Shown: positions 1 to 64,000 of the stretch, in pieces | Numbering within the stretch: position 1 is the stretch's first letter | Layout: each line of letters opens with the position of its first letter | Assembly: GCA_011109175.1 (NCBI GenBank) | Contig: RDEW01000006.1 | Location: 657,232-721,231, forward strand | DNA: 64,000 bases | Direction of reading: 5' to 3' | From: Dicyema japonicum | Lineage: Eukaryota; Dicyemida; Rhombozoa; Dicyemidae | Program-made: the position numbers and the translations under genes | The notes under the pieces: model-generated | Databases searched by the model: none | What the model was told of the DNA's origin: nothing | Seen by the model: the letters and a program-made list of their open reading frames with translations, nothing else

Positions 1-2209
1 GACCATCCAAACCTCAGCAGTCTCAGCAAGTAACGTGTAAAACACAGCTTTATTCTTCTTAGAAAGCATCTTTTGATGTTCGCTACACATATTCTTAATA
101 TCTTCCCTATCAAGATCAGCCACAGAACACCATCGAGAGTCATCCTTTAACAGAGAGACCACATCCTCAAAATCCATTTTATGACTCTTAACCTAACAAT
201 CACACGTGACCATACCAATTCTGACAACATACACGTTAACTTTTCCTTAGCTTCTGCCAACTGATGCAATCTACGTTCCTTATCAATCTCACGCATAGAA
301 GTGCTCAGAGACTCCTGTACTTCCATTTGACGTTCCCGAAGACTTTTAGCCTCTCTTTCCTCTTTACTATTAATCACCTCAACATCCATCACATCAGGTG
401 GGTTCTCCTATCATAATCACGTGCACCCATACCGATTGCTTAGAACTCGTCTCCAGTGAGTGAATATAATCCTCAAACAAATCTGCTCGTCGATCACTGC
501 TACTGATTGCCTTATATCGGGGATCAGAGTCAATTCTACGTTTGACATCTCTCCATCGATCACCAACTGATATGTTCGTCTCCTTCAGTAGCTCGACAAA
601 CTCTTTCGATCGAGAAACCTACTATAACAAAATCATCAACCTTCACTCCTTCAGACTTCTCCCGTCTGTGCTTAAGTTCACTTACAAAATCGTAAAACAA
701 TGACTCTCGGTCACGTGTCCTATCAACCCCTGAAATCTGCTGTCTTTGGAAGAACGTGCAGCAAATTCTGAGTAAGTTGATCTAAACATAAATCAAAAGT
801 TAACCGATGAGTAAGATTAGCCTCCCCTAATAGTTCCCTGAAGTCTTCCTTACGTTTTTTATGCTGTTTATTCCGTTCTGATCTCTCCGCCTCAACCTTA
901 TCCTTCACATACTGTTCAAACACGTGTTGTCGTTCCTTGCTTAGCAATAATGTATAACGTTTATCAAAAACTATTTTCTGTAATTCTTTCTCAAACGTAG
1001 AATTCGTTGAAACCTAGAGTAAACAAAAATGAGCCAACGTTCTTTTCCGCTAACAACTCCTTGAACTGCTCTACTCGTTCTGCGTACGGTAGTGTCGACC
1101 TGAGATTGCTCACCTTCTTTTCCTCTTCCACATTCGTTTCAGCCTTATTGGAGTCAACATCAGTCCGTTTACTGCTACTGGTCTCCACCAGTTCCTCTCC
1201 AGCACGTTTGACCGCTAAATCTGAGTTTATCATGCTACCGGTGTCGTCGTGAACTAAAATAAATCAAATACATACGTTCGATTGGTCGTTCCACTCCTCC
1301 TCCAATTTTGGTTTGTGTTTGATCAACTGGGACACGTCCTTTCTACCCCTTAGTTCGTCAGGACAGTGCCACACCGATCGCTTCTCTACCACGTCAAAGA
1401 AAAACACTCGGTCATCCCCCGTCCACACGACCGACCTTAGGCTTAAACAGAGTCTCTACCAGTTAGTCCCAGACACCAATGTCTTACTGACTGGCTTCGT
1501 CTTATCCAACACTTGCCTAATGGCTGCTTGCTAGAGGATTAGACAGAACACATATACCCTTGACTCATCATCCCTGGAAGAATCTACACGTGACACCACA
1601 AAGTACCATATTTCTGAGCAGCAGGTTTCTCCCACACAGTGTCCCCGATATTTTGTTATAGTAGTACGGGGTACCGTCAGAAACATAGTAAACCAACCAG
1701 GTTGGGTTCTCGGGTAGAGGCTTAAATGTTTAAGAACAATACCATTCCCGGGTTCATGGTGGTTGTTGATGGTACATACTGTTGTTGCATGGCCATGTAC
1801 TGTTGGGAAAGGACTTGGGACTGCTGATAGGCCATAAAGGACTGGTTGGCCATGTCGTTTTGGTAAACGGTCATCCCTTACTTATTTATCAGCAAAAACC
1901 TTGGTAGGGATTCATCACGGTCGTTTGATATGGATTGGTAGCAGCATTCTAAAAATAAGTTCAGTCATTACCGTGTTGGAGATCGATGAATGAGTAGCTG
2001 CCTGGGAATATGGGATAAATCGGGTGATACATGGAGGCGTTGAGGGTGGTGGGGGAAGAGATAGATGAGAATTCATTGCAGTGGTAGATCTCGATAATAA
2101 ATATAGATTACTGTTTATTTTCATCATTATTTTCTGTATTTTCTATTGAATTAACCTGAGATTGCGCAGAATCAGGCACATTTTGATCAACTAGGCAACT
2201 ATTACTCAT
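1..2209 (-). CDS. PRPF40: Pre-mRNA-processing factor 40 homolog (U1 snRNP-associated, WW and FF domains), 3' part outside the window
   Basis: PRPF40 bridges the 5' and 3' splice sites early in spliceosome assembly: its WW domains bind proline-rich SF1/BBP and its FF domains bind U1 snRNP and the RNA polymerase II tail. Here a Met/Gln/Pro-rich leader (PPPPSTPP, MAMQQQYVP) precedes WW1 (W..YYVSDGTPYYYN, then DTVWEKP) and WW2 (W..VWTGDDRVFFFD..KRSVWH). A charged linker follows, then several FF repeats (QFKELLAEKN..FDKRYTLLLSKER; DFRELLGEANL; VSLLKDDSRWCSVADL). About 13 introns of 22-27 nt separate the pieces. The start at 2209 is the first ATG after an in-frame stop. WW1 is out of frame by one base at a C4 run (1643-1646), and a further one-base slip seems to lie near 1260. 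Both fit missing bases. The C-terminus runs off the left edge. Identification is confident from domain order. Confidence 0.9.
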
Positions 2210-2500
2210 CAAAATATAGCGTTGTTTAAAATAAAATTGAATTTATTTTAACAAATTAATATTATTAAATTAATTAAATTCGCATAATTATGATTAAATT
2301 TCTATTGAAAATTTATGAAACTCTGATAGTTCAGCAAACACGTAAGCGACGTCATCTCCTCTTCCAAACGAAAACTAAATTTTTGTAAAAACGCTACTTG
2401 GATACTACAAAAGCTGTCTCCACTCAACATTAAGCCACCTTTTTACGCAATACATACAACTGATAATCAGCTACTGTTGTGCGGCAGGGGGTACTAACCT
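2210..2500. other. AT-rich intergenic spacer upstream of PRPF40
   Basis: The 5' half is almost pure A/T; no gene or repeat was recognised. It presumably contains the PRPF40 promoter, but no motif stands out. Confidence 0.4.
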
Positions 2501-2509
2501 ATCCAACCT

Positions 2510-2740
2510 AAAGAAAATAAACTCCTTCCAAGAAATAGCAACGAGGGCCCTACAAAGGTTTTCCTCTCCTCTAAAGCCAACCCTGTTCGAGGAACTTGTG
2601 AGGAGGACGAGAGCACCGTTGAAACCTCAAAATTTCCGAAAATTGATTCACCTATACAGGAAGTGTGTCGGCGCTCGGGAAGAACACCGAAAAAAGATGA
2701 GGCGGTTTTAAGGAGGCCGGGATCACTTGACGGCCCCCAC
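2510..2740 (+). mobile_element. LINE 3' coding remnant, 'GIT-stop' family, frameshifted
   Basis: The + strand reads FQEIATRALQRFSSPLKPT then REEHRKKMRR and, after a one-base slip, a GIT-type ending (GGGATCACTTGA). The same C-terminal signature (EEH..KMRSLLE..GIT, stop) recurs at 13140, 19985, 46421, 52150 (minus) and 62345 (minus). This is a 5'-truncated non-LTR retroelement tail; the clade is uncertain, and it travels with CR1/Jockey-like RT fragments. Confidence 0.6.
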
Positions 2741-2853
2741 TCTCTTTTATTTTGTCGGTAATTTTAGGTTTTAAAATAAAATAATCAATTACTTTTTTTG
2801 GTTAAGCTGGCTCTTACATAAATGCATGGAAAACATGAAATTCATGGTTAGAC

Positions 2854-3132
2854 TTGTCTCTCTCAGCGTTCAATGTCAGGGGGTTCTGGAGTCATTCCAG
2901 ACTGCCGTCCAACATTCTTTATAAGAGAACGAGGAGTACAACGATTTCGTGCGAGATCTTGGAGACAATATGGAGGCTGTTAGGGCATATACATTGTCTG
3001 GACTTGGCGAAGGCGACCATGGAGGCTCCGCGTTTCCGTAATCGACTGAGGGCAACTCTATCAATCGTCTTTGATGAAGACCTTAACATGCTGCGACACA
3101 TGACAGAGTCGTCAGGGATAGAAGTCAACTAG
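2854..3132 (+). mobile_element. Non-LTR retrotransposon RT C-terminal remnant (RTE-like)
   Basis: A 92-codon reading contains WRLLGHIHCLDLAKATMEAP and RLRATLSIVFDEDLN. This matches the 'RW.LFGH.LRL....A..A.......R....L...L..D' ending common to RTE/CR1-type elements. A related piece lies at 44960-45210. There is no RT core, so it is a fragment. Confidence 0.5.
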
Positions 3133-3455
3133 TAGTTTGATTTTTTTCGTTTTGTTTCATCCATTATGAACTTAATTTAACTCCTGGTGTGCTCAAAATG
3201 ATTTTTTTTTCACTAAGCTACGCCTGGCTGACGAGTGACGCCGTCATCACTATTTCGGTACTGATGCATTATTCTTCCGAAAAAGGAGACCGATATCAAG
3301 TTCTCTCATAGTTGTCCCTTGCAACGTCATCTCACGGTGATTTAGAGTGATAAGTAGGGAAAATTGTTTCTAGCACCCAAAAAAATTTATTAGCCCTAAA
3401 AAGCACTTATAAGAAAAATTGCTTAGGAGTACTGTAATGCACAGTTCCCAGTGTT

Positions 3456-3660
3456 TCATCACTGCGGAACAGGATTGTCTTCTGAGACTCACACATAAAC
3501 AAAAAGACGAGAACGAGAAGTCAAGACCATTTCCAATGCCTTTGATTAATTAGCACGACTGTCCTTACTTCTTAATAAAGTGGGAGTTCTGCCTCAGATG
3601 AGGTTAAGTAATGGAAGCATTACTACTCCTTGACGGAAGGGTTGCTTATGCTTAAAGATA
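3456..3660 (+). repeat. Dispersed repeat, copy 1 (copy 2 at 9661-9850)
   Basis: Shares an ordered series of blocks with 9661-9850: CTCACAC..AA..AAA, GATTAATTAGCA, ACTTCTTAA, GTTCTGC and GGAA.CATTACTA, with small indels. There is no convincing reading frame. The flank 3140-3455 shows nothing else recognisable. Confidence 0.55.
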
Positions 3661-5065
3661 ATACTCAGTTCCATTAAAGGAAATGAAATGGAAAATTCCA
3701 AAGACCATGGTAACATCAAACAAACTACACACGTGATCCAGGAACGCTCCAACAGAATCCTCAACAATGTTAATCCCTCGAACCCAACAAGCACATCTCA
3801 CCCTTACAGTTGCATGTTCGTAATCGCATGGGCCGCTCCTCAGTTCATGCGGATTAGGAAACCCAGAGGTCTTGAGAAGGGACCTTTCCACAAGTCCATC
3901 GCTCCGTAACTATACATGCCTTTTTGACTGGTTTTTATCTTCATGAAATTTGTCCAAGAAAGAAACGGGCCACAGGAAGCACACGCATAGGAGATGCATG
4001 GTTCGATGAACTGTTTGTAGTTAGAGTTCAGGACTGGATTGTTTATTCTGATAGGCCGGATTTTCTCATATTTGATAATCACGTTTATGACATGCTGATG
4101 AAAACACACATGCATGTCGAATGTGACTCCCAGAATTTTCTGGTGTTTGCTATATGGGATTTCTGCATCATCCACTTTTAGTTCTACCGTCCATCTGCTT
4201 AGATTTCTATCGGAAGTGTTAATCAAGGGGCTTCGAATAACATGGTGACTGATTTCTCAGAGCTAATTGATAGGCGGTCCTCTAACCAAACGTTAAGACG
4301 GTCGGGGTGATGTTGCAATCTTGATGTTGTAACCAGAATATCTTGATCTCGTGAGACCAGAAAAATGTTATCTGGATAAGTTAGTAGGATGTCGTTATCG
4401 TTTTCTGGAATGAGAAGATCGGCCGTGAATGGGTTGAGCAATAAAGGGGATTGGGTGATCCTTGGAGGACGCCATTCGGAAGAAGTCATGATGCCGATCT
4501 TAAATCTCCAAAACAAACACCTCCGACCACTAAGGAAATTAGCCAAACATAGTTTAAGGTTTTCAGGGATTTCCGATTGGAATATTTTCCAAGTTAAGTT
4601 TTTCCCAGCACCGAGTCAAGGTTTTGTGAATATCCACGGAACAAAGCACCGTCTTCAGATGTCTGGGTTTGTTTAAAAATCCTTTGCGGATAAAATCTGA
4701 CAGAACAGTTAAATGAGTGGAAGTTGAGCGTTCTGTTTTGAACACGTGTTGAAATGACATTGCTGGTAGAACATCGTTGATTTTTGAAAAAAAATTAGTT
4801 TTTAAGTTTTGACATTGAACATAGGAATGAGACAGCCATGAATGAGACTGGCTTTTCTTTCTGTCTCCCAGGTTTCAGAATTGGTCGTATATGATCAAGC
4901 TTCCAAATTGCTGGTATGACTTGTTTGTTAACCGATCAGGTGTTAAACAGTCTTGTTAGGACGGCAATTCGTTCCCTGATATTTCAGTAAAATAATGGGA
5001 ATCTTATCAGAACCGTAGGAGGGAGTTTTTCTAGTCTGTTTTAGCACATTTCTTACGTTTTTTAT
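3600..5065 (-). mobile_element. CR1/Jockey-like LINE, reverse transcriptase pseudogene
   Basis: Reading right to left, the frames give RKTPSYGSDKIPIILLKYQG, then AIWKL.HIRPILKPGRQKEK, then VLCSVDI (motif A region). These are followed by SPLLLNPFTADLLIPENDND..YPDNIF (degenerate GSPLSP..YADD) and QKILGVTFDMHVCFHQHV (motif E). The order is that of an APE-type LINE RT. Numerous stops and frameshifts make it dead. Related fragments lie at 12530-13070, 47050-47335 and 62890-63460. Confidence 0.8.
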
Positions 5066-5074
5066 GGTAAAATA

Positions 5075-6265
5075 CACTCGACCCTCGCAAATTGGCCACA
5101 TTTTGAAAAAAAATTCTTAGTGAAAAATCATATTCTCTTTATTAATTGGCCATAATTTTTAATTTAATTTTTTAATAATAATTGGAAAAAAATATAAATT
5201 TAATTAACACATCATCCAACTCCTCTCGTGGGCGCTATACTCGGCTTATTTTTAATGAAAAAACTCAATTAATTATAAAGAAAATGATGTTATTTCGTGA
5301 AGCAGTTAGCTGATAGATTCACAAACATGTTTCGAAAGTCTAAACGGAGAAATTGAATAAATAATCTTTTACTGAGACACTATTTTGAAAGATTCAAAAA
5401 GTTATCACCCGTCTTTTAAAGCTGCACATAAACCAAAGTTTCCAAAACTTGAAGAGAAGTTGGTTGGATGGAGGTAGAGTCTATAGGATAAATTCAAATA
5501 GAGAAGTGGATTCAGAATGCTCAAGTTACACGGAGAAATGCGAACAGATGAATCTGCCGACATTGAATCCTTTCTTGAAGAATTCAAAGAAATTTCAAAA
5601 GCACATAAACCCGACCAAATCTATAATCTGGAAGAAATTGGACTATACTGTATGATCATTCCATCGAAAAGCTGCAGAAACAGATTTCAAGGTTACAAAA
5701 ATTTTGAAGACCGCGTCTCAGTTATGTTTTGTTCAAACATGAGGGGAACGCATAAATTGATAACCAGACGCAAGTTAATCTATTTGACGGAATTAATGGA
5801 AACACAAAATATTTTGGTATACAATTCTTACAGGAAATTGAAACCAACAAATACGGTCTTTTTTACAAAAATGGCTTAGGAAGACGTATCCGGAGACACG
5901 ATCAGGAATTTTTTCAAAGTTTCGAATAACTCCAATAATGAAATTTGTGAAATTAGTGATACAGCAATCAGAACAGACATTTTCGATCTTTTCAAAGTTG
6001 AGGATTTTTTAAATATCGAATACACGAGAAATTAAAATTCTTTCTATAATTTCTTTAATAAGAAAGTACAAAGCAAGTATTATTGAAGGAAAGAAAAAAG
6101 TTAGGAATTACATTTTATTTTAATAAAACTTAAATACGTTTTTTTGTTTATTTAAGGTATTTTTTAATTATTTGTTCATTGATCTGCAAAATTATTGATT
6201 TTATTTTTTTCTAATTGGTCACAAATTTAAGTAACCAAAAATGGCCAATTTGTGAGGGTCGAGTG
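5075..6265. mobile_element. Tigger/pogo-like DNA transposon with 27-bp terminal inverted repeats
   Basis: The inverted ends match almost perfectly: left CACTCGACCCTCGCAAATTG (from 5075), right CACTCGACCCTCACAAATTG read inward from 6265. Each is flanked by TA, as expected for the Tc1/mariner-pogo superfamily. The interior + strand encodes part of a DDE transposase (ADIESFLEEFKEI..QIYNLEEIGLYCMIIPSK, GYKNFEDRVSVMFCSNMRGTHKL) resembling Tigger/jerky proteins. Stops truncate the frame at both ends, so the copy looks non-autonomous, although single-base consensus errors could contribute. Confidence 0.88.
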
Positions 6266-6440
6266 TATGTCGATTATGGCTTTTTCTTTGGTTTTCTGAG
6301 GCAGTGAGGGGGTGGATGACCCTTTATGTCTTTGTGGGCGATTTTGACATAGAATTTGGTCAGCTTGTTTAGATCATCTAAGTTGTAATCTTAGTTATGT
6401 ATCTTTTCGGCGGTAATTGTATTGTGTGTAATGAACGACC

Positions 6441-6950
6441 AAATCGTGCTTCTGTTTTTCCCCGGAAAAAATATGTCTTTATCATGCTTAGATTCAAACT
6501 CCTTGTTCCCTAACGCCACATACAACGTTCGAGGCCTCTCATTTCTATTCAAGAAGGAACAACTATCTGAAGATCTGTCACGTTACAAAATCAACATCTG
6601 CTGCTTACAAGAGACAAAAAATGCCCTCGGATGCGAAGGAACCTTTGGAAACTACCGGATTATCTTACTCCCATCAGACAGTCGTCAACAGCAGAAGGAA
6701 ATACGTTCGAAACTGGGAAGTTCAAATTCGAATAAAAGTGCATCAGAGAAAACGTAATCAAATATCACATTTGATAAGAAAACGATCGAATGACCTCTGC
6801 CACAAATATTTGGACGACAAGGCGACTGAAATTGAAAACTGTCGGGATGGAAGACGAATGTGAGCCAGGATGGTGAGGATGATGTCTGTAAAGCATGGCT
6901 CAAGCGAAAACCTTTTGAGGCTACACGAAATTGCTTGTAACTAACTAACT
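6441..6950 (+). mobile_element. RTE-like LINE, apurinic endonuclease start fused to a 3' piece
   Basis: Encodes ATYNVRGLSFLFKKEQLSED and RYKINICCLQETKN, the opening of an RTE-type APE endonuclease (TYNVR.L....L...L....I.ICCLQETK). It then jumps to a 3' segment (GGATGGTGAGGATGATG..GTAAAGCATGGCTCAAG). The same 5' and 3' blocks are joined, with an even larger internal deletion, at 62665-62895. Confidence 0.7.
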
Positions 6951-8284
6951 GAAAAAATAAAGGGATTTTTCAAAATCTTGGATATTTTAATCGCTCTAGT
7001 GAAAAGAGCAACTAATAACTCTCATATTGTAAAACAAACACATCAATAAGCGGACCCCCACCATCAAATCCATAAATCTTGTTTTCAACGTGGTTTTCGT
7101 GGCTGTATTCTTTGTCAACAAACATAGATTTGATTTTGTTTCTCTGAAAATGCTTACAAAAAGAATCTTTGATAAGATATTAACCCCAACATCTTGGAAT
7201 GACTCTCTAACTTCTGGAATGGACAAGCAATCTACAATAACATGAAATCGTAGACATGTTTCCTGTCCAATGGAGTTTCCAAAAATTATTCATTTTCGTC
7301 GGCATTCTTGTAAAAGGCACTAAAACATCGAACCAAACGATATACGTCAAATATTCTTAAGTCAAGGACACTCGCTAGATATGGAAAGTCATCAATGACC
7401 ATTTCCCGTTCTTCCTTGAATAAGCCTCACTCTCTTGGTTCAGATTAATGGCCATGTTTTTACCAGAGTCATAACCTCCAACAACTTATTAGACACAGGA
7501 ACAAATTCTCTTTGGGAAGTTTTGATTGCACATCTGTGCTCAACAAGTGTACTCTCTGGTGTCTTCCTAAGCGCGTAATTTTGGTGGTAATCATGCCGGA
7601 CTGAAGCTGACGCTTGTATCGTGCTTAGTTGTGGTTTCGACTTCCATACCGTCATTTTCTTGGTATAAGGATTCCTTTCAGCCCTCTTCAATTTGCCTTT
7701 TCCCTCTTTTAGGAAATTTCAAAATACGAACAAACTCGGACTCTTTGACCACTCATCCCGACCTATCCATATTCTTTCTTAATGGGATTTGTCTAGTTTA
7801 TGCTCCAGCTCAATTTGAGGGACATATAAATGTTCCTAGCAATCGCCGTTGGGCGCTTGAAACCCTCTCCTCTCCCAAAACTGAAGTTTGAATAAATAAG
7901 TTACCCTCATTAATGAAAAATGTCAAATCAATAAAAAATTATTTATTTTTTTACAGCGAAAACATTATTTTTTGGGTCCATCCACTCATTAATTGTTTCA
8001 CGTATTGACTTTTCATTCTGACTGTCCAAATTCCGACTCTGGCGAACGGAGAAAACTGAAAAAATACTTGGTTGTTGGAGAGTCTCAACTTTGTCCAAAT
8101 CTTATTCGAAACCTCTAGAACGTTAGGGAGAATAAGTAAGGATGCTGTAAACTAATTAGGAAATGGAATCATTACTCAGAGACCCTTGCGAATGGAATGG
8201 TTTTCTTCTTTAGAGACTCTTCTTTATGATTACCTTTAGGACGTTCCACTTTATTATTATCATTGAACCAGAAAACCACCATCA
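6951..8284. other. Region without recognised genes
   Basis: Contains an 83-codon minus-strand reading (7440-7691; KLKRAERNPYTKKMTVWKSK) preceded by a further charged frame. It is possibly a retroelement or exon remnant, but I recognise no family. The remainder is AT-rich with only short frames. A minus-strand GIT-type tail lies at its right edge (about 8285-8320). Confidence 0.3.
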
Positions 8285-8424
8285 TAACCAAAATAAATTT
8301 CAAGTGATCCCGGCCTCAAAATTCAGGTGACTTTTTTTAATAACAATTAATTTATAAAATTTACAAAATATTATTGAATAACAATTAAGCTCTGAATTAT
8401 CAATTAATTTCCTCGGGATATTCT

Positions 8425-8690
8425 GGTAAACCTGGCTCGTCTTCGCTGCGGTCACCATGTGGGTCTCACGTCAACCTGTACAAGACCGGGCAGGTTAAAG
8501 TCTCCACTCTGCCCTTCGTGTAACCTTGATGACCACTGGACAGATCACTTTTTCTTGTGTCCTGAACCGCCTTCTATGTCTTCCTTTCACGTGATCAATT
8601 TTTTGGATCTCTGGGAAAGTCCGTCATTGATAGTTACATTTGTGTTAGCCATCGGTTTCCTTCACTTAAAGGGACCGGGGATAAATAAAT
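8425..8690 (+). mobile_element. LINE 3' end, 'DLWE..P' family
   Basis: Reads LARLRCGHHVGLTSTC, SPLCPSCNLDDHWTDHFFLC (a CPxC..H...C zinc-binding tail), then VINFLDLWESPSLIVTFVLA and ends in GACCGGGGATAAATAAATT. The zinc-knuckle plus DLWE ending is typical of the C-terminus of I/Jockey-type non-LTR elements. Other copies of the same 3' end lie at 37555-37790, 41575-41660, 44430-44620, 47345-47480 and 58540-58605. Confidence 0.75.
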
Positions 8691-9107
8691 TATCAATTAA
8701 TATTAGTTATCTCAATTTTAACTAAATTACTTAATAATTAAATAATGAATTAAATAATGAAACCTAAAATTTAAATTTTAAATAAATATACTGTCAAAGT
8801 ATAACACTATCTTCGTTTCTTGTTGCATAACCTTGCGATTCTTTTTCAATATTTCAAGTGACCAATGACACCACGTAGATGAGTCATATGACCAACAGCA
8901 GGAGAAATCTTGTTCTGGACATTGGAGTCACTTAAATTAGACGATTACCCTCTTTATTGTGGTACCGGGGTTAATAAATTGAACATTATACGCCTCCCTA
9001 GAGAAAAATAGGAGGTTTTATCCAATCCTGAGTTAGCTAACAATCAAACAGAGACTTAATTATAAACAAAACCAAACATTATAAGAAAAGAAAATTAACT
9101 AATACTT

Positions 9108-9499
9108 TCAGCTGTCGGCAGGCTTTGAATCAAAAGTAGTTGATGGGCTTTTCGTACAGACAGTACCTGCACGTGAAAAAATAACCCCTTTTAACAGTTC
9201 ATTGAAGTCTTCGTCAGATCTGGCAGTTTTTGAATGTGTTTTGGAGCTATGATCTTCTTGGTTTTTTTGGCTTGATCTCCCGACAATTCGAGCAGTTCTG
9301 AGTTCAAATAGTCCAAAATTCCCGCTAAATAGACTGCAGCACAATCCTTAACTACAAGTCCAGTGGTTTCTAATAAACTAAATAAATCTTTCCTACTTTT
9401 TAATGCACGCTTCAAACGGGAAACAGGAAACACAACATTAGCACTGGAAGAAAGTTTACTTCCAAATGAAGACTTTTCGTCAAAAGATCCCCCAGACAT
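9108..9499 (-). CDS. Divergent histone H2A-like protein
   Basis: Histone H2A pairs with H2B in the nucleosome. The translation starts MSGGSFDEKSSF and continues VVFPVSRLKRALKSRKDL, then CAAVYLAGILDYLNSELLEL and KKIIAPKHIQ. It ends TARSDEDFNELLKGVIFSRA followed by a Ser/Thr-rich tail. These align block by block with H2A ([50 protein letters not shown]). The acidic-patch positions stay acidic (D..E..E and DED). A 27-nt in-frame GT..AG segment at the usual AERVGAG loop is best read as an intron. A single missing base at the T5 run 9227-9231 separates HIQ from TARSDED. The basic N-tail of canonical H2A is largely absent. Near 120 residues. Likely a variant rather than the replication histone. Confidence 0.82.
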
Positions 9500-9960
9500 A
9501 AAACAAACAGTTAAAACAATAAAAATGAAGTTACGCAATTATTTTGTTAAATTGGTTTTGAGTTTTTTAATTTCATGAAATTTTTAAATTTACAAATTCC
9601 ATCGAAACCATCGATGATTTTTTTTATTTTGTTTAAAATTAAATATTTTTTAAAACATTGCCTCATCGCTGCAGAACCTGAATGTCTTAGTGACTCACAC
9701 GCAAGCAAAAAAACGAGAGGTTAAGGACACCTTCGATGCCTTGGATTAATTAGCATAACTATTATTTACTTCTTAAAGTGAGTTCTGCATAAGCTGAGGT
9801 AATGGAAACATTACTAGTCGGCGGCGGAAAGGCTGAATTAATTTTATTAGTAAACAAGCTGTGCAATTTGCTCCGCTCACAGCCAACTTTTCTATTCTTA
9901 TTATTAATGTTATTTTAATTTATTAACTCAGAAATCACGAGAAAAGGGATAAGAGTTATC
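9500..9960. repeat. AT-rich spacer containing dispersed repeat copy 2
   Basis: 9661-9850 matches the repeat at 3456-3660. The rest is low-complexity A/T with no gene seen. Confidence 0.5.
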
Positions 9961-9961
9961 G

Positions 9962-10360
9962 TCTAATTAAGTGATCCCGGTGTCCATACCACTCCTTTTC
10001 CTGCGGTTAGTTTTGGAATCTTGGATTAATCTCTACAGCGGGGAAGGTTTCTTCTCGTATCTCGGGCAGGCGTCCAGATATAGTTTCATTTCCGGCCCGA
10101 GGGGATGGTCAGGGGAATTTGCCATCTTGAGAAAGTCCCGGTGGCGTTCCATAAGGTATTCCATGATTGGGAGGACGTTTCATGCTCTCAGTAGTAACGA
10201 AATGGACGTCTTTTTCAACGAATATTCTGAGACATTTGTTTTGTAGCACTTTCAGCTTGCTCTGTGCCGATAGTGATAGCGGGGCAATCCATGCAGCACA
10301 GGCGTACTCGATACTCGGTAGAACAAATTGTTTGTATAGAAAAGGCGGAGGAATAAAAAA
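9962..10360 (-). mobile_element. CR1/Jockey-like LINE, RT C-terminus and GIT-type 3' end
   Basis: From right to left: LPFLYKQFVLPSIEYACAAW, LKVLQNKCLRIF (the conserved post-RT 'QNK.LR' segment) and MEYLMERHRDFLKMANSPDH. It ends near 9965 with MDTGIT and a stop. This copy links the GIT-type tail to an APE-type LINE RT. Confidence 0.75.
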
Positions 10361-10792
10361 TGGCCCGCGGGTAAATTAGTAAAATATTTTTATATTTATT
10401 TTACCTATTATTAAAAATTAAATAAATTTCTAAACGTGTTAATAGAAAAGAATAAAAAATTTTCAAACTCGTACATTTAATGCAGATTGGACTATTTCTT
10501 TATTGAGAATAATGGAAAACCTACAATATAGGATTAATGGAAACCCAGGTTGTTATCAAATGGATTACTTGAAATTCAATGCGACACTACACTTAAAATA
10601 TCTTTCTGGGTTGGATATTTTGAGCTTCTACAAAAATTTGTGTGTCAAAAAATATCCACATTTAATCGACAATGGTAAGAAAATGGTTTCTATATTTGGA
10701 AGCACATTTTTTATGTACACAGTTATTCTCCAAAATGAATAATGTAAAAAATTGTCTAAGAACGAAAATGACCGATCCGCATATTAACGATA
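10361..10792. other. AT-rich stretch, one uncharacterised reading frame
   Basis: A + strand frame at 10503-10742 (79 codons, ..LQYRINGNPGCYQMDYLKFN..) has no recognised family. It could be an old exon or chance. Nothing else seen. Confidence 0.25.
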
Positions 10793-10927
10793 TACAGTAA
10801 AACCCCTAGAATCCGCCGCATTTTTTCAAAAATACAAAATTCCCATGAGAAATTCTTGAATCCGCCGCATTTTTAAAAATAATTTTTTTCATTTTCTTAT
10901 TATTTTTATTTTTAATTCAAATAACCG

Positions 10928-11030
10928 CGAAAGCCGCTGGCTGTTTGAGCGAATTTAGCTCGCAATTCTGAGAGGGAACAGCCACGCAGTGAGGGTGGCA
11001 GCTAACTGATGTTTTGTCCTTTTTTAATAA
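10928..11030 (+). mobile_element. R2-like retroelement 3' UTR fragment (hairpin copy 1)
   Basis: Shares an ordered block with 30890-30960 and 33780-33862: GAGCGAAT..CTCGC..CTGAGAG..A.AGCCACGCAGT. GGCTGTT (10939-10945) is complementary to AACAGCC (10977-10983). It lies on the plus strand while the neighbouring endonuclease fragment is on the minus strand, so at least two R2-like insertions or an inversion occurred here. Confidence 0.65.
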
Positions 11031-11114
11031 ATTTCAATTTATTTACGAAAATTTCAAAAGTTTATTAACAATAAAATATTATTTATTAACTATGGGGGAG
11101 AGCGGCTGCTGACA

Positions 11115-11660
11115 TCACGGAGGAAGCGTTTCCCGAAAAATTGCGATACCAATTCTTTGCCTCAGCCAGACCGCTTCCCGCACGTCTTTCTTGCGGTGGG
11201 CCAATTTTCCCCCGATTTCCTTTAGGAAAGAGGCTGTAATACTTCCGGCCGCACCAGACGTCTCGATTGCTACCGGTACAAAACGGTAGCGGTCTCCAAT
11301 TTCGCCATATTTTTTAATCTTGATTTTCTCGGCCAGATCGGCTGCCGATTCAGCAGACTGCGCCGAGCTGAGCATCATCGAGTTCGAGAAAGAATCCACA
11401 ACAGTGCAGTCCCATACGAGCGATTTTCCCTCAGTGAACGGAAAGATAGTTAACCCATCCGGTCTTTTCCTATCTCCGCGGTCCAATCCCACAGGCTCCA
11501 GTACTGCCGGGAAGCCTGCCGCTTCAAAAGCTCGCAAGACAATGTTGTTCATAGCAGCATGGAGGGTGCTCTGCCCGCGCTCCTTTTGCACGAGAGCGGG
11601 TGCAGCCTTTTGGCATCGACGATCCCTCCACAGCGACATTGGTGTTCGACGCAAACATCA
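11115..11660 (-). mobile_element. R2-like element, restriction-like endonuclease domain (best-preserved copy)
   Basis: An uninterrupted frame of about 179 codons reads LHAAMNNIVLRAFEAAGFPA, VGLDRGDRKRPDGLTIFPF, KSLVWDCTVVDSFSNS, RYRFVPVAIETSGAAGS and QRIGIAIFRETLPP. The PD...D spacing (RPDG..LVWDCT) is that of the PD-(D/E)XK endonuclease found C-terminal to the RT in R2/NeSL/CRE-type elements. A degenerate CCHC lies upstream (GCQKAAPALVQ). There is no RT here. Confidence 0.75.
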
Positions 11661-11667
11661 GCTCCCA

Positions 11668-11836
11668 GGCACGATATTTGAAGCAGAGAGAACATCGGAA
11701 AACAAATTCAAAAAACTGAAAAAATTGAACTCGGAAAATCCTATTCCAGTGATAGGAGGATGTCACGATGTTTGAAGCAGAGAGACCATCGGAAAACAAA
11801 TTCAAAAAACTGAAAAAATTGAACTCAGAAATTCAT
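11668..11836 (+). repeat. Tandem direct duplication (unit of about 96 bp)
   Basis: CACGAT(A/G)TTTGAAGCAGAG.. through ..TTGAACTC(G/A)GAAA occurs twice in direct orientation, about 96 bp apart, with few mismatches. It lies at the junction between R2-like DNA and Tigger coding sequence, so it probably arose during or after the insertion. Confidence 0.7.
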
Positions 11837-12529
11837 CAACTGAGGCATGTGTAAAGAATAAGTTATAATTTATACCTATCAAGCATAAAAAAGCTGAATA
11901 GTACAATAATTATAAACTGTTTTCGACATGCTAAATGGACCCAAAATTTTATTGAAGAAATAAATGACGAGTTTCCGCTTGAAACTTATCAAGAATTCGT
12001 GTCAAGGCTGCAAATAAATGATCCAATTCCAGAAGATGAGTTCTTTATGAGTATACAGAGAATGAAGAGATCCTGGAAAATTTGGATGATAATGACGATG
12101 AAGACAAAGAATGCATTAATGATGGAGAACAAAAGAATGAACAAGTCGTTTTAGACTATGATGCAATGAATGCTGTCTATATATTGAAGAAGTACTTCAA
12201 ATAGAAGGATGAAGTTAACTTACATGTCTTCAATCTCCTTGATGATGTTAGTAGAAACATCAAAACAAACATTAAAACGAAAATAACTTATTTTTTTAAA
12301 GGAAATTAATGTTTTCATTTTTAATTAGTCTTTAAAATTAAAAAAATGCATTTTATTAATTAATAAAAAAAATCAAATTTATCTCTCGAATCAGCCGTAA
12401 TTTCCCAGGTCCCAAATTTGGCGGATTCGAGAGGTTTTACTGTATTACTTTTAGCAACTAGTGAGATTAAAGTAGACATTAATACTTTATTAAATAAGTT
12501 CACTTTTTTGAAATTTTAATAATTTTTCT

Positions 12530-13070
12530 CGTTTGGCCCGCGAAGCCAAAAAGCCTTCCGACCTCTGATATAGAAGCTCTAACGATGGGCGGGAAGATAT
12601 CGGAGAGTGCGTAAAGTCTTGAGAATTCCAATTTTCTTTTGGATCCTCGCGGTTTCAAGGTGCACTTATTTAGTGAATGAAAAGAGAGGATCCAGGATGA
12701 CTCCAAGGATTGAAAGCGTCTTCTTAATGGGAAATGGGGAGTCATACAATTTTATTTCAGGCGTTGCCCGTATTTCTTTTTGTGATGAGGTAAACATCGT
12801 TACATGTGACTTTCGGTGATATATTTAGACTGTTCTTCAAAAACCAAAGACCTACCAGGTTTAATATCTTTGCACGGATCTTGTCGCCTCCTCGACTTTT
12901 CGATGTTCCACTGCAACCACGAGATCATCCGCATACGATAAAAAAAATTGTGTTTTTGGTGGTTGGGGATAAAAGGTCACTGAGGAACATGTTGAATAGC
13001 ATTGGTGACAACGGTGATCCTTTTGGAACTCCATTTGGAAGGTATCGTGGTTATTAATGTTCATATAGTT
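12530..13070 (-). mobile_element. CR1/Jockey-like LINE RT fragment
   Basis: Right to left: RYLPNGVPKGSPLSPMLFNM and FLSYADDLVVAVEHRK (RT motifs B and C, canonical YADD), then LYDSPFPIKKTLSILGVILD (motif E region). Frames are interrupted; no endonuclease portion. Confidence 0.8.
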
Positions 13071-13139
13071 TAGTGTGATTTTTTTTAAAATATAATTACA
13101 ATAAATTACGATTTTTAATCAATAAATTTTATTAAAAAA

Positions 13140-13312
13140 TAAATAAATTTTAAGAACTGAGAAACCGTTGCGACTGCAAGGATCCAGTTATACGGGCGAT
13201 ACGTGCTTGTGTGGGGTCGAGGAATAAGCATCAGCCAAGTTGAGGTCTCTGCTAGAGCGTCCTGGGATCACGTGATTAGTTAGTTTGGTGTTACTGTAGT
13301 CTTTGGAATTTT
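13140..13312 (+). mobile_element. LINE GIT-type 3' end
   Basis: Reads ASAKLRSLLERPGIT with the stop embedded in GGGATCACGTGATTAG, followed by TAGTTTGGTGTTACTGTAG, as in the other copies of this family. Confidence 0.65.
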
Positions 13313-14165
13313 TTCTTTTCTTTCAATTCAGCTTTTCTCTAAATGTCTACACTGTTTCATGGCGGGTGAGAGCATTTGTCTTCCTTCTTATGTCAATAGG
13401 CGAAATAAAATTAAAAAAAGTCGAATTCACAAAGTCTCCGGTCTTTAACCCCCTCCTAAAAATTATCTGTAGGAATCAAGTGTTAGTATGAATGTTGTTA
13501 TCGATAATTTCTATGACAGACAGAGTGCATTTTTTAATTCCATCTGTCATTAAGAACATTCGAGAAAATAATAATTACTTTTTCTTGTTCAAGACAGTCT
13601 GTCCTTATTTATGCTCATTTAAATTGCACCAGACGGAGTTCTAACAGACATTGGGTTATCATATACTTTTTTGTACTTTTGGTTTCTGATGCTCCTGGGT
13701 TCAGTGAAAATGGAGAAAAAATTATATAACTTTGAAGAGGTGATGACTAGGGAAACCGAAAAATTGACCTTAAAAGTCAATTACTTGCTCAAAAAAAGTC
13801 GACGAGTTTTGGAATCAACCTCAGCTTCTCCGACAACGTCCTCTTGATCGCCGTGGTTGGGTGAGGGTTCTGCTGGAACGCGCCAAGTAATCTAAGATCA
13901 AGTAATCTAGACCAGAACTAAGTGTCCTAACACAAACAGTGCCCAGGTTTGGAGCTGTGATCCTCCCTCGAGTCCTCGCAAGCACATACTGAATAGAGAC
14001 CTGTCCGATAAAACGGACACCTCGCGTCGTTTATCCATGTTAATGATTCCAGAGATTTTCTTTCCAGAAATCCATTATTCCGTCATGACTCTGCAATTGC
14101 TGCTAATAAGAAGGTACTCAAGAATTTATCAAAAACATTTATCAAAAACTGTTTAAACGAACGTT
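13313..14165. other. Intergenic, with a LINE C-terminal scrap at 13795-13905
   Basis: At 13795-13905 the + strand reads ..FW.QPQLLRQRPLDRRGWV RVLLERAK, matching 40507-40625 (+) and 16075-16166 (-). It is the same LINE family just upstream of its tail. Otherwise no gene recognised. Confidence 0.45.
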
Positions 14166-14170
14166 AATAA

Positions 14171-15410
14171 TCATAAATTGTGACCACAACTAGGACAAAC
14201 GAATGGTTCAGTATTGGTGCCAATAGATCCACATAAATCATCAGACTGAGTGCCGAACAAATCAGCATTATCAATTCTCAAATTAGTCTCACATGCTTCA
14301 ATATTAGGCAATTTGACTAAATTAAACTCTTCCTGTAGATTCCCTGCTTTAAACATAAACCCTATATGTTCAGTCCCACCTTTCAATGTTAGATTCTCCC
14401 TAACAAATCCGCTGTGATTAACTTCAGTCACATTATGCTCTCCCACTGAATGAGGGGAGTCTTCGTGACTGGCACCTTTCTGTTCCCCTCAGACATAGAA
14501 TGGCTGGAATTCACGAGGTTGGGTGTGCTCGTGATGACGGGTTCAAATATGGACAGATTCTTTTCATCGTCCTGGGCTTCTTCTATCGGTTCACTGACAT
14601 GTGGTGGTGCATTGTTCAATTTGTTAAAGTATTCCTGCCTAAGTTTGTCGTATTCTGAGACACTTTGATTGCTGACCACAACAGAGTCACCCGAATGATG
14701 TGAACTAGTCGCCTGAAAGCTTTGATAAAGATATTCAGATTCAGTCGCTTCAGTAATCAAATTTCCAGGAAAAAAAGCCCCACATGGTTTGGGGGAGAAT
14801 TTGGGAAAGCGACAGTAAAACTGTACCCCGTATTTATGGTTAAATTGTCCACGCTAGAATTCATGTTTTTCTCAAGGCAACTGTTAACATCGTTGGAAAA
14901 ATTGGGACGGAATTTTTTTCCTGGGTTAAAAATTTCAAAATCGTCAACATTTTTGTGTTTTGTGTTGATTATTTCGCTGGTTTTGAAGGTTCGTTCATTT
15001 TTACACAGAATATCCCCATTTTGGCTGAATAAATTATAGTTTATCTTAAAATATTCAGTGTTTTTGATATTTTCCTGTCTTTTGGTGGCCACATTGGAGA
15101 ATTTATTGTCTTTTATTCGTTTATTCAGGCTTTGACAGTTTCTATATGTTTTGCGCCTTGTGTGGCTCCTGAAATCCTCGCTCTGAATCACGGAAAAAAT
15201 ATTCTTGAAATTATCAATTTCTACAAATAAATGAGAGGCAATACTGTCTGCTGTCAGAATGTTGAGACCTTCCGAGTGGGGAATGTCCGCAAAAACGTTT
15301 CGTTTTCTTGTCTGCGTTTTTGAGAAAACGACCGGGTCAGTCTGGCCGTAGAATTTGAGAATTTCATCTTTTTTCTTAGAATTACTAATTTGTGGAATTT
15401 TTGAAGGCAT
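14171..15410 (-). CDS. Unrecognised, largely disordered protein with a C-terminal CPSC motif
   Basis: A long reading starts MPSKIPQISNSKKKDEILKF and is rich in Asn, Ser, Lys and Glu. It continues through ITEATESEYLYQSFQA and SEYDKLRQEYFNKLNN to the end TEPFVCPSCGHNL. The three frame segments become one continuous frame of roughly 410 codons, without introns, if one base is added at the A7 run 14770-14776 and one at the G4 run 14454-14457. The lack of frame-breaking introns is unusual here. I recognise no family. The C-terminal CxxC could be half of a zinc-binding site. It is probably a real gene, because composition and length would be unlikely by chance. Confidence 0.6.
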
Positions 15411-16649
15411 TTTTTCAATTATTTCAACCTCATGGTTGTGATTTTGAGAAATTTTAGAAAAATCTGTATTCTTTAGTTGGTTTTTTGGCCTTTTATACCT
15501 TCCAAATTCTTGGTTTCATAAATTATCAACCTCGAGATATGTCAGGCAGTGGAGTTGTTTTTGTTGTTTTTGGAATTAATTTCATTTTTCTACTAAAGTA
15601 TTTCTAAAATTTATATAATATTAATTACTTCTTGAACTCTTCTTTCCTTATAGATGCCAGTTGTTCTTGTTTTAATCCAATTCATGTAATTTAACCAACA
15701 ACAACTTTATCAATTTTAACTTTTTTTCCCTCCAATATTTTATTTTTTAATAATAAATGTTTATTTAAATTTTATTGAAATTTATTATTTTAAATGTTTT
15801 TATTTATTAAAAACAAACAAAAATCCGAATAACTAAACAATTTATAGGGTTTCTTGACCAATAGTGTCACTTTCCGAATTCTCTTGGTGGTGAAAGTAAA
15901 ACAATGTTACGTGTTGGGTAGACGAGGATGCAACTATTATTTCAAATTAATTAGTTGGAAATATTCAAGGAAGTTATCCATAACCGTTGGCAAAAGCATA
16001 ATTGATGAATTTTTAATGAAATTATTCCAAAGACCAAGGGTAAAACCAAACTACTAATCCTGAGATACTGACACGTTCTAATCAAGCCCTCATTTAAGCA
16101 CAGTGATGTCTGGGAAGCTGAGGTCGAAGCCAGAGCTCGCCAATCTCTTCCACATACCGCGCTCATCTCAGCTTTCAGTTTCTGTTTTTGGCAGAGAAGA
16201 GATTTTCAGGAGTGTTCTTTAAAGGTCAGTAAAAGCCGAATGGATTCCTTATAGTTAGCGGATTCAATTAGTGAGAAGGTTAGGTGATCTTGTCATAGAT
16301 TTGTCTCGAAGTACCGCGACATTGGTGACCGTTTTGATCTACAGTCTATCTCAGTTTAGACGTCTGGAGGCATTGGCTCGAGCACGTCTGAGCTTATCAG
16401 GTTAATCAAACGGCTTGCGGGGCTGCGGAAGAGCGAGCCTAGAATGTAACTCCCATTGAGTGCTCGATGTCTATAGACCAAAATGAAAACTCACCATAAC
16501 ACTAACTTTACTTTTTTACTTTATTGAATTTTAATCAATAAATTTATATAAAAATTAAATAAAAATTAGATTAATAAATACTACACGTCATTTATAAATA
16601 AGTAATTCTTGTTTATTTATACAAAAAAATAAAATAAAATTATTTTAAA
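15411..16649. other. AT-rich spacer with LINE scraps
   Basis: 16075-16166 (minus) matches the LINE piece at 13795 and 40507. 16380-16450 (+) carries LIRLIKRLAGLRKSEPRM, matching 19985-20060. The rest, including long A/T tracts just before 16650, shows no gene. Confidence 0.45.
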
Positions 16650-17785
16650 ATGTCTGAAAATAAGCTGGAATTACCAACGTCTCAAATAACAAATGGTAAT
16701 GGTTCATCGTCAATTATCAGTCAAAGATTATAAACATCTCAAATATGTGAGTCTGATTCTCCTTGTCTTACAATCAAGTTCGGCTGCGATTTTGATGAGG
16801 TACGTACGAACTCGTGAAGAAAGATATTCGAGGCCAACGACCGCTGTTGTCTGCACTGAAGTTATGAAAGTATTAAATTTGTTATTTTGACTGTAATATG
16901 CATGGTTGTTATTGCCTACTACAACGGAGGTGTCCCTGGCTTGATTCACGATATTCACTACCACGTGATCACCAAATATAAGGACATGTTGAAAATGTCT
17001 ATCCCTTCACTATGCTACGTAGCCCAGAACAATCTCAACTATATAGCTGTCTCCAACCTCGATGTCGCCGTTTACCAGGTTTGTACCTGTCTTTATCCTA
17101 GACGTTGCTTCAAATGAAGATCCTCACAACCGCCTTCTTTGCAGTGATCATGTTGAAGAAGAAACTATCAAAAATGCAGATTTTCTCTCTCGTTGTGCTT
17201 ACCATTGGATGTATTTGTGTCAATTTTAAAGTTTTTTTAGTTTTATTTTGCTTAGCCAAGCTCAGAGAAGGTAAATCGCGCCCAAATGCACATTTATGGA
17301 ATTACAAGCGTCATAATTGCTGCCTTTCTTTCCGGATTTTCCGGTGTTTTTACGGAGAAAATGCTGAAGCAGTCAAATCCTTCCCTTTGGTCTCGAAATG
17401 TTCAGGTTTGTTCACTTTAATAGCAAGATGGGACTTTATGGTACCTTCGGGGTTTGTTGGCTGTCTTATTAAAATCCGACAGAGATCAGGTGTTCGAATT
17501 TGGGTTCTTCCAAGGTTACACTATCTATGTGTGGTAAGTTTTGGTTTAACGACCCCCAGGATTGTGATAGTCCTTCAGGCTGTCGGAGGACTTCTTGTTG
17601 CCTCAGTTATGAAGTATGCCGACAATATTCTGAAAGGATTTGCGGCTGGATGTGCCATAATTTTGTCAACCTTTGGATCCGTTCTTATTTTCGGCTTCAT
17701 ACCAGATTTGATGTTCTACTTTGGAATGATGTTTGTGGGTCTTTCGACGTTTATGTATTCGATGTATCCGTATGTCGAACAATAG
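16650..17785 (+). CDS. SLC35A: Golgi nucleotide-sugar transporter, SLC35A family (UDP-GlcNAc/UDP-galactose type)
   Basis: Family members exchange cytosolic nucleotide sugars for luminal UMP across the Golgi membrane. The translation follows SLC35A2/A3 closely: KYVSLILLVLQSSSAAILMR; SIPSLCYVAQNNLNYIAVSN followed by LDVAVYQ; LLQMKILTTAFFAV; FLSGFSGVFTEKMLKQSNPS; VLQAVGG..VMKYADNILKGFA. Introns by frame and homology lie at 16696-16720, 17079-17101, 17231-17255, 17406-17427 and 17534-17559 (22-26 nt). One base appears missing at the T-run 16878-16880 and another near 17457-17458; adding them restores VLNFVILTVICMV and FGVCLAVLLKSDRD. Multiple membrane segments are evident. A2 versus A3 specificity cannot be decided. 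Confidence 0.9.
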
Positions 17786-17849
17786 TGACTTTGGTTTCAA
17801 GGGTCTTGGGACTTTAATGTTGATCTGATTTCAATTATATTCGTTAAGA

Positions 17850-18480
17850 GTCTTCTACCACCTCTCCCATGATGAGGTGGTTTTATCACCCATCACGCTT
17901 CTACCGGATGGAATTTGTTCTCTCCACGGACAGACTTAACTTGATTTCAGCGGGATCTAACTGGCACTAACCAAACCGCGAACCCCTTCCTCGAGAGACT
18001 TTCTATTATTAAGACGTGACAACCGCTACGGATTCCTGGCTTGCCAGGGTTCCGAACAATTTTTGGCCAATTTATAGCGTTAACAGGAAGAGTATTAAGA
18101 CAGTTAAGTCCTTTAACTAAGAAGTGCAGGATTTCGTGAGCGTTCCCTCTGATGAATGACAATTCGAGTTTCTGTATCAATCAAAGTCCTTCGTAGGGTT
18201 CGCTTTTCTCCGAAGCGATCCTTCGTCCGATATCGGAGAGAAAAGCGTCCGTTAGCTCTCGCATAACCCGTGAGGTCTCAATCGCAATAGGAACGAAATG
18301 GTAGTTTTCCAGGAGTGATTCGTACTTCCAATTTTCCCGTAGTGGCTTGGTTTTGCGCTGTCTCTCACGATTGCAACAGAGATCGACTGTAGAAGTCACC
18401 TGGTCTCACGTGCGTCGTGGCGTTTTCAGTGTAGCTAGGCGTCCAAGTTTCGTTAGGAAACGAAGCGATTTTCCACTTTC
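17850..18480 (-). mobile_element. R2-like element, endonuclease C-terminal fragment
   Basis: Right to left: YESLLENYHFVPIAIETSRV, DAFLSDIGRRIASEKSEPYE, then LIQKLELSFIRGNAHEILH. These match the C-terminal half of the fragment at 11115-11660. The catalytic PD segment is not preserved here. Confidence 0.65.
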
Positions 18481-18559
18481 TTTTTATTATAATTCAATAA
18501 TTTAACCAATAAATTTTGGCTCATAGAGACCACATAATGCCTCGAAAGAGAACCATTCA

Positions 18560-18655
18560 CCTCACTCCTTGGTGACATGTTCTAGTCAGCTACACATGTG
18601 GGGATCACGTGATAGTTAGTCTATTTTGTCTTAGTCTTTGGAATGTTGTTAACAT
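18560..18655 (+). mobile_element. LINE GIT-type 3' end (short)
   Basis: TGGGGATCACGTGATAGTTA followed by a GTCTTAGTCTTTGG-type tail, as in the copies at 13270 and 20150. Only the last 90 bp or so is present. Confidence 0.5.
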
Positions 18656-18907
18656 ATCAAGTCGTGAATGAAACAAGAGAACCATTTAGCTACCGTGACC
18701 GAGCAACGTAAGTACAAAATAGCAAGGCCTACTTCTCACAAACATTACGGAAACCTCACTCTTATCCTAGATTTAACATTTTATTACCTCACCTTCTACC
18801 CAATTAACGACTTGGATAACCCCTAGTGCAAAATAAAATACTTTGTTATTTTTTAATTTTTTTGAGACCAGAGTCCTGTTTTTTGATCAATAATATATAT
18901 TAAAACG

Positions 18908-19497
18908 ATGGAAAATTATATTTATTTTAAATATTATTTAACTTGGAAAACCACAAATAATGGATGTTTTGAGGATGACGTGGTAGTTGAGGAAAACTAT
19001 GATATTGAGGATTACGTGGTAGTTGAGGAGTATAACTATCCTTTTGAGGATGACGTGGTAGTTGAGGAATATAACTATCCTCTTGAGGATTACGTGCTAG
19101 TTGAGGAAAATAACTATCCTTTTGAGGATGACGTGCTAGTTGAGGAGGATAACTATCATCTTGAGGATGACGTGCTAGTTGAGGATAACTATGATTTTGA
19201 AGATGATTGGGGTTTCGAGCGTGACAACTTTGGAACTGCTGTTTCAGTTAATTTTATTCCTCATCTTTCTAATATTCCTCGTTCTATTACTATCCCTAAA
19301 ACTTCGATCATAAAATACGAAAATTTTGATGACTTTTGTCCAATTTGCCATGAAAATTATACAAATGACTCACAAGTTGTGCAATTGGATTGCAAACATT
19401 CGTTTCACTTTCAATGTATATCTTCTTGGTTTGAGGTTTGTTTGGTTATGTATTTTAGAGCAATAATAGTTGTCCTTATTGCAGAAGAGAGTTGTAG
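18908..19497 (+). CDS. RING-H2 zinc-finger protein with acidic 13-residue tandem repeats (probable E3 ubiquitin ligase)
   Basis: RING-H2 domains recruit E2 enzymes to transfer ubiquitin. After a short leader (MENYIYFKYYLTWKT) there are six tandem copies of a 12-13 residue unit of the type EDDVVVEEYNYPF (36-39 bp, about 18972-19205). The RING-H2 follows: CPICHENYT..VQLDCKHSFHFQCISSWFE. A 23-nt intron (19436-19458) then gives SNNSCPYCRREL and the stop. All eight zinc ligands (C-C-C-H-H-C-C-C) are present. The acidic repeats have no recognised function. The substrate is unknown. Distinct from known RNF families by the repeat block. Confidence 0.85.
18972..19205 (+). repeat. 39-bp in-frame tandem repeat inside the RING-H2 gene
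   Basis: Six units begin GAGGAT(G/T)ACGTG(G/C)TAGTT and vary mainly at synonymous sites and in the linker (YNYP, NNYP, DNYH, NYD). The first and last units are three bases shorter. Confidence 0.9.
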
Positions 19498-19980
19498 TTG
19501 AGAAGTTAGTATTTGTTTGACAATTCTTATTATTTTTCCTGTAGAAATGTTAGGTAGTAACACTTTAGCAAACGATAATACATTTGTGTAAAGTTATTCC
19601 CTATGTGAACACGTGGGACTATGTTGTAAGCAAATTCGACAAAGAGTACAGTTGGAAGTGGATATAAATATCCTTAATTACAAGCAACTATACTAAATTA
19701 GACATTAAGTCTCCCAAAAATAAATTTCTCTCTATTTTTAGGCGCACAACCAAGCTGAGAGCATGGATCTTCAAAATCGGTGCTCCTACTGTCCCTTATC
19801 TTCAATAACTGAGTTCAAAACATCGAGTCTGATGACTAAATTTTTAAGTGTACATGTCTGAATAATGCGGGACTAAGTTGATGGCTGTTCGGTTTATCTT
19901 TATTATTTTGGGTTATACATAGAACCATTAATTTTAAGTTTTCTTAAATTGTGCATATATCAACTTAAGACATTTACTTG
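19498..19980. other. Spacer downstream of the RING-H2 gene
   Basis: No gene or repeat recognised; AT-rich. Confidence 0.35.
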
Positions 19981-19984
19981 GCCC

Positions 19985-20200
19985 CACTACGCCAAAATTT
20001 ATCAGGCTGATTAGGCGGCTTGCAGGACTGCGGAATGATGACCCTAGAATGGCTATGAAATCCTTGTCCTGAAAATTGACTTCAATTAAATTTATTTACG
20101 GGCACGAAAAAAGAACACCGGGCAAAGATGAGGTCTCTGTTAGAATGCATCGGGATCACGTGCTAATTAGTTTGGTTTTACCGTGGTCTTGGGTTAAATA
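19985..20200 (+). mobile_element. LINE GIT-type element, internally deleted 3' end
   Basis: Reads FIRLIRRLAGLRNDDPRMAM then KKEHRAKMRSLLECIGIT-like sequence ending in GGGATCACGTGCTAATTAG and a TTTTACCGTGGTCTT tail. The first block also occurs at 16380-16450. Confidence 0.6.
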
Positions 20201-20775
20201 AATACAAAAATAAAGGATTTATATAATTAATAATTGTCAACTAGAGGTGTAAGCAAGAGGCTACTATCTTTCCTCAAGAGACTGGCTGGCTACACTCAAA
20301 AGCTATGACGTCCGTGAATTCCAATGGCTCTTCCAATTGAGCTCGTCAACTTTGTTAATTTTGTATTTAATAATCCCAGATATACTAGAAAAGAGGTTGA
20401 GGTAATTAGCGTATAATTAAGGTATATCAGTTCCCATAGTCGGACTGAGACGCATCCTTTCCAAACATAAAAACATATCGGTAATTACGTGAACCCTTCC
20501 AATGGAGTAGAAATCATCTTTGGATACCAACCAGACGCTGGTGTCTCTTGAGACAAGTGGGTTGCATGACATCTCTCAGGATTTAAGAAGGCACAAAACA
20601 GTAGGAAATTCTTCAGTCCAGTGTAGTATGAGCACGCTTATTTCTGCTAAGCATAGTGGAACATTTCCTTCGGACCTACCTAGAGAAAAAATGATAACTG
20701 AGTGAGGTATTACTACCGACTTTTTCTCTTGGGCAATTATGAAATTTATTTTATCATTGTCCGCTCCATTTTCAA
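20201..20775. other. Unassigned stretch
   Basis: Contains a + strand frame with SKRLLSFLKRLAGYTQKL near 20250 and a 61-codon frame at 20520-20705. They could be exons of an unrecognised gene, but I could not join them convincingly. Confidence 0.25.
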
Positions 20776-22690
20776 TTAAATGTTCTTCGGTACCGAGTCA
20801 AACGCCTTGTTGATGTCAATCGAGACCATTGTTGTCCGCATGTGTTTTGGGGTATTGTTGAAACCATCCGCAATGAACTGTGAAAGCGTTGATAAGAGAG
20901 TCGTGGTTGATCTTCCAGAACGGAATCCGTGTTGGAAATTCGGTTAAGTTAGGGAAAAGGGTAATTTCAGATAGGATCAACTTTTCCAACACTTTTGATA
21001 TAATAGAAGTCAATGAGATTGGTCTGTATGAACTGTGATCTCTTTTTGGTTTTCCGGTCTTATGAATTTGAGTGATGAGCGAGTTCTTCTATATTTGGGG
21101 GATAGTGCTCTAGTTAACGGACAGGTTAAAAATTTCCGTTAGGTAGCTAATTGCGTATTTTCTTAGGTGTTTTAGGTGAATTGAAGATACTTTGTCTGAG
21201 CCGCAGGCCCGTGAGTTCTTTAATCCGGCGATTACCTCTGAGACCTGCTTGTCTGAGAATAGTTTTTGGTAAGGTTCATTTTTCGGTTTGCGGGCACGTA
21301 CTTTGATATTCATTTGTTTAGAGAATTTCTTGAGATCCAGCGTAGTGTTTCATAAGTAGATTAGGGTTTATATGACAAATGTGTTCTGAGAGGGGTTACA
21401 GGTCACGTTCGTATCTTCAAACTCTGATTTAATTTGTTTTGATGTTTTTCGAAATTAAGGCGATTGATTAGGTGACGCCACCTCTGATCCTTATGGTCTT
21501 TTATGCTCTGGTTGATACTTTTAGTTAGTTGTCTTATGGATTTTAGCTCCGTCGGATGGCATCTTTTCATTTGGTTCCTTAGTTTTATGAATGTAAGTGT
21601 CCGGGAATGGAGAATACAAAATTCTAGTATAATGAGACAGGAATAAATATGTTGTCAGCCTTTTGAATGGCCACACTGATGAATTCATCTATCAAACGTA
21701 TATGGGATGATAGTCCTTTGACCAATTCCAGGTCTACGAAGTCAGAGAAGCCAGACCAATCAACCTTCGGTCAGCAATGTCCGCGTCTCCTAAATCTCTT
21801 AACGTAAGAAGGATGGGATTATGGCCGCTAGAGAAACCATAGTTCACATCCCATGTAGTGATTCCTGCTAAAGAGGCAGAATACAGGCTTAAATCAGGAG
21901 AGATGTAGATATTAGTGCTTTTTAATAGGGTTCTTGTCTGTAATTTAGGATCATTAAGGATACACATATCAATATGACCATTTGCGATGAACTCGCCTCG
22001 GGTGTGAGAGGACTCTGAAGCTAGCCAACCGGGTGTCGGGCATTTAGGTAACTGCATAATAGAGCGTTCTTTAGTACTGAGAGGCATGGTATATTTGGGG
22101 TGTATGATTTTGGGCACGATCCTTGTGGTGGAATAAATGGGTTAATCAAGTTGATCCAAAAAGATGGGTAAGCTCCATTTTGATGGTGATCTGCTCCATG
22201 GTATCGTCTGAGACCAAAAGTTCTGAGGTCCGTCTACTCACGTCATGAAAAGTATACTGTTCTTTATAATTGTGAGTAGCCCTCCACCTGGTCTTTCCTG
22301 ACGGTCCTTACGGATTACTGTGTATCCGGGAATGAGGGTGTTGGCGTGGAAAATGAGAACTTGGATTCCTGAATGAGAGCAAGGTCAGCTCGAGTTGTGG
22401 AGAGGAGAGCTCGAAGTTCCAGGATCTTCCTTTAATTCCATTTGTATTTAGCTGTAGAATTATTAAGTCTCCGCGTGGACCAGGGTTTTTTACAATGTCG
22501 CCAACAACACAAGACGGAGTCGGAAGCACGTAGCTTACGGGAACCCCCAAGATGTGGGGAGAAGTTATTGGCTCTTTCGTTCCTATCCGGAATGGGTGAC
22601 ACCTTCTCGGGTGAGCCACAAGACACCACCATAATTCATTCAGAATTATGAATAGAGTGGGGGACAAAAGCGGAGAGGAGAGCTCGATTA
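20776..22690 (-). mobile_element. APE-type LINE with a 2A-like motif, endonuclease and partial RT (pseudogene)
   Basis: Right to left: an N-terminal leader, then VVGDIVKNPGPRGDLIILQL (a 2A-like sequence directly before the endonuclease start, 22476-22499), ..LNTNGIKGRSWNFE. The endonuclease end is FSSGHNPILLTLRDL (the expected SDHNP has D changed to G). RT begins with EVIAGLKNSRACGSDKVSSI and SIISKVLEKLILSEI and breaks off after VSIDINKAFDSVPK (motif A). APE-type LINEs of invertebrates are known to carry 2A before the nuclease. Several stops and frameshifts. The 3' part is absent. Confidence 0.82.
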
Positions 22691-22725
22691 ATATGTCTGA
22701 ATTTATGTTATGTCATCCAATTAAG

Positions 22726-23330
22726 TCATTTCCGACCCTTGGAGATATCATGAACAAGTTTTCTCCACTCTCCCCGATCCTTCGCAATTTGGAGTAGCCT
22801 TGATATAGGCTTTCCCGTGACGTCTACCACAGTGGATAGCCACCGAGTCCTTTGGTCGACCAGGTCTTTCTTCCCAGTAATATTGCTCAGCATAATGGTT
22901 CTTTCCAGGGAGTCAGAGCGGACAACATGCCCAAAGAACGCCAATCTGTGTTTACGATTCTTCCTTCTAGCGAAATTTCCGTCTCCACCCGTTTGAGTAC
23001 ATCGGTTTTTGTTATTTTGGAAGTTCAAGAAATTCTTAGTAACCTCCTCCAACACCACAATTCAAAAGCATCAATTTTTCGTCTATCCGCCTTTTTCAGT
23101 ATCCATTATATAAAAACCGAGGAACACGATTGCATTAACCAGTCTGCATTTGGTCCTTAAACAAATAACCTTGCTTTTCCAAATTCTATTCATTCTCCGT
23201 CACCATTCCGATTAATTAGACATCCAGAAAAAACAACATTATCGCAACACTCTATTTTCTCATTCCCAATTTTTAGTTCCATGTCTGAATTTAGAGACAC
23301 TTTATTAAACCAACCAAAAAGTTACTATTT
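22726..23330 (-). mobile_element. RTE-like LINE RT C-terminus
   Basis: Right to left: SDMELKIGNEKIECCDNVVF, LKKADRRKIDAFELWCWRR, RKHRLAFFGHVVRSDSLERT, RTRWLSTVVDVTGK and LLQIAKDRGEWRKLVHDISK. This is the standard ending of RTE-clade proteins (GS.I..DG..; ADRR.IDAFE.WCWRR; FGH..R; RGEWR.LV). Interrupted by stops in the upstream part. Confidence 0.8.
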
Positions 23331-23374
23331 GACCTTTAACACCTCTTTCGCCCATTGTCTAATTGACTCCTCAT

Positions 23375-23500
23375 CCTATCTCTCTGTCTCTTATACTCCA
23401 ATGTAAGACTCTCTAGGGTTCGTTTTAAAACAGTGAACTGTAGGTATCTCTGGAGCTTCTACCTTGATCTACCATGGTGTTCTCTAATACAGATTGCGCA
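23375..23500 (-). mobile_element. CRE/R2-type element C-terminal scrap
   Basis: Reads YLQFTVLKRTLESLTLEYKR on the minus strand, nearly identical to YLQSTVLKRTLESLTLEYRR in the element at 29072-30368. This is a second, severely truncated copy. Confidence 0.65.
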
Positions 23501-23932
23501 TTAGAGGAACAAATTACTCGCATTTAGAAAAGTCTTATATAACAACGCTGCCTCTAAACGAATGCCTTCGAATTGTCTCAAGCATAATAATGGACTTTTT
23601 TTAAGTCATATTTTTATTTCTGACTTCATTATTAATGCCTCTGAAACAAGAATTCCTTAACAAACAACCAGTATCTATTGAAATTAATGAGTAGTGAACC
23701 TTGAGTAAATAAAACGTGCAAAGTCAAGTGATGTCTGAAAATAGTCTTCATTACATCAGACATTAGTGGAAATTTAGAAGGACCTTCATATTAAATAAAA
23801 TAATACTTGATGTCCCCACTGTGTTTTAATATCTTAAATCAACTCCATGCCATATTAATACTTCATTAATCACTCCATAATCATCAAGTCGGGGTCCCAA
23901 CAAATAACACATCAATTTGTGAGTTTGTACAT
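23501..23932. other. AT-rich spacer downstream of ANAPC1
   Basis: No gene or repeat recognised. Confidence 0.35.
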
Positions 23933-26900
23933 CTAACATTTACATAAATAATCACCATTGAACTTAGACAGCTTATTATTCACTATATCAATATTTTTCA
24001 TCAACTCATAGAACACGTGGTCTATGTAAAATTGGGTCGATAATAAACGAGGAGGGTCATTCAAAGAGAATGAAGAAAAGAACTCTTTGATCAACCGAAA
24101 GTTGTTTAGATGCAAACTATAATCAGGTGTGAATTGTCTCTTAGACAAAACAGAACAATACTTAAATAACACAACAACAAATAAATTTAATTTCCCGCCA
24201 AAACAAATCCTCAAAAGATGACTGCAATTAATATATAAGAATTACATTATCAACAATCAATCATCAAAACAACTACAATCACACGCCAGAGTGTAGAAAT
24301 GTCTGATCGGTTGGAGATGGTATCGACTACCAATGACAAGTGAGTGGAAATGAGGGTAAAAGGCACATAACATACCACAATACCACGTGGAGTACATGTC
24401 AGCCGATGTCTTATATAATCACTGTCCATTACCGGCATTTCGCAAAGAAGAGGAGACCAATGGACATTGCCACAGCCATTTGTGAACCATAGTTGACATA
24501 TTTGTACTTATCATTACTCACAAACCTGCTTCTCAGATAACGACAAGTTGCAAGGACTGTCACACAACCACTCCCAGACATAATCTAATAATAATCAAAT
24601 CTACCAATGAAGCAGACAGAATGAGACACAATATTGTATTCTCTTGGATGGGGGATACACTGTATTCCAAAAATTTGTAGAAAAAAACCCAACTAAATGA
24701 GTTAACTGCAAACAATAAATTCCATAGCATTACGGTCATTACTGCTAACCAGTTTAAAGCCCACTACCAATGCCCATCCCCCAAATGAGCCATAAAACAC
24801 TCCCTGTCATATAACCACTCAACAACCTCAACTCCCTATTATCCAAACGCATACTATCAAGTGTTCTATGGCATCCACTAAACATTCTAAGGCATTACTT
24901 CATGAATTACATATAAAGGTAAGGTTGACAACAAACAGTCCCCTGTGCAGTCCAATCGTTTCCAGTCAACCAAACAGAGGGAGAGAGACTTGGTAAACCA
25001 AAATAATACTCTAAGAGTGAGAATACCCGGTTTATAAGCAGACAAACCCAAAACTCCATTCTGTAAAGAAAGACTCTCAATAATGAATCTGTAGTAAGAA
25101 AGACCAGACCTATTAGAAGTATTGAAATATAAAAGTCCCAGGGCCACTGTTGCTGCAAATGAGGTGTTTATTCTCGACCGTCCTAAAATGAGTACAATAA
25201 TAACTCTGAGAATTTGACTGGGTTTGTTCTGAGCACTTCCACGCAGAGAGTACTAATTGTTAAAATCAGTCAAACGATGCGAGACTTTCTGCTACCCTCC
25301 ATCAAATACAACAAAGTCTGGGACATTTTAGCAACCTCATCACTGCAGTCATCCCCATTCTATATTCATCAGATAAATAACAACTCCCATGACGATCATT
25401 CCAAATGATAGTCCAACTCAAAGTGAGTATGCCTCCAAACCCACAGTATTATCTTGAGAGGAAAAAAACACAGCTAATATAACCCCATTATAACCAATCT
25501 CATTAAGTATAGTATTCAAAAGGGAGGCATTTCACGCTCTAAAGTGTACCATTCCAATGCTAAGAATTGCTGCTGATTGAACTGGGAGAGGAAACTCAAT
25601 CGTACAACTCCCACTAAGGAGTGCTGTACTATGCACATTCAACAAGGAAGTAACAGCCATATCACCAGTTCCAAACCTACTAATAACCGCACAAATAACC
25701 TTCCCGCAGACATTCCAAGCAACACAGCCATAGTACATTGAGTATTACCCTGCATAACATATTGACTAACAATCTTAAGGTAGTTATCCTGTAATCTAGA
25801 TGTAATGTCCTGTAAATGTCCATTCAGTCCCAATCCAAACAACATTCCGGAATATTCAGATGTAACGTTCCCTGTTTTGAGTCTGTGGTACGAAATCCAG
25901 CCAGAATCAATCTAAAGTAGTATTAAGACGAGACTTTGGAATTCTGTGAGATCCTCAGTCCAGCAGACACTCCATTGTGGAATTCTCCCCACTGTGTCAA
26001 ACTAGCGTAGACTTCCTTATTTTTAACTTCAATCAGTTTCCCCCTTAAATGTCCCCAATCACATACGTAGAAGTCAGTTTTGCAACAGTCACCAATTCTG
26101 GAATCTCAAACGTCTCAGATGCGTAGAATTGACTGTCCCGATAATTCATTATTCCTCTAAAATGAATTAGCAGTCAACCTTCCCACAGAATTGGCATACA
26201 CTCGAACTAACATTTTCCCCAAATCCTCCTCTAACGACTCGTAGTTGCTTAAGTGAAAGGATAATCTTACATCAAGTCATCGTCGTGTTCTATGGATGGC
26301 ATAATAACCTGGTCACTGCTACTCAACATTCGCGCTGCATCAATCATTCGGCTGTCAGATGGAAATGGTGGACTAAGGTTTGTCACTTGCTTTCTTTTTG
26401 CTTTCTTGAACGTAGATACTAAAATAATAAAACAATGACATTTGGTAATCAGAGGACAGGAGATAAGTTGTTGATTATGCGAGTACTCAATAACCCACAG
26501 AATGGCATAAAGACAGGGAATATAAACACATTGAGGAAGAGTCTCAGTGTCAACAGAAGTTATATCTTTTTGTTTAATATTGTATACTCAGTTTATGCAT
26601 GGCCAGTACTACCCTCTCCATTAAATTGAGTTCCTTATTTTCCTTCTTCTTCATTGTAGCTTCCACAGCTATGCTAACCAAATTCAACTAACAAAATCGA
26701 AGGCGGTTTCCAAACACAGATTTTACTTGAAGGTGCATCTCTGAAGAGAATCTCCGATCAGCAATAACCAAGACAAGCTGTTTCATCATATTCTACACAT
26801 ACTTGCACTGCCAGTTTGGTGTTCTCACAAACCCCATCAAAGTAGATAAACTTAGGGAGAGTTTCGCCAGAGTAGGCAGAACTGATCCACTTGTAAATAT

Positions 26901-28991
26901 TTGGGGTGTTGGACAAAAGTAAGTACATTCAATAGACTCCAATACAGCTAGAATGACCACACAAAACAACGAAAGTGATAGGAGGCAAAGTCAAACTCCA
27001 ATCTAGGATCATCCCTCCAATAGTGGTGGACATACTCTATCAGAGATGACTTTCTACAGTAATATTTAATAACACCGAGCAATGTGGTACAAAATTTCCC
27101 CCAATTCTGGAATATAAGTGAACATGTAACGGATTAATTTTAAATTCTAACATTAAACATTCATAATACCTCATATACTAAGTGTAAAGCAAATAAAGTG
27201 TCCAGCAAACAGTGAGAGAGAATGCAGTTGTCAGAATAGCATGTGATTGGCAGAAGACCACTAATTCCTCGGTTATTTGTCAGTCTCTTGGCTTTTAAAA
27301 ACTCCCAATCCTTCAGTAATACAACAAATTACAGAATTGTCACGCGGTCTTTTGGAACAGAAGATTTCACACTTCCTTTTTTCTACAGTAAAATAATAAA
27401 CCGACAATTTTTTCGTAGTCTATTAAAAGGCCACAAATTTCAGCCAAAAGTGTCTCAATCGACTCCATTCGTCCTTTTGTGGGTGATTATCCTCAAAGTT
27501 TGATCCTTTGGTGTACCATAGTCCAAATATACAACTGGCTATGGACGATGGCAGTAGTTTTAGTAATCCTTTCAGGCACATTCCGACTGATCACATAATG
27601 TAAACAAATACCAATTTCCGTAGAGAAAGCCTCCTCAAATACAACACGTTTAAATTCCGAGGAAACTTCCTAGAAAATTAATTCAAGCACAAACCATGAA
27701 GACACAACGATCGTATGATTCCACCAACTCACTGAATAATCCGCTGTATTCGTCTAAATTACCCAATATATCAATTACTAAAGTCTGAGCAATCCGTTGG
27801 AAAGAAAATGAAATCTCAGTGACCTGTAATATTCACAAAATAATAAAGTGAGGTTCACTATAAAGCTTAAATGACAAATTTGTAAAAACGACCAAGGTTG
27901 AATTGAGTCCTTTAACAAAACAAGCGTCATAGCAAGGAATGATGAGTAACTCCGTCCAATCGAAGGTATTTTTCGCTTTAAAAGAAATCATCCTCAATTC
28001 AGAAGACACCAAGTAGCACAGATATTCCGTCCCCGATACATCTTCACAGACGAATGCCTTCTCCGCCTTATTTGTACAGCTAATCACATGTATTAATAAA
28101 TTTACGTCTTCTCATTCCACACCCTCTCAAGACATATTTGAGAAAGAACGCTCTTTAAATGGTCTCATGGTTGAGAGAATGAAGAGAAATTTTGAATACT
28201 GAAAGCAGAGAGTCTCCTGGAAAAGGGACGTTAATGCTGTTCTGAATAATGGATTTAAGGCTCCTCCTAATTGAGGAGAAGAAGAGGGACGAATAGCCAG
28301 TTGTTGCATGATAGACTAGGTTAGATTAGAGGGTTGGGATATGGAGAAAACATCATGATGAGTAATTGGTCGCGTAATACATATTACATGCACGTGAGTA
28401 GAACAGTCGTATAGTAGGACAAAGGGGTGGTTAGGAGAAGTGAAAATAATATTATAATGGTCGTGTGAGAAGTATTCTACTCGTTGAGAGTGTTCTTCTA
28501 AAAGTACTGGGGCTAGTTCATCAAGGGGGTGAGAAAGACTAAACAAAGTGGGGATTCCATTAGACGGAGACTGTATTCTGAATAAAAAAGCCTCGAAGAG
28601 ACACCACATTTGGTACACAACAAATGGGAGACTGTTGTACAGCCAATTACCGTCTTTGTTTCGAACGGATAGGATTCCCCTATTATCTAATATCCAAATT
28701 CCATCCTTAAGGAAAACCTAAGAATGAAATCATATTATAACTGATTTGACGTTGTCTTCCATTGTATATCGTTTGAAAAGATGTTGTGTAGAGGGGGATA
28801 ATCCACTTGTTAACAGGACCACGTTATCGCAGTAGAGAACTTCGACCTCCTCATCATTTTCATACGATGTAGTGTCTACAAACCACTTTGGAGTCTGTTA
28901 TAGTTGAAACAAATACTACAGAGTTTATTCCAAGTTCATTAATGTGTTTTATCCCATTTGGGATAAATTCTTCAACATCAGACAATTTCAT
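23933..28991 (-). CDS. ANAPC1: Anaphase-promoting complex subunit 1
   Basis: APC1 is the largest scaffold of the APC/C ubiquitin ligase that drives anaphase and mitotic exit. The N-terminus starts at 28991 (MKLSDVEEFIPNGIKHINEL). Clear APC1 matches follow: IWILDNRGILSVRNKDG, then PTLFSLSHPLDELAPVL and YNIIFTSPNHPFVLLYD, equivalent to human FSMLHPLDEIAP..LRIVFLNTDPSIVMTYD. The middle holds proteasome/cyclosome-type repeats (PLPVQSAAILSIGMVHFRA; YYGCVAWNVCGKVICAVISR). The last reading ends LSKFNGDYLCKC, stop at 23933-23935. The first two introns are 22 and 24 nt. Many later frame changes were not all resolved, so exon borders between about 24215 and 27830 are approximate. At about 1.6 kaa it is somewhat shorter than vertebrate APC1. 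Confidence 0.85.
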
Positions 28992-29059
28992 AATTTAACC
29001 GCCTATTTTAAATTAAAAATTTATTTTTATTATTATTAAAAGAGTCACCATATTATATA

Positions 29060-29071
29060 AACCTTTCCTAT
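29060..29071 (+). repeat. 12-bp direct repeat, left flank (candidate target-site duplication)
   Basis: AACCTTTCCTAT here is repeated at 30369-30380, bracketing the retroelement fragment. Confidence 0.7.
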
Positions 29072-30368
29072 AACTACTACATAGGTGTTGTGGAGTTTGA
29101 GCCCAAGAGTATGATGAAATGGATGTTATGATCCGTGGAGTACTCAGAGAGAACCATGTCCATGTGTGCTGGCAGCCAATAAGGAGAGACTATATTTACC
29201 CGTGATAAATCGGCCGTGGACTGTGTGGAGTAGTCCAACTAAGTGAGCGTATCCTAATGCGAATGCACGACACCCTGATAGCTGGGTCAAGTGTGTCTGC
29301 TAGGAAGCACGCCATAATAACGACCGAGAAAACACGGGCAACCCACCTAGGCACTATCAGACCTTTTTTGTCTGCTAAGTATGGTGTTGATGATGGTGGG
29401 CTAGTAAATGTGAAGGCGTTGATCGAATTACAATATAATAATTTGATGGAAAAGATCAACTTAAAAAGCCTTCATAAGGTCCTCTTCAGAGCATTGGACA
29501 ACCCACATGTCGACCTTAAGTCGTCGACAATATGGCTAAAATACGGTGACAACTCACCTCGATCGGAGGCGTTGTACACGTATATGCAAGACCGCAATAT
29601 TTTTTGGGGTCGATCAACAAATACATGTCCCCACTGTAAGTCAAGGAGCATGTCGGTTGATCATTTAGCCACTCGATGTGGATCCATGCTCTGCCACGAC
29701 TATGTGTGGAGGCACAACGAGGTAGTAAGGAGTCTTCATCTTCTACTATGCAATAAGTATGGTATTCGCCACACCAGAAAGTTGCGGACTCATAAGGTGC
29801 AATCTGTAGTAGAGAACACCAGGGTCCAAATTAAGGTAGACAGTGTTATCCGTACCTCGGTGCTAGTCAAGCACAATAAACCGGACATTGTGGTACACGA
29901 TAAGGAGTCTGGCCAAGTCCTTATCATAGAGGTTGGCATCACGTCTCAAGACCGTTTGCAGACTGTGGAGGTGGAGAAAAAAAGGAAGTATGACTTTCTT
30001 GCAAACGAGATGGGGCAGATGCTTGGTTGCAAGGTCCTCGTTATTCCTATAGTAATGACGTGGGAAGGAATTGCAACAAAGTACCACAAGGGTTATCTGA
30101 AGCAGTTGGGGGTAGATAGGAAGCTCCAGGCCTATCTACAGTCCACTGTGTTAAAGCGGACCCTAGAGAGCCTGACACTGGAGTATAGGAGGCAGAGCCC
30201 TGAGATGCCATATGGGCAGAGGGTTCAATTAGACAAGGCGCTCTCGGAGTTGTTTCAGCAACCAGAATCGAACCTGCCTGAGGAGGCTGGCGAACAGGCA
30301 GGCGAGGAAGGTTGTTGATTAATATATTAACTTTTTTATTGTTTGTTAAATAAAGTGGGGTGTCAATT
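29072..30368 (+). mobile_element. CRE/R2-type retrotransposon, C-terminal zinc-binding and endonuclease region, 5'-truncated insertion
   Basis: A clean 353-codon frame (29257-30318) has a CPHC..VDHLATRC motif (zinc-binding CCHC, near residues 128-145). The segment KPDIVVHDKESGQVLIIEVG follows; it fits a PD-(D/E)XK restriction-like endonuclease. It continues ITSQDRLQTVEVEKKRKYDF and YHKGYLKQLGV. This is the post-RT half of a site-specific-type non-LTR element; no RT is present, so the copy is 5'-truncated. 29072-29256 carries slightly broken upstream coding (MSMCAGSQ, LCGVVQLSERIL). The short 3' UTR ends near 30368. Higher GC and an intact frame suggest a fairly recent insertion just upstream of ANAPC1. 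Confidence 0.82.
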
Positions 30369-30380
30369 AACCTTTCCTAT
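30369..30380 (+). repeat. 12-bp direct repeat, right flank (candidate target-site duplication)
   Basis: Identical to 29060-29071; lies directly after the element's 3' UTR. Confidence 0.7.
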
Positions 30381-30502
30381 TTTATTGTAAGCAAATAATT
30401 TATCATTCGCAACCAGAAACCGCTCTCAAAGTTCAAATGAAGCTGTACAATACGTGTGACTGATTTGACATCTAACCGCCTCTAAGTCTAGTAACATCTC
30501 AT

Positions 30503-30781
30503 TTGGCTAAGTATGCAGAGTCAACAATGAATATAAGCGAAAGACAATCTCTTGTATTGAAGAAAACTCTTGAGAGTATGTTTTTTAACAAATTTTACAA
30601 AAACAACTCTTTGGAAACGATCTCATCGGCTCCCGATCTTCCATACACAAGTTGTCCGCAGTTCAAGAAACTACCAAAAAGTATTGTAGCTTTACCACCT
30701 ATTTCAAAGTGCCTCAAGAGCCACTCGGCCTCCGAGAGAACAAAACGAGTAAAATACAATGTCGTACCCGAAGATGTTTAG
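30503..30781 (+). CDS. Hypothetical small protein or exon
   Basis: A 92-codon frame starts MAKYAESTMNISERQSLVLK and is Ser/Lys-rich (CPQFKKLPKSIVALPPISKC) with no retroelement motif. The family is not recognised. It may be an exon of a longer gene, since the upstream 100 bp contains possible 20-30 nt introns. Weakly supported. Confidence 0.3.
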   Translation: MAKYAESTMNISERQSLVLKKTLESMFFNKFYKNNSLETISSAPDLPYTSCPQFKKLPKSIVALPPISKCLKSHSASERTKRVKYNVVPEDV

Positions 30782-30884
30782 TTTGTTCAACTCGGAATTG
30801 AACATCCAGGTCCCTTGCGTCTTCGAGCTAGAATTCCTGCGTAGTCTAAGGAATCGGATTTCTACATTTACTGGATTTCTCAGC

Positions 30885-30960
30885 GAACGCAGCTAGCTAT
30901 TTGATTGAATCTTGCTCGCAATCCTGAGAAAGAATAACCACGGATCGGTTAACGATAATT
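30885..30960 (+). mobile_element. R2-like 3' UTR fragment (hairpin copy 2)
   Basis: GCTATTTG (30896-30903) faces AGAATAACC (30931-30939) around a CTCGCAATCCTGAGA core. It shares the block with 10928-11030 and 33780-33862. Confidence 0.6.
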
Positions 30961-31216
30961 AAAACTGTTTTATTACCCTCTATCTGGACAAATAGATTAC
31001 CTACTTGTCTCTGAATGAGTCATAAAAGATGAGATTCTATCTTTCTGACCCATCAGCAGTTGAGGACTTGATGGAGTTCATACCAAGCATCTCCATGATC
31101 TCTTTTCTCAGAACACGGGCAATTCTGACGTCCGGCTTGCATCGAATATCACAAATAACTATTCTCAGTTAAACTTTTGCTTTCGATAAAAAGGATGAGA
31201 AATACGTTCCCTTGTA

Positions 31217-33865
31217 ATGGGTTTAGTTTACTGCCGTCCTACCTCAAAGCAAGCAGGAGATCAATTTTTTTCCACGTTCGTGATGCATTCTCAGTCAGTC
31301 CGATACTGGTCGCTGTTCCGTAATTTTCACAGCCGCAGTACACGTGTACTGACATTCACTCAAAACAACAGGGATATTCACTCAAAACAACAGATATATA
31401 GATTTTTTCCACCTCGGGTGTATCAAGCTATCCCAAGCCGCAGCGAGCGTGGTTGGAGATGGCGGATATGCATCGGCCTATGCAGGGAAGGTTCCCGTGT
31501 CTGTGGCAATGTTAACTCTCCCGTTAATTACTTATCAACCACGGACCCTGAAACGTTCCTACGTCTCATCTCTGAATTACGTTCTTCACGGACTATCCCT
31601 GTGAGGATTCCAAGGCCGTACGACCTGTCGCTGTGGAGGCCCATTCCATAACGATCAAAGATGCCCTCCGGACTAACGCAGTACATGATAGATGTGCTTA
31701 TTCAGTTTTGCGCCTTCCGCACTGGGACTTGATCGAGATGGTCACGAAAAGGAGTCTCTCGCTAGCACCATGAGGACCAACATTCGTTTTTTTGGGAGGT
31801 ATCCACATCCCCAGTTGTCCCATGGCTTCTAACTGTACGAGGGAGACACGTAGTCAGAACAAGGAAGTGGAAGTGCTCCGTCTCAAAAGAACTTTTCGGT
31901 CGAAGTTAATCGAAGGTGGCACCCGCGCAGCCATCAGGGCACTTTCCTCAAGTGGACCACAAAAACCGACTCCAGACGTCTACATTATCTTACTGAACAA
32001 GCATACACTGCCACCCCAAAACCTACGCCAAATCGCTCCCCGATCCGGAGTGAGTCTCCTGATTGCATCCAACCATGAAGTTTTTCTTGCATACAGAATT
32101 TTGCCCCTAATAGCAGTGGCGGGCTCGACGGAATGAGACCTGACTACCTGAAGGATCTAACCTCTTTGTCCGTAAGAGACCATTTACTTCATCTTACGAA
32201 TTCAATTACTTCACTTATGAACCGGATCCTGTCAGTTCTTTTCGAAGTTATCCGCCATGTCCTGTTCTCCGCCAATTTGATAGCCTTCGATAAGAAGGGT
32301 GGCTGAGTACGATCAGTTGTGGTCGGGTTTGTCTTCAGAAGACTGGCTGCTAAAATTTCCTCCAGACATTCTATCCACTCGTCACAAAATTCTTGAACTC
32401 CCCTCAAGTAGGCGTCGGTATTCGCTTGGGATGCGAGGCCGTTATCCATTCGATGAAGACATTCATAAACCGCAGTATAGAAGATTCCCGGAGATATGTC
32501 CTGGTCAAACTGGACATCAAGAACGCTTTCAATTGTCTAAGGAGGGACAATATCCTGGAGGCGTGTGCTGAGAGATGCTCTAATATTTTCGAATTTGTGA
32601 ATCAGTCATACAACCTACCTTCATATTTATTTTTCGGGGACTACTTAATCCATTCGTATTCTGGAGTGCAACAGGGAGATCCCCTTGGACCCCTATTGTT
32701 TTGTCTCGCAATAAAGAAAATCACCAAACTTCCGCGCTCGCCTCTCAACCTATGGTATCTGGATGATGCGGTCCTCGGAGGACTCCTGGATACTATTTTC
32801 CGGGATTTGGAAGTGATAATTTCAGCACTGTTGGAAGCTGGACTGGAATTAAATTACACTAAATGCGAAATCTACAATTGCGGACTTTCAGAAGAGAAGT
32901 ATTCAAAAGCTTTGTCATGTTACGGAAATTTACTACCTGGAAGTATTTCCACACCCGATCAAGAACTTATATTCCTCGGATTCCCAATCACCATAAATTC
33001 AATGGGAAGAGCTATGCGTGAAAAACGACTGTTACTCAAAGAGACTTTGGACCGCTTGTGTCTACTTGACATGCATACACCATTATTCCTCCTGAAAAAC
33101 AGTCTCAACATACAGAGGCTTGTATATGTCCTGAGGACTGCTCCCTATTTCCCTCAGTGATATTTAGGAAAGGAAAAAGAAAGTTGCTGTGGTATTGTAC
33201 ATATCCGTATCTAATCACATGAAAAATGGATCCTATGGGCCTTCGTCCAAAAACAAATAAAGAAAGTATAGTAGAAACAGGACCGTTGTCTGTGGGGCTG
33301 GATGATGTCACATCTGTGCCGATGCGGAGACCAGAATGACTGTTTTGGCATACAACCTCTCCCCTGCAGGAAGAGTGCAGGCAGATTTCCCAGACAAATA
33401 GCCTTAAACAAAGTCGTTAGGCGAGCTTTGGACGCCGGCAGACACCCCTCTATGCTCGAACCTGTCGGCCTCTGCAGGCTAGATGGGAAATGACCAGATG
33501 GGATGACAATCTTCCCTTTTGAAGCCGGGAAACCTCTTGTCTGGGACTTTACCTGCACCGACACATTTTCCTCTTGCAACCTACTCCAGAGTGCCTCTGG
33601 AGCCTGTTCTGCCGCTAGAAGGCCGAGAAGGTTAACCGGGAAAAATACGCGGTCCTACCCAAGTATTTTTTTGTTTGTTCCACTCGCCGTTGATACGTCT
33701 GGTTCCCTTGCTCTTACAACGCTTGAATTCTTAGAGTCGTCTTGGGAATCGGTTCACTACACGAACAGGAGACCCTCGTCGCTGCTAGTTATTTGAGCGA
33801 ATCTCACTCGCCATCCTTGAGAGAAAATAGCCACGCAGTCAGGGCAGTCGCTATATAACCGTTTA
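31217..33865 (+). mobile_element. R2-like non-LTR retrotransposon, near full-length RT plus endonuclease (pseudogene)
   Basis: In order on the + strand: a degenerate N-terminal part (31217-32300); then GVGIRLGCEAVIHSMKTFI and YVLVKLDIKNAFNCLRRDNI (motif A, 32393 onward). Next come YSGVQQGDPLGPLLFCLAI (motif B), LNLWYLDDAVLGG (motif C, YLDD) and a thumb-like region to about 33160. After frame changes come HLCRCGDQNDCFGIQPLPC (CCHC-like; the usual His is Gln) and VVRRALDAGRHPSMLEPVGL. A TGA interrupts DGK/PDG, then TIFPFEAGKPLVWDFT. The 3' UTR hairpin block is at 33780-33862. Frameshifts and the stop within the nuclease make it inactive as read. Confidence 0.85.
33780..33862 (+). ncRNA. Conserved 3' UTR hairpin of the R2-like family (copy 3)
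   Basis: GTTATTT (33788-33794) pairs with AAATAGC (33825-33831, one G-U). The same arms pair in copies at 10939/10977 and, with one mismatch, 30896/30931, although the sequences differ. An RNA element bound by the reverse transcriptase is the expected role in this family; that role is inferred. Confidence 0.5.
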
Positions 33866-34769
33866 CTCTATTTCCTCTCCAGCAATATTCGCAGTTATGT
33901 AATTTTTGAGAACTTTGTGTTCTTCCTTTTAATTTACAACTATGTAGATAGAAAAGCGTCAAGTCTGGTTCACAGTTAATACTTTATCACCTAATACTTG
34001 GGAGTCCAACATAGGGATCAGTTTAACGAAGCTCTGGTCAGTGTCGGAATCGACTGTGTTACGGAATGTTGATCTATACCTTTGAACATGTGGTGCTTAA
34101 ATGATTGCACGTTGGATGGCCAAACGTTTTTGACAATTTAAGAGGACTAATATTTCATCTAGAGAGACTCAGTCTATCTCTGAAAGCCTCAAAATATGAG
34201 GTCATTAATTTTTGATTCCTGTGGCCTGAATAGTATTTAATCCTTTATCTGTTCATAAAAAACCGAGAACAACGCTTTTTACTTAAAGTAGAATCCGGCA
34301 CACTTGCAGTACAAAAGAACAATTAACATATGGAGATGTTGGAGGTTCCTTTTTCTGCTGAGGAAAACCCTATCAGCATAAAAACTAAACAACGTTCTTC
34401 GCAAAGCAGTTTGTTTCCCGGGATACAACTGTTAAAATCAATCAACTTTTTTTCCGCTCAACTATCGAACATCTCATATCCTTCTAATAGTAGTAGATCA
34501 ACCTGTATGAAAGCTATCATCTATAATAATGTTGATAAATATATGTTAGTTAATCTAAAATTTCAGTTAATGTACTTTGTTGGTATACATGCCTTTATCA
34601 CTTTGTGCCAAATGCAACTCAGTCTCCACCAGTATTGGACATGCAGATATTTTTGAAATCAAAGAACATAAAAAACATATTCCGAAATAAAGTGCGATTA
34701 AAAACCATAAACATAGGAATGTAGTATCGGAAAAGTATAGTCTACCATGTGGTCTAACAAAAGGAGCTT
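33866..34769. other. Spacer with one uncharacterised frame
   Basis: A 108-codon + frame (34330-34656, MEMLEVPFSAEENPISIKTK) has no recognised family. The remainder is AT-rich. Confidence 0.25.
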
Positions 34770-34960
34770 ACAATATTTAATAAACCTAGCACAAACACCA
34801 CAACTAATTAATCCAAAGAACACATGGGAGGAAACCTTCTTGCCAACCCCGATAGACTTTTAGAGGCTTCAGCTCTGAAGAGAGGTAGATAAGTAGCTCT
34901 TTTATCTTCCATTATTATCACAAGTCCTACTGTCGCGGACATAACTCTATTCTTAGACAG
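34770..34960 (-). repeat. Repeat family X, copy 1
   Basis: The minus strand reads LSKNRVMSATVGLVI..RRFPPMCSLD and ends in AGTTGTG.TGTTTGTGCT. It matches 58690-58930 (PPKNEVMSATVGRVMKIEEG) and 52010-52135 (PKNEVMSAT). All three copies are on the minus strand. Unknown element with a short coding segment. Confidence 0.5.
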
Positions 34961-34978
34961 AAGTTTAAAATGAGAAAG

Positions 34979-36600
34979 TTATAAATAAAAAAGTTTTTCA
35001 GGAGGTGACGAGTCTGTGTCATAGATATTCCGATTATTATTATTATTAAAACCAAAAATCACCGACAAATTAAATAACTGGTTGAATATACTGCACGTAG
35101 AGCGAGTCCAAATTTGAGTTGAAACACCTATTATATTGTCCAAGAGTGTTTTAACAAAATTTAGCTTTCGTTGTGCCAAGAAGTTACGCCCAGTATCTTG
35201 ATCGAGTTGGTCGTAGGGATTAAGTTTCTATTTATGGTTACACATGGCTTTCTGGGACTTGTATGTAGAATGTTTGTTAATCTTCTGTTTGTTGTGAAAA
35301 TTGTTGTATAAAACTTTTCGGGACTTGTATGTATAATGTTCTTAACGGTTCAACAGTTCAGATCGTCCAATGAAGCTTGTAGCCGGTATACAGCAGTATG
35401 AACGCACTTGTCTTTGACTGCGACGATTATATCATCGACATATGTCAGAACCAGAGTATCGTCACTGGTAAGGGAGGGCATATCATTTAGGAATAGGTTG
35501 AACAGGTGTGGTGACAGTGGAGATCCTTGAGGGACTCCATTTGGAAGAAACTTGGTCACTGACATAGTTATTCCAGCAGTCACTCTTCCTCTACTTCCAT
35601 TTAGGAAATTATCAATTCAGATTTTCAGGTTGTTTGGATTTTTGACGTAAAGATCTTCCCTATCAACAGCATTCTTGGGACAGTGTCGAAAACATTTTTT
35701 ATTTTGATGGAGCATATCAATGACTTCTGATGAGGTTTGCGTTTTAGGCCATCTTGATGGAAACTTGTAAGGCATGTAAGATGCGTTTCTGTGGAGTGCC
35801 CTTTTCTGAATCCGTGTTGAAAAGGTGCGTCAGGAAGGTATGGTTTGATTTGTTTAGCTTCAAAATTTTTGATGTAACACATAAGAGAGATATTGGTCTG
35901 TATGAGGCTTGTGATCCTTTTGGTCGCCCGAGTTTCTCTTATAAGAACAACATTTAACTAATTCATTAATTCTAAAATCAGCGCATTTTTTTCTGTAGCA
36001 CAACGAATATTTTCTAAGCGCGTATGGATATCCTTTTGCCATACGATGGATAACGCTTACATTACTAGCCATTCCAGAAGAGGGCGCCTGCCTTCTCCCC
36101 TGTAGTACCTTCTTCGTAGCATTTTGATACAGGGGGCACCTTGAATGGCTCACCCTGTGTCCCTCCTCGCAACAGTTCACGCACTTGAGAGACCTGACTT
36201 TTGATTGGCAGGTCTTCCGCGAATTTGGACCCCAGAATTTCAGACACTACTCTTTATAATGCATCGAGCTGGTGTGGCCGAATCCTTGGCAAATATGGAT
36301 TGTTATTGTTCTTTAGGGCCACACCAAACCTAATAACCAATGCTTACTTTCTCGAGGCAGATCCTCTCTGCCTCTGCTCCAGAGTAAAGCCAGAGTCTCC
36401 TCTTCCCGCTTGTGGAGTTTTTCTTGATGTGTTCGACTACATTATCACCTACGAAGTCCAGAGGGACTCCGAAGACTAGCACTATTGAATCCAAAGCCTT
36501 AGGAATGACCCGTGACATGTTATGTGCTCTAGGCCCAAAAGGTACCTTAGCTTTGAAAGCTGAAGGGTCGTTCTCATTCCTGAATCCTAGCAACAAGTGG
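34979..36600 (-). mobile_element. LINE with ORF1 zinc knuckle and RT fragment, endonuclease missing
   Basis: Right to left: an ORF1-like part (NMSRVIPKALDSIVLVFGVP, KKNSTSGKRRLWLYS) and a knuckle NCCEEGHRVSHSRCPLYQNA near 36170. After a gap where the endonuclease should be comes RT: FQHGFRKGHSTETHLTCLTS, SLICSIKIKNVFDTVPRMLL (motif A), FLPNGVPQGSPLSPHLFNLF and LTYVDDIIVAVKDK (motif C). Internally deleted and frameshifted. Confidence 0.78.
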
Positions 36601-37223
36601 GATTCTCCGCGTTTGATAACTCTTCCTGTGGCATAGGTAGCCTGAGTACATATGCCGCACAGAGCTTAACGACTCCCACCTTCGGCACTTCTAACCAACT
36701 ATTGCAGTTAGTCCCACTCCAACTTGATTTCAACTTTTATGTCTTTCCTTTCAAGAAAAGTCATAAATTAAATCAGAATTAAACTTAAAACTTATCGTTT
36801 CTAAACTAAAAATGTGAGGCCTTTTCACGTACTTTCCGTTTCTTTTAAGTAATTATAGCCTCAGGATCAATTCCACATAAGATCTGTTTAATTTTTTCAT
36901 ATTCGACAAGATCTCTGAAATTTTTTATTTAGAATTAATGGATTAGTTAAATGTTGTTCTTATAAGAGTTACAAAAAAGTTATGTTATGTATATATCTCT
37001 GGTTATTATGGAAACACGTATGAAAACAGGTTGCCCATAGGCTTCAAGCCGCCCATGTGAAATACTATCTCATATTTGTGGTATTTTGGATTTTCAATTT
37101 GACGCCAATTTGACGCAATTAAGTCCTGGACAAAAGGCCTGATAGCTTCCGGTTTGAATCTCGCTGCTGTACATTCCGGTGAAGGTTCCTTTGCCATTAC
37201 GAGTGACTTCGTCATCAATGAAG
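36601..37223. other. Spacer upstream of a SINE
   Basis: A 70-codon minus frame (37006-37218) is not recognised. Otherwise AT-rich, with no gene seen. Confidence 0.25.
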
Positions 37224-37517
37224 CGTGTGGTGCTGCGTGGTTAATTGGTTAAAGTTTTCTGCTTGCTTGTCTGTTCTCTCTCTTTCTTCCTATTAGAGAG
37301 GCGTCATGTGATCCACCTGTCTAGGTGACGCCCAGTGCCAGGCCGGCACGAAAAAGGATCATTTGCTCTTCCCCACTCCACTGGAGTGGTTTCCACAACT
37401 GCATGTAATGGACGTCTTACCTTTTATGCTGATTCAGGATAGACTCTGTAGAAGTGGAAACTAAATAAACTTGATTAGTTGTTTACTTTAGCTTCTTTCT
37501 CGGTGTATCCGGGGTTA
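37224..37517 (+). mobile_element. SINE (about 295 bp), copy 1
   Basis: Aligns along its length with 51632-51940 (e.g. CCACCTGTCTAGGTG(A/G)CGCC, AGTGCCAGGCCGGCACGAAA, TTCTTTCTCGGTGTATCCGG). The head TGGTTAATTGGTTAAAG resembles a pol III A box of a tRNA-derived SINE; a B box is not clear. The tail matches GIT-type LINE 3' ends. Confidence 0.78.
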
Positions 37518-37554
37518 ATAAATTAAATTAAAAAGACCCCCCACTGACCCGAAA

Positions 37555-37790
37555 TTATTAGATAATATAATTTATTTACCTCCGGTCTCTTCGAGTGAAA
37601 GAAATTAGTGGCTAACAAAAACGTCACAGCCAAGAGTGAACGCGCCCAGAGATCCGACAGGAATACTTGGTTCTGTGCAAAACTCGGAGGTGGATCCGAA
37701 CGAGAGAAGGTCTTCTGTTCTTCAAGAAAGCATGATGGGGAAAGATTATTCTTTTCGCTTCCGCGGTTGAATAACAACAGTAAATCATCG
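37555..37790 (-). mobile_element. LINE 3' end, 'DLWE..P' family
   Basis: The minus strand reads FAQNQVFLSDLWARSLLAVT then FLLATNFFHSKRPEVNK and ends with GGAGGTAAATAAATT. Same family as 8425-8690. Confidence 0.7.
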
Positions 37791-37952
37791 ATTAAGGGAG
37801 TTTCTGCAATAAAATACCGACAAGGAACATTGTTCTGTATCCTTCGGTCCAGAGCTTCACTTCATCAAAAAATGGTTCAGTCAAAGGTCAATTGAAGAGA
37901 TACTTTGTTAACCACAAAATTTGTCTTGTATTAACAGTAAAATAATAAACAT

Positions 37953-38195
37953 TTATTTCTTCAATTCATGCAAACTGCTTTCGTAGTGCGTCAAGTACTT
38001 CTTATGGAATTTGAGAACCTTCTTAAGGCAGGAGAATTATTGCTCCACCCCTTTTTCTAAATCATACATTTTTGAGACAAGTTTCCAAAAATTAGGATTA
38101 TTTAGATAGAGTTTGAATATTCCCTTCCAATTCTCTTCTATTCCATTACGATGGTCAGAATCCGTAAACTCATCTATCCTAAAAATTAGTTTCAT
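37953..38195 (-). CDS. Hypothetical small two-exon protein
   Basis: ATG at 38195 gives MKLIFRIDEFTDSDHRNGIE then WKGIFKLYLNNPNFWKLVSK. A 27-nt GT..AG intron (38022-38048) joins it in frame to KVLKFHKKYLTHYESSLHEL and a stop at 37953. The amphipathic, Lys-rich sequence and clean splice suggest a real gene of about 71 residues. Family not recognised; it could be the C-terminal exons of a longer gene. Confidence 0.5.
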
Positions 38196-38299
38196 ATTTT
38201 TTCAAAGCGAAAAAGTCAAAAAATATAAATTTTGGCTTTATTGACCTAAAAAATATTTTTTTCCCAAATTTTTGACAACGTCAAATACTTTCATGAACA

Positions 38300-38337
38300 A
38301 ATTTTGCTCGCCCTCCAGAGAGGGAATAGTCAGGAAT
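38300..38337 (+). mobile_element. R2-like 3' UTR scrap
   Basis: GCTCGCC.TCCAGAGAGGGAATAGTCA resembles the core of the R2-like 3' UTR block. Confidence 0.35.
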
Positions 38338-38339
38338 AA

Positions 38340-38543
38340 TCATTCATCAATCCAAATTATTTTTCGATGATATTCGATTGATTCCCTATCCAGACCATTT
38401 ACTACGATATCCTTTCCAACATCTCCACATATTTTTGTTTCCATACCCAACAAGCTTTTTTGTATTCCCACTGCCAAGTGCCTTAAATTGCATAATTCTT
38501 GACCAAAAAACAAAGTGGAAAGCGACTCATCGATTGATCCCAA
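38340..38543 (-). CDS. Hypothetical 67-residue protein or exon
   Basis: MGSIDESLSTLFFGQELCNL..ETKICGDVGKDIVVNG..IIWIDE. Its ending resembles the start of the next minus-strand reading (IFRIDEF at 38195), so the two may belong to one disrupted gene. Family unknown. Confidence 0.35.
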   Translation of the reverse strand: MGSIDESLSTLFFGQELCNLRHLAVGIQKSLLGMETKICGDVGKDIVVNGLDRESIEYHRKIIWIDE

Positions 38544-38617
38544 TATCTCTTATCACTGAAAAATAAACAGCAAAATATCTAAACATTGTTATTTAAAGGG
38601 AATATTAATATGTTAGC

Positions 38618-39516
38618 TTAATGAAATAAACAAATTCTTGTCTTTCCGAGGAACATAAACTGTATGACCTTGTTGTAGCAGAATGTGACCATTAAAGTCG
38701 TAAAAAAGTAAAACCCGTAGAAAAATGACTGCAAAATGTCTTTGATTTCATTAATTTTGACTACTTGAGACTGTAGATTGAATTCCCTTTGGAAGTGGCG
38801 AAGGAAGGTAAACAGTTGGTAGGGAATTAACATCATGGTAAGCCACAATATGGCAAGAATAACTTTATCTGATTTGTAAGTCATCACCTTCTGTACTTGT
38901 TTGTCATCAAGCTCGATGTATAATTCAGCCTTTTTGGCTCTGAGAATGTCTATAACACTGGCAATGACTGCGATGAGGAGTATGACAAAGAATATCAACG
39001 GAAATTTGATTATTGGAATGCCATAATCGACATATCTCTGGTTGTTTACCTGGTTTCCCTCGAAATTGAACAAAATAATACCTTTCCAGGCAAATTCCAT
39101 AAAAGCGGTAAAGAAAGAAGAAGCGATGATACAAAAATGCCTAAAATAAGTAGAAGCGCTTTGAGGGTTTCCAAAGAGTGTAATCTGAGCTGAATGTGTA
39201 CTGGATCCAATAAACAGCCAGGAAAATTAACGTAAACATTGAAGCGAACCAAAACAAGACTGATAATCCGTAGAAATAGCGGAAGGCATATTCACCGAAC
39301 ATTTCTGAAGTAACTACAATCTTTACCTGCAAATTCCTGTTCATTGGCTATGAAATCGAAAATTAGGAAAAACGAAAAGAACCAAAACAGACCCGAAAAA
39401 AAGACATCGAATGAATTTCTATAAAAATGCAGCAAAGTGATTGCCAGAGAAAACGAAATCATCAGAGTTACAAGAACCATCACAACATTAAAGTAAAAGG
39501 CGTACAAAACCTCCAT
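38618..39516 (-). CDS. Seven-transmembrane receptor, probably rhodopsin-type GPCR
   Basis: Seven hydrophobic segments are visible in order: VVMVLVTLMISFSLAITLL; FFSGLFWFFSFFLIFDF; YFYGLSVLFWFASMFTLIFL; ALLLILGIFVSSLLLSLPLL; FPLIFFVILLIAVIASVIDI; VILAILWLTMMLIPYQLFTF (a W..PY-like TM6); SFFYGFYFFTTLMVTF then CYNKVIQF (TM7 and membrane-proximal). The third intracellular loop is charged (RAKKAELYIELDDKQVQK). Introns at 39305-39326 (22 nt) and 39059-39081 (23 nt). One base seems missing near 39207-39208 (restoring VYWDPVHIQLRLHS). No DRY motif is visible, so assignment to class A rests on topology and TM6/TM7 spacing. Ligand unknown. Start at 39516 is the first ATG of the open frame. Confidence 0.6.
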
Positions 39517-40370
39517 CGAAACTTAGCTCTGGAAATAGAAAATTACGGTAAGCAAATTTAAAAGTCTAAAATTCACTGCGGTAAACCACAATAAATAGCA
39601 CCACAACAGTTGATTTTATTAATAAGTCATTTTAATATTTTATTTATTTGTGTATCTTTTAACTCCAATTTTACCGCTTTCTGTCAAAATCATTGTCTTA
39701 TTTTAAAATGATTTCAGGCAGGAGGCCTAGAATGACACGATGACTCAAAAAAAATACGAAAATATCTGATTTATTGGATAATATCGTATTTTAATAGCTT
39801 TATTTTAATTCCACAACATTTACGACCGCTGAGTTAAAGTTAGATTTTGATTGATTAATCAATAACCTCATAACACTGTGAAAGGAGTTAAGAACTAATA
39901 AATGTATCCAGTCTCCACGATCACAAAAGACCTCCCTATGCCACACAAGTTCATCCAGAACCAGCGGAAAAGGAAGAAAACGTCCAGTCCTGAAGCTGTG
40001 GGAACCTCAAGTTAGTTAGTTAAGTATAGGTATTTTTCACATATTTTTTGTATTAAAAATTTTTGTTGTTGGTTGAGTGGTTGACACCTAATAATGTCTA
40101 TGTCTTTATCGTACTCCCAATCTGTCTATTTTACCCCCTTTACAATTGCAATTTTAACATCAGATGACTCTCTTTAGACACTAAACAGGAGACCTTATGC
40201 ATGAATTTCAATGAACTGTGGAGACGTGGGAGGAGGAAAGTTACACGGAGATAACTGATAGAACGGATAATGAAAAGCTCGACACAAGCGGAACCCTAAG
40301 TATTAATGGGTAACGTGGGAGTGTATTTAACTAACTCACCCATTTTTATATAGAAAACAACATGTCGCCA
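39517..40370. other. Spacer
   Basis: A 37-codon + frame at 39902-40015 (MYPVSTITKDLPMPHKFIQN..) may be a small exon. Otherwise nothing recognised. Confidence 0.25.
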
Positions 40371-40640
40371 TTTGGTACCATATGTCTATTTAATTAAAGA
40401 TTTCTCTTATGTCGTCGGATCCACCATATTCAGGAGACACCTATTTATCTGCCTGCATTCAAAAGGATCTATCTTTTCATTCCACTGGGAGACTATTCCA
40501 CTCCCTGGCGACGAGTTCTGGCTTCGACTTCTACTTCCCAGACATTTTCCTCTGGGTCACTGTGCTTGGATGAGGGCTCTACTTAAACCCATCAGGTTTG
40601 GTTTTACCCCTGGTCTTTGGAATAATTTCTATTAATTTAG
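40371..40640 (+). mobile_element. SINE head remnant joined to LINE GIT-family coding scrap
   Basis: The first 140 bp resemble the SINE body (TTCATTCCACTGGGAG). From 40507 the frame reads FWLRLLLPRHFPLGHCAWMR then ALLKP, as at 13795 and 16075 (minus), ending in GGTTTTACCCCTGGTCTTTG. Confidence 0.5.
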
Positions 40641-40921
40641 ACGAGAATGTTTTATAATTTTTTGTCCACTGTTTGAGTCTTTTCGGACATGTATTTTTTA
40701 AATACGCAGTTAAAATTTAAAAACTAACAGTTAACAACTATAATTGAGAACGCATTCACCCTAACGATTTGGAAAAAAATTTTCGGAAAAAAGACTAATT
40801 CGAGACATGTATTGAGATTGGAAATGAATGTTCTTAACTTTTTTGTTACGTGTGAGTCCTCATAGACAATCCGGTTCAGTAGTGATGAATCACTGACTGC
40901 CTTACTCGTCAAACCCAAATC

Positions 40922-41321
40922 AACTCTAGTGAAAGATGATCGTCGTCTATACAGGAAAGCCGTAGGTACTCTGAAAGAACATAAAAAACCTCTCGATCCT
41001 GTTGAGGCGTACCGGAATCACTTAATTAGTTGGTTTACTCCTTTTTTCTTGGTGTATCCTTTTCGGGGTTATTAAATAAATAAAATATGATTTTTTGACT
41101 TAATTGACTAAATTAAGTCATTAACCTTAAAAATAAAAAAAATAAAAAAAAAATTGACTAAAAATCGAACTAGTGTCAGTAGAAACATCAGGAATTATAG
41201 GAAGCTGGAATTAAGTAAAGTTAAAGATGATGAATATGGGACAGTTGAAATAACATGTGTCCCGCAGTTTGAACTCTTCACTGATGTACCTCGTCAATCA
41301 GCCCTTTATATAGAGAGCTGC
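40922..41321 (+). repeat. Near-identical duplication, copy A (copy B 46671-47021)
   Basis: Begins ACTCTAGTGAAAGATGATCG, includes a GIT-type LINE 3' end and about 190 bp of following unique sequence, and ends ..ATATAGAGAGCTGC. It differs from copy B by a handful of substitutions, single-base indels and a 50-bp A-rich insertion in this copy. Confidence 0.9.
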
Positions 41322-42038
41322 ACATCAGCAAGACTTGAACTATGGGCCTTTGCCCGGCACTTATAACACTGCGGCATAAATTATGCTAATATATGTATTG
41401 ATATTGAAATCGACATTTCTATAGAATTTGTCTCTTTTCAGAAAATTAAAAAACGGAGGACTTGATCAGGCGACATTCCTCTCCAATTCGTCACTTTTCC
41501 AAAAGTCCCAAAAACTAATAAATATTATAGGAATAATTTCTGAGTTGAAAAATAGTCTTCGACTGGATGGGTCTATTATTTATATTTTATTTATTTATCC
41601 ACCCACGGTCCCTTGATCACGTCCAAGAGCGGACGATCTCAGAGATCAGTCAGGTGTATTATTATCTATAAGTGCCTTTGCCTTTTAACATCATCATAGC
41701 TGTCAATTTAACAGAGACTTGACATTTTTCTGCGGTTTAAACACGTTTTTTAATTGATTGCGGTTTTAGATGAATCCAGTTAAAACTATTTCTTATACAA
41801 TTTTATATTTTTTATATTAAATATATGTTAATCTCTATTTCTAATTCTATCCTGAGGAATAACTTTTAAACCGATAAATTAAAATTTCATTTTTTCAAGC
41901 CAAAATGTGGAAATTTGCTTAGAATTGAATAATTAAATAAATTAATTAATTTTATTTATTAATTGTAATTTATGTATTAAATAAATAATAATAAATAAAT
42001 AAGAATTTTTCAACGTCTTTTTTTTCTGGTCGCATCTG
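41322..42038. other. AT-rich spacer with a minus-strand LINE 'DLWE' tail at 41575-41660
   Basis: 41575-41660 (minus) ends in GGACCGTGGGTGGATAAATA preceded by LTDL.DRPLL. 41940-42010 is extremely A/T-rich and lies just before DHCR7. Confidence 0.45.
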
Positions 42039-43431
42039 ATGCGTTTTAATTCTTTATTGTGGAGATCTGCATTGCCTCTTTTTCTTATGATATCTTCTCC
42101 GTTATTCGCTCTACTGTTATGGTATAACTTTTCTATGAAGAAATAGCTTTATAAATTTAGAATCCGATGGAACATTCTCGAATCTTAACGAGAATTCTTT
42201 ATGGGGACTTTTATTTAAAATTTTGCATAAACGTCCAGTCACTTTGTTCTCGGTCGCAATCATAATTGGATATTCTGTACTGAGTCTTACTTTGATGCGG
42301 ACACTTCCCGGTTAATTTATTTCAACTCATTCAAAGGCAACCTACTTCCTGGTAGTCCCTCTGAAAGTGGGTTTACTCCGTTTTTCAAGGATAATGGATT
42401 TAAGCAATATATTTCAACAATGCTCATTTTATGCTGTTTGCAAATTTTTTTAAAAAATTATGGCTTATCGATTTCGATTATATATGACTCTCTTCAAGAG
42501 ATATGCTACTGTCTTAACTTTTTTGCTTTGATTTTCTGCTTTTTTCTTTTGTTCAAAGGAATTTATTATCCGACCAACGACGATTGCAAACCATCGGGGA
42601 ATCTGATTTTTGATTATTACTGGGGGACAGAGCTTTATCCGAAGGTCTGGAATGTTGACATTAAGGTAGGGCTAATTTGATGACATAGGTTTTTACAAAT
42701 TGCAGATTTGGGATGCTCGTGTGGGCAATTTTAGTTTGCGTATATAGCGTTAAGAGTTGGGAGTTGCATGGGTTTGTCGATTCAATGTTTGTCAATTCAT
42801 TCCTACAATTATGCTACATTACCAAATTCTTTTGGTGGGAGATTGGATACATGCGGACAATCGATATCGCCGTTGATAGAGCGGGTTTTTATATTTGTTG
42901 GGGATGTCTTGTGTATGTGCCGACGTTGTACACTATTGTTTGTATCAGTAGGCTTTTATTTTAGACGGGAATGTATCTTGTTAAACACCCAGTTCATCTC
43001 GGAACAGCTTGTTCGGTTTTAATCCTATTTTCTGGATTGATTTCTATTTATATAAATTATAGTATTGATTGGCAAAAGAAGATAGTAAGGGAAACACGTG
43101 GAAATTGCCTAATTTGGAGTCAAAAACCAAAAATGATAAGAGCGGCCTATATTACAACAGAAAATAAAAATGTCATTCTTTTTTGTTAGCAAGTGGATGG
43201 TGGGGCTTGAGTCGACATTTTAATTATTTTTCTGAGCTGTGTTCTGCACTTTGTTGGACATTGCCTTGTGGGTTCTCCAGTTTAGTTCCATACACCTATT
43301 TTATCTTCCTTTTCGTTCTTTTAATTCATCGTAGCATTCGTGACGAAAAGAAATGCAGTTTGAAATATGGAAACCATTGGAAGGAATATTGCACTGCCGT
43401 GCCTTATAAGATTTTCCCGTTTATTTACTAA
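42039..43431 (+). CDS. DHCR7: 7-dehydrocholesterol reductase
   Basis: DHCR7 reduces the C7-C8 double bond of 7-dehydrocholesterol with NADPH in the ER membrane, the last step of cholesterol synthesis. Matches along the family: GIYYPTNDDCKPSGNLIFDY; FWWEIGYMRTIDIAVDRAGF; YLVKHPVHLGTACSV; GNCLIWSQKPKMIRAAYITT; ASGWWGLSRHFNYFSELCSA; RDEKKCSLKYGNHWKEYC; and the VPYKIFPFIY terminus. RHFNY and NCLIWSQKPK distinguish it from C14 reductases (LBR/TM7SF2). Introns at 42122-42146, 42311-42336, 42666-42688 and 42938-42964 (23-27 nt). One base is missing at T6 43179-43184, immediately before LLASGWWG. Several membrane helices are visible. Start at 42039 is the only ATG in frame; about 427 residues. Confidence 0.9.
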
Positions 43432-43974
43432 ATGATTTAATTGGCTAAATTTCATTTTTTGAATAAAATTACATTTTTTTGTTATAAAAAATTAATTTTT
43501 TAACACCAGTTTCGCTGACTTGTAGCAAACTGGCGATTTTCAAAAGCGCGCAGCTAAGACAGGACGCTTCTATTAGATTAGAAATTATTTTTTAGGAAAA
43601 AGGGACCGATCCCTCAAAACATGGAGATTATTTCAAGTGATAAACTGGTCATATCACCCAGGACTCTATGATATACAACAATAACTATTCTGTTAGTATT
43701 AGAGTTTAATGTGTCATCATGGAATTAAACACTGTTTCAATATTGGGCGATACATTTTATATTTTGGGCTATGAAATTCTAATTTTGGGCGATGAAATTT
43801 TATTTATTTATATAAATCCGTGAAACACCAGAAAAACGTCTCTACCATTTTTAAATGGGACAGTCACCAGGAGTAGTTGTCACAATATAAGGTAGCTGGT
43901 TAAGTGGAGCGAATATTACTATTTGTATCTTTGAAATTTATTTACATAACCTCAGGAACAGAGAAAGAAGGTAA
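43432..43974. repeat. Spacer with a short tandem repeat (43741-43802)
   Basis: Three copies of a 21-22 bp unit (ATTTTGGGC(G/T)ATGAAATT) lie at 43741-43802. No gene. Confidence 0.45.
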
Positions 43975-44429
43975 TAGTAACCAAACTAATTAGGTGACCC
44001 CGGTTCCTCTTATCACTCTCGTTATTTTCATACTGTGCTTATCAAGGGACCTCACCGTTACCGTTAAATATGAAAAGCGCGAAATAAATTTCATATTAAT
44101 AGAAACTGACCATTTCACGATGCTCAGTCTACAATTCCTTGACAAGTGTAAAACGACAGGACATCCAGCTCACTTCTTATTGGTCTCCTCAAAAAAAGGT
44201 TAATTATTCCTACCCTTAGTGATCTCGGATTCTACGAACTATCCCAGAGACTGAACTTCTCACTCACTACAGAAAACAATCTATGACTGGATATTTACTA
44301 AAGCCATCAGAAGCGCTGGTATCAACATTGTTGACGGAATCAAAGCTTCCCTACTACGGGAGTTCGTGTACATCTGCCACGCCACCACATGGATTTACAT
44401 TCATATCTATACAGGATTTGACAATCGTC
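43975..44429. other. Spacer beginning with a minus-strand GIT-type LINE tail
   Basis: ACTAATTAGGTGACCCCGGT at 43983-44002 is the reverse complement of the GIT/GVT tail. A 69-codon + frame at 43994-44203 is not recognised. Confidence 0.35.
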
Positions 44430-44620
44430 CTTTCCATCATGACCATCATGTTTTTTGACGACCAAAATACAGGTCACCTCTTCTCTTGGCCGGGTCCACC
44501 TCCTAGTCCTTCACAGAACCAATATACCTGTCAGATCTCTGTGAGCATCCGCTCTTGGCTGTAACATTCTTGTTAGACACCGGTTTCTTTCACTCGAGAG
44601 ACCGGGAGTAAATAAATAAA
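44430..44620 (+). mobile_element. LINE 3' end, 'DLWE..P' family
   Basis: Reads EPIYLSDLCEHPLLAVTFLL then DTGFFHSRDRE, followed by GAGAGACCGGGAGTAAATAA. Same family as 8425-8690. Confidence 0.65.
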
Positions 44621-45286
44621 ATAAATAATGGAACTTTCCCTTATGATTCTCGGACTGGTTCCTGATAAATAATACTGGATAGACTGAGGACACGTGTATA
44701 AGAGAAACAAACCGATCAGAGGAATCCGGAATGAAAACTGAGAAACTAGATTAAATACTTAGAAAGAAGACAGAAAAACAGGAAAATATTGGGGACAATT
44801 CCTTTGACTAAGTTAGATTTAGTCAAGTAAGAAAATAACAGGTGTAACCTTCTGTACAATGCCTTTATAATCTCGATTCTAAAGTATAATGCCACATGGA
44901 GAATAGCAGGTTCTGAACTAGCCAAAAATGGACGTGTTCCATCGAAGACAACTAGGGACTTCATTGGAAAGAAGTGTCAAGAAAGACTTCAACCAATAGA
45001 TTGCATCTCTTTAAAGGTCAGAATACTGTCAGAGATAATCCTCAAAGACCGGTGGAAACTCTTTTGACATGTTATACGCTTAAACACTTCAGCTCTCGGT
45101 CAACTACGTGATTGAGAATTACTCTGCGCCATCAATTACTGGAAAATGTCGAGGAAAACAAAACAACCCTATCAGCTGTGCTAAACGATGACATGTCTTA
45201 CTAAACTAGTTAAAATGAGTTTTGTTCGTAATTATAAGCCAAGTGAATCATTTGGCTTTATCCAAAGTCTTAGTGATAACACAGTA
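44621..45286. mobile_element. Spacer with an RTE-like RT C-terminal remnant (44960-45210, +)
   Basis: Reads CISLKVRILSEIILKDRWKL followed by F-stop-HVIRLNTSALGQL: the 'RW.LFGH..RL' ending seen at 2854-3132. The rest is unassigned. Confidence 0.45.
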
Positions 45287-45565
45287 TGGTGTCACATGAC
45301 TACTTGATTAAAGATTATGTTTGTTTCGTCTGTTCCTCCTCTCTCCTTTCCACTAAGTGTCGTCATGGTGCCCAGTGCCAAAGTGGCACAAAAAAAGACC
45401 ATATGCTCCTCTCCACTTTACTGGAGGGGTTCCCACAACTGCAAGGAATGAACATCTTTTACCTTTTATGCTGGTTCTGGATGACCTTGTTGACGTTGAA
45501 GTACTCTGTTTTAGTGACAGTGGAAACTGAACATAATAAGTTGTTAATTAACTTCTTTTTGTGTA
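45287..45565 (+). mobile_element. SINE, copy 3 (diverged)
   Basis: Shares CGTCTGTTCCTCCTCTCTC, GCCCAGTGCCA..GGCACAAAA, ACTGGAGGGGTTCCCACAAC and GCTGGTTCTGGATGA with the copies at 37224 and 51632. The tail stops short of the GTATCC segment. Confidence 0.68.
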
Positions 45566-46420
45566 TAATAATACTGCACTTTGCGAAGAACAATATTAGC
45601 TATAACTCCTTCCAGGTAGGAGATACATTTATTTTAAGTAAAGAACAGTTATCATAACTAATCGTAGAGGGAGAACCAAAGAATGTTCTTACTTTTTTTG
45701 TTGGGTGTGAGTCCTTTATAGACGATCCGGTTCTTCAGTGAGATGCGTGGAACCTTCTGTCGGAATGTACAGAGGCGAGATTCAAACTAGGAAGGCATCA
45801 GGCCTTTATTTTCCATGTATCCTAACAATTATGGCGATGTTTTGACTTTATAAATCCGAAATTTTGACATAAAATTGACTTTATTAACATTTTGACTTTA
45901 TGAAAAATTTATCTAGAAAATTTTCTACACTTTTGTATTGAAGGAAGTAAAACGATAACAAGTTTTGAAACTTTAATGTTCAACTTATGCAAATAAAATC
46001 ATATTCGAGTAAGCATTAGTGACCCCATTAGTCCTAGAGTAGGTAGATGAATGAGAAAATTTTAGTGACACCTGTAAAAAGTAATAAAAGTGATTTCCTG
46101 TTAGTTTGAAATGTTTATCAGACGAAAGATTCAATAAAAAATTGGAGTTCAAAAATTCGTGAATTGATAGAAAATTCAGCAGGATATTTTCTAATAACGG
46201 TCTTAAACCTTTTTAATCACCTTCCTGATTGAAAGTGGCATAACAGTTGATGACACGTTAATATTTTGTTCAAAAACTCTAAAAAATAAAAATCAATAAA
46301 ATTTTTGACTTTATTGACCTAAAAATTAAAATTTGACTTTTTTACTTTATAACTTTTGATTTATATTATATTTTCGATTAAAAATCACATTTTTATAAGT
46401 TTTAAACAATTTTAAAGAAC
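45566..46420. other. Spacer of repeats and simple sequence
   Basis: 45676-45745 matches 40815-40880 (AATGTTCTTACTTTTTTTGT; GTGTGAGTCCT..TAGAC.ATCCGGTTC). Several copies of a TTTTGACTTTATTGACC-like motif occur near 45850, 45885 and 46305. No gene. Confidence 0.45.
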
Positions 46421-46670
46421 ATGTGCTTGTGCCTCTTGGGCCTATGGAGCTTCAATATCCAATTCATACAAGATCAACTATCTAACAGGCAAACTTGCAC
46501 GTCTAACAAATCTACCCCCGACCTTTTCCCCCAATGCTTCACCACGTCGCAATCAAAAATAACGGCTCCGGCTTCATCGGTCTGTGTGGTCAAGAAACAA
46601 GTCGTTTCTTCCATTCAAGGCTAGAAGCCTCAAATACACGTAATTTGGGGAAAAAACCGACCTTTCTTCA
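46421..46670 (+). mobile_element. LINE GIT-family coding fragment leading into duplication copy B
   Basis: LGKKPTFLQTLVKDDRRLYR, then KAVGTLKEHKKNLSILLRRT and GIT-stop at about 46775. Upstream frames at 46421-46624 look like the same ORF in another phase. Confidence 0.6.
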
Positions 46671-47021
46671 AACTCTAGTGAAAGATGATCGTCGTCTATA
46701 CAGGAAAGCCGTAGGTACTCTGAAAGAACATAAGAAAAACCTCTCGATCCTGTTGAGGCGTACCGGAATCACTTAATTAGTTGGTTTACTCCTTTTTTCT
46801 TGGTGTATCCTTTTCGGGGTTATTGAATAAAGAACATATGATTTTTTGACTTAATTGACTAAAAATCGAACCAGTGTCAGTAGAAACGTCAGGAATTATA
46901 GGAAGCTGGAATTAAGTAAAGTTAAAGATGATGAATATGGGACAGTTGAAATAACATGTGTCCCGCAGTTTGGACTCTTCACTGATGTACCTCGTCAATC
47001 AGCCCTTATATAGAGAGCTGC
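46671..47021 (+). repeat. Near-identical duplication, copy B
   Basis: Counterpart of 40922-41321, without the 50-bp A-rich insertion. Confidence 0.9.
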
Positions 47022-47049
47022 TATTTTCTTTTCCTCAGTCACCATCACT

Positions 47050-47335
47050 GGTCTCAGGAATTTTTATTGATCTGTAACTTCACATCGGACATTATCCAAA
47101 ATCCAGGACAATGTCACCGGCATGATTATTAAACATCAATGGGGATAGCAGTGATCTTTTGGGGATATTTTTGGGACACTATTTGGTAGAGACCGCGTAG
47201 CTGATTTTACATTTCAAAAGTAAACACGTCCCCTTTTTTTGACAGGACTAATGTTTCCAGAAAAAGAATAATATATGAAGCTGGCTCATTTTACTGTTTC
47301 GTGGGTTTCAGAATGGGCGGATGTGTTCAAGTCTC
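47050..47335 (-). mobile_element. CR1/Jockey-like LINE RT scrap
   Basis: The minus strand reads LEHIRPF..NPR (motif 'HIRPI.KP') then SLPNSVPKISPKDHC (degenerate LPNGVPQGSPLSP). Large internal deletion. Confidence 0.6.
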
Positions 47336-47344
47336 CACATTGTT

Positions 47345-47480
47345 GGGATAATTTATTTACCCCCGGTCCTCTCGAGTGAAGAAACCAATGACTAACGAAA
47401 AAACGTTACGGTCAAGAGCGGCTCCAAGAGATCCGATAGGTATCTTTCGTTCTCTTTAGAACTAAGAGGTAGAGCCGGTC
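47345..47480 (-). mobile_element. LINE 3' end, 'DLWE..P' family
   Basis: Minus strand ERYLSDLLEPLLTVTFF then CTCGAGAGGACCGGGGGTAA. Same family as 8425-8690. Confidence 0.6.
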
Positions 47481-48486
47481 AAGATAAAGTTGAGATAAAG
47501 TTTGCTTTATTAGAAAAGTCGCAGATTTTTGTTCAAAGAGATTTTGTAGAATTTCCAAGAGAATCCTATCAGACACGTGAGAGCCAGTTATTTTCATTTT
47601 TATTTACCTCGCATCATTTTTATTGGACTACGGTTCTTTTTCTAAAAAGCGATAATATGCGACAACGTCATCATTACCACGTTTATTATTGACTGGAAAT
47701 GTGTTCCTCAATCTTTGTTGACTGCTGTGTTTTTTAATACTGATTTGCAATTTTTGAGGAAATCCGGGGACACTGAATAAGAAAAACAAAGAAAAATTAA
47801 ATTATTCGGTGATCCCAGTCCGCGCGATCAGTTGTGCCATCCTGAGGCTATAGTCCATCATCAATGGGATATATAATTAATAAAGAATTATCTCCAATTT
47901 AAGTTAATATCTCCCATCAAAAATTTCATATCCGGATCCCACGTGCATTTGACACTTTCTTTATTCAGAACTTCGGGTTCACTTTGTCTCCTGATTCGGT
48001 CACTTCTTCCAAAGTCACCAAAAAGAGAAAGACAGACTTTCATCGCTCACTAAACTAACTAGACATTTCTTCTAATAGATGTACGTCGACACCTCAACCT
48101 GCCAATTAACCTCTAAATAATATGTTCCTAAACTTATATTACAGTAGAAGATGTCATAACCTTACGTCAGGAAGTAAATATAATTTCATCGAATCTGTCA
48201 GAAAGGATGGAAATGTATATCTACTCTAGAGCTTTGGAAATGCTCTAAAACTGTGTGTTAATCACAATGTTTGCTAAAAATCAGTAGATTTATAATTTAT
48301 TATAATTTTTAGAAATATTTTAAAAATTTAGAACCTGATCGCAAAAAAAGACCTTTTAATTATACAAACTAATCAAATTTAATTTTAAGCAGTGGTTAAC
48401 CTAATTAATATTGGAGCCAATTTTTGGTTATATCATTATTTATTGTTGCCCATAATTTTTGATTAAACTCAACAACTAGACAAAAC
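47481..48486. other. Spacer
   Basis: A possible GIT tail scrap at 47810-47835 (minus). The remainder is AT-rich; no gene recognised. Confidence 0.3.
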
Positions 48487-50371
48487 ATGACTGTTAAAAA
48501 GACAATAATTAATATTTGCCATGAAATTGAACAAGTTACATAATAATTTTAACAATCCAGTTTATTGACACCGATGATACTTACAAAGTTGTAACTCTTG
48601 TAGAAGATCTCGAAAATCAATGTAAACTATTATGCAAGGAAACCATGTCTGGAATAATTCGCGGTGTGGTCATTCCTATTCTAAGTATTTGTATTTAGAA
48701 TATTCTAGAAGACTTACTAAATTACAAACTCTATGATTCAGTATGCAGATTTATAGTGGTCTGGCGATGGCTCATTGATTTAGAACACGGGGGAAGCCAA
48801 TAAAAGGGTCTTAATCCAATTGGTGCCCATTTTAGTACCCATGTTGATGGATCTGGTCATTTCATTGGACAAACTGACTGCCCTGGACGTATTCTTATAA
48901 TTAAAGGTCAGATTTTGTATTCTGTAAACTCTATAATATCTCTCTGTCCCAAACGGCTATTTGAGATGTTGAATGATGTTAAACGGAAAATGTGGCTTTT
49001 CTAATAAACTTAGATTTAAACTCTTTGACAATGTTCTCACTTTTGGCGGTTTTTTTTGTTCAAATATAAAAGATGTGGTATATCAGTCGGAAATCTTCGA
49101 ACTACTCATCCATTTTTCAATGGGAGAGTTATTGGGCGTAGATTATATAGATTTACTGTCAAATATATCGGCTGACAACTACATTCAGGCAAATAGTCTT
49201 TAAAACATTCAGACTCTCAGGACATGGGTAAATTGCATAAACGGGACCGATGGACTCATTAAAAGTGCAAAAATTCGTCATTCTGAGGAAGATTGGGTGG
49301 ACTGGAACCCAGGAACTTTGAGATTAATCTGCTGGAACTCAGAAATGGACATTCCACTGTGTCATATTAGACACATCCACATAGAAAGTGATTCCCTCTC
49401 AATGTCTTAGAAAATATACTCAAAATTTGGACTATGTTTGGTTTATGCGTAGAACAGCCAATTTCTTTAACATTCGAAGAAAACGATGCTACTCTCAGAT
49501 TCATTTCCTCCTTCACTGAATCCTGTGAGGCGTTTCTGAACGAAAAGGCGTGTGATTCAGAGTTATGTGAATGTCCCTTTACAACCAATCGCTCACCTAA
49601 GCACGAGGGGCCGAAGCTAAGGTCATCTAAGCAAACAAACAATGAAGTAAGGTATAAATTAAGAGCAGAACGATGATAATGAAAACGTGGTTGTCCAACA
49701 ATTAGAAATAAACAAGAAAGCTGAGGGCGGTTTACAACAGGATGTTATGAACAGACACGTGGTATGATATCTCTCACAATGTAGAGTGAGCGTAAACGTC
49801 CTAAGTTAGACAATTCGGAAATACACAAGCCTGCGATGGCTCCCCCAAACAAATGCGCGTCTCTTCCAGTGACCGACAGTGAATTCGTTGATTCAGTCAA
49901 CCTTGAGTCCCGCATCCAAAAGTGCATTTATTTCGCAGAAAAGTCAATCAAGCGTGAATTGTAGTCATTCACTAATACTGCAGTAACATTTACAGCGACG
50001 CTCAATCAGCTCTCACAAAATATCAAGAACTGGAGAAAATGGCCGAGGAACTAACAAAGGCTGCTAGATATGACTTGGAGAAGATAGAGGTAGCCTTAAT
50101 TATTGTTGGTAGAAGGCATATATTCTGTTCAGGTCGAGGGTTAACGACGTAATAAAGATGTACGAGGCAAAGTACTGGCTGGTTTATTTTAGTTATAAAA
50201 AATTTGAGGAGAAACTATCGAATATGGAGGGCAAGATAACTGATATTACACGTGAGATTCTCTCTGTAAGGACTGAGCTTATTTTAGGTGAAACCCCCCG
50301 AGGAAATTAACATGATGATAGCTAAGGATATCGTCATCCAGTGTATAGAGAGGGCATTCGCAGATTTCTGA
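48487..50371 (+). CDS. Unrecognised multi-exon protein: helical repeats, then a coiled-coil C-terminus
   Basis: Spliced reading: MTVKKTIINICHEIEQ, FIDTDDTYKVVTLVEDLENQ, SGIIRGVVIPILKDLLNYKL, NKRVLIQLVPILVPMLMDLV, ILYSVNSIISLCPKRLFEML, FKLFDNVLTFGG and ENILKIWTMFGLCVEQPISL. A charged middle follows (ERKRPKLDNSEIHKPAMAPP), then SALTKYQELEKMAEELTKAA, VNDVIKMYEAKYWLVYFSYK and the end AKDIVIQCIERAFADF. The hydrophobic helical pairs resemble HEAT/armadillo-like repeats; the C-terminus looks coiled-coil; KRPK is a possible nuclear signal. Introns are mostly 22-26 nt. A missing base at 49407-49408 would join SLSMS to LENILKIW. An in-frame TAA near 49201 and the joint around 48740 remain unresolved. 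No family assigned. Confidence 0.6.
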
Positions 50372-50474
50372 ATTTGGCTTACAAAAAGTTATAATCAACG
50401 TTTTTTGCCATATTTAGTGTTAATAGTATTTGAGAGGTCGTACAACTTTGTGAAGGGTATGTCGGGGGTTCCCC

Positions 50475-51535
50475 TCACAGTTTTCTAACCATATAGATGA
50501 CCAATACCTCATCCTCTGTCTTCCATCCGATTAAATATAAAATATCAAAGTCCGCAACTATCGGATTGGCAAATTCGGGTGGCACATGTCCAGGGAATGG
50601 GAATTCTTTAGTGTAAATCTCATTGGCTCGTGACAGTACTGCACGTGATAGGGAGGGCTTCCGTTTGATAAGACAGTTGGATTCTCCCATATATTGGAGG
50701 TCCTTCATTAGGTGTCTCATTGACGGGTACCCCATCTGCAGTCTCTCCATATCCTAACACGCATAATAGCTCAGTCAAACCACAGTGACTAGTCTAAATC
50801 CCACACTCCTTAAAAGGTCTCCAAGCGAACCGATGGTCACAAACGGCGAAACATGGAGTCCAAATCCCTATTGGTGTTAAATAACCCTACTCCTTCTATC
50901 TCCTCCTCTGCCGCTTGCAAGGAGTGCCTTAACTGACAGAGGGTTTCGTTTCCCAACATAGATGCTATAAAACAGCCCTCGTTTTTCAAGATAGAAAAAA
51001 TCTAATAAACAAAAATATTACATTTTTAAACAGGCCACGTAAGTCGTTAACCCAATGTAGACTATTAATTTAAAAATACAAGACCAGAGATTGCTTATTA
51101 CTATATCGAACGCAAAATCCTCTCTGAAACACAAATTCTCCTCGTCCATTTGTAGAGAATCATGCTGGTCATTGTGTGCTGTACGAATAACGTTAGATAT
51201 TTCGGTTTTCACAAGATATTTAATGATATCATCTTCTAGAGAACGAGCCACGTGGCTTCTATCGCAACCAATTTCAAGGCCAAGAGGAAATTCTCTCTTT
51301 ATGTCGTACATTCTATCAATTAATTCTTGAGCTCCCTAGTGATAAATAGACTTAGTACTCTTTCCTTGAGATAACCCGAATCATGATTAACACGTGCAGA
51401 ATAATTCTTATGTAGAAGTTTAACTTTTCTGTCAAAGATAGGAGCATTTGTACTAGAGCATAATCTCTTCACTAATGACAGATTTCTTGAAATTCTCATA
51501 ATAAATCTCAAGCAACTTTGACAACTTGAATGCAA
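50475..51535 (-). CDS. NDUFAF5: NADH dehydrogenase (complex I) assembly factor 5
   Basis: NDUFAF5 is a mitochondrial methyltransferase-fold protein that hydroxylates an arginine of NDUFS7 during complex I assembly. The translation starts MHSSCQSCLRFIMRISRNLS (basic, Ser-rich, a likely mitochondrial presequence). It continues APIFDRKVKLLHKN, YLKER, then QELIDRMYDIKREFPLGLEI. SAM motif I appears as EIGCDRSHVARSL. Then FAFDIVISNL plus CLHWVNDL, ILKNEGCFIASMLGNETLCQ, FGLHVSPF and YPSMRHLMKDLQYMGESNCL, ending DFDILYLIGWKTED. Each block matches the human protein in order. Five introns of 20-27 nt were placed. The motif I glycines (GCGRG in human) read GCDRS here. Length near 310 residues, slightly shorter than human. 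Confidence 0.92.
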
Positions 51536-51631
51536 ATAAATTTTATTTATTTTTTATAAAACTTAGTTAGTTAAGTTTAACTAATTATTTTGTTGTGTTC
51601 TATGGGGGATTTTGAAAATAGCCGCGTGGCG

Positions 51632-51940
51632 CCATGTGGTGCTTCGTGGCTAATTGATAGAAGTTTCTATTTTGTTCGTCTGTTCCTCCTCTCTCTTCCT
51701 ATTAGAGTGGCGTCATGTGATCCACCTGTCTAGGTGGCGCCCAGTGCCAGGCCGGCACGAAAAAAGATAATTTGCTCTCCCCACTCCACTGGAGGGGTTT
51801 CCACGACTGCAACTATGGACGTCTTTTACCCTTTATGCTGATTCCGGATGGTCTCTTTTTCTGTAGAAGTGGAAACTGGATACACTTAATTAGTTGTTTA
51901 CCTTAACTTCTTTCTCGGTGTATCCGGGGTTAATGAATAT
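51632..51940 (+). mobile_element. SINE (about 305 bp), copy 2
   Basis: Aligns with 37224-37517 throughout. Head GTGGCTAATTGATAGAAG (A-box-like); tail CACTTAATTAGTTGTTTACC..CTCGGTGTATCCGGGGTTA, which parallels the LINE 3' end at 41010-41060. Confidence 0.8.
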
Positions 51941-52009
51941 ATAATAATAAATTGAAAACAAAAACTAGATATTAAATTTTAACTCAATAAAATGCGTTTT
52001 TTTATATTC

Positions 52010-52135
52010 CATACAGGCTTCCATTTCCGAAAATGTAGATCCGCCCTCTGCCATTTCCGTCGCCGACATCACTTCATTCTTTGGCTGGAGAATTTTCATA
52101 ATGGAAATATTCACCAGTAGAATTGGTTAAAGAGA
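52010..52135 (-). repeat. Repeat family X, copy 2 (short)
   Basis: Minus strand ILQPKNEVMSAT; matches 58690-58930 and 34770-34960. Confidence 0.5.
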
Positions 52136-52149
52136 GCCAAGAAAGAAAG

Positions 52150-52640
52150 TATCAAAAGCCAACTAATCAAGTGATCCCAGCTTCTAATAATTCCCACACT
52201 CTCTTTGAGTGGTCGGCCAGCAATCCACTGTCTTCCGGTAATGACTCCTCGAATTTCTGCAGAGTAACTCGATCGTGGTGTCTTTCTACAAAACTGATCT
52301 GGATTTCTCTCAATGGACAACTTTTTCTCCACTTGTGCTTTCTGGTCCCTTGTAGAAATCCGAAAAACCTCAGCCATTTTTTCTGGTCGACTCCTCTGAA
52401 AATAAAGTAAAAATCGATCCTCTTGGAAGAGGAAGCATGATTTTCATCCGGAGTGAGTTTATGTGTTCGATTATTGTGGACGAATGAGCAAATCTCAAGT
52501 CAGAATAAGCGTATTTGATGGTCTGAACAAATCTGGTGAGGTAGGTCACTGGAGGAAAAGGCCTCTTTGCTTGTAGAGTTACATTAATAGCAACGTGCTC
52601 GAGCCAAGAACGTTTAGACGTCTCAACTAACACCAACTGG
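52150..52640 (-). mobile_element. LINE GIT-family C-terminal fragment
   Basis: The minus strand reads RSWLEHVAINVTLQAKRPFP, YLTRFVQTIKYAYSDLRFAH and, after frame changes, SKRVWELLEAGIT-stop near 52165. It lies immediately upstream of CLU. Confidence 0.55.
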
Positions 52641-52813
52641 AATGCGAATCAATCCCCAATGCCGCAGTACTCATTCCTTTTAATTTAAAATATTATTTTT
52701 CCAACTTTTTTAGTCTAAAAGAATTTTCAAATATATTTAAAAGATAAAATTTGTAATTAAAAATTAATGAAAAATTAATTTATTAAATATTATAGTCTCG
52801 TGCAGCCGGTCAA

Positions 52814-55800
52814 ATGTCCGACGTTGTAAAAAACGGAGATAATTCTGAATGGTCTCTTTTAAACGTAAAAGTGCAATTTCCAAACAACAAACAGTCCGAA
52901 TATATGGTCCAAGTCATTATGTATAAAAGATAGTTTCAAATGAACTTATTCTCGACTTACGCCAGTCTATTATTGACAATCAAATTAACCGCACGTGCTT
53001 CGCTCTTTACTACAAAGACAAGGAATTGGACAGATTTGAAGAAGTTGGAAAAACAGAACTTGAAAATGGCTCAGTCATTAAATGTGTCGATGGTCTGCTT
53101 TTCCTCTCCAATTTTAGTTCCCTACAATCTGAGGGAAGCACGTGCCCACTTTAGACATATCCGGGAATTTTTGTTCTCTAGTGACCAAGAAGCCTTCATG
53201 GGAACCCGGGGTCAGTCTCTGTCTACTATTTCCAAGATCTTCAAAGAGGGTATGCTTGAAAATGAATTATTCAGAAAATTCCGATAATCAAATAATTGAT
53301 TATCTCCTACCAGGAAGCGACAAGAAGTCTGTACCTTTCACGGCTCTTTATCCTCTATCCACCAACAAAAAATGTTTCAAAGTCCTCAGTCTGAGCGCTT
53401 GGAATCCTCCCCCATCAAACCGCCAATTAAAGGGTAGATTGACCTCTCATTTAAGGGGATCTATTCTACATGTTTGTGGTCACAAATGACGACAGGAAAA
53501 TACACATTACTGCCTGCGTAGATGGATTTTATGCAAATAAGTGATGATGGTTAGTTATTTTAGTTCTACTGACGACACCTTCTCTCCTACTCCCATAACA
53601 AAGTCTCCTCCTTACCATTCTCTAATTGATCTGTTTTCCAATGTAGTTAATTTCTCATTATGAGATTTCTGACCATTTCAAGCGTTCGTTTAATGCTCTG
53701 GTGGAACGAAATAAATCCAGAGACCCTTTAGAAACAGTGCCCACTCCCATTCAGACATATCCGTGGTTCAGTCCAGACATTTCCCACACTCAGGACTATC
53801 TGAGGGCTGAGGATGGTTCCCATGCTGTGATTATTCCTAGGATTTGGTCATCGTTTGGGATTTGAGGAGAATTTGCCTTGCAATGTGAGGAATTGGAATG
53901 AAGAGTATCAATCTAGCAGGGATGTCCCTACGAGACGTTGACTGAGAAAGTAGCACGTGACAGGATTACTTTTAGAGTATTTATTTGTTATATTTTAGGT
54001 TTACTGTGAGATGATCGCCACTGCTGTATTGGGGTGCTGTGACGCTTTTAATGGGAGTTTGATGGCAGTCAACCACAGTCAGGAGGAAAAGTAGCTTGTT
54101 CATTGATTTAAAAGTAATAATGTGTACTTGTGGAATAATTTGTTCATTTCCATGGCCTACGATGTGGCCAAAGTCTTCACTCAATTAGGTGGGGATTTAG
54201 CTGCCCATTACGCCCAGGTTTTGTGAGATATTATTAAAGAATTTGGACCTCCAGGGAATATCCGCAGTCTCCTCTATAGACAACACGGGAATCCATACGC
54301 TAGGGACTGTTATTGTTGACTACTGTGGAAAGCGGATGTGTGCCCAATCTATGATTGCTGGTATCATTATTTCTAATTGTCAGGTATTATGGAAAAAATG
54401 GAGAAATTGGTTGTGTACGGATTGTGTGAAAGCGGAGAGACCAAAGTCATCAAATCCAACGAGGATTTTAATAATAAAGTGAATTTGGTTGTTTATTCAA
54501 GTTGGAAGTACTTTGTGATAATTTTGGATTGTGCAGACACAAAGTATGGAACTATGAGGGAGAAGAACAAGTTGAAGTTATTCCGTCCGCTGAATGTAAA
54601 GGAATTATTGGATTTGACTCTCGCTATTACATTCTCGACCTCAGTCGGTTCTTTCCTGCTGATATAAATTATCTTGCTGGTCTGTATGGCTATTCACTAA
54701 TAGACGATGTCCCCTTTGACCAGTTTAGTGAGGAACTGAAGCTAGGGGATTTCCTAGAAGCCACGTGCATAAACTGTGTTCTATCCGTAATGAGCTGGTC
54801 TCCTATTTTATCAGGTCAATATCTCATAATATTTAAGCCATAAAAAAGAAGAGTTAATTCAGGCATATGTTAAAATTAAAGAAGTCAAGGGAGTCGATTC
54901 CAGTTCTGATGATTCTGAATGCTTAAAAGAAGCGCTTAAGGAAATCGGATCCCTTTCTGAATCAGATCTGAAAATTGGGTTCAATCCTGACTTGTACCTG
55001 CAAAGTGTAAGGTGTGTGGAGGTTTGGCTTCAATTATAATATTAGGGCGATGATCTGGAAGCACAAAAACGACTAAACAGAGAAATCTGCCATTTTCTAG
55101 TGATTTATCAAATCCCTTATCTCGTGAGTGGGTGTCTTACTCTTAGGTTGACTTTTTGATGGAGGAGTCTGTTTATTCTGGGGAGGAGTTAGTTCAGTCT
55201 ATGCATTTAATGTATTTCGTGTTTATATTTGCAGGGGGATTAATGTACGCTATTTAGGTGAAGTAGCCCGTCTGGCTGAACAACGGAAGTTGTCGTTTAT
55301 CACGGTAGTCTGGTGTTTGTTATGTAAAGGAGAGTTGCATCTACCAGATGATCTCAAGAGCGGTTAAACACGTGTTCAAAAAACTCATGGATAAGGTCCC
55401 GGCCTCACAGAGGGCGACCTCGATAGTGCATATTTTAAACTGCTTTTTGTTCCGTGATACTACCAGACGGGGGAAGAAAGGAAAACCGAAAATCTCTGTT
55501 GTTATTGGTGGACTTGATTATGGGACATTTTGGGACTCTATTAAGTCAGAAGTTACCGACTACTTTGGATATGATTTGGAAAATGTCGATTTTTGCTCGA
55601 GAATTGTTTTGCTGAGGCTGTTCTGCACTACTTTGGGGATCAAAATCAAATTTAATAATTATTCTGGAATATTCGAAAAGCTAACGTCGCCTCCATTTGA
55701 GCCTCTGTTTGTGGAAGATGACATTATTGGTCTGTTTCCCCGTGTAAAATACCCTGCTCTTTCAGTAACGATGAGACTTATTGTAGTTAATTGATAGTTC

Positions 55801-56784
55801 TCAATCCATTGTAAAGGCGAAGTGGTTGATTAAAAATGGGAACATACAGGATGGGTACAATCTAATGAATGAAACTATGCTTGTCATCAATGAAGTCTTC
55901 GGACCGATGCATTCTCAAAAGGCTTTAATTCTTTCTTTGTTGGCCCGCGTTAATTATGTAATGGGGGAGTTCACTACTGCCTTTGAAATCCAACGACATG
56001 TTTCTTTTATGTATGAACGACTTACTGGAATCGACTCCTTTGAGACTATCTCATCACTCGTTGTTTTTTTATTAATTTTGTAGAACTTTTTAGCGCTGTA
56101 CTCTTTTGCTGTCGGGAAGGCTGAGTTGTGTCTACGTCTGCTTATGAGGATTAGATATCTCAGTCTATTTTACTGCACCGAGGAGAATCCTCGCTTCTTT
56201 ATGATTGACGTTGTCTTTAGGTCTCATTTTCTTAGACGTGCATTGGTTTGGTGTTGCTGAACTGGGGATGGCGGATTTTGCTGAAAAGTATTTTTCTCAT
56301 GCTTGTGATATTGCCGTTCAGTTTGATAATTTGATTGTAAGTGTCAAATTCGCATTTTTGCTATCTCTGAAGGCTCAATCTCTCGCATATATCAGATTGT
56401 ACAGAGAAGCCATTTGTTGTGAACAGAGAGTGCGAGTGATTTACTCCAAGGAGGTTGCAAGTGTGCTTTATATTAGCTTGGGGACGATAATGTTATGACA
56501 GATTCTTCTCGTCAGAGACTCCGAGATTATACGAACCACGCAGTCGAACAAAAACGGATGATTAATTCTAACAAGACACCGGATTCGTCTATGATTGTGT
56601 CGGATATGACCAAGTTTCATTTATCGAAGGTTTTGTGCCTTAGTCATCTCAATTTCATTTATGGAATCCGTTATGATTAGTTGGCTTAATGTTACTATGT
56701 TTTAGTGGCACTGGGAGTGATAATGTGGAACAGAAAGTGGACCAGTCTGTTATTGATCAGACCATTACTGAAGATGTAGAGTAA
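52814..56784 (+). CDS. CLUH: Clustered mitochondria protein (CLU/CLUH)
   Basis: CLU/CLUH binds mRNAs for mitochondrial proteins and controls mitochondrial distribution. The start [20 protein letters not shown] leads into the ubiquitin-like N domain ([40 protein letters not shown]). Next: [58 protein letters not shown] plus VDYCGK and [20 protein letters not shown] (the CLU domain). Then [39 protein letters not shown], and TPR-like segments ([40 protein letters not shown]). Each matches human CLUH in order. Introns are 22-27 nt with one of 39 nt. The last exon joint is uncertain: [18 protein letters not shown] with the stop at 56782-56784 is preferred. About 1.2 kaa. Confidence 0.9.
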
Positions 56785-56989
56785 TTCTCATTATTTCTGT
56801 TACTAATCATTTTAACATTCTTTTTAATCAATAAAATTCGATTTTCTTCGCAAAGTTAATCGCATTCGATATGAGGGGCTCTTGGTTTTTCGTTGGTTGC
56901 TTTCAAAGCTTGTATGTAGAGCAATTTTGCCTACGCTGATAGCATAGCTACGACCCAAATTGGGGGTTGTGAAGCGGCAGATCATACTG
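56785..56989. other. Short spacer
   Basis: No feature recognised between the CLU stop and the R2-like fragment. Confidence 0.3.
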
Positions 56990-57880
56990 TCCGTACATTC
57001 ACTGAAAAGAACGAGAACATTTCTCATTTAATCGTCAAAATTGATATCAAAAACGCCTTCAACAAGATACGGTGTGATACATTTCTGGAGGATTGCTTTA
57101 CATTCTACCCATCATTGTACAGCTATTTTCATAGCTCATATGGAAAACCTTCCGACCTGGTACACGGTCAATGCTTCATTCCATCGTCCTCTGGTGTCCA
57201 ACAAGGAGACACACTGGGCCCTGCCTTGTTCAGCCAGGGAATTGCCCGTATCACGGAATATTGTTCTACTTCTCTGAAAGTATGGCATTTGGACGATTGC
57301 ACCATGGCTGGCACGACCGAGGGTGGGACCAAGTGACCTTACCCTTTAGCTTTGGTGAATTGGGAATCCTTGCCCCCGTATCTGTCGTCCTTGTGCTCCA
57401 GCCGACTGCTGATCAGGATGATTTTCCAACTCCTAACAGAATCGTCTGAAATCACGATTCCTGAGCAGTAAGACCGTTAAAGGACTATCTGCGAAGATAA
57501 ATATGAGAGGGTTCTGAACCAATAAACCAACACCTACGTGCCTGCTTAATCACTGGAAGATGCGAATGGAATGGCGCTTGGATCAGTGCCCTCACCGTTG
57601 GTAGCGTCGGGACCCATCTTGATGACGATAATGTCCGCATCGGTATCTCCATCAGATTTGGACTAATATTTGTCAGACTCACAAGTGTCGGTGTGGTGGT
57701 ACCGTCGACTGTTATGGACATCTTGCCCTTTTTTGTAGAAGTGCAGGACGATTCCCAAAACATAAGGCGATCAACGGAATTGTTAAGCGAGCCCTGGAGT
57801 CTGCTGGATACCCCTTTATACTTGACATGTTGGCTTGGACAAAGGAGACGGAAAACGGCCTGACGCAACTCAACGTCGAT
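56990..57880 (+). mobile_element. R2-like element fragment: RT motifs A-C plus CCHC
   Basis: Reads LIVKIDIKNAFNKIRCDTFL (motif A), SSGVQQGDTLGPALFSQGIA (motif B) and LKVWHLDDCTMAGT (motif C, HLDD). After a deletion come CHKCRCGGTVDCYGHLALFC (complete CCHC: C, C, H, C) and VKRALESAGYPFILD. The catalytic endonuclease segment is missing. Confidence 0.78.
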
Positions 57881-58539
57881 TATGTCTGCGGAAACAACTT
57901 TTGATTGATTTTTTTGTTTTAATAAATTAATAAGTCAACAAATTGTCATGTGTTAAATAGTGGGAGATAGACTGGACTCTTGATACATAAGTGATCGAAT
58001 GCAGTGTGTAAGGCCAGTTAGTAATAGTGCTTGGCCAATCTTCTGATTCTTCTAAGTTCGATGAGATTTGACTGAGCAAATCGTAAGGGGAAATGCGTTT
58101 TCAATTATGACAGCAGCCAGCAGTTTCTAACTGTTAGTTTTTGTGTTATAATTAATTGTTCTTTATACGCAGAACTGATGATTTGAAGTAAAAAATTGTG
58201 ATGGATGACTTTGAGAGTCAAGACGTTATGGGATTTGATATGAATAGTTGATTAAGACGTCCAGATGCTTCTACAATTTCATGGTAGCTTGGAATTATAT
58301 TATGCTGCAACTATCATGCAGTTAACATATATCAAGACGAGAGTATCTTCAGAATGGGGAGATGAGAAACCTTCTCGTGGAGAAGGGGGACCTTATTTCT
58401 TACATACTGCCAAAAAATCGGGCAATTCTCATCTTCCAGCATCCAACGGGATACCCTTCCAATTGGCAAATGGCAGTTCAACATTTAGCTTTAAGCAGAA
58501 ATTTATTTGCCCTCGATCTCTGCAAGTGAGGGAAACCGG
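57881..58539. other. Unassigned region with a possible small gene
   Basis: MDDFESQDVMGFDMNS starts at 58201. Possible short introns follow, then a 93-codon frame (58265-58546). I could not assemble a convincing protein. Confidence 0.25.
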
Positions 58540-58605
58540 TGGGTAGTAAGAAAGTCACAACCAAGAGTGGACGCTCTAAGAGATCTGTCAGGTGTATGTG
58601 CTGTG
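58540..58605 (-). mobile_element. LINE 3' end scrap, 'DLWE..P' family
   Basis: Minus strand LTDLLERPLLVVTFLLPTGF. Same family as 8425-8690, without the AT tail. Confidence 0.5.
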
Positions 58606-58689
58606 GCACTGAACTCGAATGCGGACCCAGACAAGAGATGGTTCGTCTTTGGTCATAAAAAAGCTGAAAGGATAGAGCGGCAGAGATTT

Positions 58690-58930
58690 ATTAATTTAAC
58701 CCCAAGCCTACAGAATATGATAAGTCCAGCACAAACAATCACAACTATTTAATCGAGGGAAGGAACCCAAGGGGGAACGTCTGCTTGTGCCGATCAAATC
58801 AATCCTCCAGTGGTCCATTGCAAGTCCGCCCTCTTCTATTTTCATCACACGTCCTACCGTCGCAGACATCACTTCATTCTTAGGAGGAAGAGTTTTCATA
58901 ATGGTGATCTTCACCAGTGGATTTGGTCAG
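58690..58930 (-). repeat. Repeat family X, longest copy
   Basis: A minus-strand frame of 68 codons reads MKITIMKTLPPKNEVMSATV then GRVMKIEEGGLAMDHWRIDL and ends with a GTTGTGATTGTTTGTGCTGG trailer. Homologous to 34770-34960 and 52010-52135. Family unknown. Confidence 0.55.
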
Positions 58931-59026
58931 GGAGAAGGCAGAGGTGAAATCTACAAATCAAAGTTTAGTTATATTACATAAAAACGCAAATTAAAATTTA
59001 TTATAATTATTTTTGAATAATTTCTC

Positions 59027-59927
59027 ATGTGTAATTATTTGAATGAATTTCTTGATAACGAATTGGCTGTTGTGAAGGGTTTATTTGATTGCGGAATAAA
59101 CGTGTCGACATTTGACAATAAATTTGTTTCTATAAATATCGATATCGAAACCAGCAAATTTGTGAATGTTCAGGTCCCCCCTTTGATTCTCACTTGCAAA
59201 GTCCCGATTTTGTACCCGGTTGAACTCCCGGATTATAAGATTCAGTGGAAACACAATAATATTGATTTATTAATTATGGATTTTTATAAATTTCAAGTTA
59301 ACACAAAAAATGATAATAATTTTGACCAAAAAATTTTCGAAAGTGTTGACTGGTTAACCCAAAATTTAAATAAATATTTTTTCGAACCAAAAATTAATGA
59401 CAGCGTTAAGATTGAGAATTCCGATCTTTCTTCGGAAAATGTTATTTTTCTCTTAATTTTTAAAGGCTGATGTTAGAAATGACTCGAAATACAGCTTTAG
59501 CAGGATATGGATATACAGTCATCACATCTATAACTCCGCCAAACGAAGTCACATCGTAAAAAACGTAGTAAATGTGTATATTTTTGGCAGGGATCTTGAC
59601 CTGGACGGATTTTCTGTTCCTGGGAAACCCGGATTATTTCCGTTGAGGGGAGAAAGAATGGATTGATAAATTTTGGAAGGACCTTAGCGGTTTTGAATTG
59701 GAAGAGGATCACAATGAGAGAAAAAGAGGAGTTTGAGAATTTGACGGTCGAGGAATTTTCAGGAAAGAAAAATTTTCAGTGAATTTAAAAGAAATGGACT
59801 TTACTTCAAAATGTGGAGTAAACAGGCACGTGGATATTGGTCGTTTGGGGGAATATTTGAGTGAACTGGGAGTGAGTCATATATTGTTACTCTATTTGGG
59901 TTTGATTATAGAAAAAAAGATAAATAA
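59027..59927 (+). CDS. RWDD2: RWD domain-containing protein 2 homolog
   Basis: RWDD2 proteins combine an N-terminal RWD domain (ubiquitin-conjugating-enzyme-like fold) with a C-terminal DUF1115 region; molecular role unknown. Seen here: MCNYLNEFLDNELAVVKGLF, VPILYPVELPDYKIQWKHNN (RWD YP..P core) and ESVDWLTQNLNKYFFEP. A 25-nt intron follows, then [64 protein letters not shown] and MDFTSKCGVNRHVDIGRLGE followed by YLSELGVSHILLLYLGL. These parallel human [30 protein letters not shown] and the RNDYH..LGQFLEFL end. One base is missing at 59631-59632 and probably one in A7 59912-59918, which would place the stop at 59925-59927. The intron near 59575 is ambiguous (23 nt with a slip, or only 15 nt). 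Confidence 0.8.
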
Positions 59928-60187
59928 TTTTATACCTTCGCGACCCACCGGGGGTCATTTTTATGATTGCAAGGTCAATTTTTCTCTAGGAACAATGTGT
60001 CCTCCTAGAGCAGCGTTTCTCAGCGGGGTCCCTGGGACCAAGAGAATAACTGATTGTGCTGGGGGCTATGACTTAAGGATAATTATGGACGTACGCAACT
60101 GACCTTCTCGTCGCTTGTGGAGCACCACTGAGAATTAATGAGATGTCTGCACGCTCTCCTCGAGGATGCGATTTTTGAGTGTTTAAG
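59928..60187. other. Spacer
   Basis: The frame continues open to 60102 only because of the A-run slip; its composition changes and no conservation is seen. It is treated as non-coding. Confidence 0.35.
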
Positions 60188-60375
60188 TCTCTGCTTCAGT
60201 TAACTCCTTTTTCTTTCTTTTACTTCTCTTTTTCATTTGTTCTACTAAAGTCGGGTCACGTGATCCGTATTATGTGGTGCCCACTGTCATGGTAGGACGG
60301 AAGGATCGTTCGATCCCCCTCGCTCACTGGAGGGTTTCCCACGACTGAAGGTTTTCTTTCCGTTGGTTTAGATGG
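60188..60375 (+). mobile_element. SINE, partial copy 4
   Basis: GTGGTGCCCACTGTCATGGT..CTCGCTCACTGGAGGGTTTC..CCACGACTG matches the SINE body (CGCCCAGTGCCAGG..CCACTGGAGGGGTTTCCACGACTG). The tail is missing. Confidence 0.55.
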
Positions 60376-61389
60376 ACTTGCGTGTCACTAGACTTCCTAC
60401 GTGGCAACATTAGTTCATTTAAAGTGTTCCAAAAAGACATGCAAGCTCCTTCCCATCATGCAGGTATGGAGACGTGGGTGGTGTCTTATTTTCCCTCCCG
60501 GAGTGACGATGAGCAAATTCCAGGAATTCTGATTAAATTTACCGAACTACAAAGCTTTCTCTTCTGCCATTCAGTAGACCTGGTCAGCAGTGTCTTGGAT
60601 AACATATCCGACCTTTCCCCTCGACGATCAACTGGACCAACTAACTCTAAAAATCCGCCTATCGTCTCTCCGAAAGACAATTTGCACTCTCCCTTCACCA
60701 TAATTTTTCCGCCGCTACCGTCTTGATATCATTTACTGCTCCAGTCTTTAGCAACTTGATCGGAAAGGGCCCTGTCAAAGCCTGGTGACCCCTACTACCT
60801 CGCCGGATGTCTCTTTTCCCTTCTTCTTTTGGAGCTGTCATTTTCGGGATATTATATATGACTTACGTACTGTCCATAACCCAATCATCTTTAGAATTCC
60901 ATGAAAATAAAAGTTAATTCATACATCAAAGACATTGTCAACTTCTCACGTATTTTATCAGACAAGACCTTCACGATTTTCTGATAGAGGATTCCGTTCA
61001 GTAGACGCTGGTCTCATTCACCTCAGTGAGACAAACTCCGAGTTCGCCAAAAAATCATTCTGATGGGCGGCTTCAACGTCTTTGCATCCGGCAACACGGT
61101 TTTCATTTAAACTTGAGTTCGCTTGTTTCTCTTCCCAAGGAAACTTTCTAGTGAAGTCTGTTTCGTACTTACTTTCGCTAATTTGTGGGTTAAATTCAAG
61201 TGTTCAAAGGATCGAGATGTAACCTGGAAAATAAAAAAACGTACATTAAATGCCTTTTTCAGAAAACGAATGGAAGATATTGTCCCAGATGTTCGAACTA
61301 CGGACATATGCTTTCTTGATTACTGAAAGATCAAATAAGGGAGTCCCAAGCGACAAAAAGACGCTTCTGGGCAAGTTCGCGACAGATTG
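60376..61389. other. Unassigned region
   Basis: Frames at 60382-60726 (115 codons, MSLDFLRGNISSFKVFQKDM) and 61123-61326 are not recognised. They may belong to the 5' part of the R2-like element that follows. Confidence 0.25.
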
Positions 61390-62345
61390 ATCCTTGACAG
61401 GCATGTTGGACTTTTTATGGTTAAAATTGTCTCCTGCTTCCCAAGATGCTTTTCAACTTCCGAAGTTCCCCTTGTTATGATGAAGAGGATCTCCGATCTT
61501 TCTTTGATAATAAAATTAAGTCAACCTTCAAGCGATTTAAATATACATTTGGTGACTATGAATGCAACTTTGCATGTTTGTGTTGGAGGATTGGGAATTA
61601 CCGTACCTTTGGATGCCGCATTAAGTGAATAATTGTCCTCTTATAGATCCTCGAAGAATTTGATCCTCAGCTCTTATTCCGGACTGAATGTATCGATGAC
61701 ACAATCCAGAGCTATGGACTTGTGAAGGACCGTTATCTTCCGGAGAGCGGCGTTAATCAGAAAGCGTATTCGGGGCGTGTCTTTGAAAAAAAGAGGGAGA
61801 GCATTGGGGATGCGAGAAGACTTGCATTACTCAAAACAGTTAACTGCCATTCAGCAGGTTTCTGGCTGAACGCCTATCCTTGTGCCGAGAGTGGCAACCT
61901 GCTGGATGAAAGGGAGTGAGAATAGCCACCTCGCTACGTCTTGGTCTTAAAGTGTGTGCGGAGCCAAAATGTCGCTGTGGACATTTGATCGATCCATATG
62001 GCTACCGTCCACTGTCATGCAGGTTGAGCGTGGATCGTTTCCCAAGGCATTCTGTCTCGACGTGACGTTGAAAAACGCACTTTCTTTAGCTAACCACCAC
62101 TGCACTACAGGTCTCACCGGAGAAGATGAAAAACGCCCCTATAGAATGAAAACATTCCCTTTTGCTAATGGTCGGAACCTGGTTTGGGTCGCTACATGGA
62201 TTGATGCATACTCTCCGAAGAATCTGGCCCCTTCAGTATCGGATCCAGGCCATGTTTCTAAACAAGCCGAGGACCAGAAGAGAAGGAAGTATAGAATGAA
62301 GATCACTTGTTTTCCCATTTGCTGTTGAGACATCAGAAATCCTTG
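61390..62345 (+). mobile_element. R2-like element fragment: RT thumb to endonuclease
   Basis: NFRSSPCYDEEDLRSFFDNK, then HVCVGGLGITVPLDAALSE, AKCRCG-type CCHC (EPKCRCGHLIDPYGYRPLSC, all four ligands C, C, then Y in place of H, C), then degenerate nuclease (RPYRMKTFPFANGRNLVWVA; FPFAVETSEI). Many frame changes. A second RPDG-type nuclease site is destroyed (EKRPYR). Confidence 0.72.
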
Positions 62346-62460
62346 GGCCACCACGACCACGGTAAAACAAAGCTAATTATCACGTGATCCCGGTACATTC
62401 CAACAGCGACCTCATCTTTGCCCAATGTTCTTCCCTCGTGCCCGGGCATGAACATACAGG
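62346..62460 (-). mobile_element. LINE GIT-type 3' end
   Basis: Minus strand REEHWAKMRSLLECTGIT then tandem stops, with a CTAATTATCACGTGATCCCG context on the plus strand. Best-preserved copy of the C-terminal signature. Confidence 0.75.
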
Positions 62461-62664
62461 ACGACTGACTGAATTTCAGGCTCACATTCACGTTTAGTCT
62501 CATAAGGGTCTCCAGGGACGTAGGTCCGGTTCGGTGATCTTCACAAATCCAACACTCCGTAACTCTGTAAGCCCTCGTTAGCATTTCCTAAATTTTCCTT
62601 ATATTTGTCCAAATATTGACGGTTTTTTTGTTGAAGTGGTGACGTCGTCTGCTCACCTCCGACG

Positions 62665-62895
62665 TTGCTTTATTTTTGATTGGTGACGTGCTTCTGTTTT
62701 TTCCCTGGAAAAATTATGTCTTTATCATGCTTAAATTCAAACTCTTTGTTCACCATCGCCAGATACAACGTTAAGGCTCTCATCTCTAATCAAAGAGAGA
62801 ACAACTATCTGTGCGAGGATGGCGAGGAGGATGGCTGTAAAGCATGGCTCAAGGGAAACCCTTTTAGGCTACGAGATGGAGCTTTAAACTAACTA
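62665..62895 (+). mobile_element. RTE-like nuclease start fused to a 3' piece (internally deleted twin of 6441-6950)
   Basis: MSLSCLNSNSLFTIARYNVK, then NQRENNYL, then CEDGEEDGCKAWLKGNPFRL. Both halves match 6441-6950, but the internal deletion is larger here. Confidence 0.7.
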
Positions 62896-63460
62896 ATATG
62901 GACGGTCCCCACGAGGCGCATGCATATGCGAAACATGGCTCGATGTACTGTCTGTACACGTTCATACGGACTAGGTGAGTACCAATCTTCCATATTCCCG
63001 ATAAACTTTTTAATACCTTCAGTTTCTTCTCCCATTTCAATAGAGTGTTTGCTACATGTGGTCAGACAGAGATGCATATCAAGTGTCACACCCAAGATTC
63101 CTTTGACATCTGTTGAAAGGGATGTCGACCTTGTTTAACTTCAACGTGACTGTTATCCTTTCAAATTTTTTGTCTGAAGTAAAAAAGGGACGTGGTCGAC
63201 TTCCCGTCATTCACCATGAGCCGGTTTTCCATTATCCAGGCGTTAAGCCGGTCCAGGTTAATTTTGTATTTTCTGGATGTCCGATCTCCCAAAGTCAAAA
63301 CATATCATTTACATAAGAGAGTAGAACATCATTATCATATTCAAAAAGTCGGGAGATCGACCAGAAAGAAGTTAACAAGAGCAGGAAATAAGGAGATCCT
63401 TAAGATACTCCGTTGGGGAGTAGACGAGTTCAGACTTCCGAGGAAAACACCTTAACGCAA
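62890..63460 (-). mobile_element. CR1/Jockey-like LINE RT fragment
   Basis: Right to left: LLPNGVS.GSPYFLLL (motif B), FEYDNDVLLSYVNDMF (motif C, YVND in place of YADD) and MGVTLDMHLCLTTCSKHSIE (motif E), ending at 62890 directly next to the RTE-like fragment. Same family as 3600-5065. Confidence 0.72.
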
Positions 63461-64000
63461 GCTATGGCAGGGGCAAGTGACATTAAACAGCCAAAAGTCA
63501 AAATCATGATACCTCTCAAATGGAGTATCACAATGATCTCCATTATCCCCAACGATCTTTCAACTTCAGTCATCCCCCTTTATCTTACACCAATGGTTCA
63601 TAACCTTTTTTAAGTCACGCCTTACGATTTAATTTAATTTTTTTCAATTGTGGATTTATTCGGCCATTTTTTTTCAAATTGTACGTCGAAACTGTTTTTC
63701 CATCATTAGAGTGCAATGCCAACTGACCAAAATGTAATATTATCAAATATTACTAACCCAGAATTGTTGATATCCATATTTTCTAAATATGACTTAGCTT
63801 CAAAGTCATATTTTCAGATTTAATAAATTTTCTGTTATTTCTGGAGATATTTTAATGTTTTCATCTTCAAATGGATTTATACACCAATCAATAAATTCAA
63901 ATTTTCTAAATCATTAATATTCCTGCCTCGGGAACCGCTACCGATTTACTCCTGTTGCGGCCGAGTCATCGGGAGCCGTTGGTCAATGACAGCTGAGTTC
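63461..64000. other. Right end of the window with a possible small gene
   Basis: MPTDQNVILSNITNPELLIS starts at 63716. With one extra base near 63818 it would run into RFNKFSVISGDILMFSSSNG and stop at 63917 (about 65 residues). Not recognised. The last 80 bases are GC-richer and unassigned. Confidence 0.25.

Follow-up and report, generated by a model that had tools for sequence, protein, structure and literature searches.

Introduction

Dicyemids are tiny animals living in the kidneys of octopus and squid. Very short dicyemid introns were published in 2007 and 2019, and the core finding of tiny introns is therefore already known. For Dicyema acuticephalum, the available text of the sources gives 26.2 ± 1.9 nt (n = 16; Aruga 2007, PMC2222250) and 25 nt in a table of 41 introns (PMC2483917), and for the sequenced genomes a median of 27 bp in Dicyema sp. 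(PMC6543705) and a mean of 38.2 bp in D. japonicum, with a genome size of 67.5 Mb and a GC content of 36.7% (PMC6736024). As far as these excerpts go, the genome analysed here (assembly of 64.67 Mb) resembles the latter two in compactness, about 5–6 introns per gene and mostly tiny introns, and D. acuticephalum in very short, uniform introns, several conserved intron places and a weak 5′ splice site. In contrast to D. acuticephalum, the introns are shorter here (23.3 ± 1.2 nt, n = 65), their mean lying below the printed dicyemid values (mean 26.2, median 27), and a branch signature, reported absent there, is present.

Outside the dicyemids, the ciliate Stentor coeruleus has a near-constant branch A (position 10 of 15), as is probable here, and shares canonical U1 and U2 recognition sequences, whereas the dicyemid has about 5–6 more bases from the 5′ splice site to the A (PMC9505925, available text). 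As Stentor introns measure 15–16 nt according to the same excerpt, the first-pass annotation, which placed the introns close to the physical minimum, was too strong in general. In Giardia and Spironucleus the branch point and 3′ splice site are fused, the branch A lying a few bases from the AG as the probable branch A does here; these diplomonads combine a strong consensus with few introns, whereas the dicyemid combines a weak consensus with many (PMC6679479, in the part available).

Intron lengths and splice sites

Homology-guided spliced alignment of PRPF8, CLU and two aldolase genes placed 65 introns with a mean length of 23.34 nt (sd 1.22, range 20–27), a set that leaves out three doubtful CLU joints and three PRPF8 end joints. 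PRPF8 holds 36 introns of 20–26 nt with GT..AG ends, unchanged with two references, and the two aldolase genes hold nine. CLU occupies 52.8–56.78 kb of the window, i.e. of the whole 64,000-nt stretch of DNA analysed. Spliced alignment without a length prior, using a profile of 16 of the 26 homologues, placed 23 introns in this gene, 20 of them 22–26 nt long (Table 1); the remaining three (14, 17 and 62 nt) were dropped as doubtful. The 39-nt CLU intron proposed at first pass fits better as 24 nt, a length returned by seven of the 16 single references (30 nt by six, 39 nt by three). Three CLU joints are not counted: 52907–52929 (23 nt, backed by 6/16 single references), 53924–53934 (11 nt, 9/16) and 54680–54732 (53 nt, 8/16), the latter two with an apparent one-base indel by eye. 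A few joints in conserved genes are blurred by such apparent indels.

Across a stretch containing 12 PRPF8 introns, GT–AG ranked first among 256 terminal pairs (3205 vs. 3029). The 5′ splice site is weak, with G at −1 in 38, A at −2 in 39 and A or T at +3 in 59 of the 65 introns, and little beyond.

Table 1 Short introns and intron-bearing gene models of the window, with strand and support
Feature	Position	Strand	Support
CLU intron, 25 nt	53093–53117	+	16/16 single references agree with profile-spliced alignment
CLU intron, 25 nt	53250–53274	+	15/16 references
CLU intron, 22 nt	53434–53455	+	16/16 references
CLU intron, 23 nt	53541–53563	+	16/16 references
CLU intron, 22 nt	53643–53664	+	15/16 references
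CLU intron, 25 nt	53816–53840	+	15/16 references
CLU intron, 22 nt	53977–53998	+	16/16 references
CLU intron, 24 nt	54091–54114	+	16/16 references
CLU intron, 22 nt	54218–54239	+	16/16 references
CLU intron, 23 nt	54361–54383	+	16/16 references
CLU intron, 23 nt	54479–54501	+	13/16 references
CLU intron, 23 nt	54815–54837	+	15/16 references
CLU intron, 24 nt	55022–55045	+	7/16 references; supersedes first-pass 39 nt, 55007–55045
CLU intron, 23 nt	55124–55146	+	8/16 references
CLU intron, 23 nt	55212–55234	+	9/16 references
CLU intron, 25 nt	55305–55329	+	10/16 references
CLU intron, 22 nt	55765–55786	+	14/16 references
CLU intron, 24 nt	56060–56083	+	10/16 references; 21-nt alternative 56063–56083 in 6/16
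CLU intron, 26 nt	56210–56235	+	10/16 references
CLU intron, 23 nt	56454–56476	+	15/16 references
PRPF40-type gene, modelled with 14 introns (13 of 18–26 nt, one of 41 nt)	1–2218	−	FF domains, 114.2 bits
SLC35A-type nucleotide-sugar transporter intron, 23 nt	17079–17101	+	ab initio; PF04142 gain upon splicing
RING-H2 intron, 23 nt	19436–19458	+	ab initio; removal extends zf-RING_2 from 3–35/44 to 3–44/44
ANAPC1, modelled in five pieces with 23 introns (21 of 20–25 nt, one of 16, one of 39)	24256–28994	−	ab initio
DHCR7/ERG24-type gene intron, 23 nt	42666–42688	+	ab initio; PF01222 gain upon splicing
DHCR7/ERG24-type gene intron, 27 nt	42938–42964	+	ab initio; falls within PF01222 match
Gene with no Pfam match, modelled in two pieces with 11 introns of 22–25 nt	48555–50368	+	ab initio
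NDUFAF5-type methyltransferase intron, 23 nt	51062–51084	−	ab initio; Methyltransf_11 41 bits, spliced model
RWDD2-type gene intron, 25 nt, clear joint	59441–59465	+	ab initio

Intron length was also addressed independently of homology. A gene finder with a flat prior (lengths of 12–80 nt equally likely) was run on 264 kb, a set that contains PRPF8 and CLU, which seeded its training, and gave a length peak at 22–23 nt. With splice-site matrices, 105 of 153 introns fell at 20–27 nt, nine at 16–19 nt and 39 scattered over 35–80 nt; without matrices the corresponding figures were 57 of 103, with 11 at 13–19 nt and 35 scattered over 29–79 nt. An ORF-rescue count, which uses neither homology nor model, yielded 112 GT..AG segments at 22 nt and 122 at 23 nt. 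The excess is modest (50.5 at 20–26 nt vs. 43.7 at 30–60 nt), and five control pairs showed none (37.4–43.5 vs. 42.0–45.8). The homology-placed set and the flat-prior peak together confirm the proposal of ultra-short introns throughout conserved genes.

Two codon models were rejected. The one with generic amino-acid frequencies, applied to the CLU region, returned three fragments, of which two had wrong introns (73 and 52 nt). The one trained on PRPF8 alone gave one low-complexity match in the whole window, because GC3 varies strongly among genes (0.19 in PRPF8, 0.43 in CLU). Introns of 16 nt appeared five times in the flat-prior run with matrices and once in the ab initio run on the window; for four of them the flanks offer, by eye, alternative GT..AG segments of 22–25 nt, and for this reason 16-nt introns are not claimed.

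Splicing machinery and in-frame stops

Among the matches listed, ACUUACCUGG is present in five of six copies of U1 and GUAGUA in both copies of U2. Even the best of the 11 U1 matches stays below the Rfam cut-off (69.0 vs. 69.5), and 22 of the 25 U2 matches exceed theirs. SF1-HH scores 80.5 bits, above cut-off, and a probable U2AF65 on contig C114 is matched in five exons with at most 82.6 bits (the cut-off of 310.3 refers to the whole protein); in these matches, 22- and 23-nt gaps separate contiguous profile positions. As all four components look ordinary, the spliceosome acting on these nearly minimal introns is inferred to be a normal one. The U2-type introns of a dicyemid nuclear genome would have shrunk to about 23 nt (20–27), and a major spliceosome that is otherwise canonical would excise them; with lower odds, the short length itself may define the intron. 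Judged from sequence, the joint claim of introns, dicyemid host and canonical major spliceosome is very probably correct.

Among introns with a length divisible by three, 14 of 15 contain an in-frame stop in the true frame, compared to 15 of 30 for the two alternative frames (p = 0.007), in a test of 15 introns only, where a terminal TAG gives phase-0 introns in-frame stops. Within the literature searched, this observation is apparently new. Because three-divisible introns nearly always hold such a stop, intron-retaining transcripts might, with about even chances, be cleared by nonsense-mediated decay.

Branch site

In the 105 distinct introns found outside PRPF8, A occupies position −7 in 56 cases (shuffled 26.1, sd 4.3), a number reached in none of 300 shuffles. 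The motif yTnAy occurs with its A at −7 in 19 introns (4.1 expected), at −8 in 11 (4.2 expected) and anywhere at −6 to −9 in 38 (16.7 expected; 0/300 shuffles); ten introns have no A at −6 to −9. When no splice-site matrices were used and CLU and PRPF8 were excluded, A−7 was found in 20 of 28 introns (7.2 expected), a set overlapping with the 105, and it was found in 9 of 30 long, mostly false introns. The signal shows only if anchored at the 3′ end of the intron; in the non-PRPF8 set, the best UACUAAC match along the whole intron did not exceed shuffles (z 1.2). A weaker signal is seen where homology alone placed the introns: CLU and the aldolases have A−7 in 12 of 29 (7.3 expected; reached in 13/300 shuffles) and yTnAy at −6 to −9 in 11 (5.1 expected; 2/300). 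The AT-only PRPF8 introns show a slight A−7 excess (20/36 vs. 14.7 expected; 14/300) and no excess of yTnAy (11 vs. 10.3 expected; 129/300).

The enriched A at −7/−8 is probably the branch point. Its distance to the 5′ splice site would be about 15 nt, a peak computed preferring −7, then −8, and 6 nt would separate it from the 3′ splice junction, practically fusing the branch site with the 3′ splice site. Membership in the diplomonad-type fused introns, which have a strong, invariant sequence at branch and 3′ splice site, was considered and rejected: with yTnAy and A at −7/−8 in only 30 of 105 introns, the dicyemid introns work alike without being members.

A rather unlikely alternative does without a fixed branch point: the branch A would float along the short intron, as concluded by earlier authors, and the A at −7/−8 would arise only as a side effect of U2AF reading a TTATTTTAG-like context at the 3′ splice site. 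The PRPF8 introns, lacking a yTnAy excess, and the modest excess in CLU and the aldolases would fit this explanation, as would Irimia and Roy 2008, who in the part available report dicyemids as lacking a branch-point signature (PMC2483917). However, the excess concerns yTnAy with A at both −7 and −8 rather than A alone, the best D. acuticephalum hexamer in their own table, which covers 41 introns, is ctaatt (4.88%) and fits yTnAy, and the Stentor branch A lies at −6 according to the available text (PMC9505925). The signature is likely new for dicyemids when set against the published “none”; it would correct the printed description, not membership. No positive branch signature in dicyemids was found in the open-access literature, and Ogino 2010 may hold branch data. 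A preference for −7/−8 makes the branch-point question directly testable.

U12-type introns and a putative minor spliceosome

U12-type introns have a U12-type 5′ splice site, a TTCCTTAAC branch and AT–AC ends. A SMAP-type ArfGAP gene contains a 48-nt U12-type intron, ATATCCTTT..TTCCTTAAC..TTTTAC, whose removal leaves an ungapped alignment to SMAP1. GT–AG cannot restore this joint (79 vs. 111). As homology leaves the ends ambiguous, with GT–AC tying at 111 and other pairs reaching 117, they were assigned by motifs. A phospholipase C (PLC) gene carries a probable 50-nt U12-type intron; its joint is one base off frame after an A run. In the two U12-type introns seen, one of them firm, the branch-to-end position is −8 by inspection and start-to-branch about 40 nt. 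Of ten inspected matches to the U12 pattern, two fall on a matching joint of a recognisable gene, and the remaining eight were set aside, judged by eye only. Genome-wide the pattern is not in excess (109 matches, nested ends included, vs. 162 in the reversed control).

U12 (85.4 bits), U11 (67.6 bits) and U6atac (37 bits) each score above cut-off, and prokaryote control genomes gave matches to them only under the cut-offs. A U4atac candidate (32.4 bits vs. a cut-off of 53) forms 12 contiguous pairs, one of them G–U, with the U6atac found here. U11 lies on C1 and the U4atac candidate on C169 (148,730 bases). A separate minor spliceosome of U11, U12, U6atac and probably U4atac would serve a few U12-type introns of about 48–50 nt. 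It is very improbable that these genes and introns stem from a contaminant, e.g. the cephalopod host; a published dicyemid assembly did require removal of octopus sequence (PMC6736024, available text), but the SMAP-type gene also carries a 23-nt GT–AG intron, the PLC gene does likewise by eye, U12 shares contig C68 with the dicyemid aldolase and a U2 gene, and U6atac shares C34 with U2 genes.

No U12-type introns in dicyemids were found in the open-access literature, and the Dicyema sp. genome paper mentions neither U12 nor splice site (PMC6543705). As far as searched, a minor spliceosome and U12-type introns are new for dicyemids. A survey of U12-type introns, with which U11, U12 and U6atac are in common here, does not mention dicyemids, mesozoa or orthonectids in its main text (PMC10639083); the portion available reports the shortest average U12-type introns from Blastocystis, just below 42 bp with a median of 39, introns below 30 bp being excluded. 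It is an evenly balanced proposition that two spliceosomes act on two miniature intron classes, i.e. U2-type introns of about 23 nt with a near-fixed branch A, 7–8 nt before the end and about 15 nt into the intron, and U12-type introns of 48–50 nt. If true, the 3′ half is minimal in both classes and the U12 machinery needs a longer 5′ half. A minor spliceosome in such a reduced parasite, on introns twice the major length, would suggest different lower size limits.

Host assignment

The earlier suggestion of a dicyemid-like genome is supported by the aldolase. The spliced protein matches D. acuticephalum A4PCF1 with 601 bits and 75% identity over 100%, the best of 7,999 scored candidates. Four runners-up among the best 120 of these exceed 448 bits, namely sequences named Acer and Camelina (612 and 526 aa; 585 and 542 bits) and two from Toxocara (472 and 465 bits). 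The assignment rests on this one gene; no named dicyemid occurs among the best 120 of 2,668 matches for PRPF8 or among the 26 matches for CLU. As regards removal from mature RNA, the D. acuticephalum aldolase protein is an indirect indication. That the short segments are insertions (in-frame or frame-shifting), sequencing errors or a product of pseudogene decay is hardly credible: PRPF8 does contain apparent one-base indels, as do, by eye, CLU and the region near the SLC35A start, and in aldolase paralogue L054 nine codons are inserted at the site of an L053 intron, but L053 without its segments runs collinear with the D. acuticephalum protein along 361/361 residues, ungapped, the paralogues have four intron places in common, and a single PRPF8 gene holds 36 segments of 20–26 nt with GT..AG ends, GT–AG being top of 256 pairs on 12 of them.

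Other genes of the window

Outside CLU, ab initio modelling of the window gave 14 model pieces with 59 introns in total; 55 measure 18–27 nt and the others 16, 39, 41 and 44 nt. This run rewarded introns of 20–27 nt and is thus no test of length. The NDUFAF5-type model has further introns of 20, 44, 27 and 23 nt. In ANAPC1, the one model piece tested matches Apc1_MidN (39.7 bits), and for the gene at 48555–50368 the one piece tested (49204–50368) matches no Pfam family. An intron of about 43 nt suspected near 48736 is not in the model, where the gene piece has introns of 24, 25, 23, 22 and 24 nt. The RWDD2-type gene has an RWD match of 17.7 bits (under the cut-off of 22.8), and its possible 15-nt joint at 59576–59590 keeps the frame, with by eye about two residues too many remaining.

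H2A is not established, the single candidate exon (9159–9451, minus strand; PF00125 18.8 bits, under the cut-off of 26.4) containing no intron, and no Pfam family matches the 7TM gene. Comparing the longest unspliced ORF with the spliced model, the Pfam score rose from 100 to 164.7 bits for SLC35A (Nuc_sug_transp, PF04142), from 35.1 to 54.2 bits for RING-H2 (RING_2) and from 31.6 to 108.4 bits for DHCR7 (ERG4_ERG24, PF01222).

Homology-placed introns and their length

The window (C148:657232–721231, GC about 0.38) belongs to an assembly of 64.67 Mb in 191 contigs. Introns were placed with a spliced aligner written for this analysis, which permits any intron length of at least 10 nt. PRPF8 was located through its U6-binding domain, and its relatives were taken from a protein search with a hand-joined query (2,668 proteins; among the best 120 listed, the top named match was Lingula, 81% over 70% of the query). 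With either Lingula or Capitella PRPF8 as reference, the identical 36 introns of 20–26 nt were obtained, each alignment requiring one frameshift. One reference also gave N-terminal joints of 41 and 658 nt and the other a joint of 2918 nt; these were discarded as apparent end effects. Across a region that holds 12 of the 36 introns, GT-AG ranked top of 256 terminal dinucleotide pairs (3205 vs. 3029 for the runner-up). For CLU, located in the window, 26 protein relatives were found (E down to 1.5e-184), and a profile from 16 of them placed 20 introns of 22–26 nt; three further joints were doubtful and excluded from the count. Two aldolase genes add nine introns of 23–27 nt, four places being common to both, and one paralogue carries a nine-codon insertion at an intron place of the other. 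Pooled, the 65 introns average 23.3 nt (sd 1.2, range 20–27 nt), which bears out the first-pass annotation's claim of GT..AG segments mostly of 20–27 nt inside conserved genes. The 39-nt CLU intron that the annotation proposed is fitted better as 24 nt by the profile-based alignment, and H2A, named there as intron-bearing, gave a weak match under the histone cut-off, without an intron. The other longer window introns (39, 41 and 44 nt) stem solely from the ab initio model. Composition varies strongly from gene to gene: PRPF8 has GC3 0.19 and introns of 87% A+T, CLU 0.43 and 69%, respectively.

A self-trained gene finder, seeded with PRPF8 and CLU, was run on the 264 kb containing both with an equal prior for each length of 12–80 nt. 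Using splice-site matrices, themselves derived from introns of 18–30 nt, it placed 105 of 153 introns in the 20–27 nt range (modes 22 and 23); without matrices the figure was 57 of 103. Frame-joining GT..AG segments, counted with neither homology nor model, displayed a modest excess at 20–26 nt (50.5 vs. 43.7 per length at 30–60 nt), and five control terminal pairs gave no 20–26 nt excess in the same count. Spliced models of RING-H2, DHCR7 and SLC35A received higher Pfam scores than the longest ORF, and in the probable U2AF65 gene on C114 gaps of 22 and 23 nt separate exon matches at contiguous profile positions.

Three-divisible introns make up 15 of the 65 (p = 0.09 vs. an expectation of a third). 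An in-frame stop occurs in 14 of these 15, compared to 15/30 in their other frames (p = 0.007) and 22/50 remaining introns (p = 0.0008). This resembles the stop pattern reportedly described for introns in a Paramecium study and, at small numbers (15 introns), suggests that decay clears retained introns.

Identity of the genome

Among 7,999 scored candidates, the best match to the spliced aldolase of contig C68 was A4PCF1 of Dicyema acuticephalum (601 bits, 75% identity, 361/361 residues), aligned with 0 gaps and 0 frameshifts. Four other matches among those listed exceed 448 bits (585, 542, 472 and 465); these non-Dicyema proteins are all longer (461–612 aa). Judged from this one gene, the source genome is that of a dicyemid, as the annotation had guessed, albeit hardly D. 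acuticephalum itself because of the 75% identity. No named dicyemid was found among the 120 PRPF8 matches listed or the 26 CLU matches.

Probable branch geometry

Tiny introns are a known phenomenon in dicyemids. Published values include 26.2 ± 1.9 nt (n = 16; PMC2222250), a median of 27 bp (PMC6543705, which cites Ogino 2010) and, for D. japonicum, a mean of 38.2 bp (PMC6736024). What this genome adds at the level of sequence, as far as the open-access literature searched goes, is a probable branch geometry and a minor spliceosome.

Of 105 distinct introns outside PRPF8, 56 have an adenine seven bases before the 3′ end (A-7), where shuffling of the interiors predicts 26.1. In the same introns the branch-like context yTnAy occurred 19 times with its A at −7 (4.1 expected) and 11 times at −8 (4.2 expected). 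Position −7 lies outside the matrices used to select ab initio introns, and 20 of 28 introns picked without any matrix, a set overlapping the 105, likewise have A-7. An A at −6 to −9 is found in 95 introns; when −7 is given first choice, the commonest spacing between 5′ splice site and A is 15 nt, seen in 42 of them. Counting against the signature are CLU plus aldolase alone (A-7 in 12/29 vs. 7.3 expected) and PRPF8, which has A-7 in 20/36 (14.7 expected) and no yTnAy excess in its 36 introns. Irimia and Roy 2008 describe a branch-point signature as absent in dicyemids, and the top hexamer printed there for D. acuticephalum, ctaatt, fits the yTnAy found here (PMC2483917). In Stentor the branch A is position 10 of 15 (PMC9505925), and the A-to-3′-end spacing is alike. 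We infer that branch and 3′ splice sites are probably all but fused, the variable portion being the 5′ part.

Major and minor spliceosome

Of the six U1 copies shown, five start, past two bases, with ACUUACCUGG and the sixth with ACUUACUUGG; none of 11 U1 matches attains the Rfam cut-off (best 69.0 vs. 69.5). For U2, 22 of 25 matches are above cut-off, and both copies shown contain GUAGUA. One contig carries six U2 matches inside about 110 kb. PRPF8 and SF1 genes are present, and U2AF65 is probably present, as indicated solely by exon matches. Nothing is unusual in these components.

A set of minor-spliceosome snRNAs coexists with the miniature introns in one genome. The U4atac candidate could join U6atac in an unbroken run of 12 base pairs that includes one G-U, and the 5′ part of U12 could pair with TTCCTTA. 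Removal of the U12-type intron of the SMAP-type gene yields an ungapped alignment to SMAP1 over 90 residues (2crr, 109.6 bits), which GT-AG is unable to restore (79 vs. 111). The intron ends are not set by homology alone: GT-AC ties at 111 and other pairs reach up to 117, GT-AC being the aligner's first output. In the phospholipase C gene the frame is off by one base downstream of an A run. The SMAP-type gene has a 23-nt GT-AG intron besides, as does, by eye, the phospholipase C gene. Dicyemids are not named in the main text of a minor-intron survey (PMC10639083).

Features and their locations (L, excised loci; C, contigs of the assembly, G000)
Feature	Location	Details
U12 snRNA	L015	85.4 bits, above Rfam cut-off
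U11 snRNA	L056	67.6 bits, above Rfam cut-off
U6atac snRNA	L037	37.0 bits, above Rfam cut-off
U4atac candidate	L055	32.4 bits vs. cut-off 53
U12-type intron, SMAP-type ArfGAP gene	C137 (L044)	48 nt, ATATCCTTT...TTCCTTAAC TTTTAC
Probable U12-type intron, phospholipase C gene	C126 (L043)	50 nt, before Y domain, ATATCCTTT...TTCCTTAAC ATTAAC
RWDD2 candidate joint	window	15 nt
Six U2 snRNA matches	C115:851074-962467 (G000)	within about 110 kb
Apparent one-base indels	window about 53936, about 54740, about 16872 (by eye); PRPF8 in L017	conserved coding sequence
Near-identical long ORF	window 29209-30312 (+); nearby L021 about 5764-6654 (-)	GLCGVVQLSERILMRMHDTLIAG...
Reverse-transcriptase-like ORFs	window 32381-33157 and 56929-57468	by eye
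Histone gene in tandem repeats	C157:126628-152716 (G000)	about 5-kb spacing
Short acidic repeats	window 18971-19220	EDDVVVEENYD..., ahead of RING-H2 domain

Assembly and repeats

The apparent indels, some in homopolymers, point to base errors in the assembly. The duplicated long ORF and the reverse-transcriptase-like ORFs are probably retroelements.
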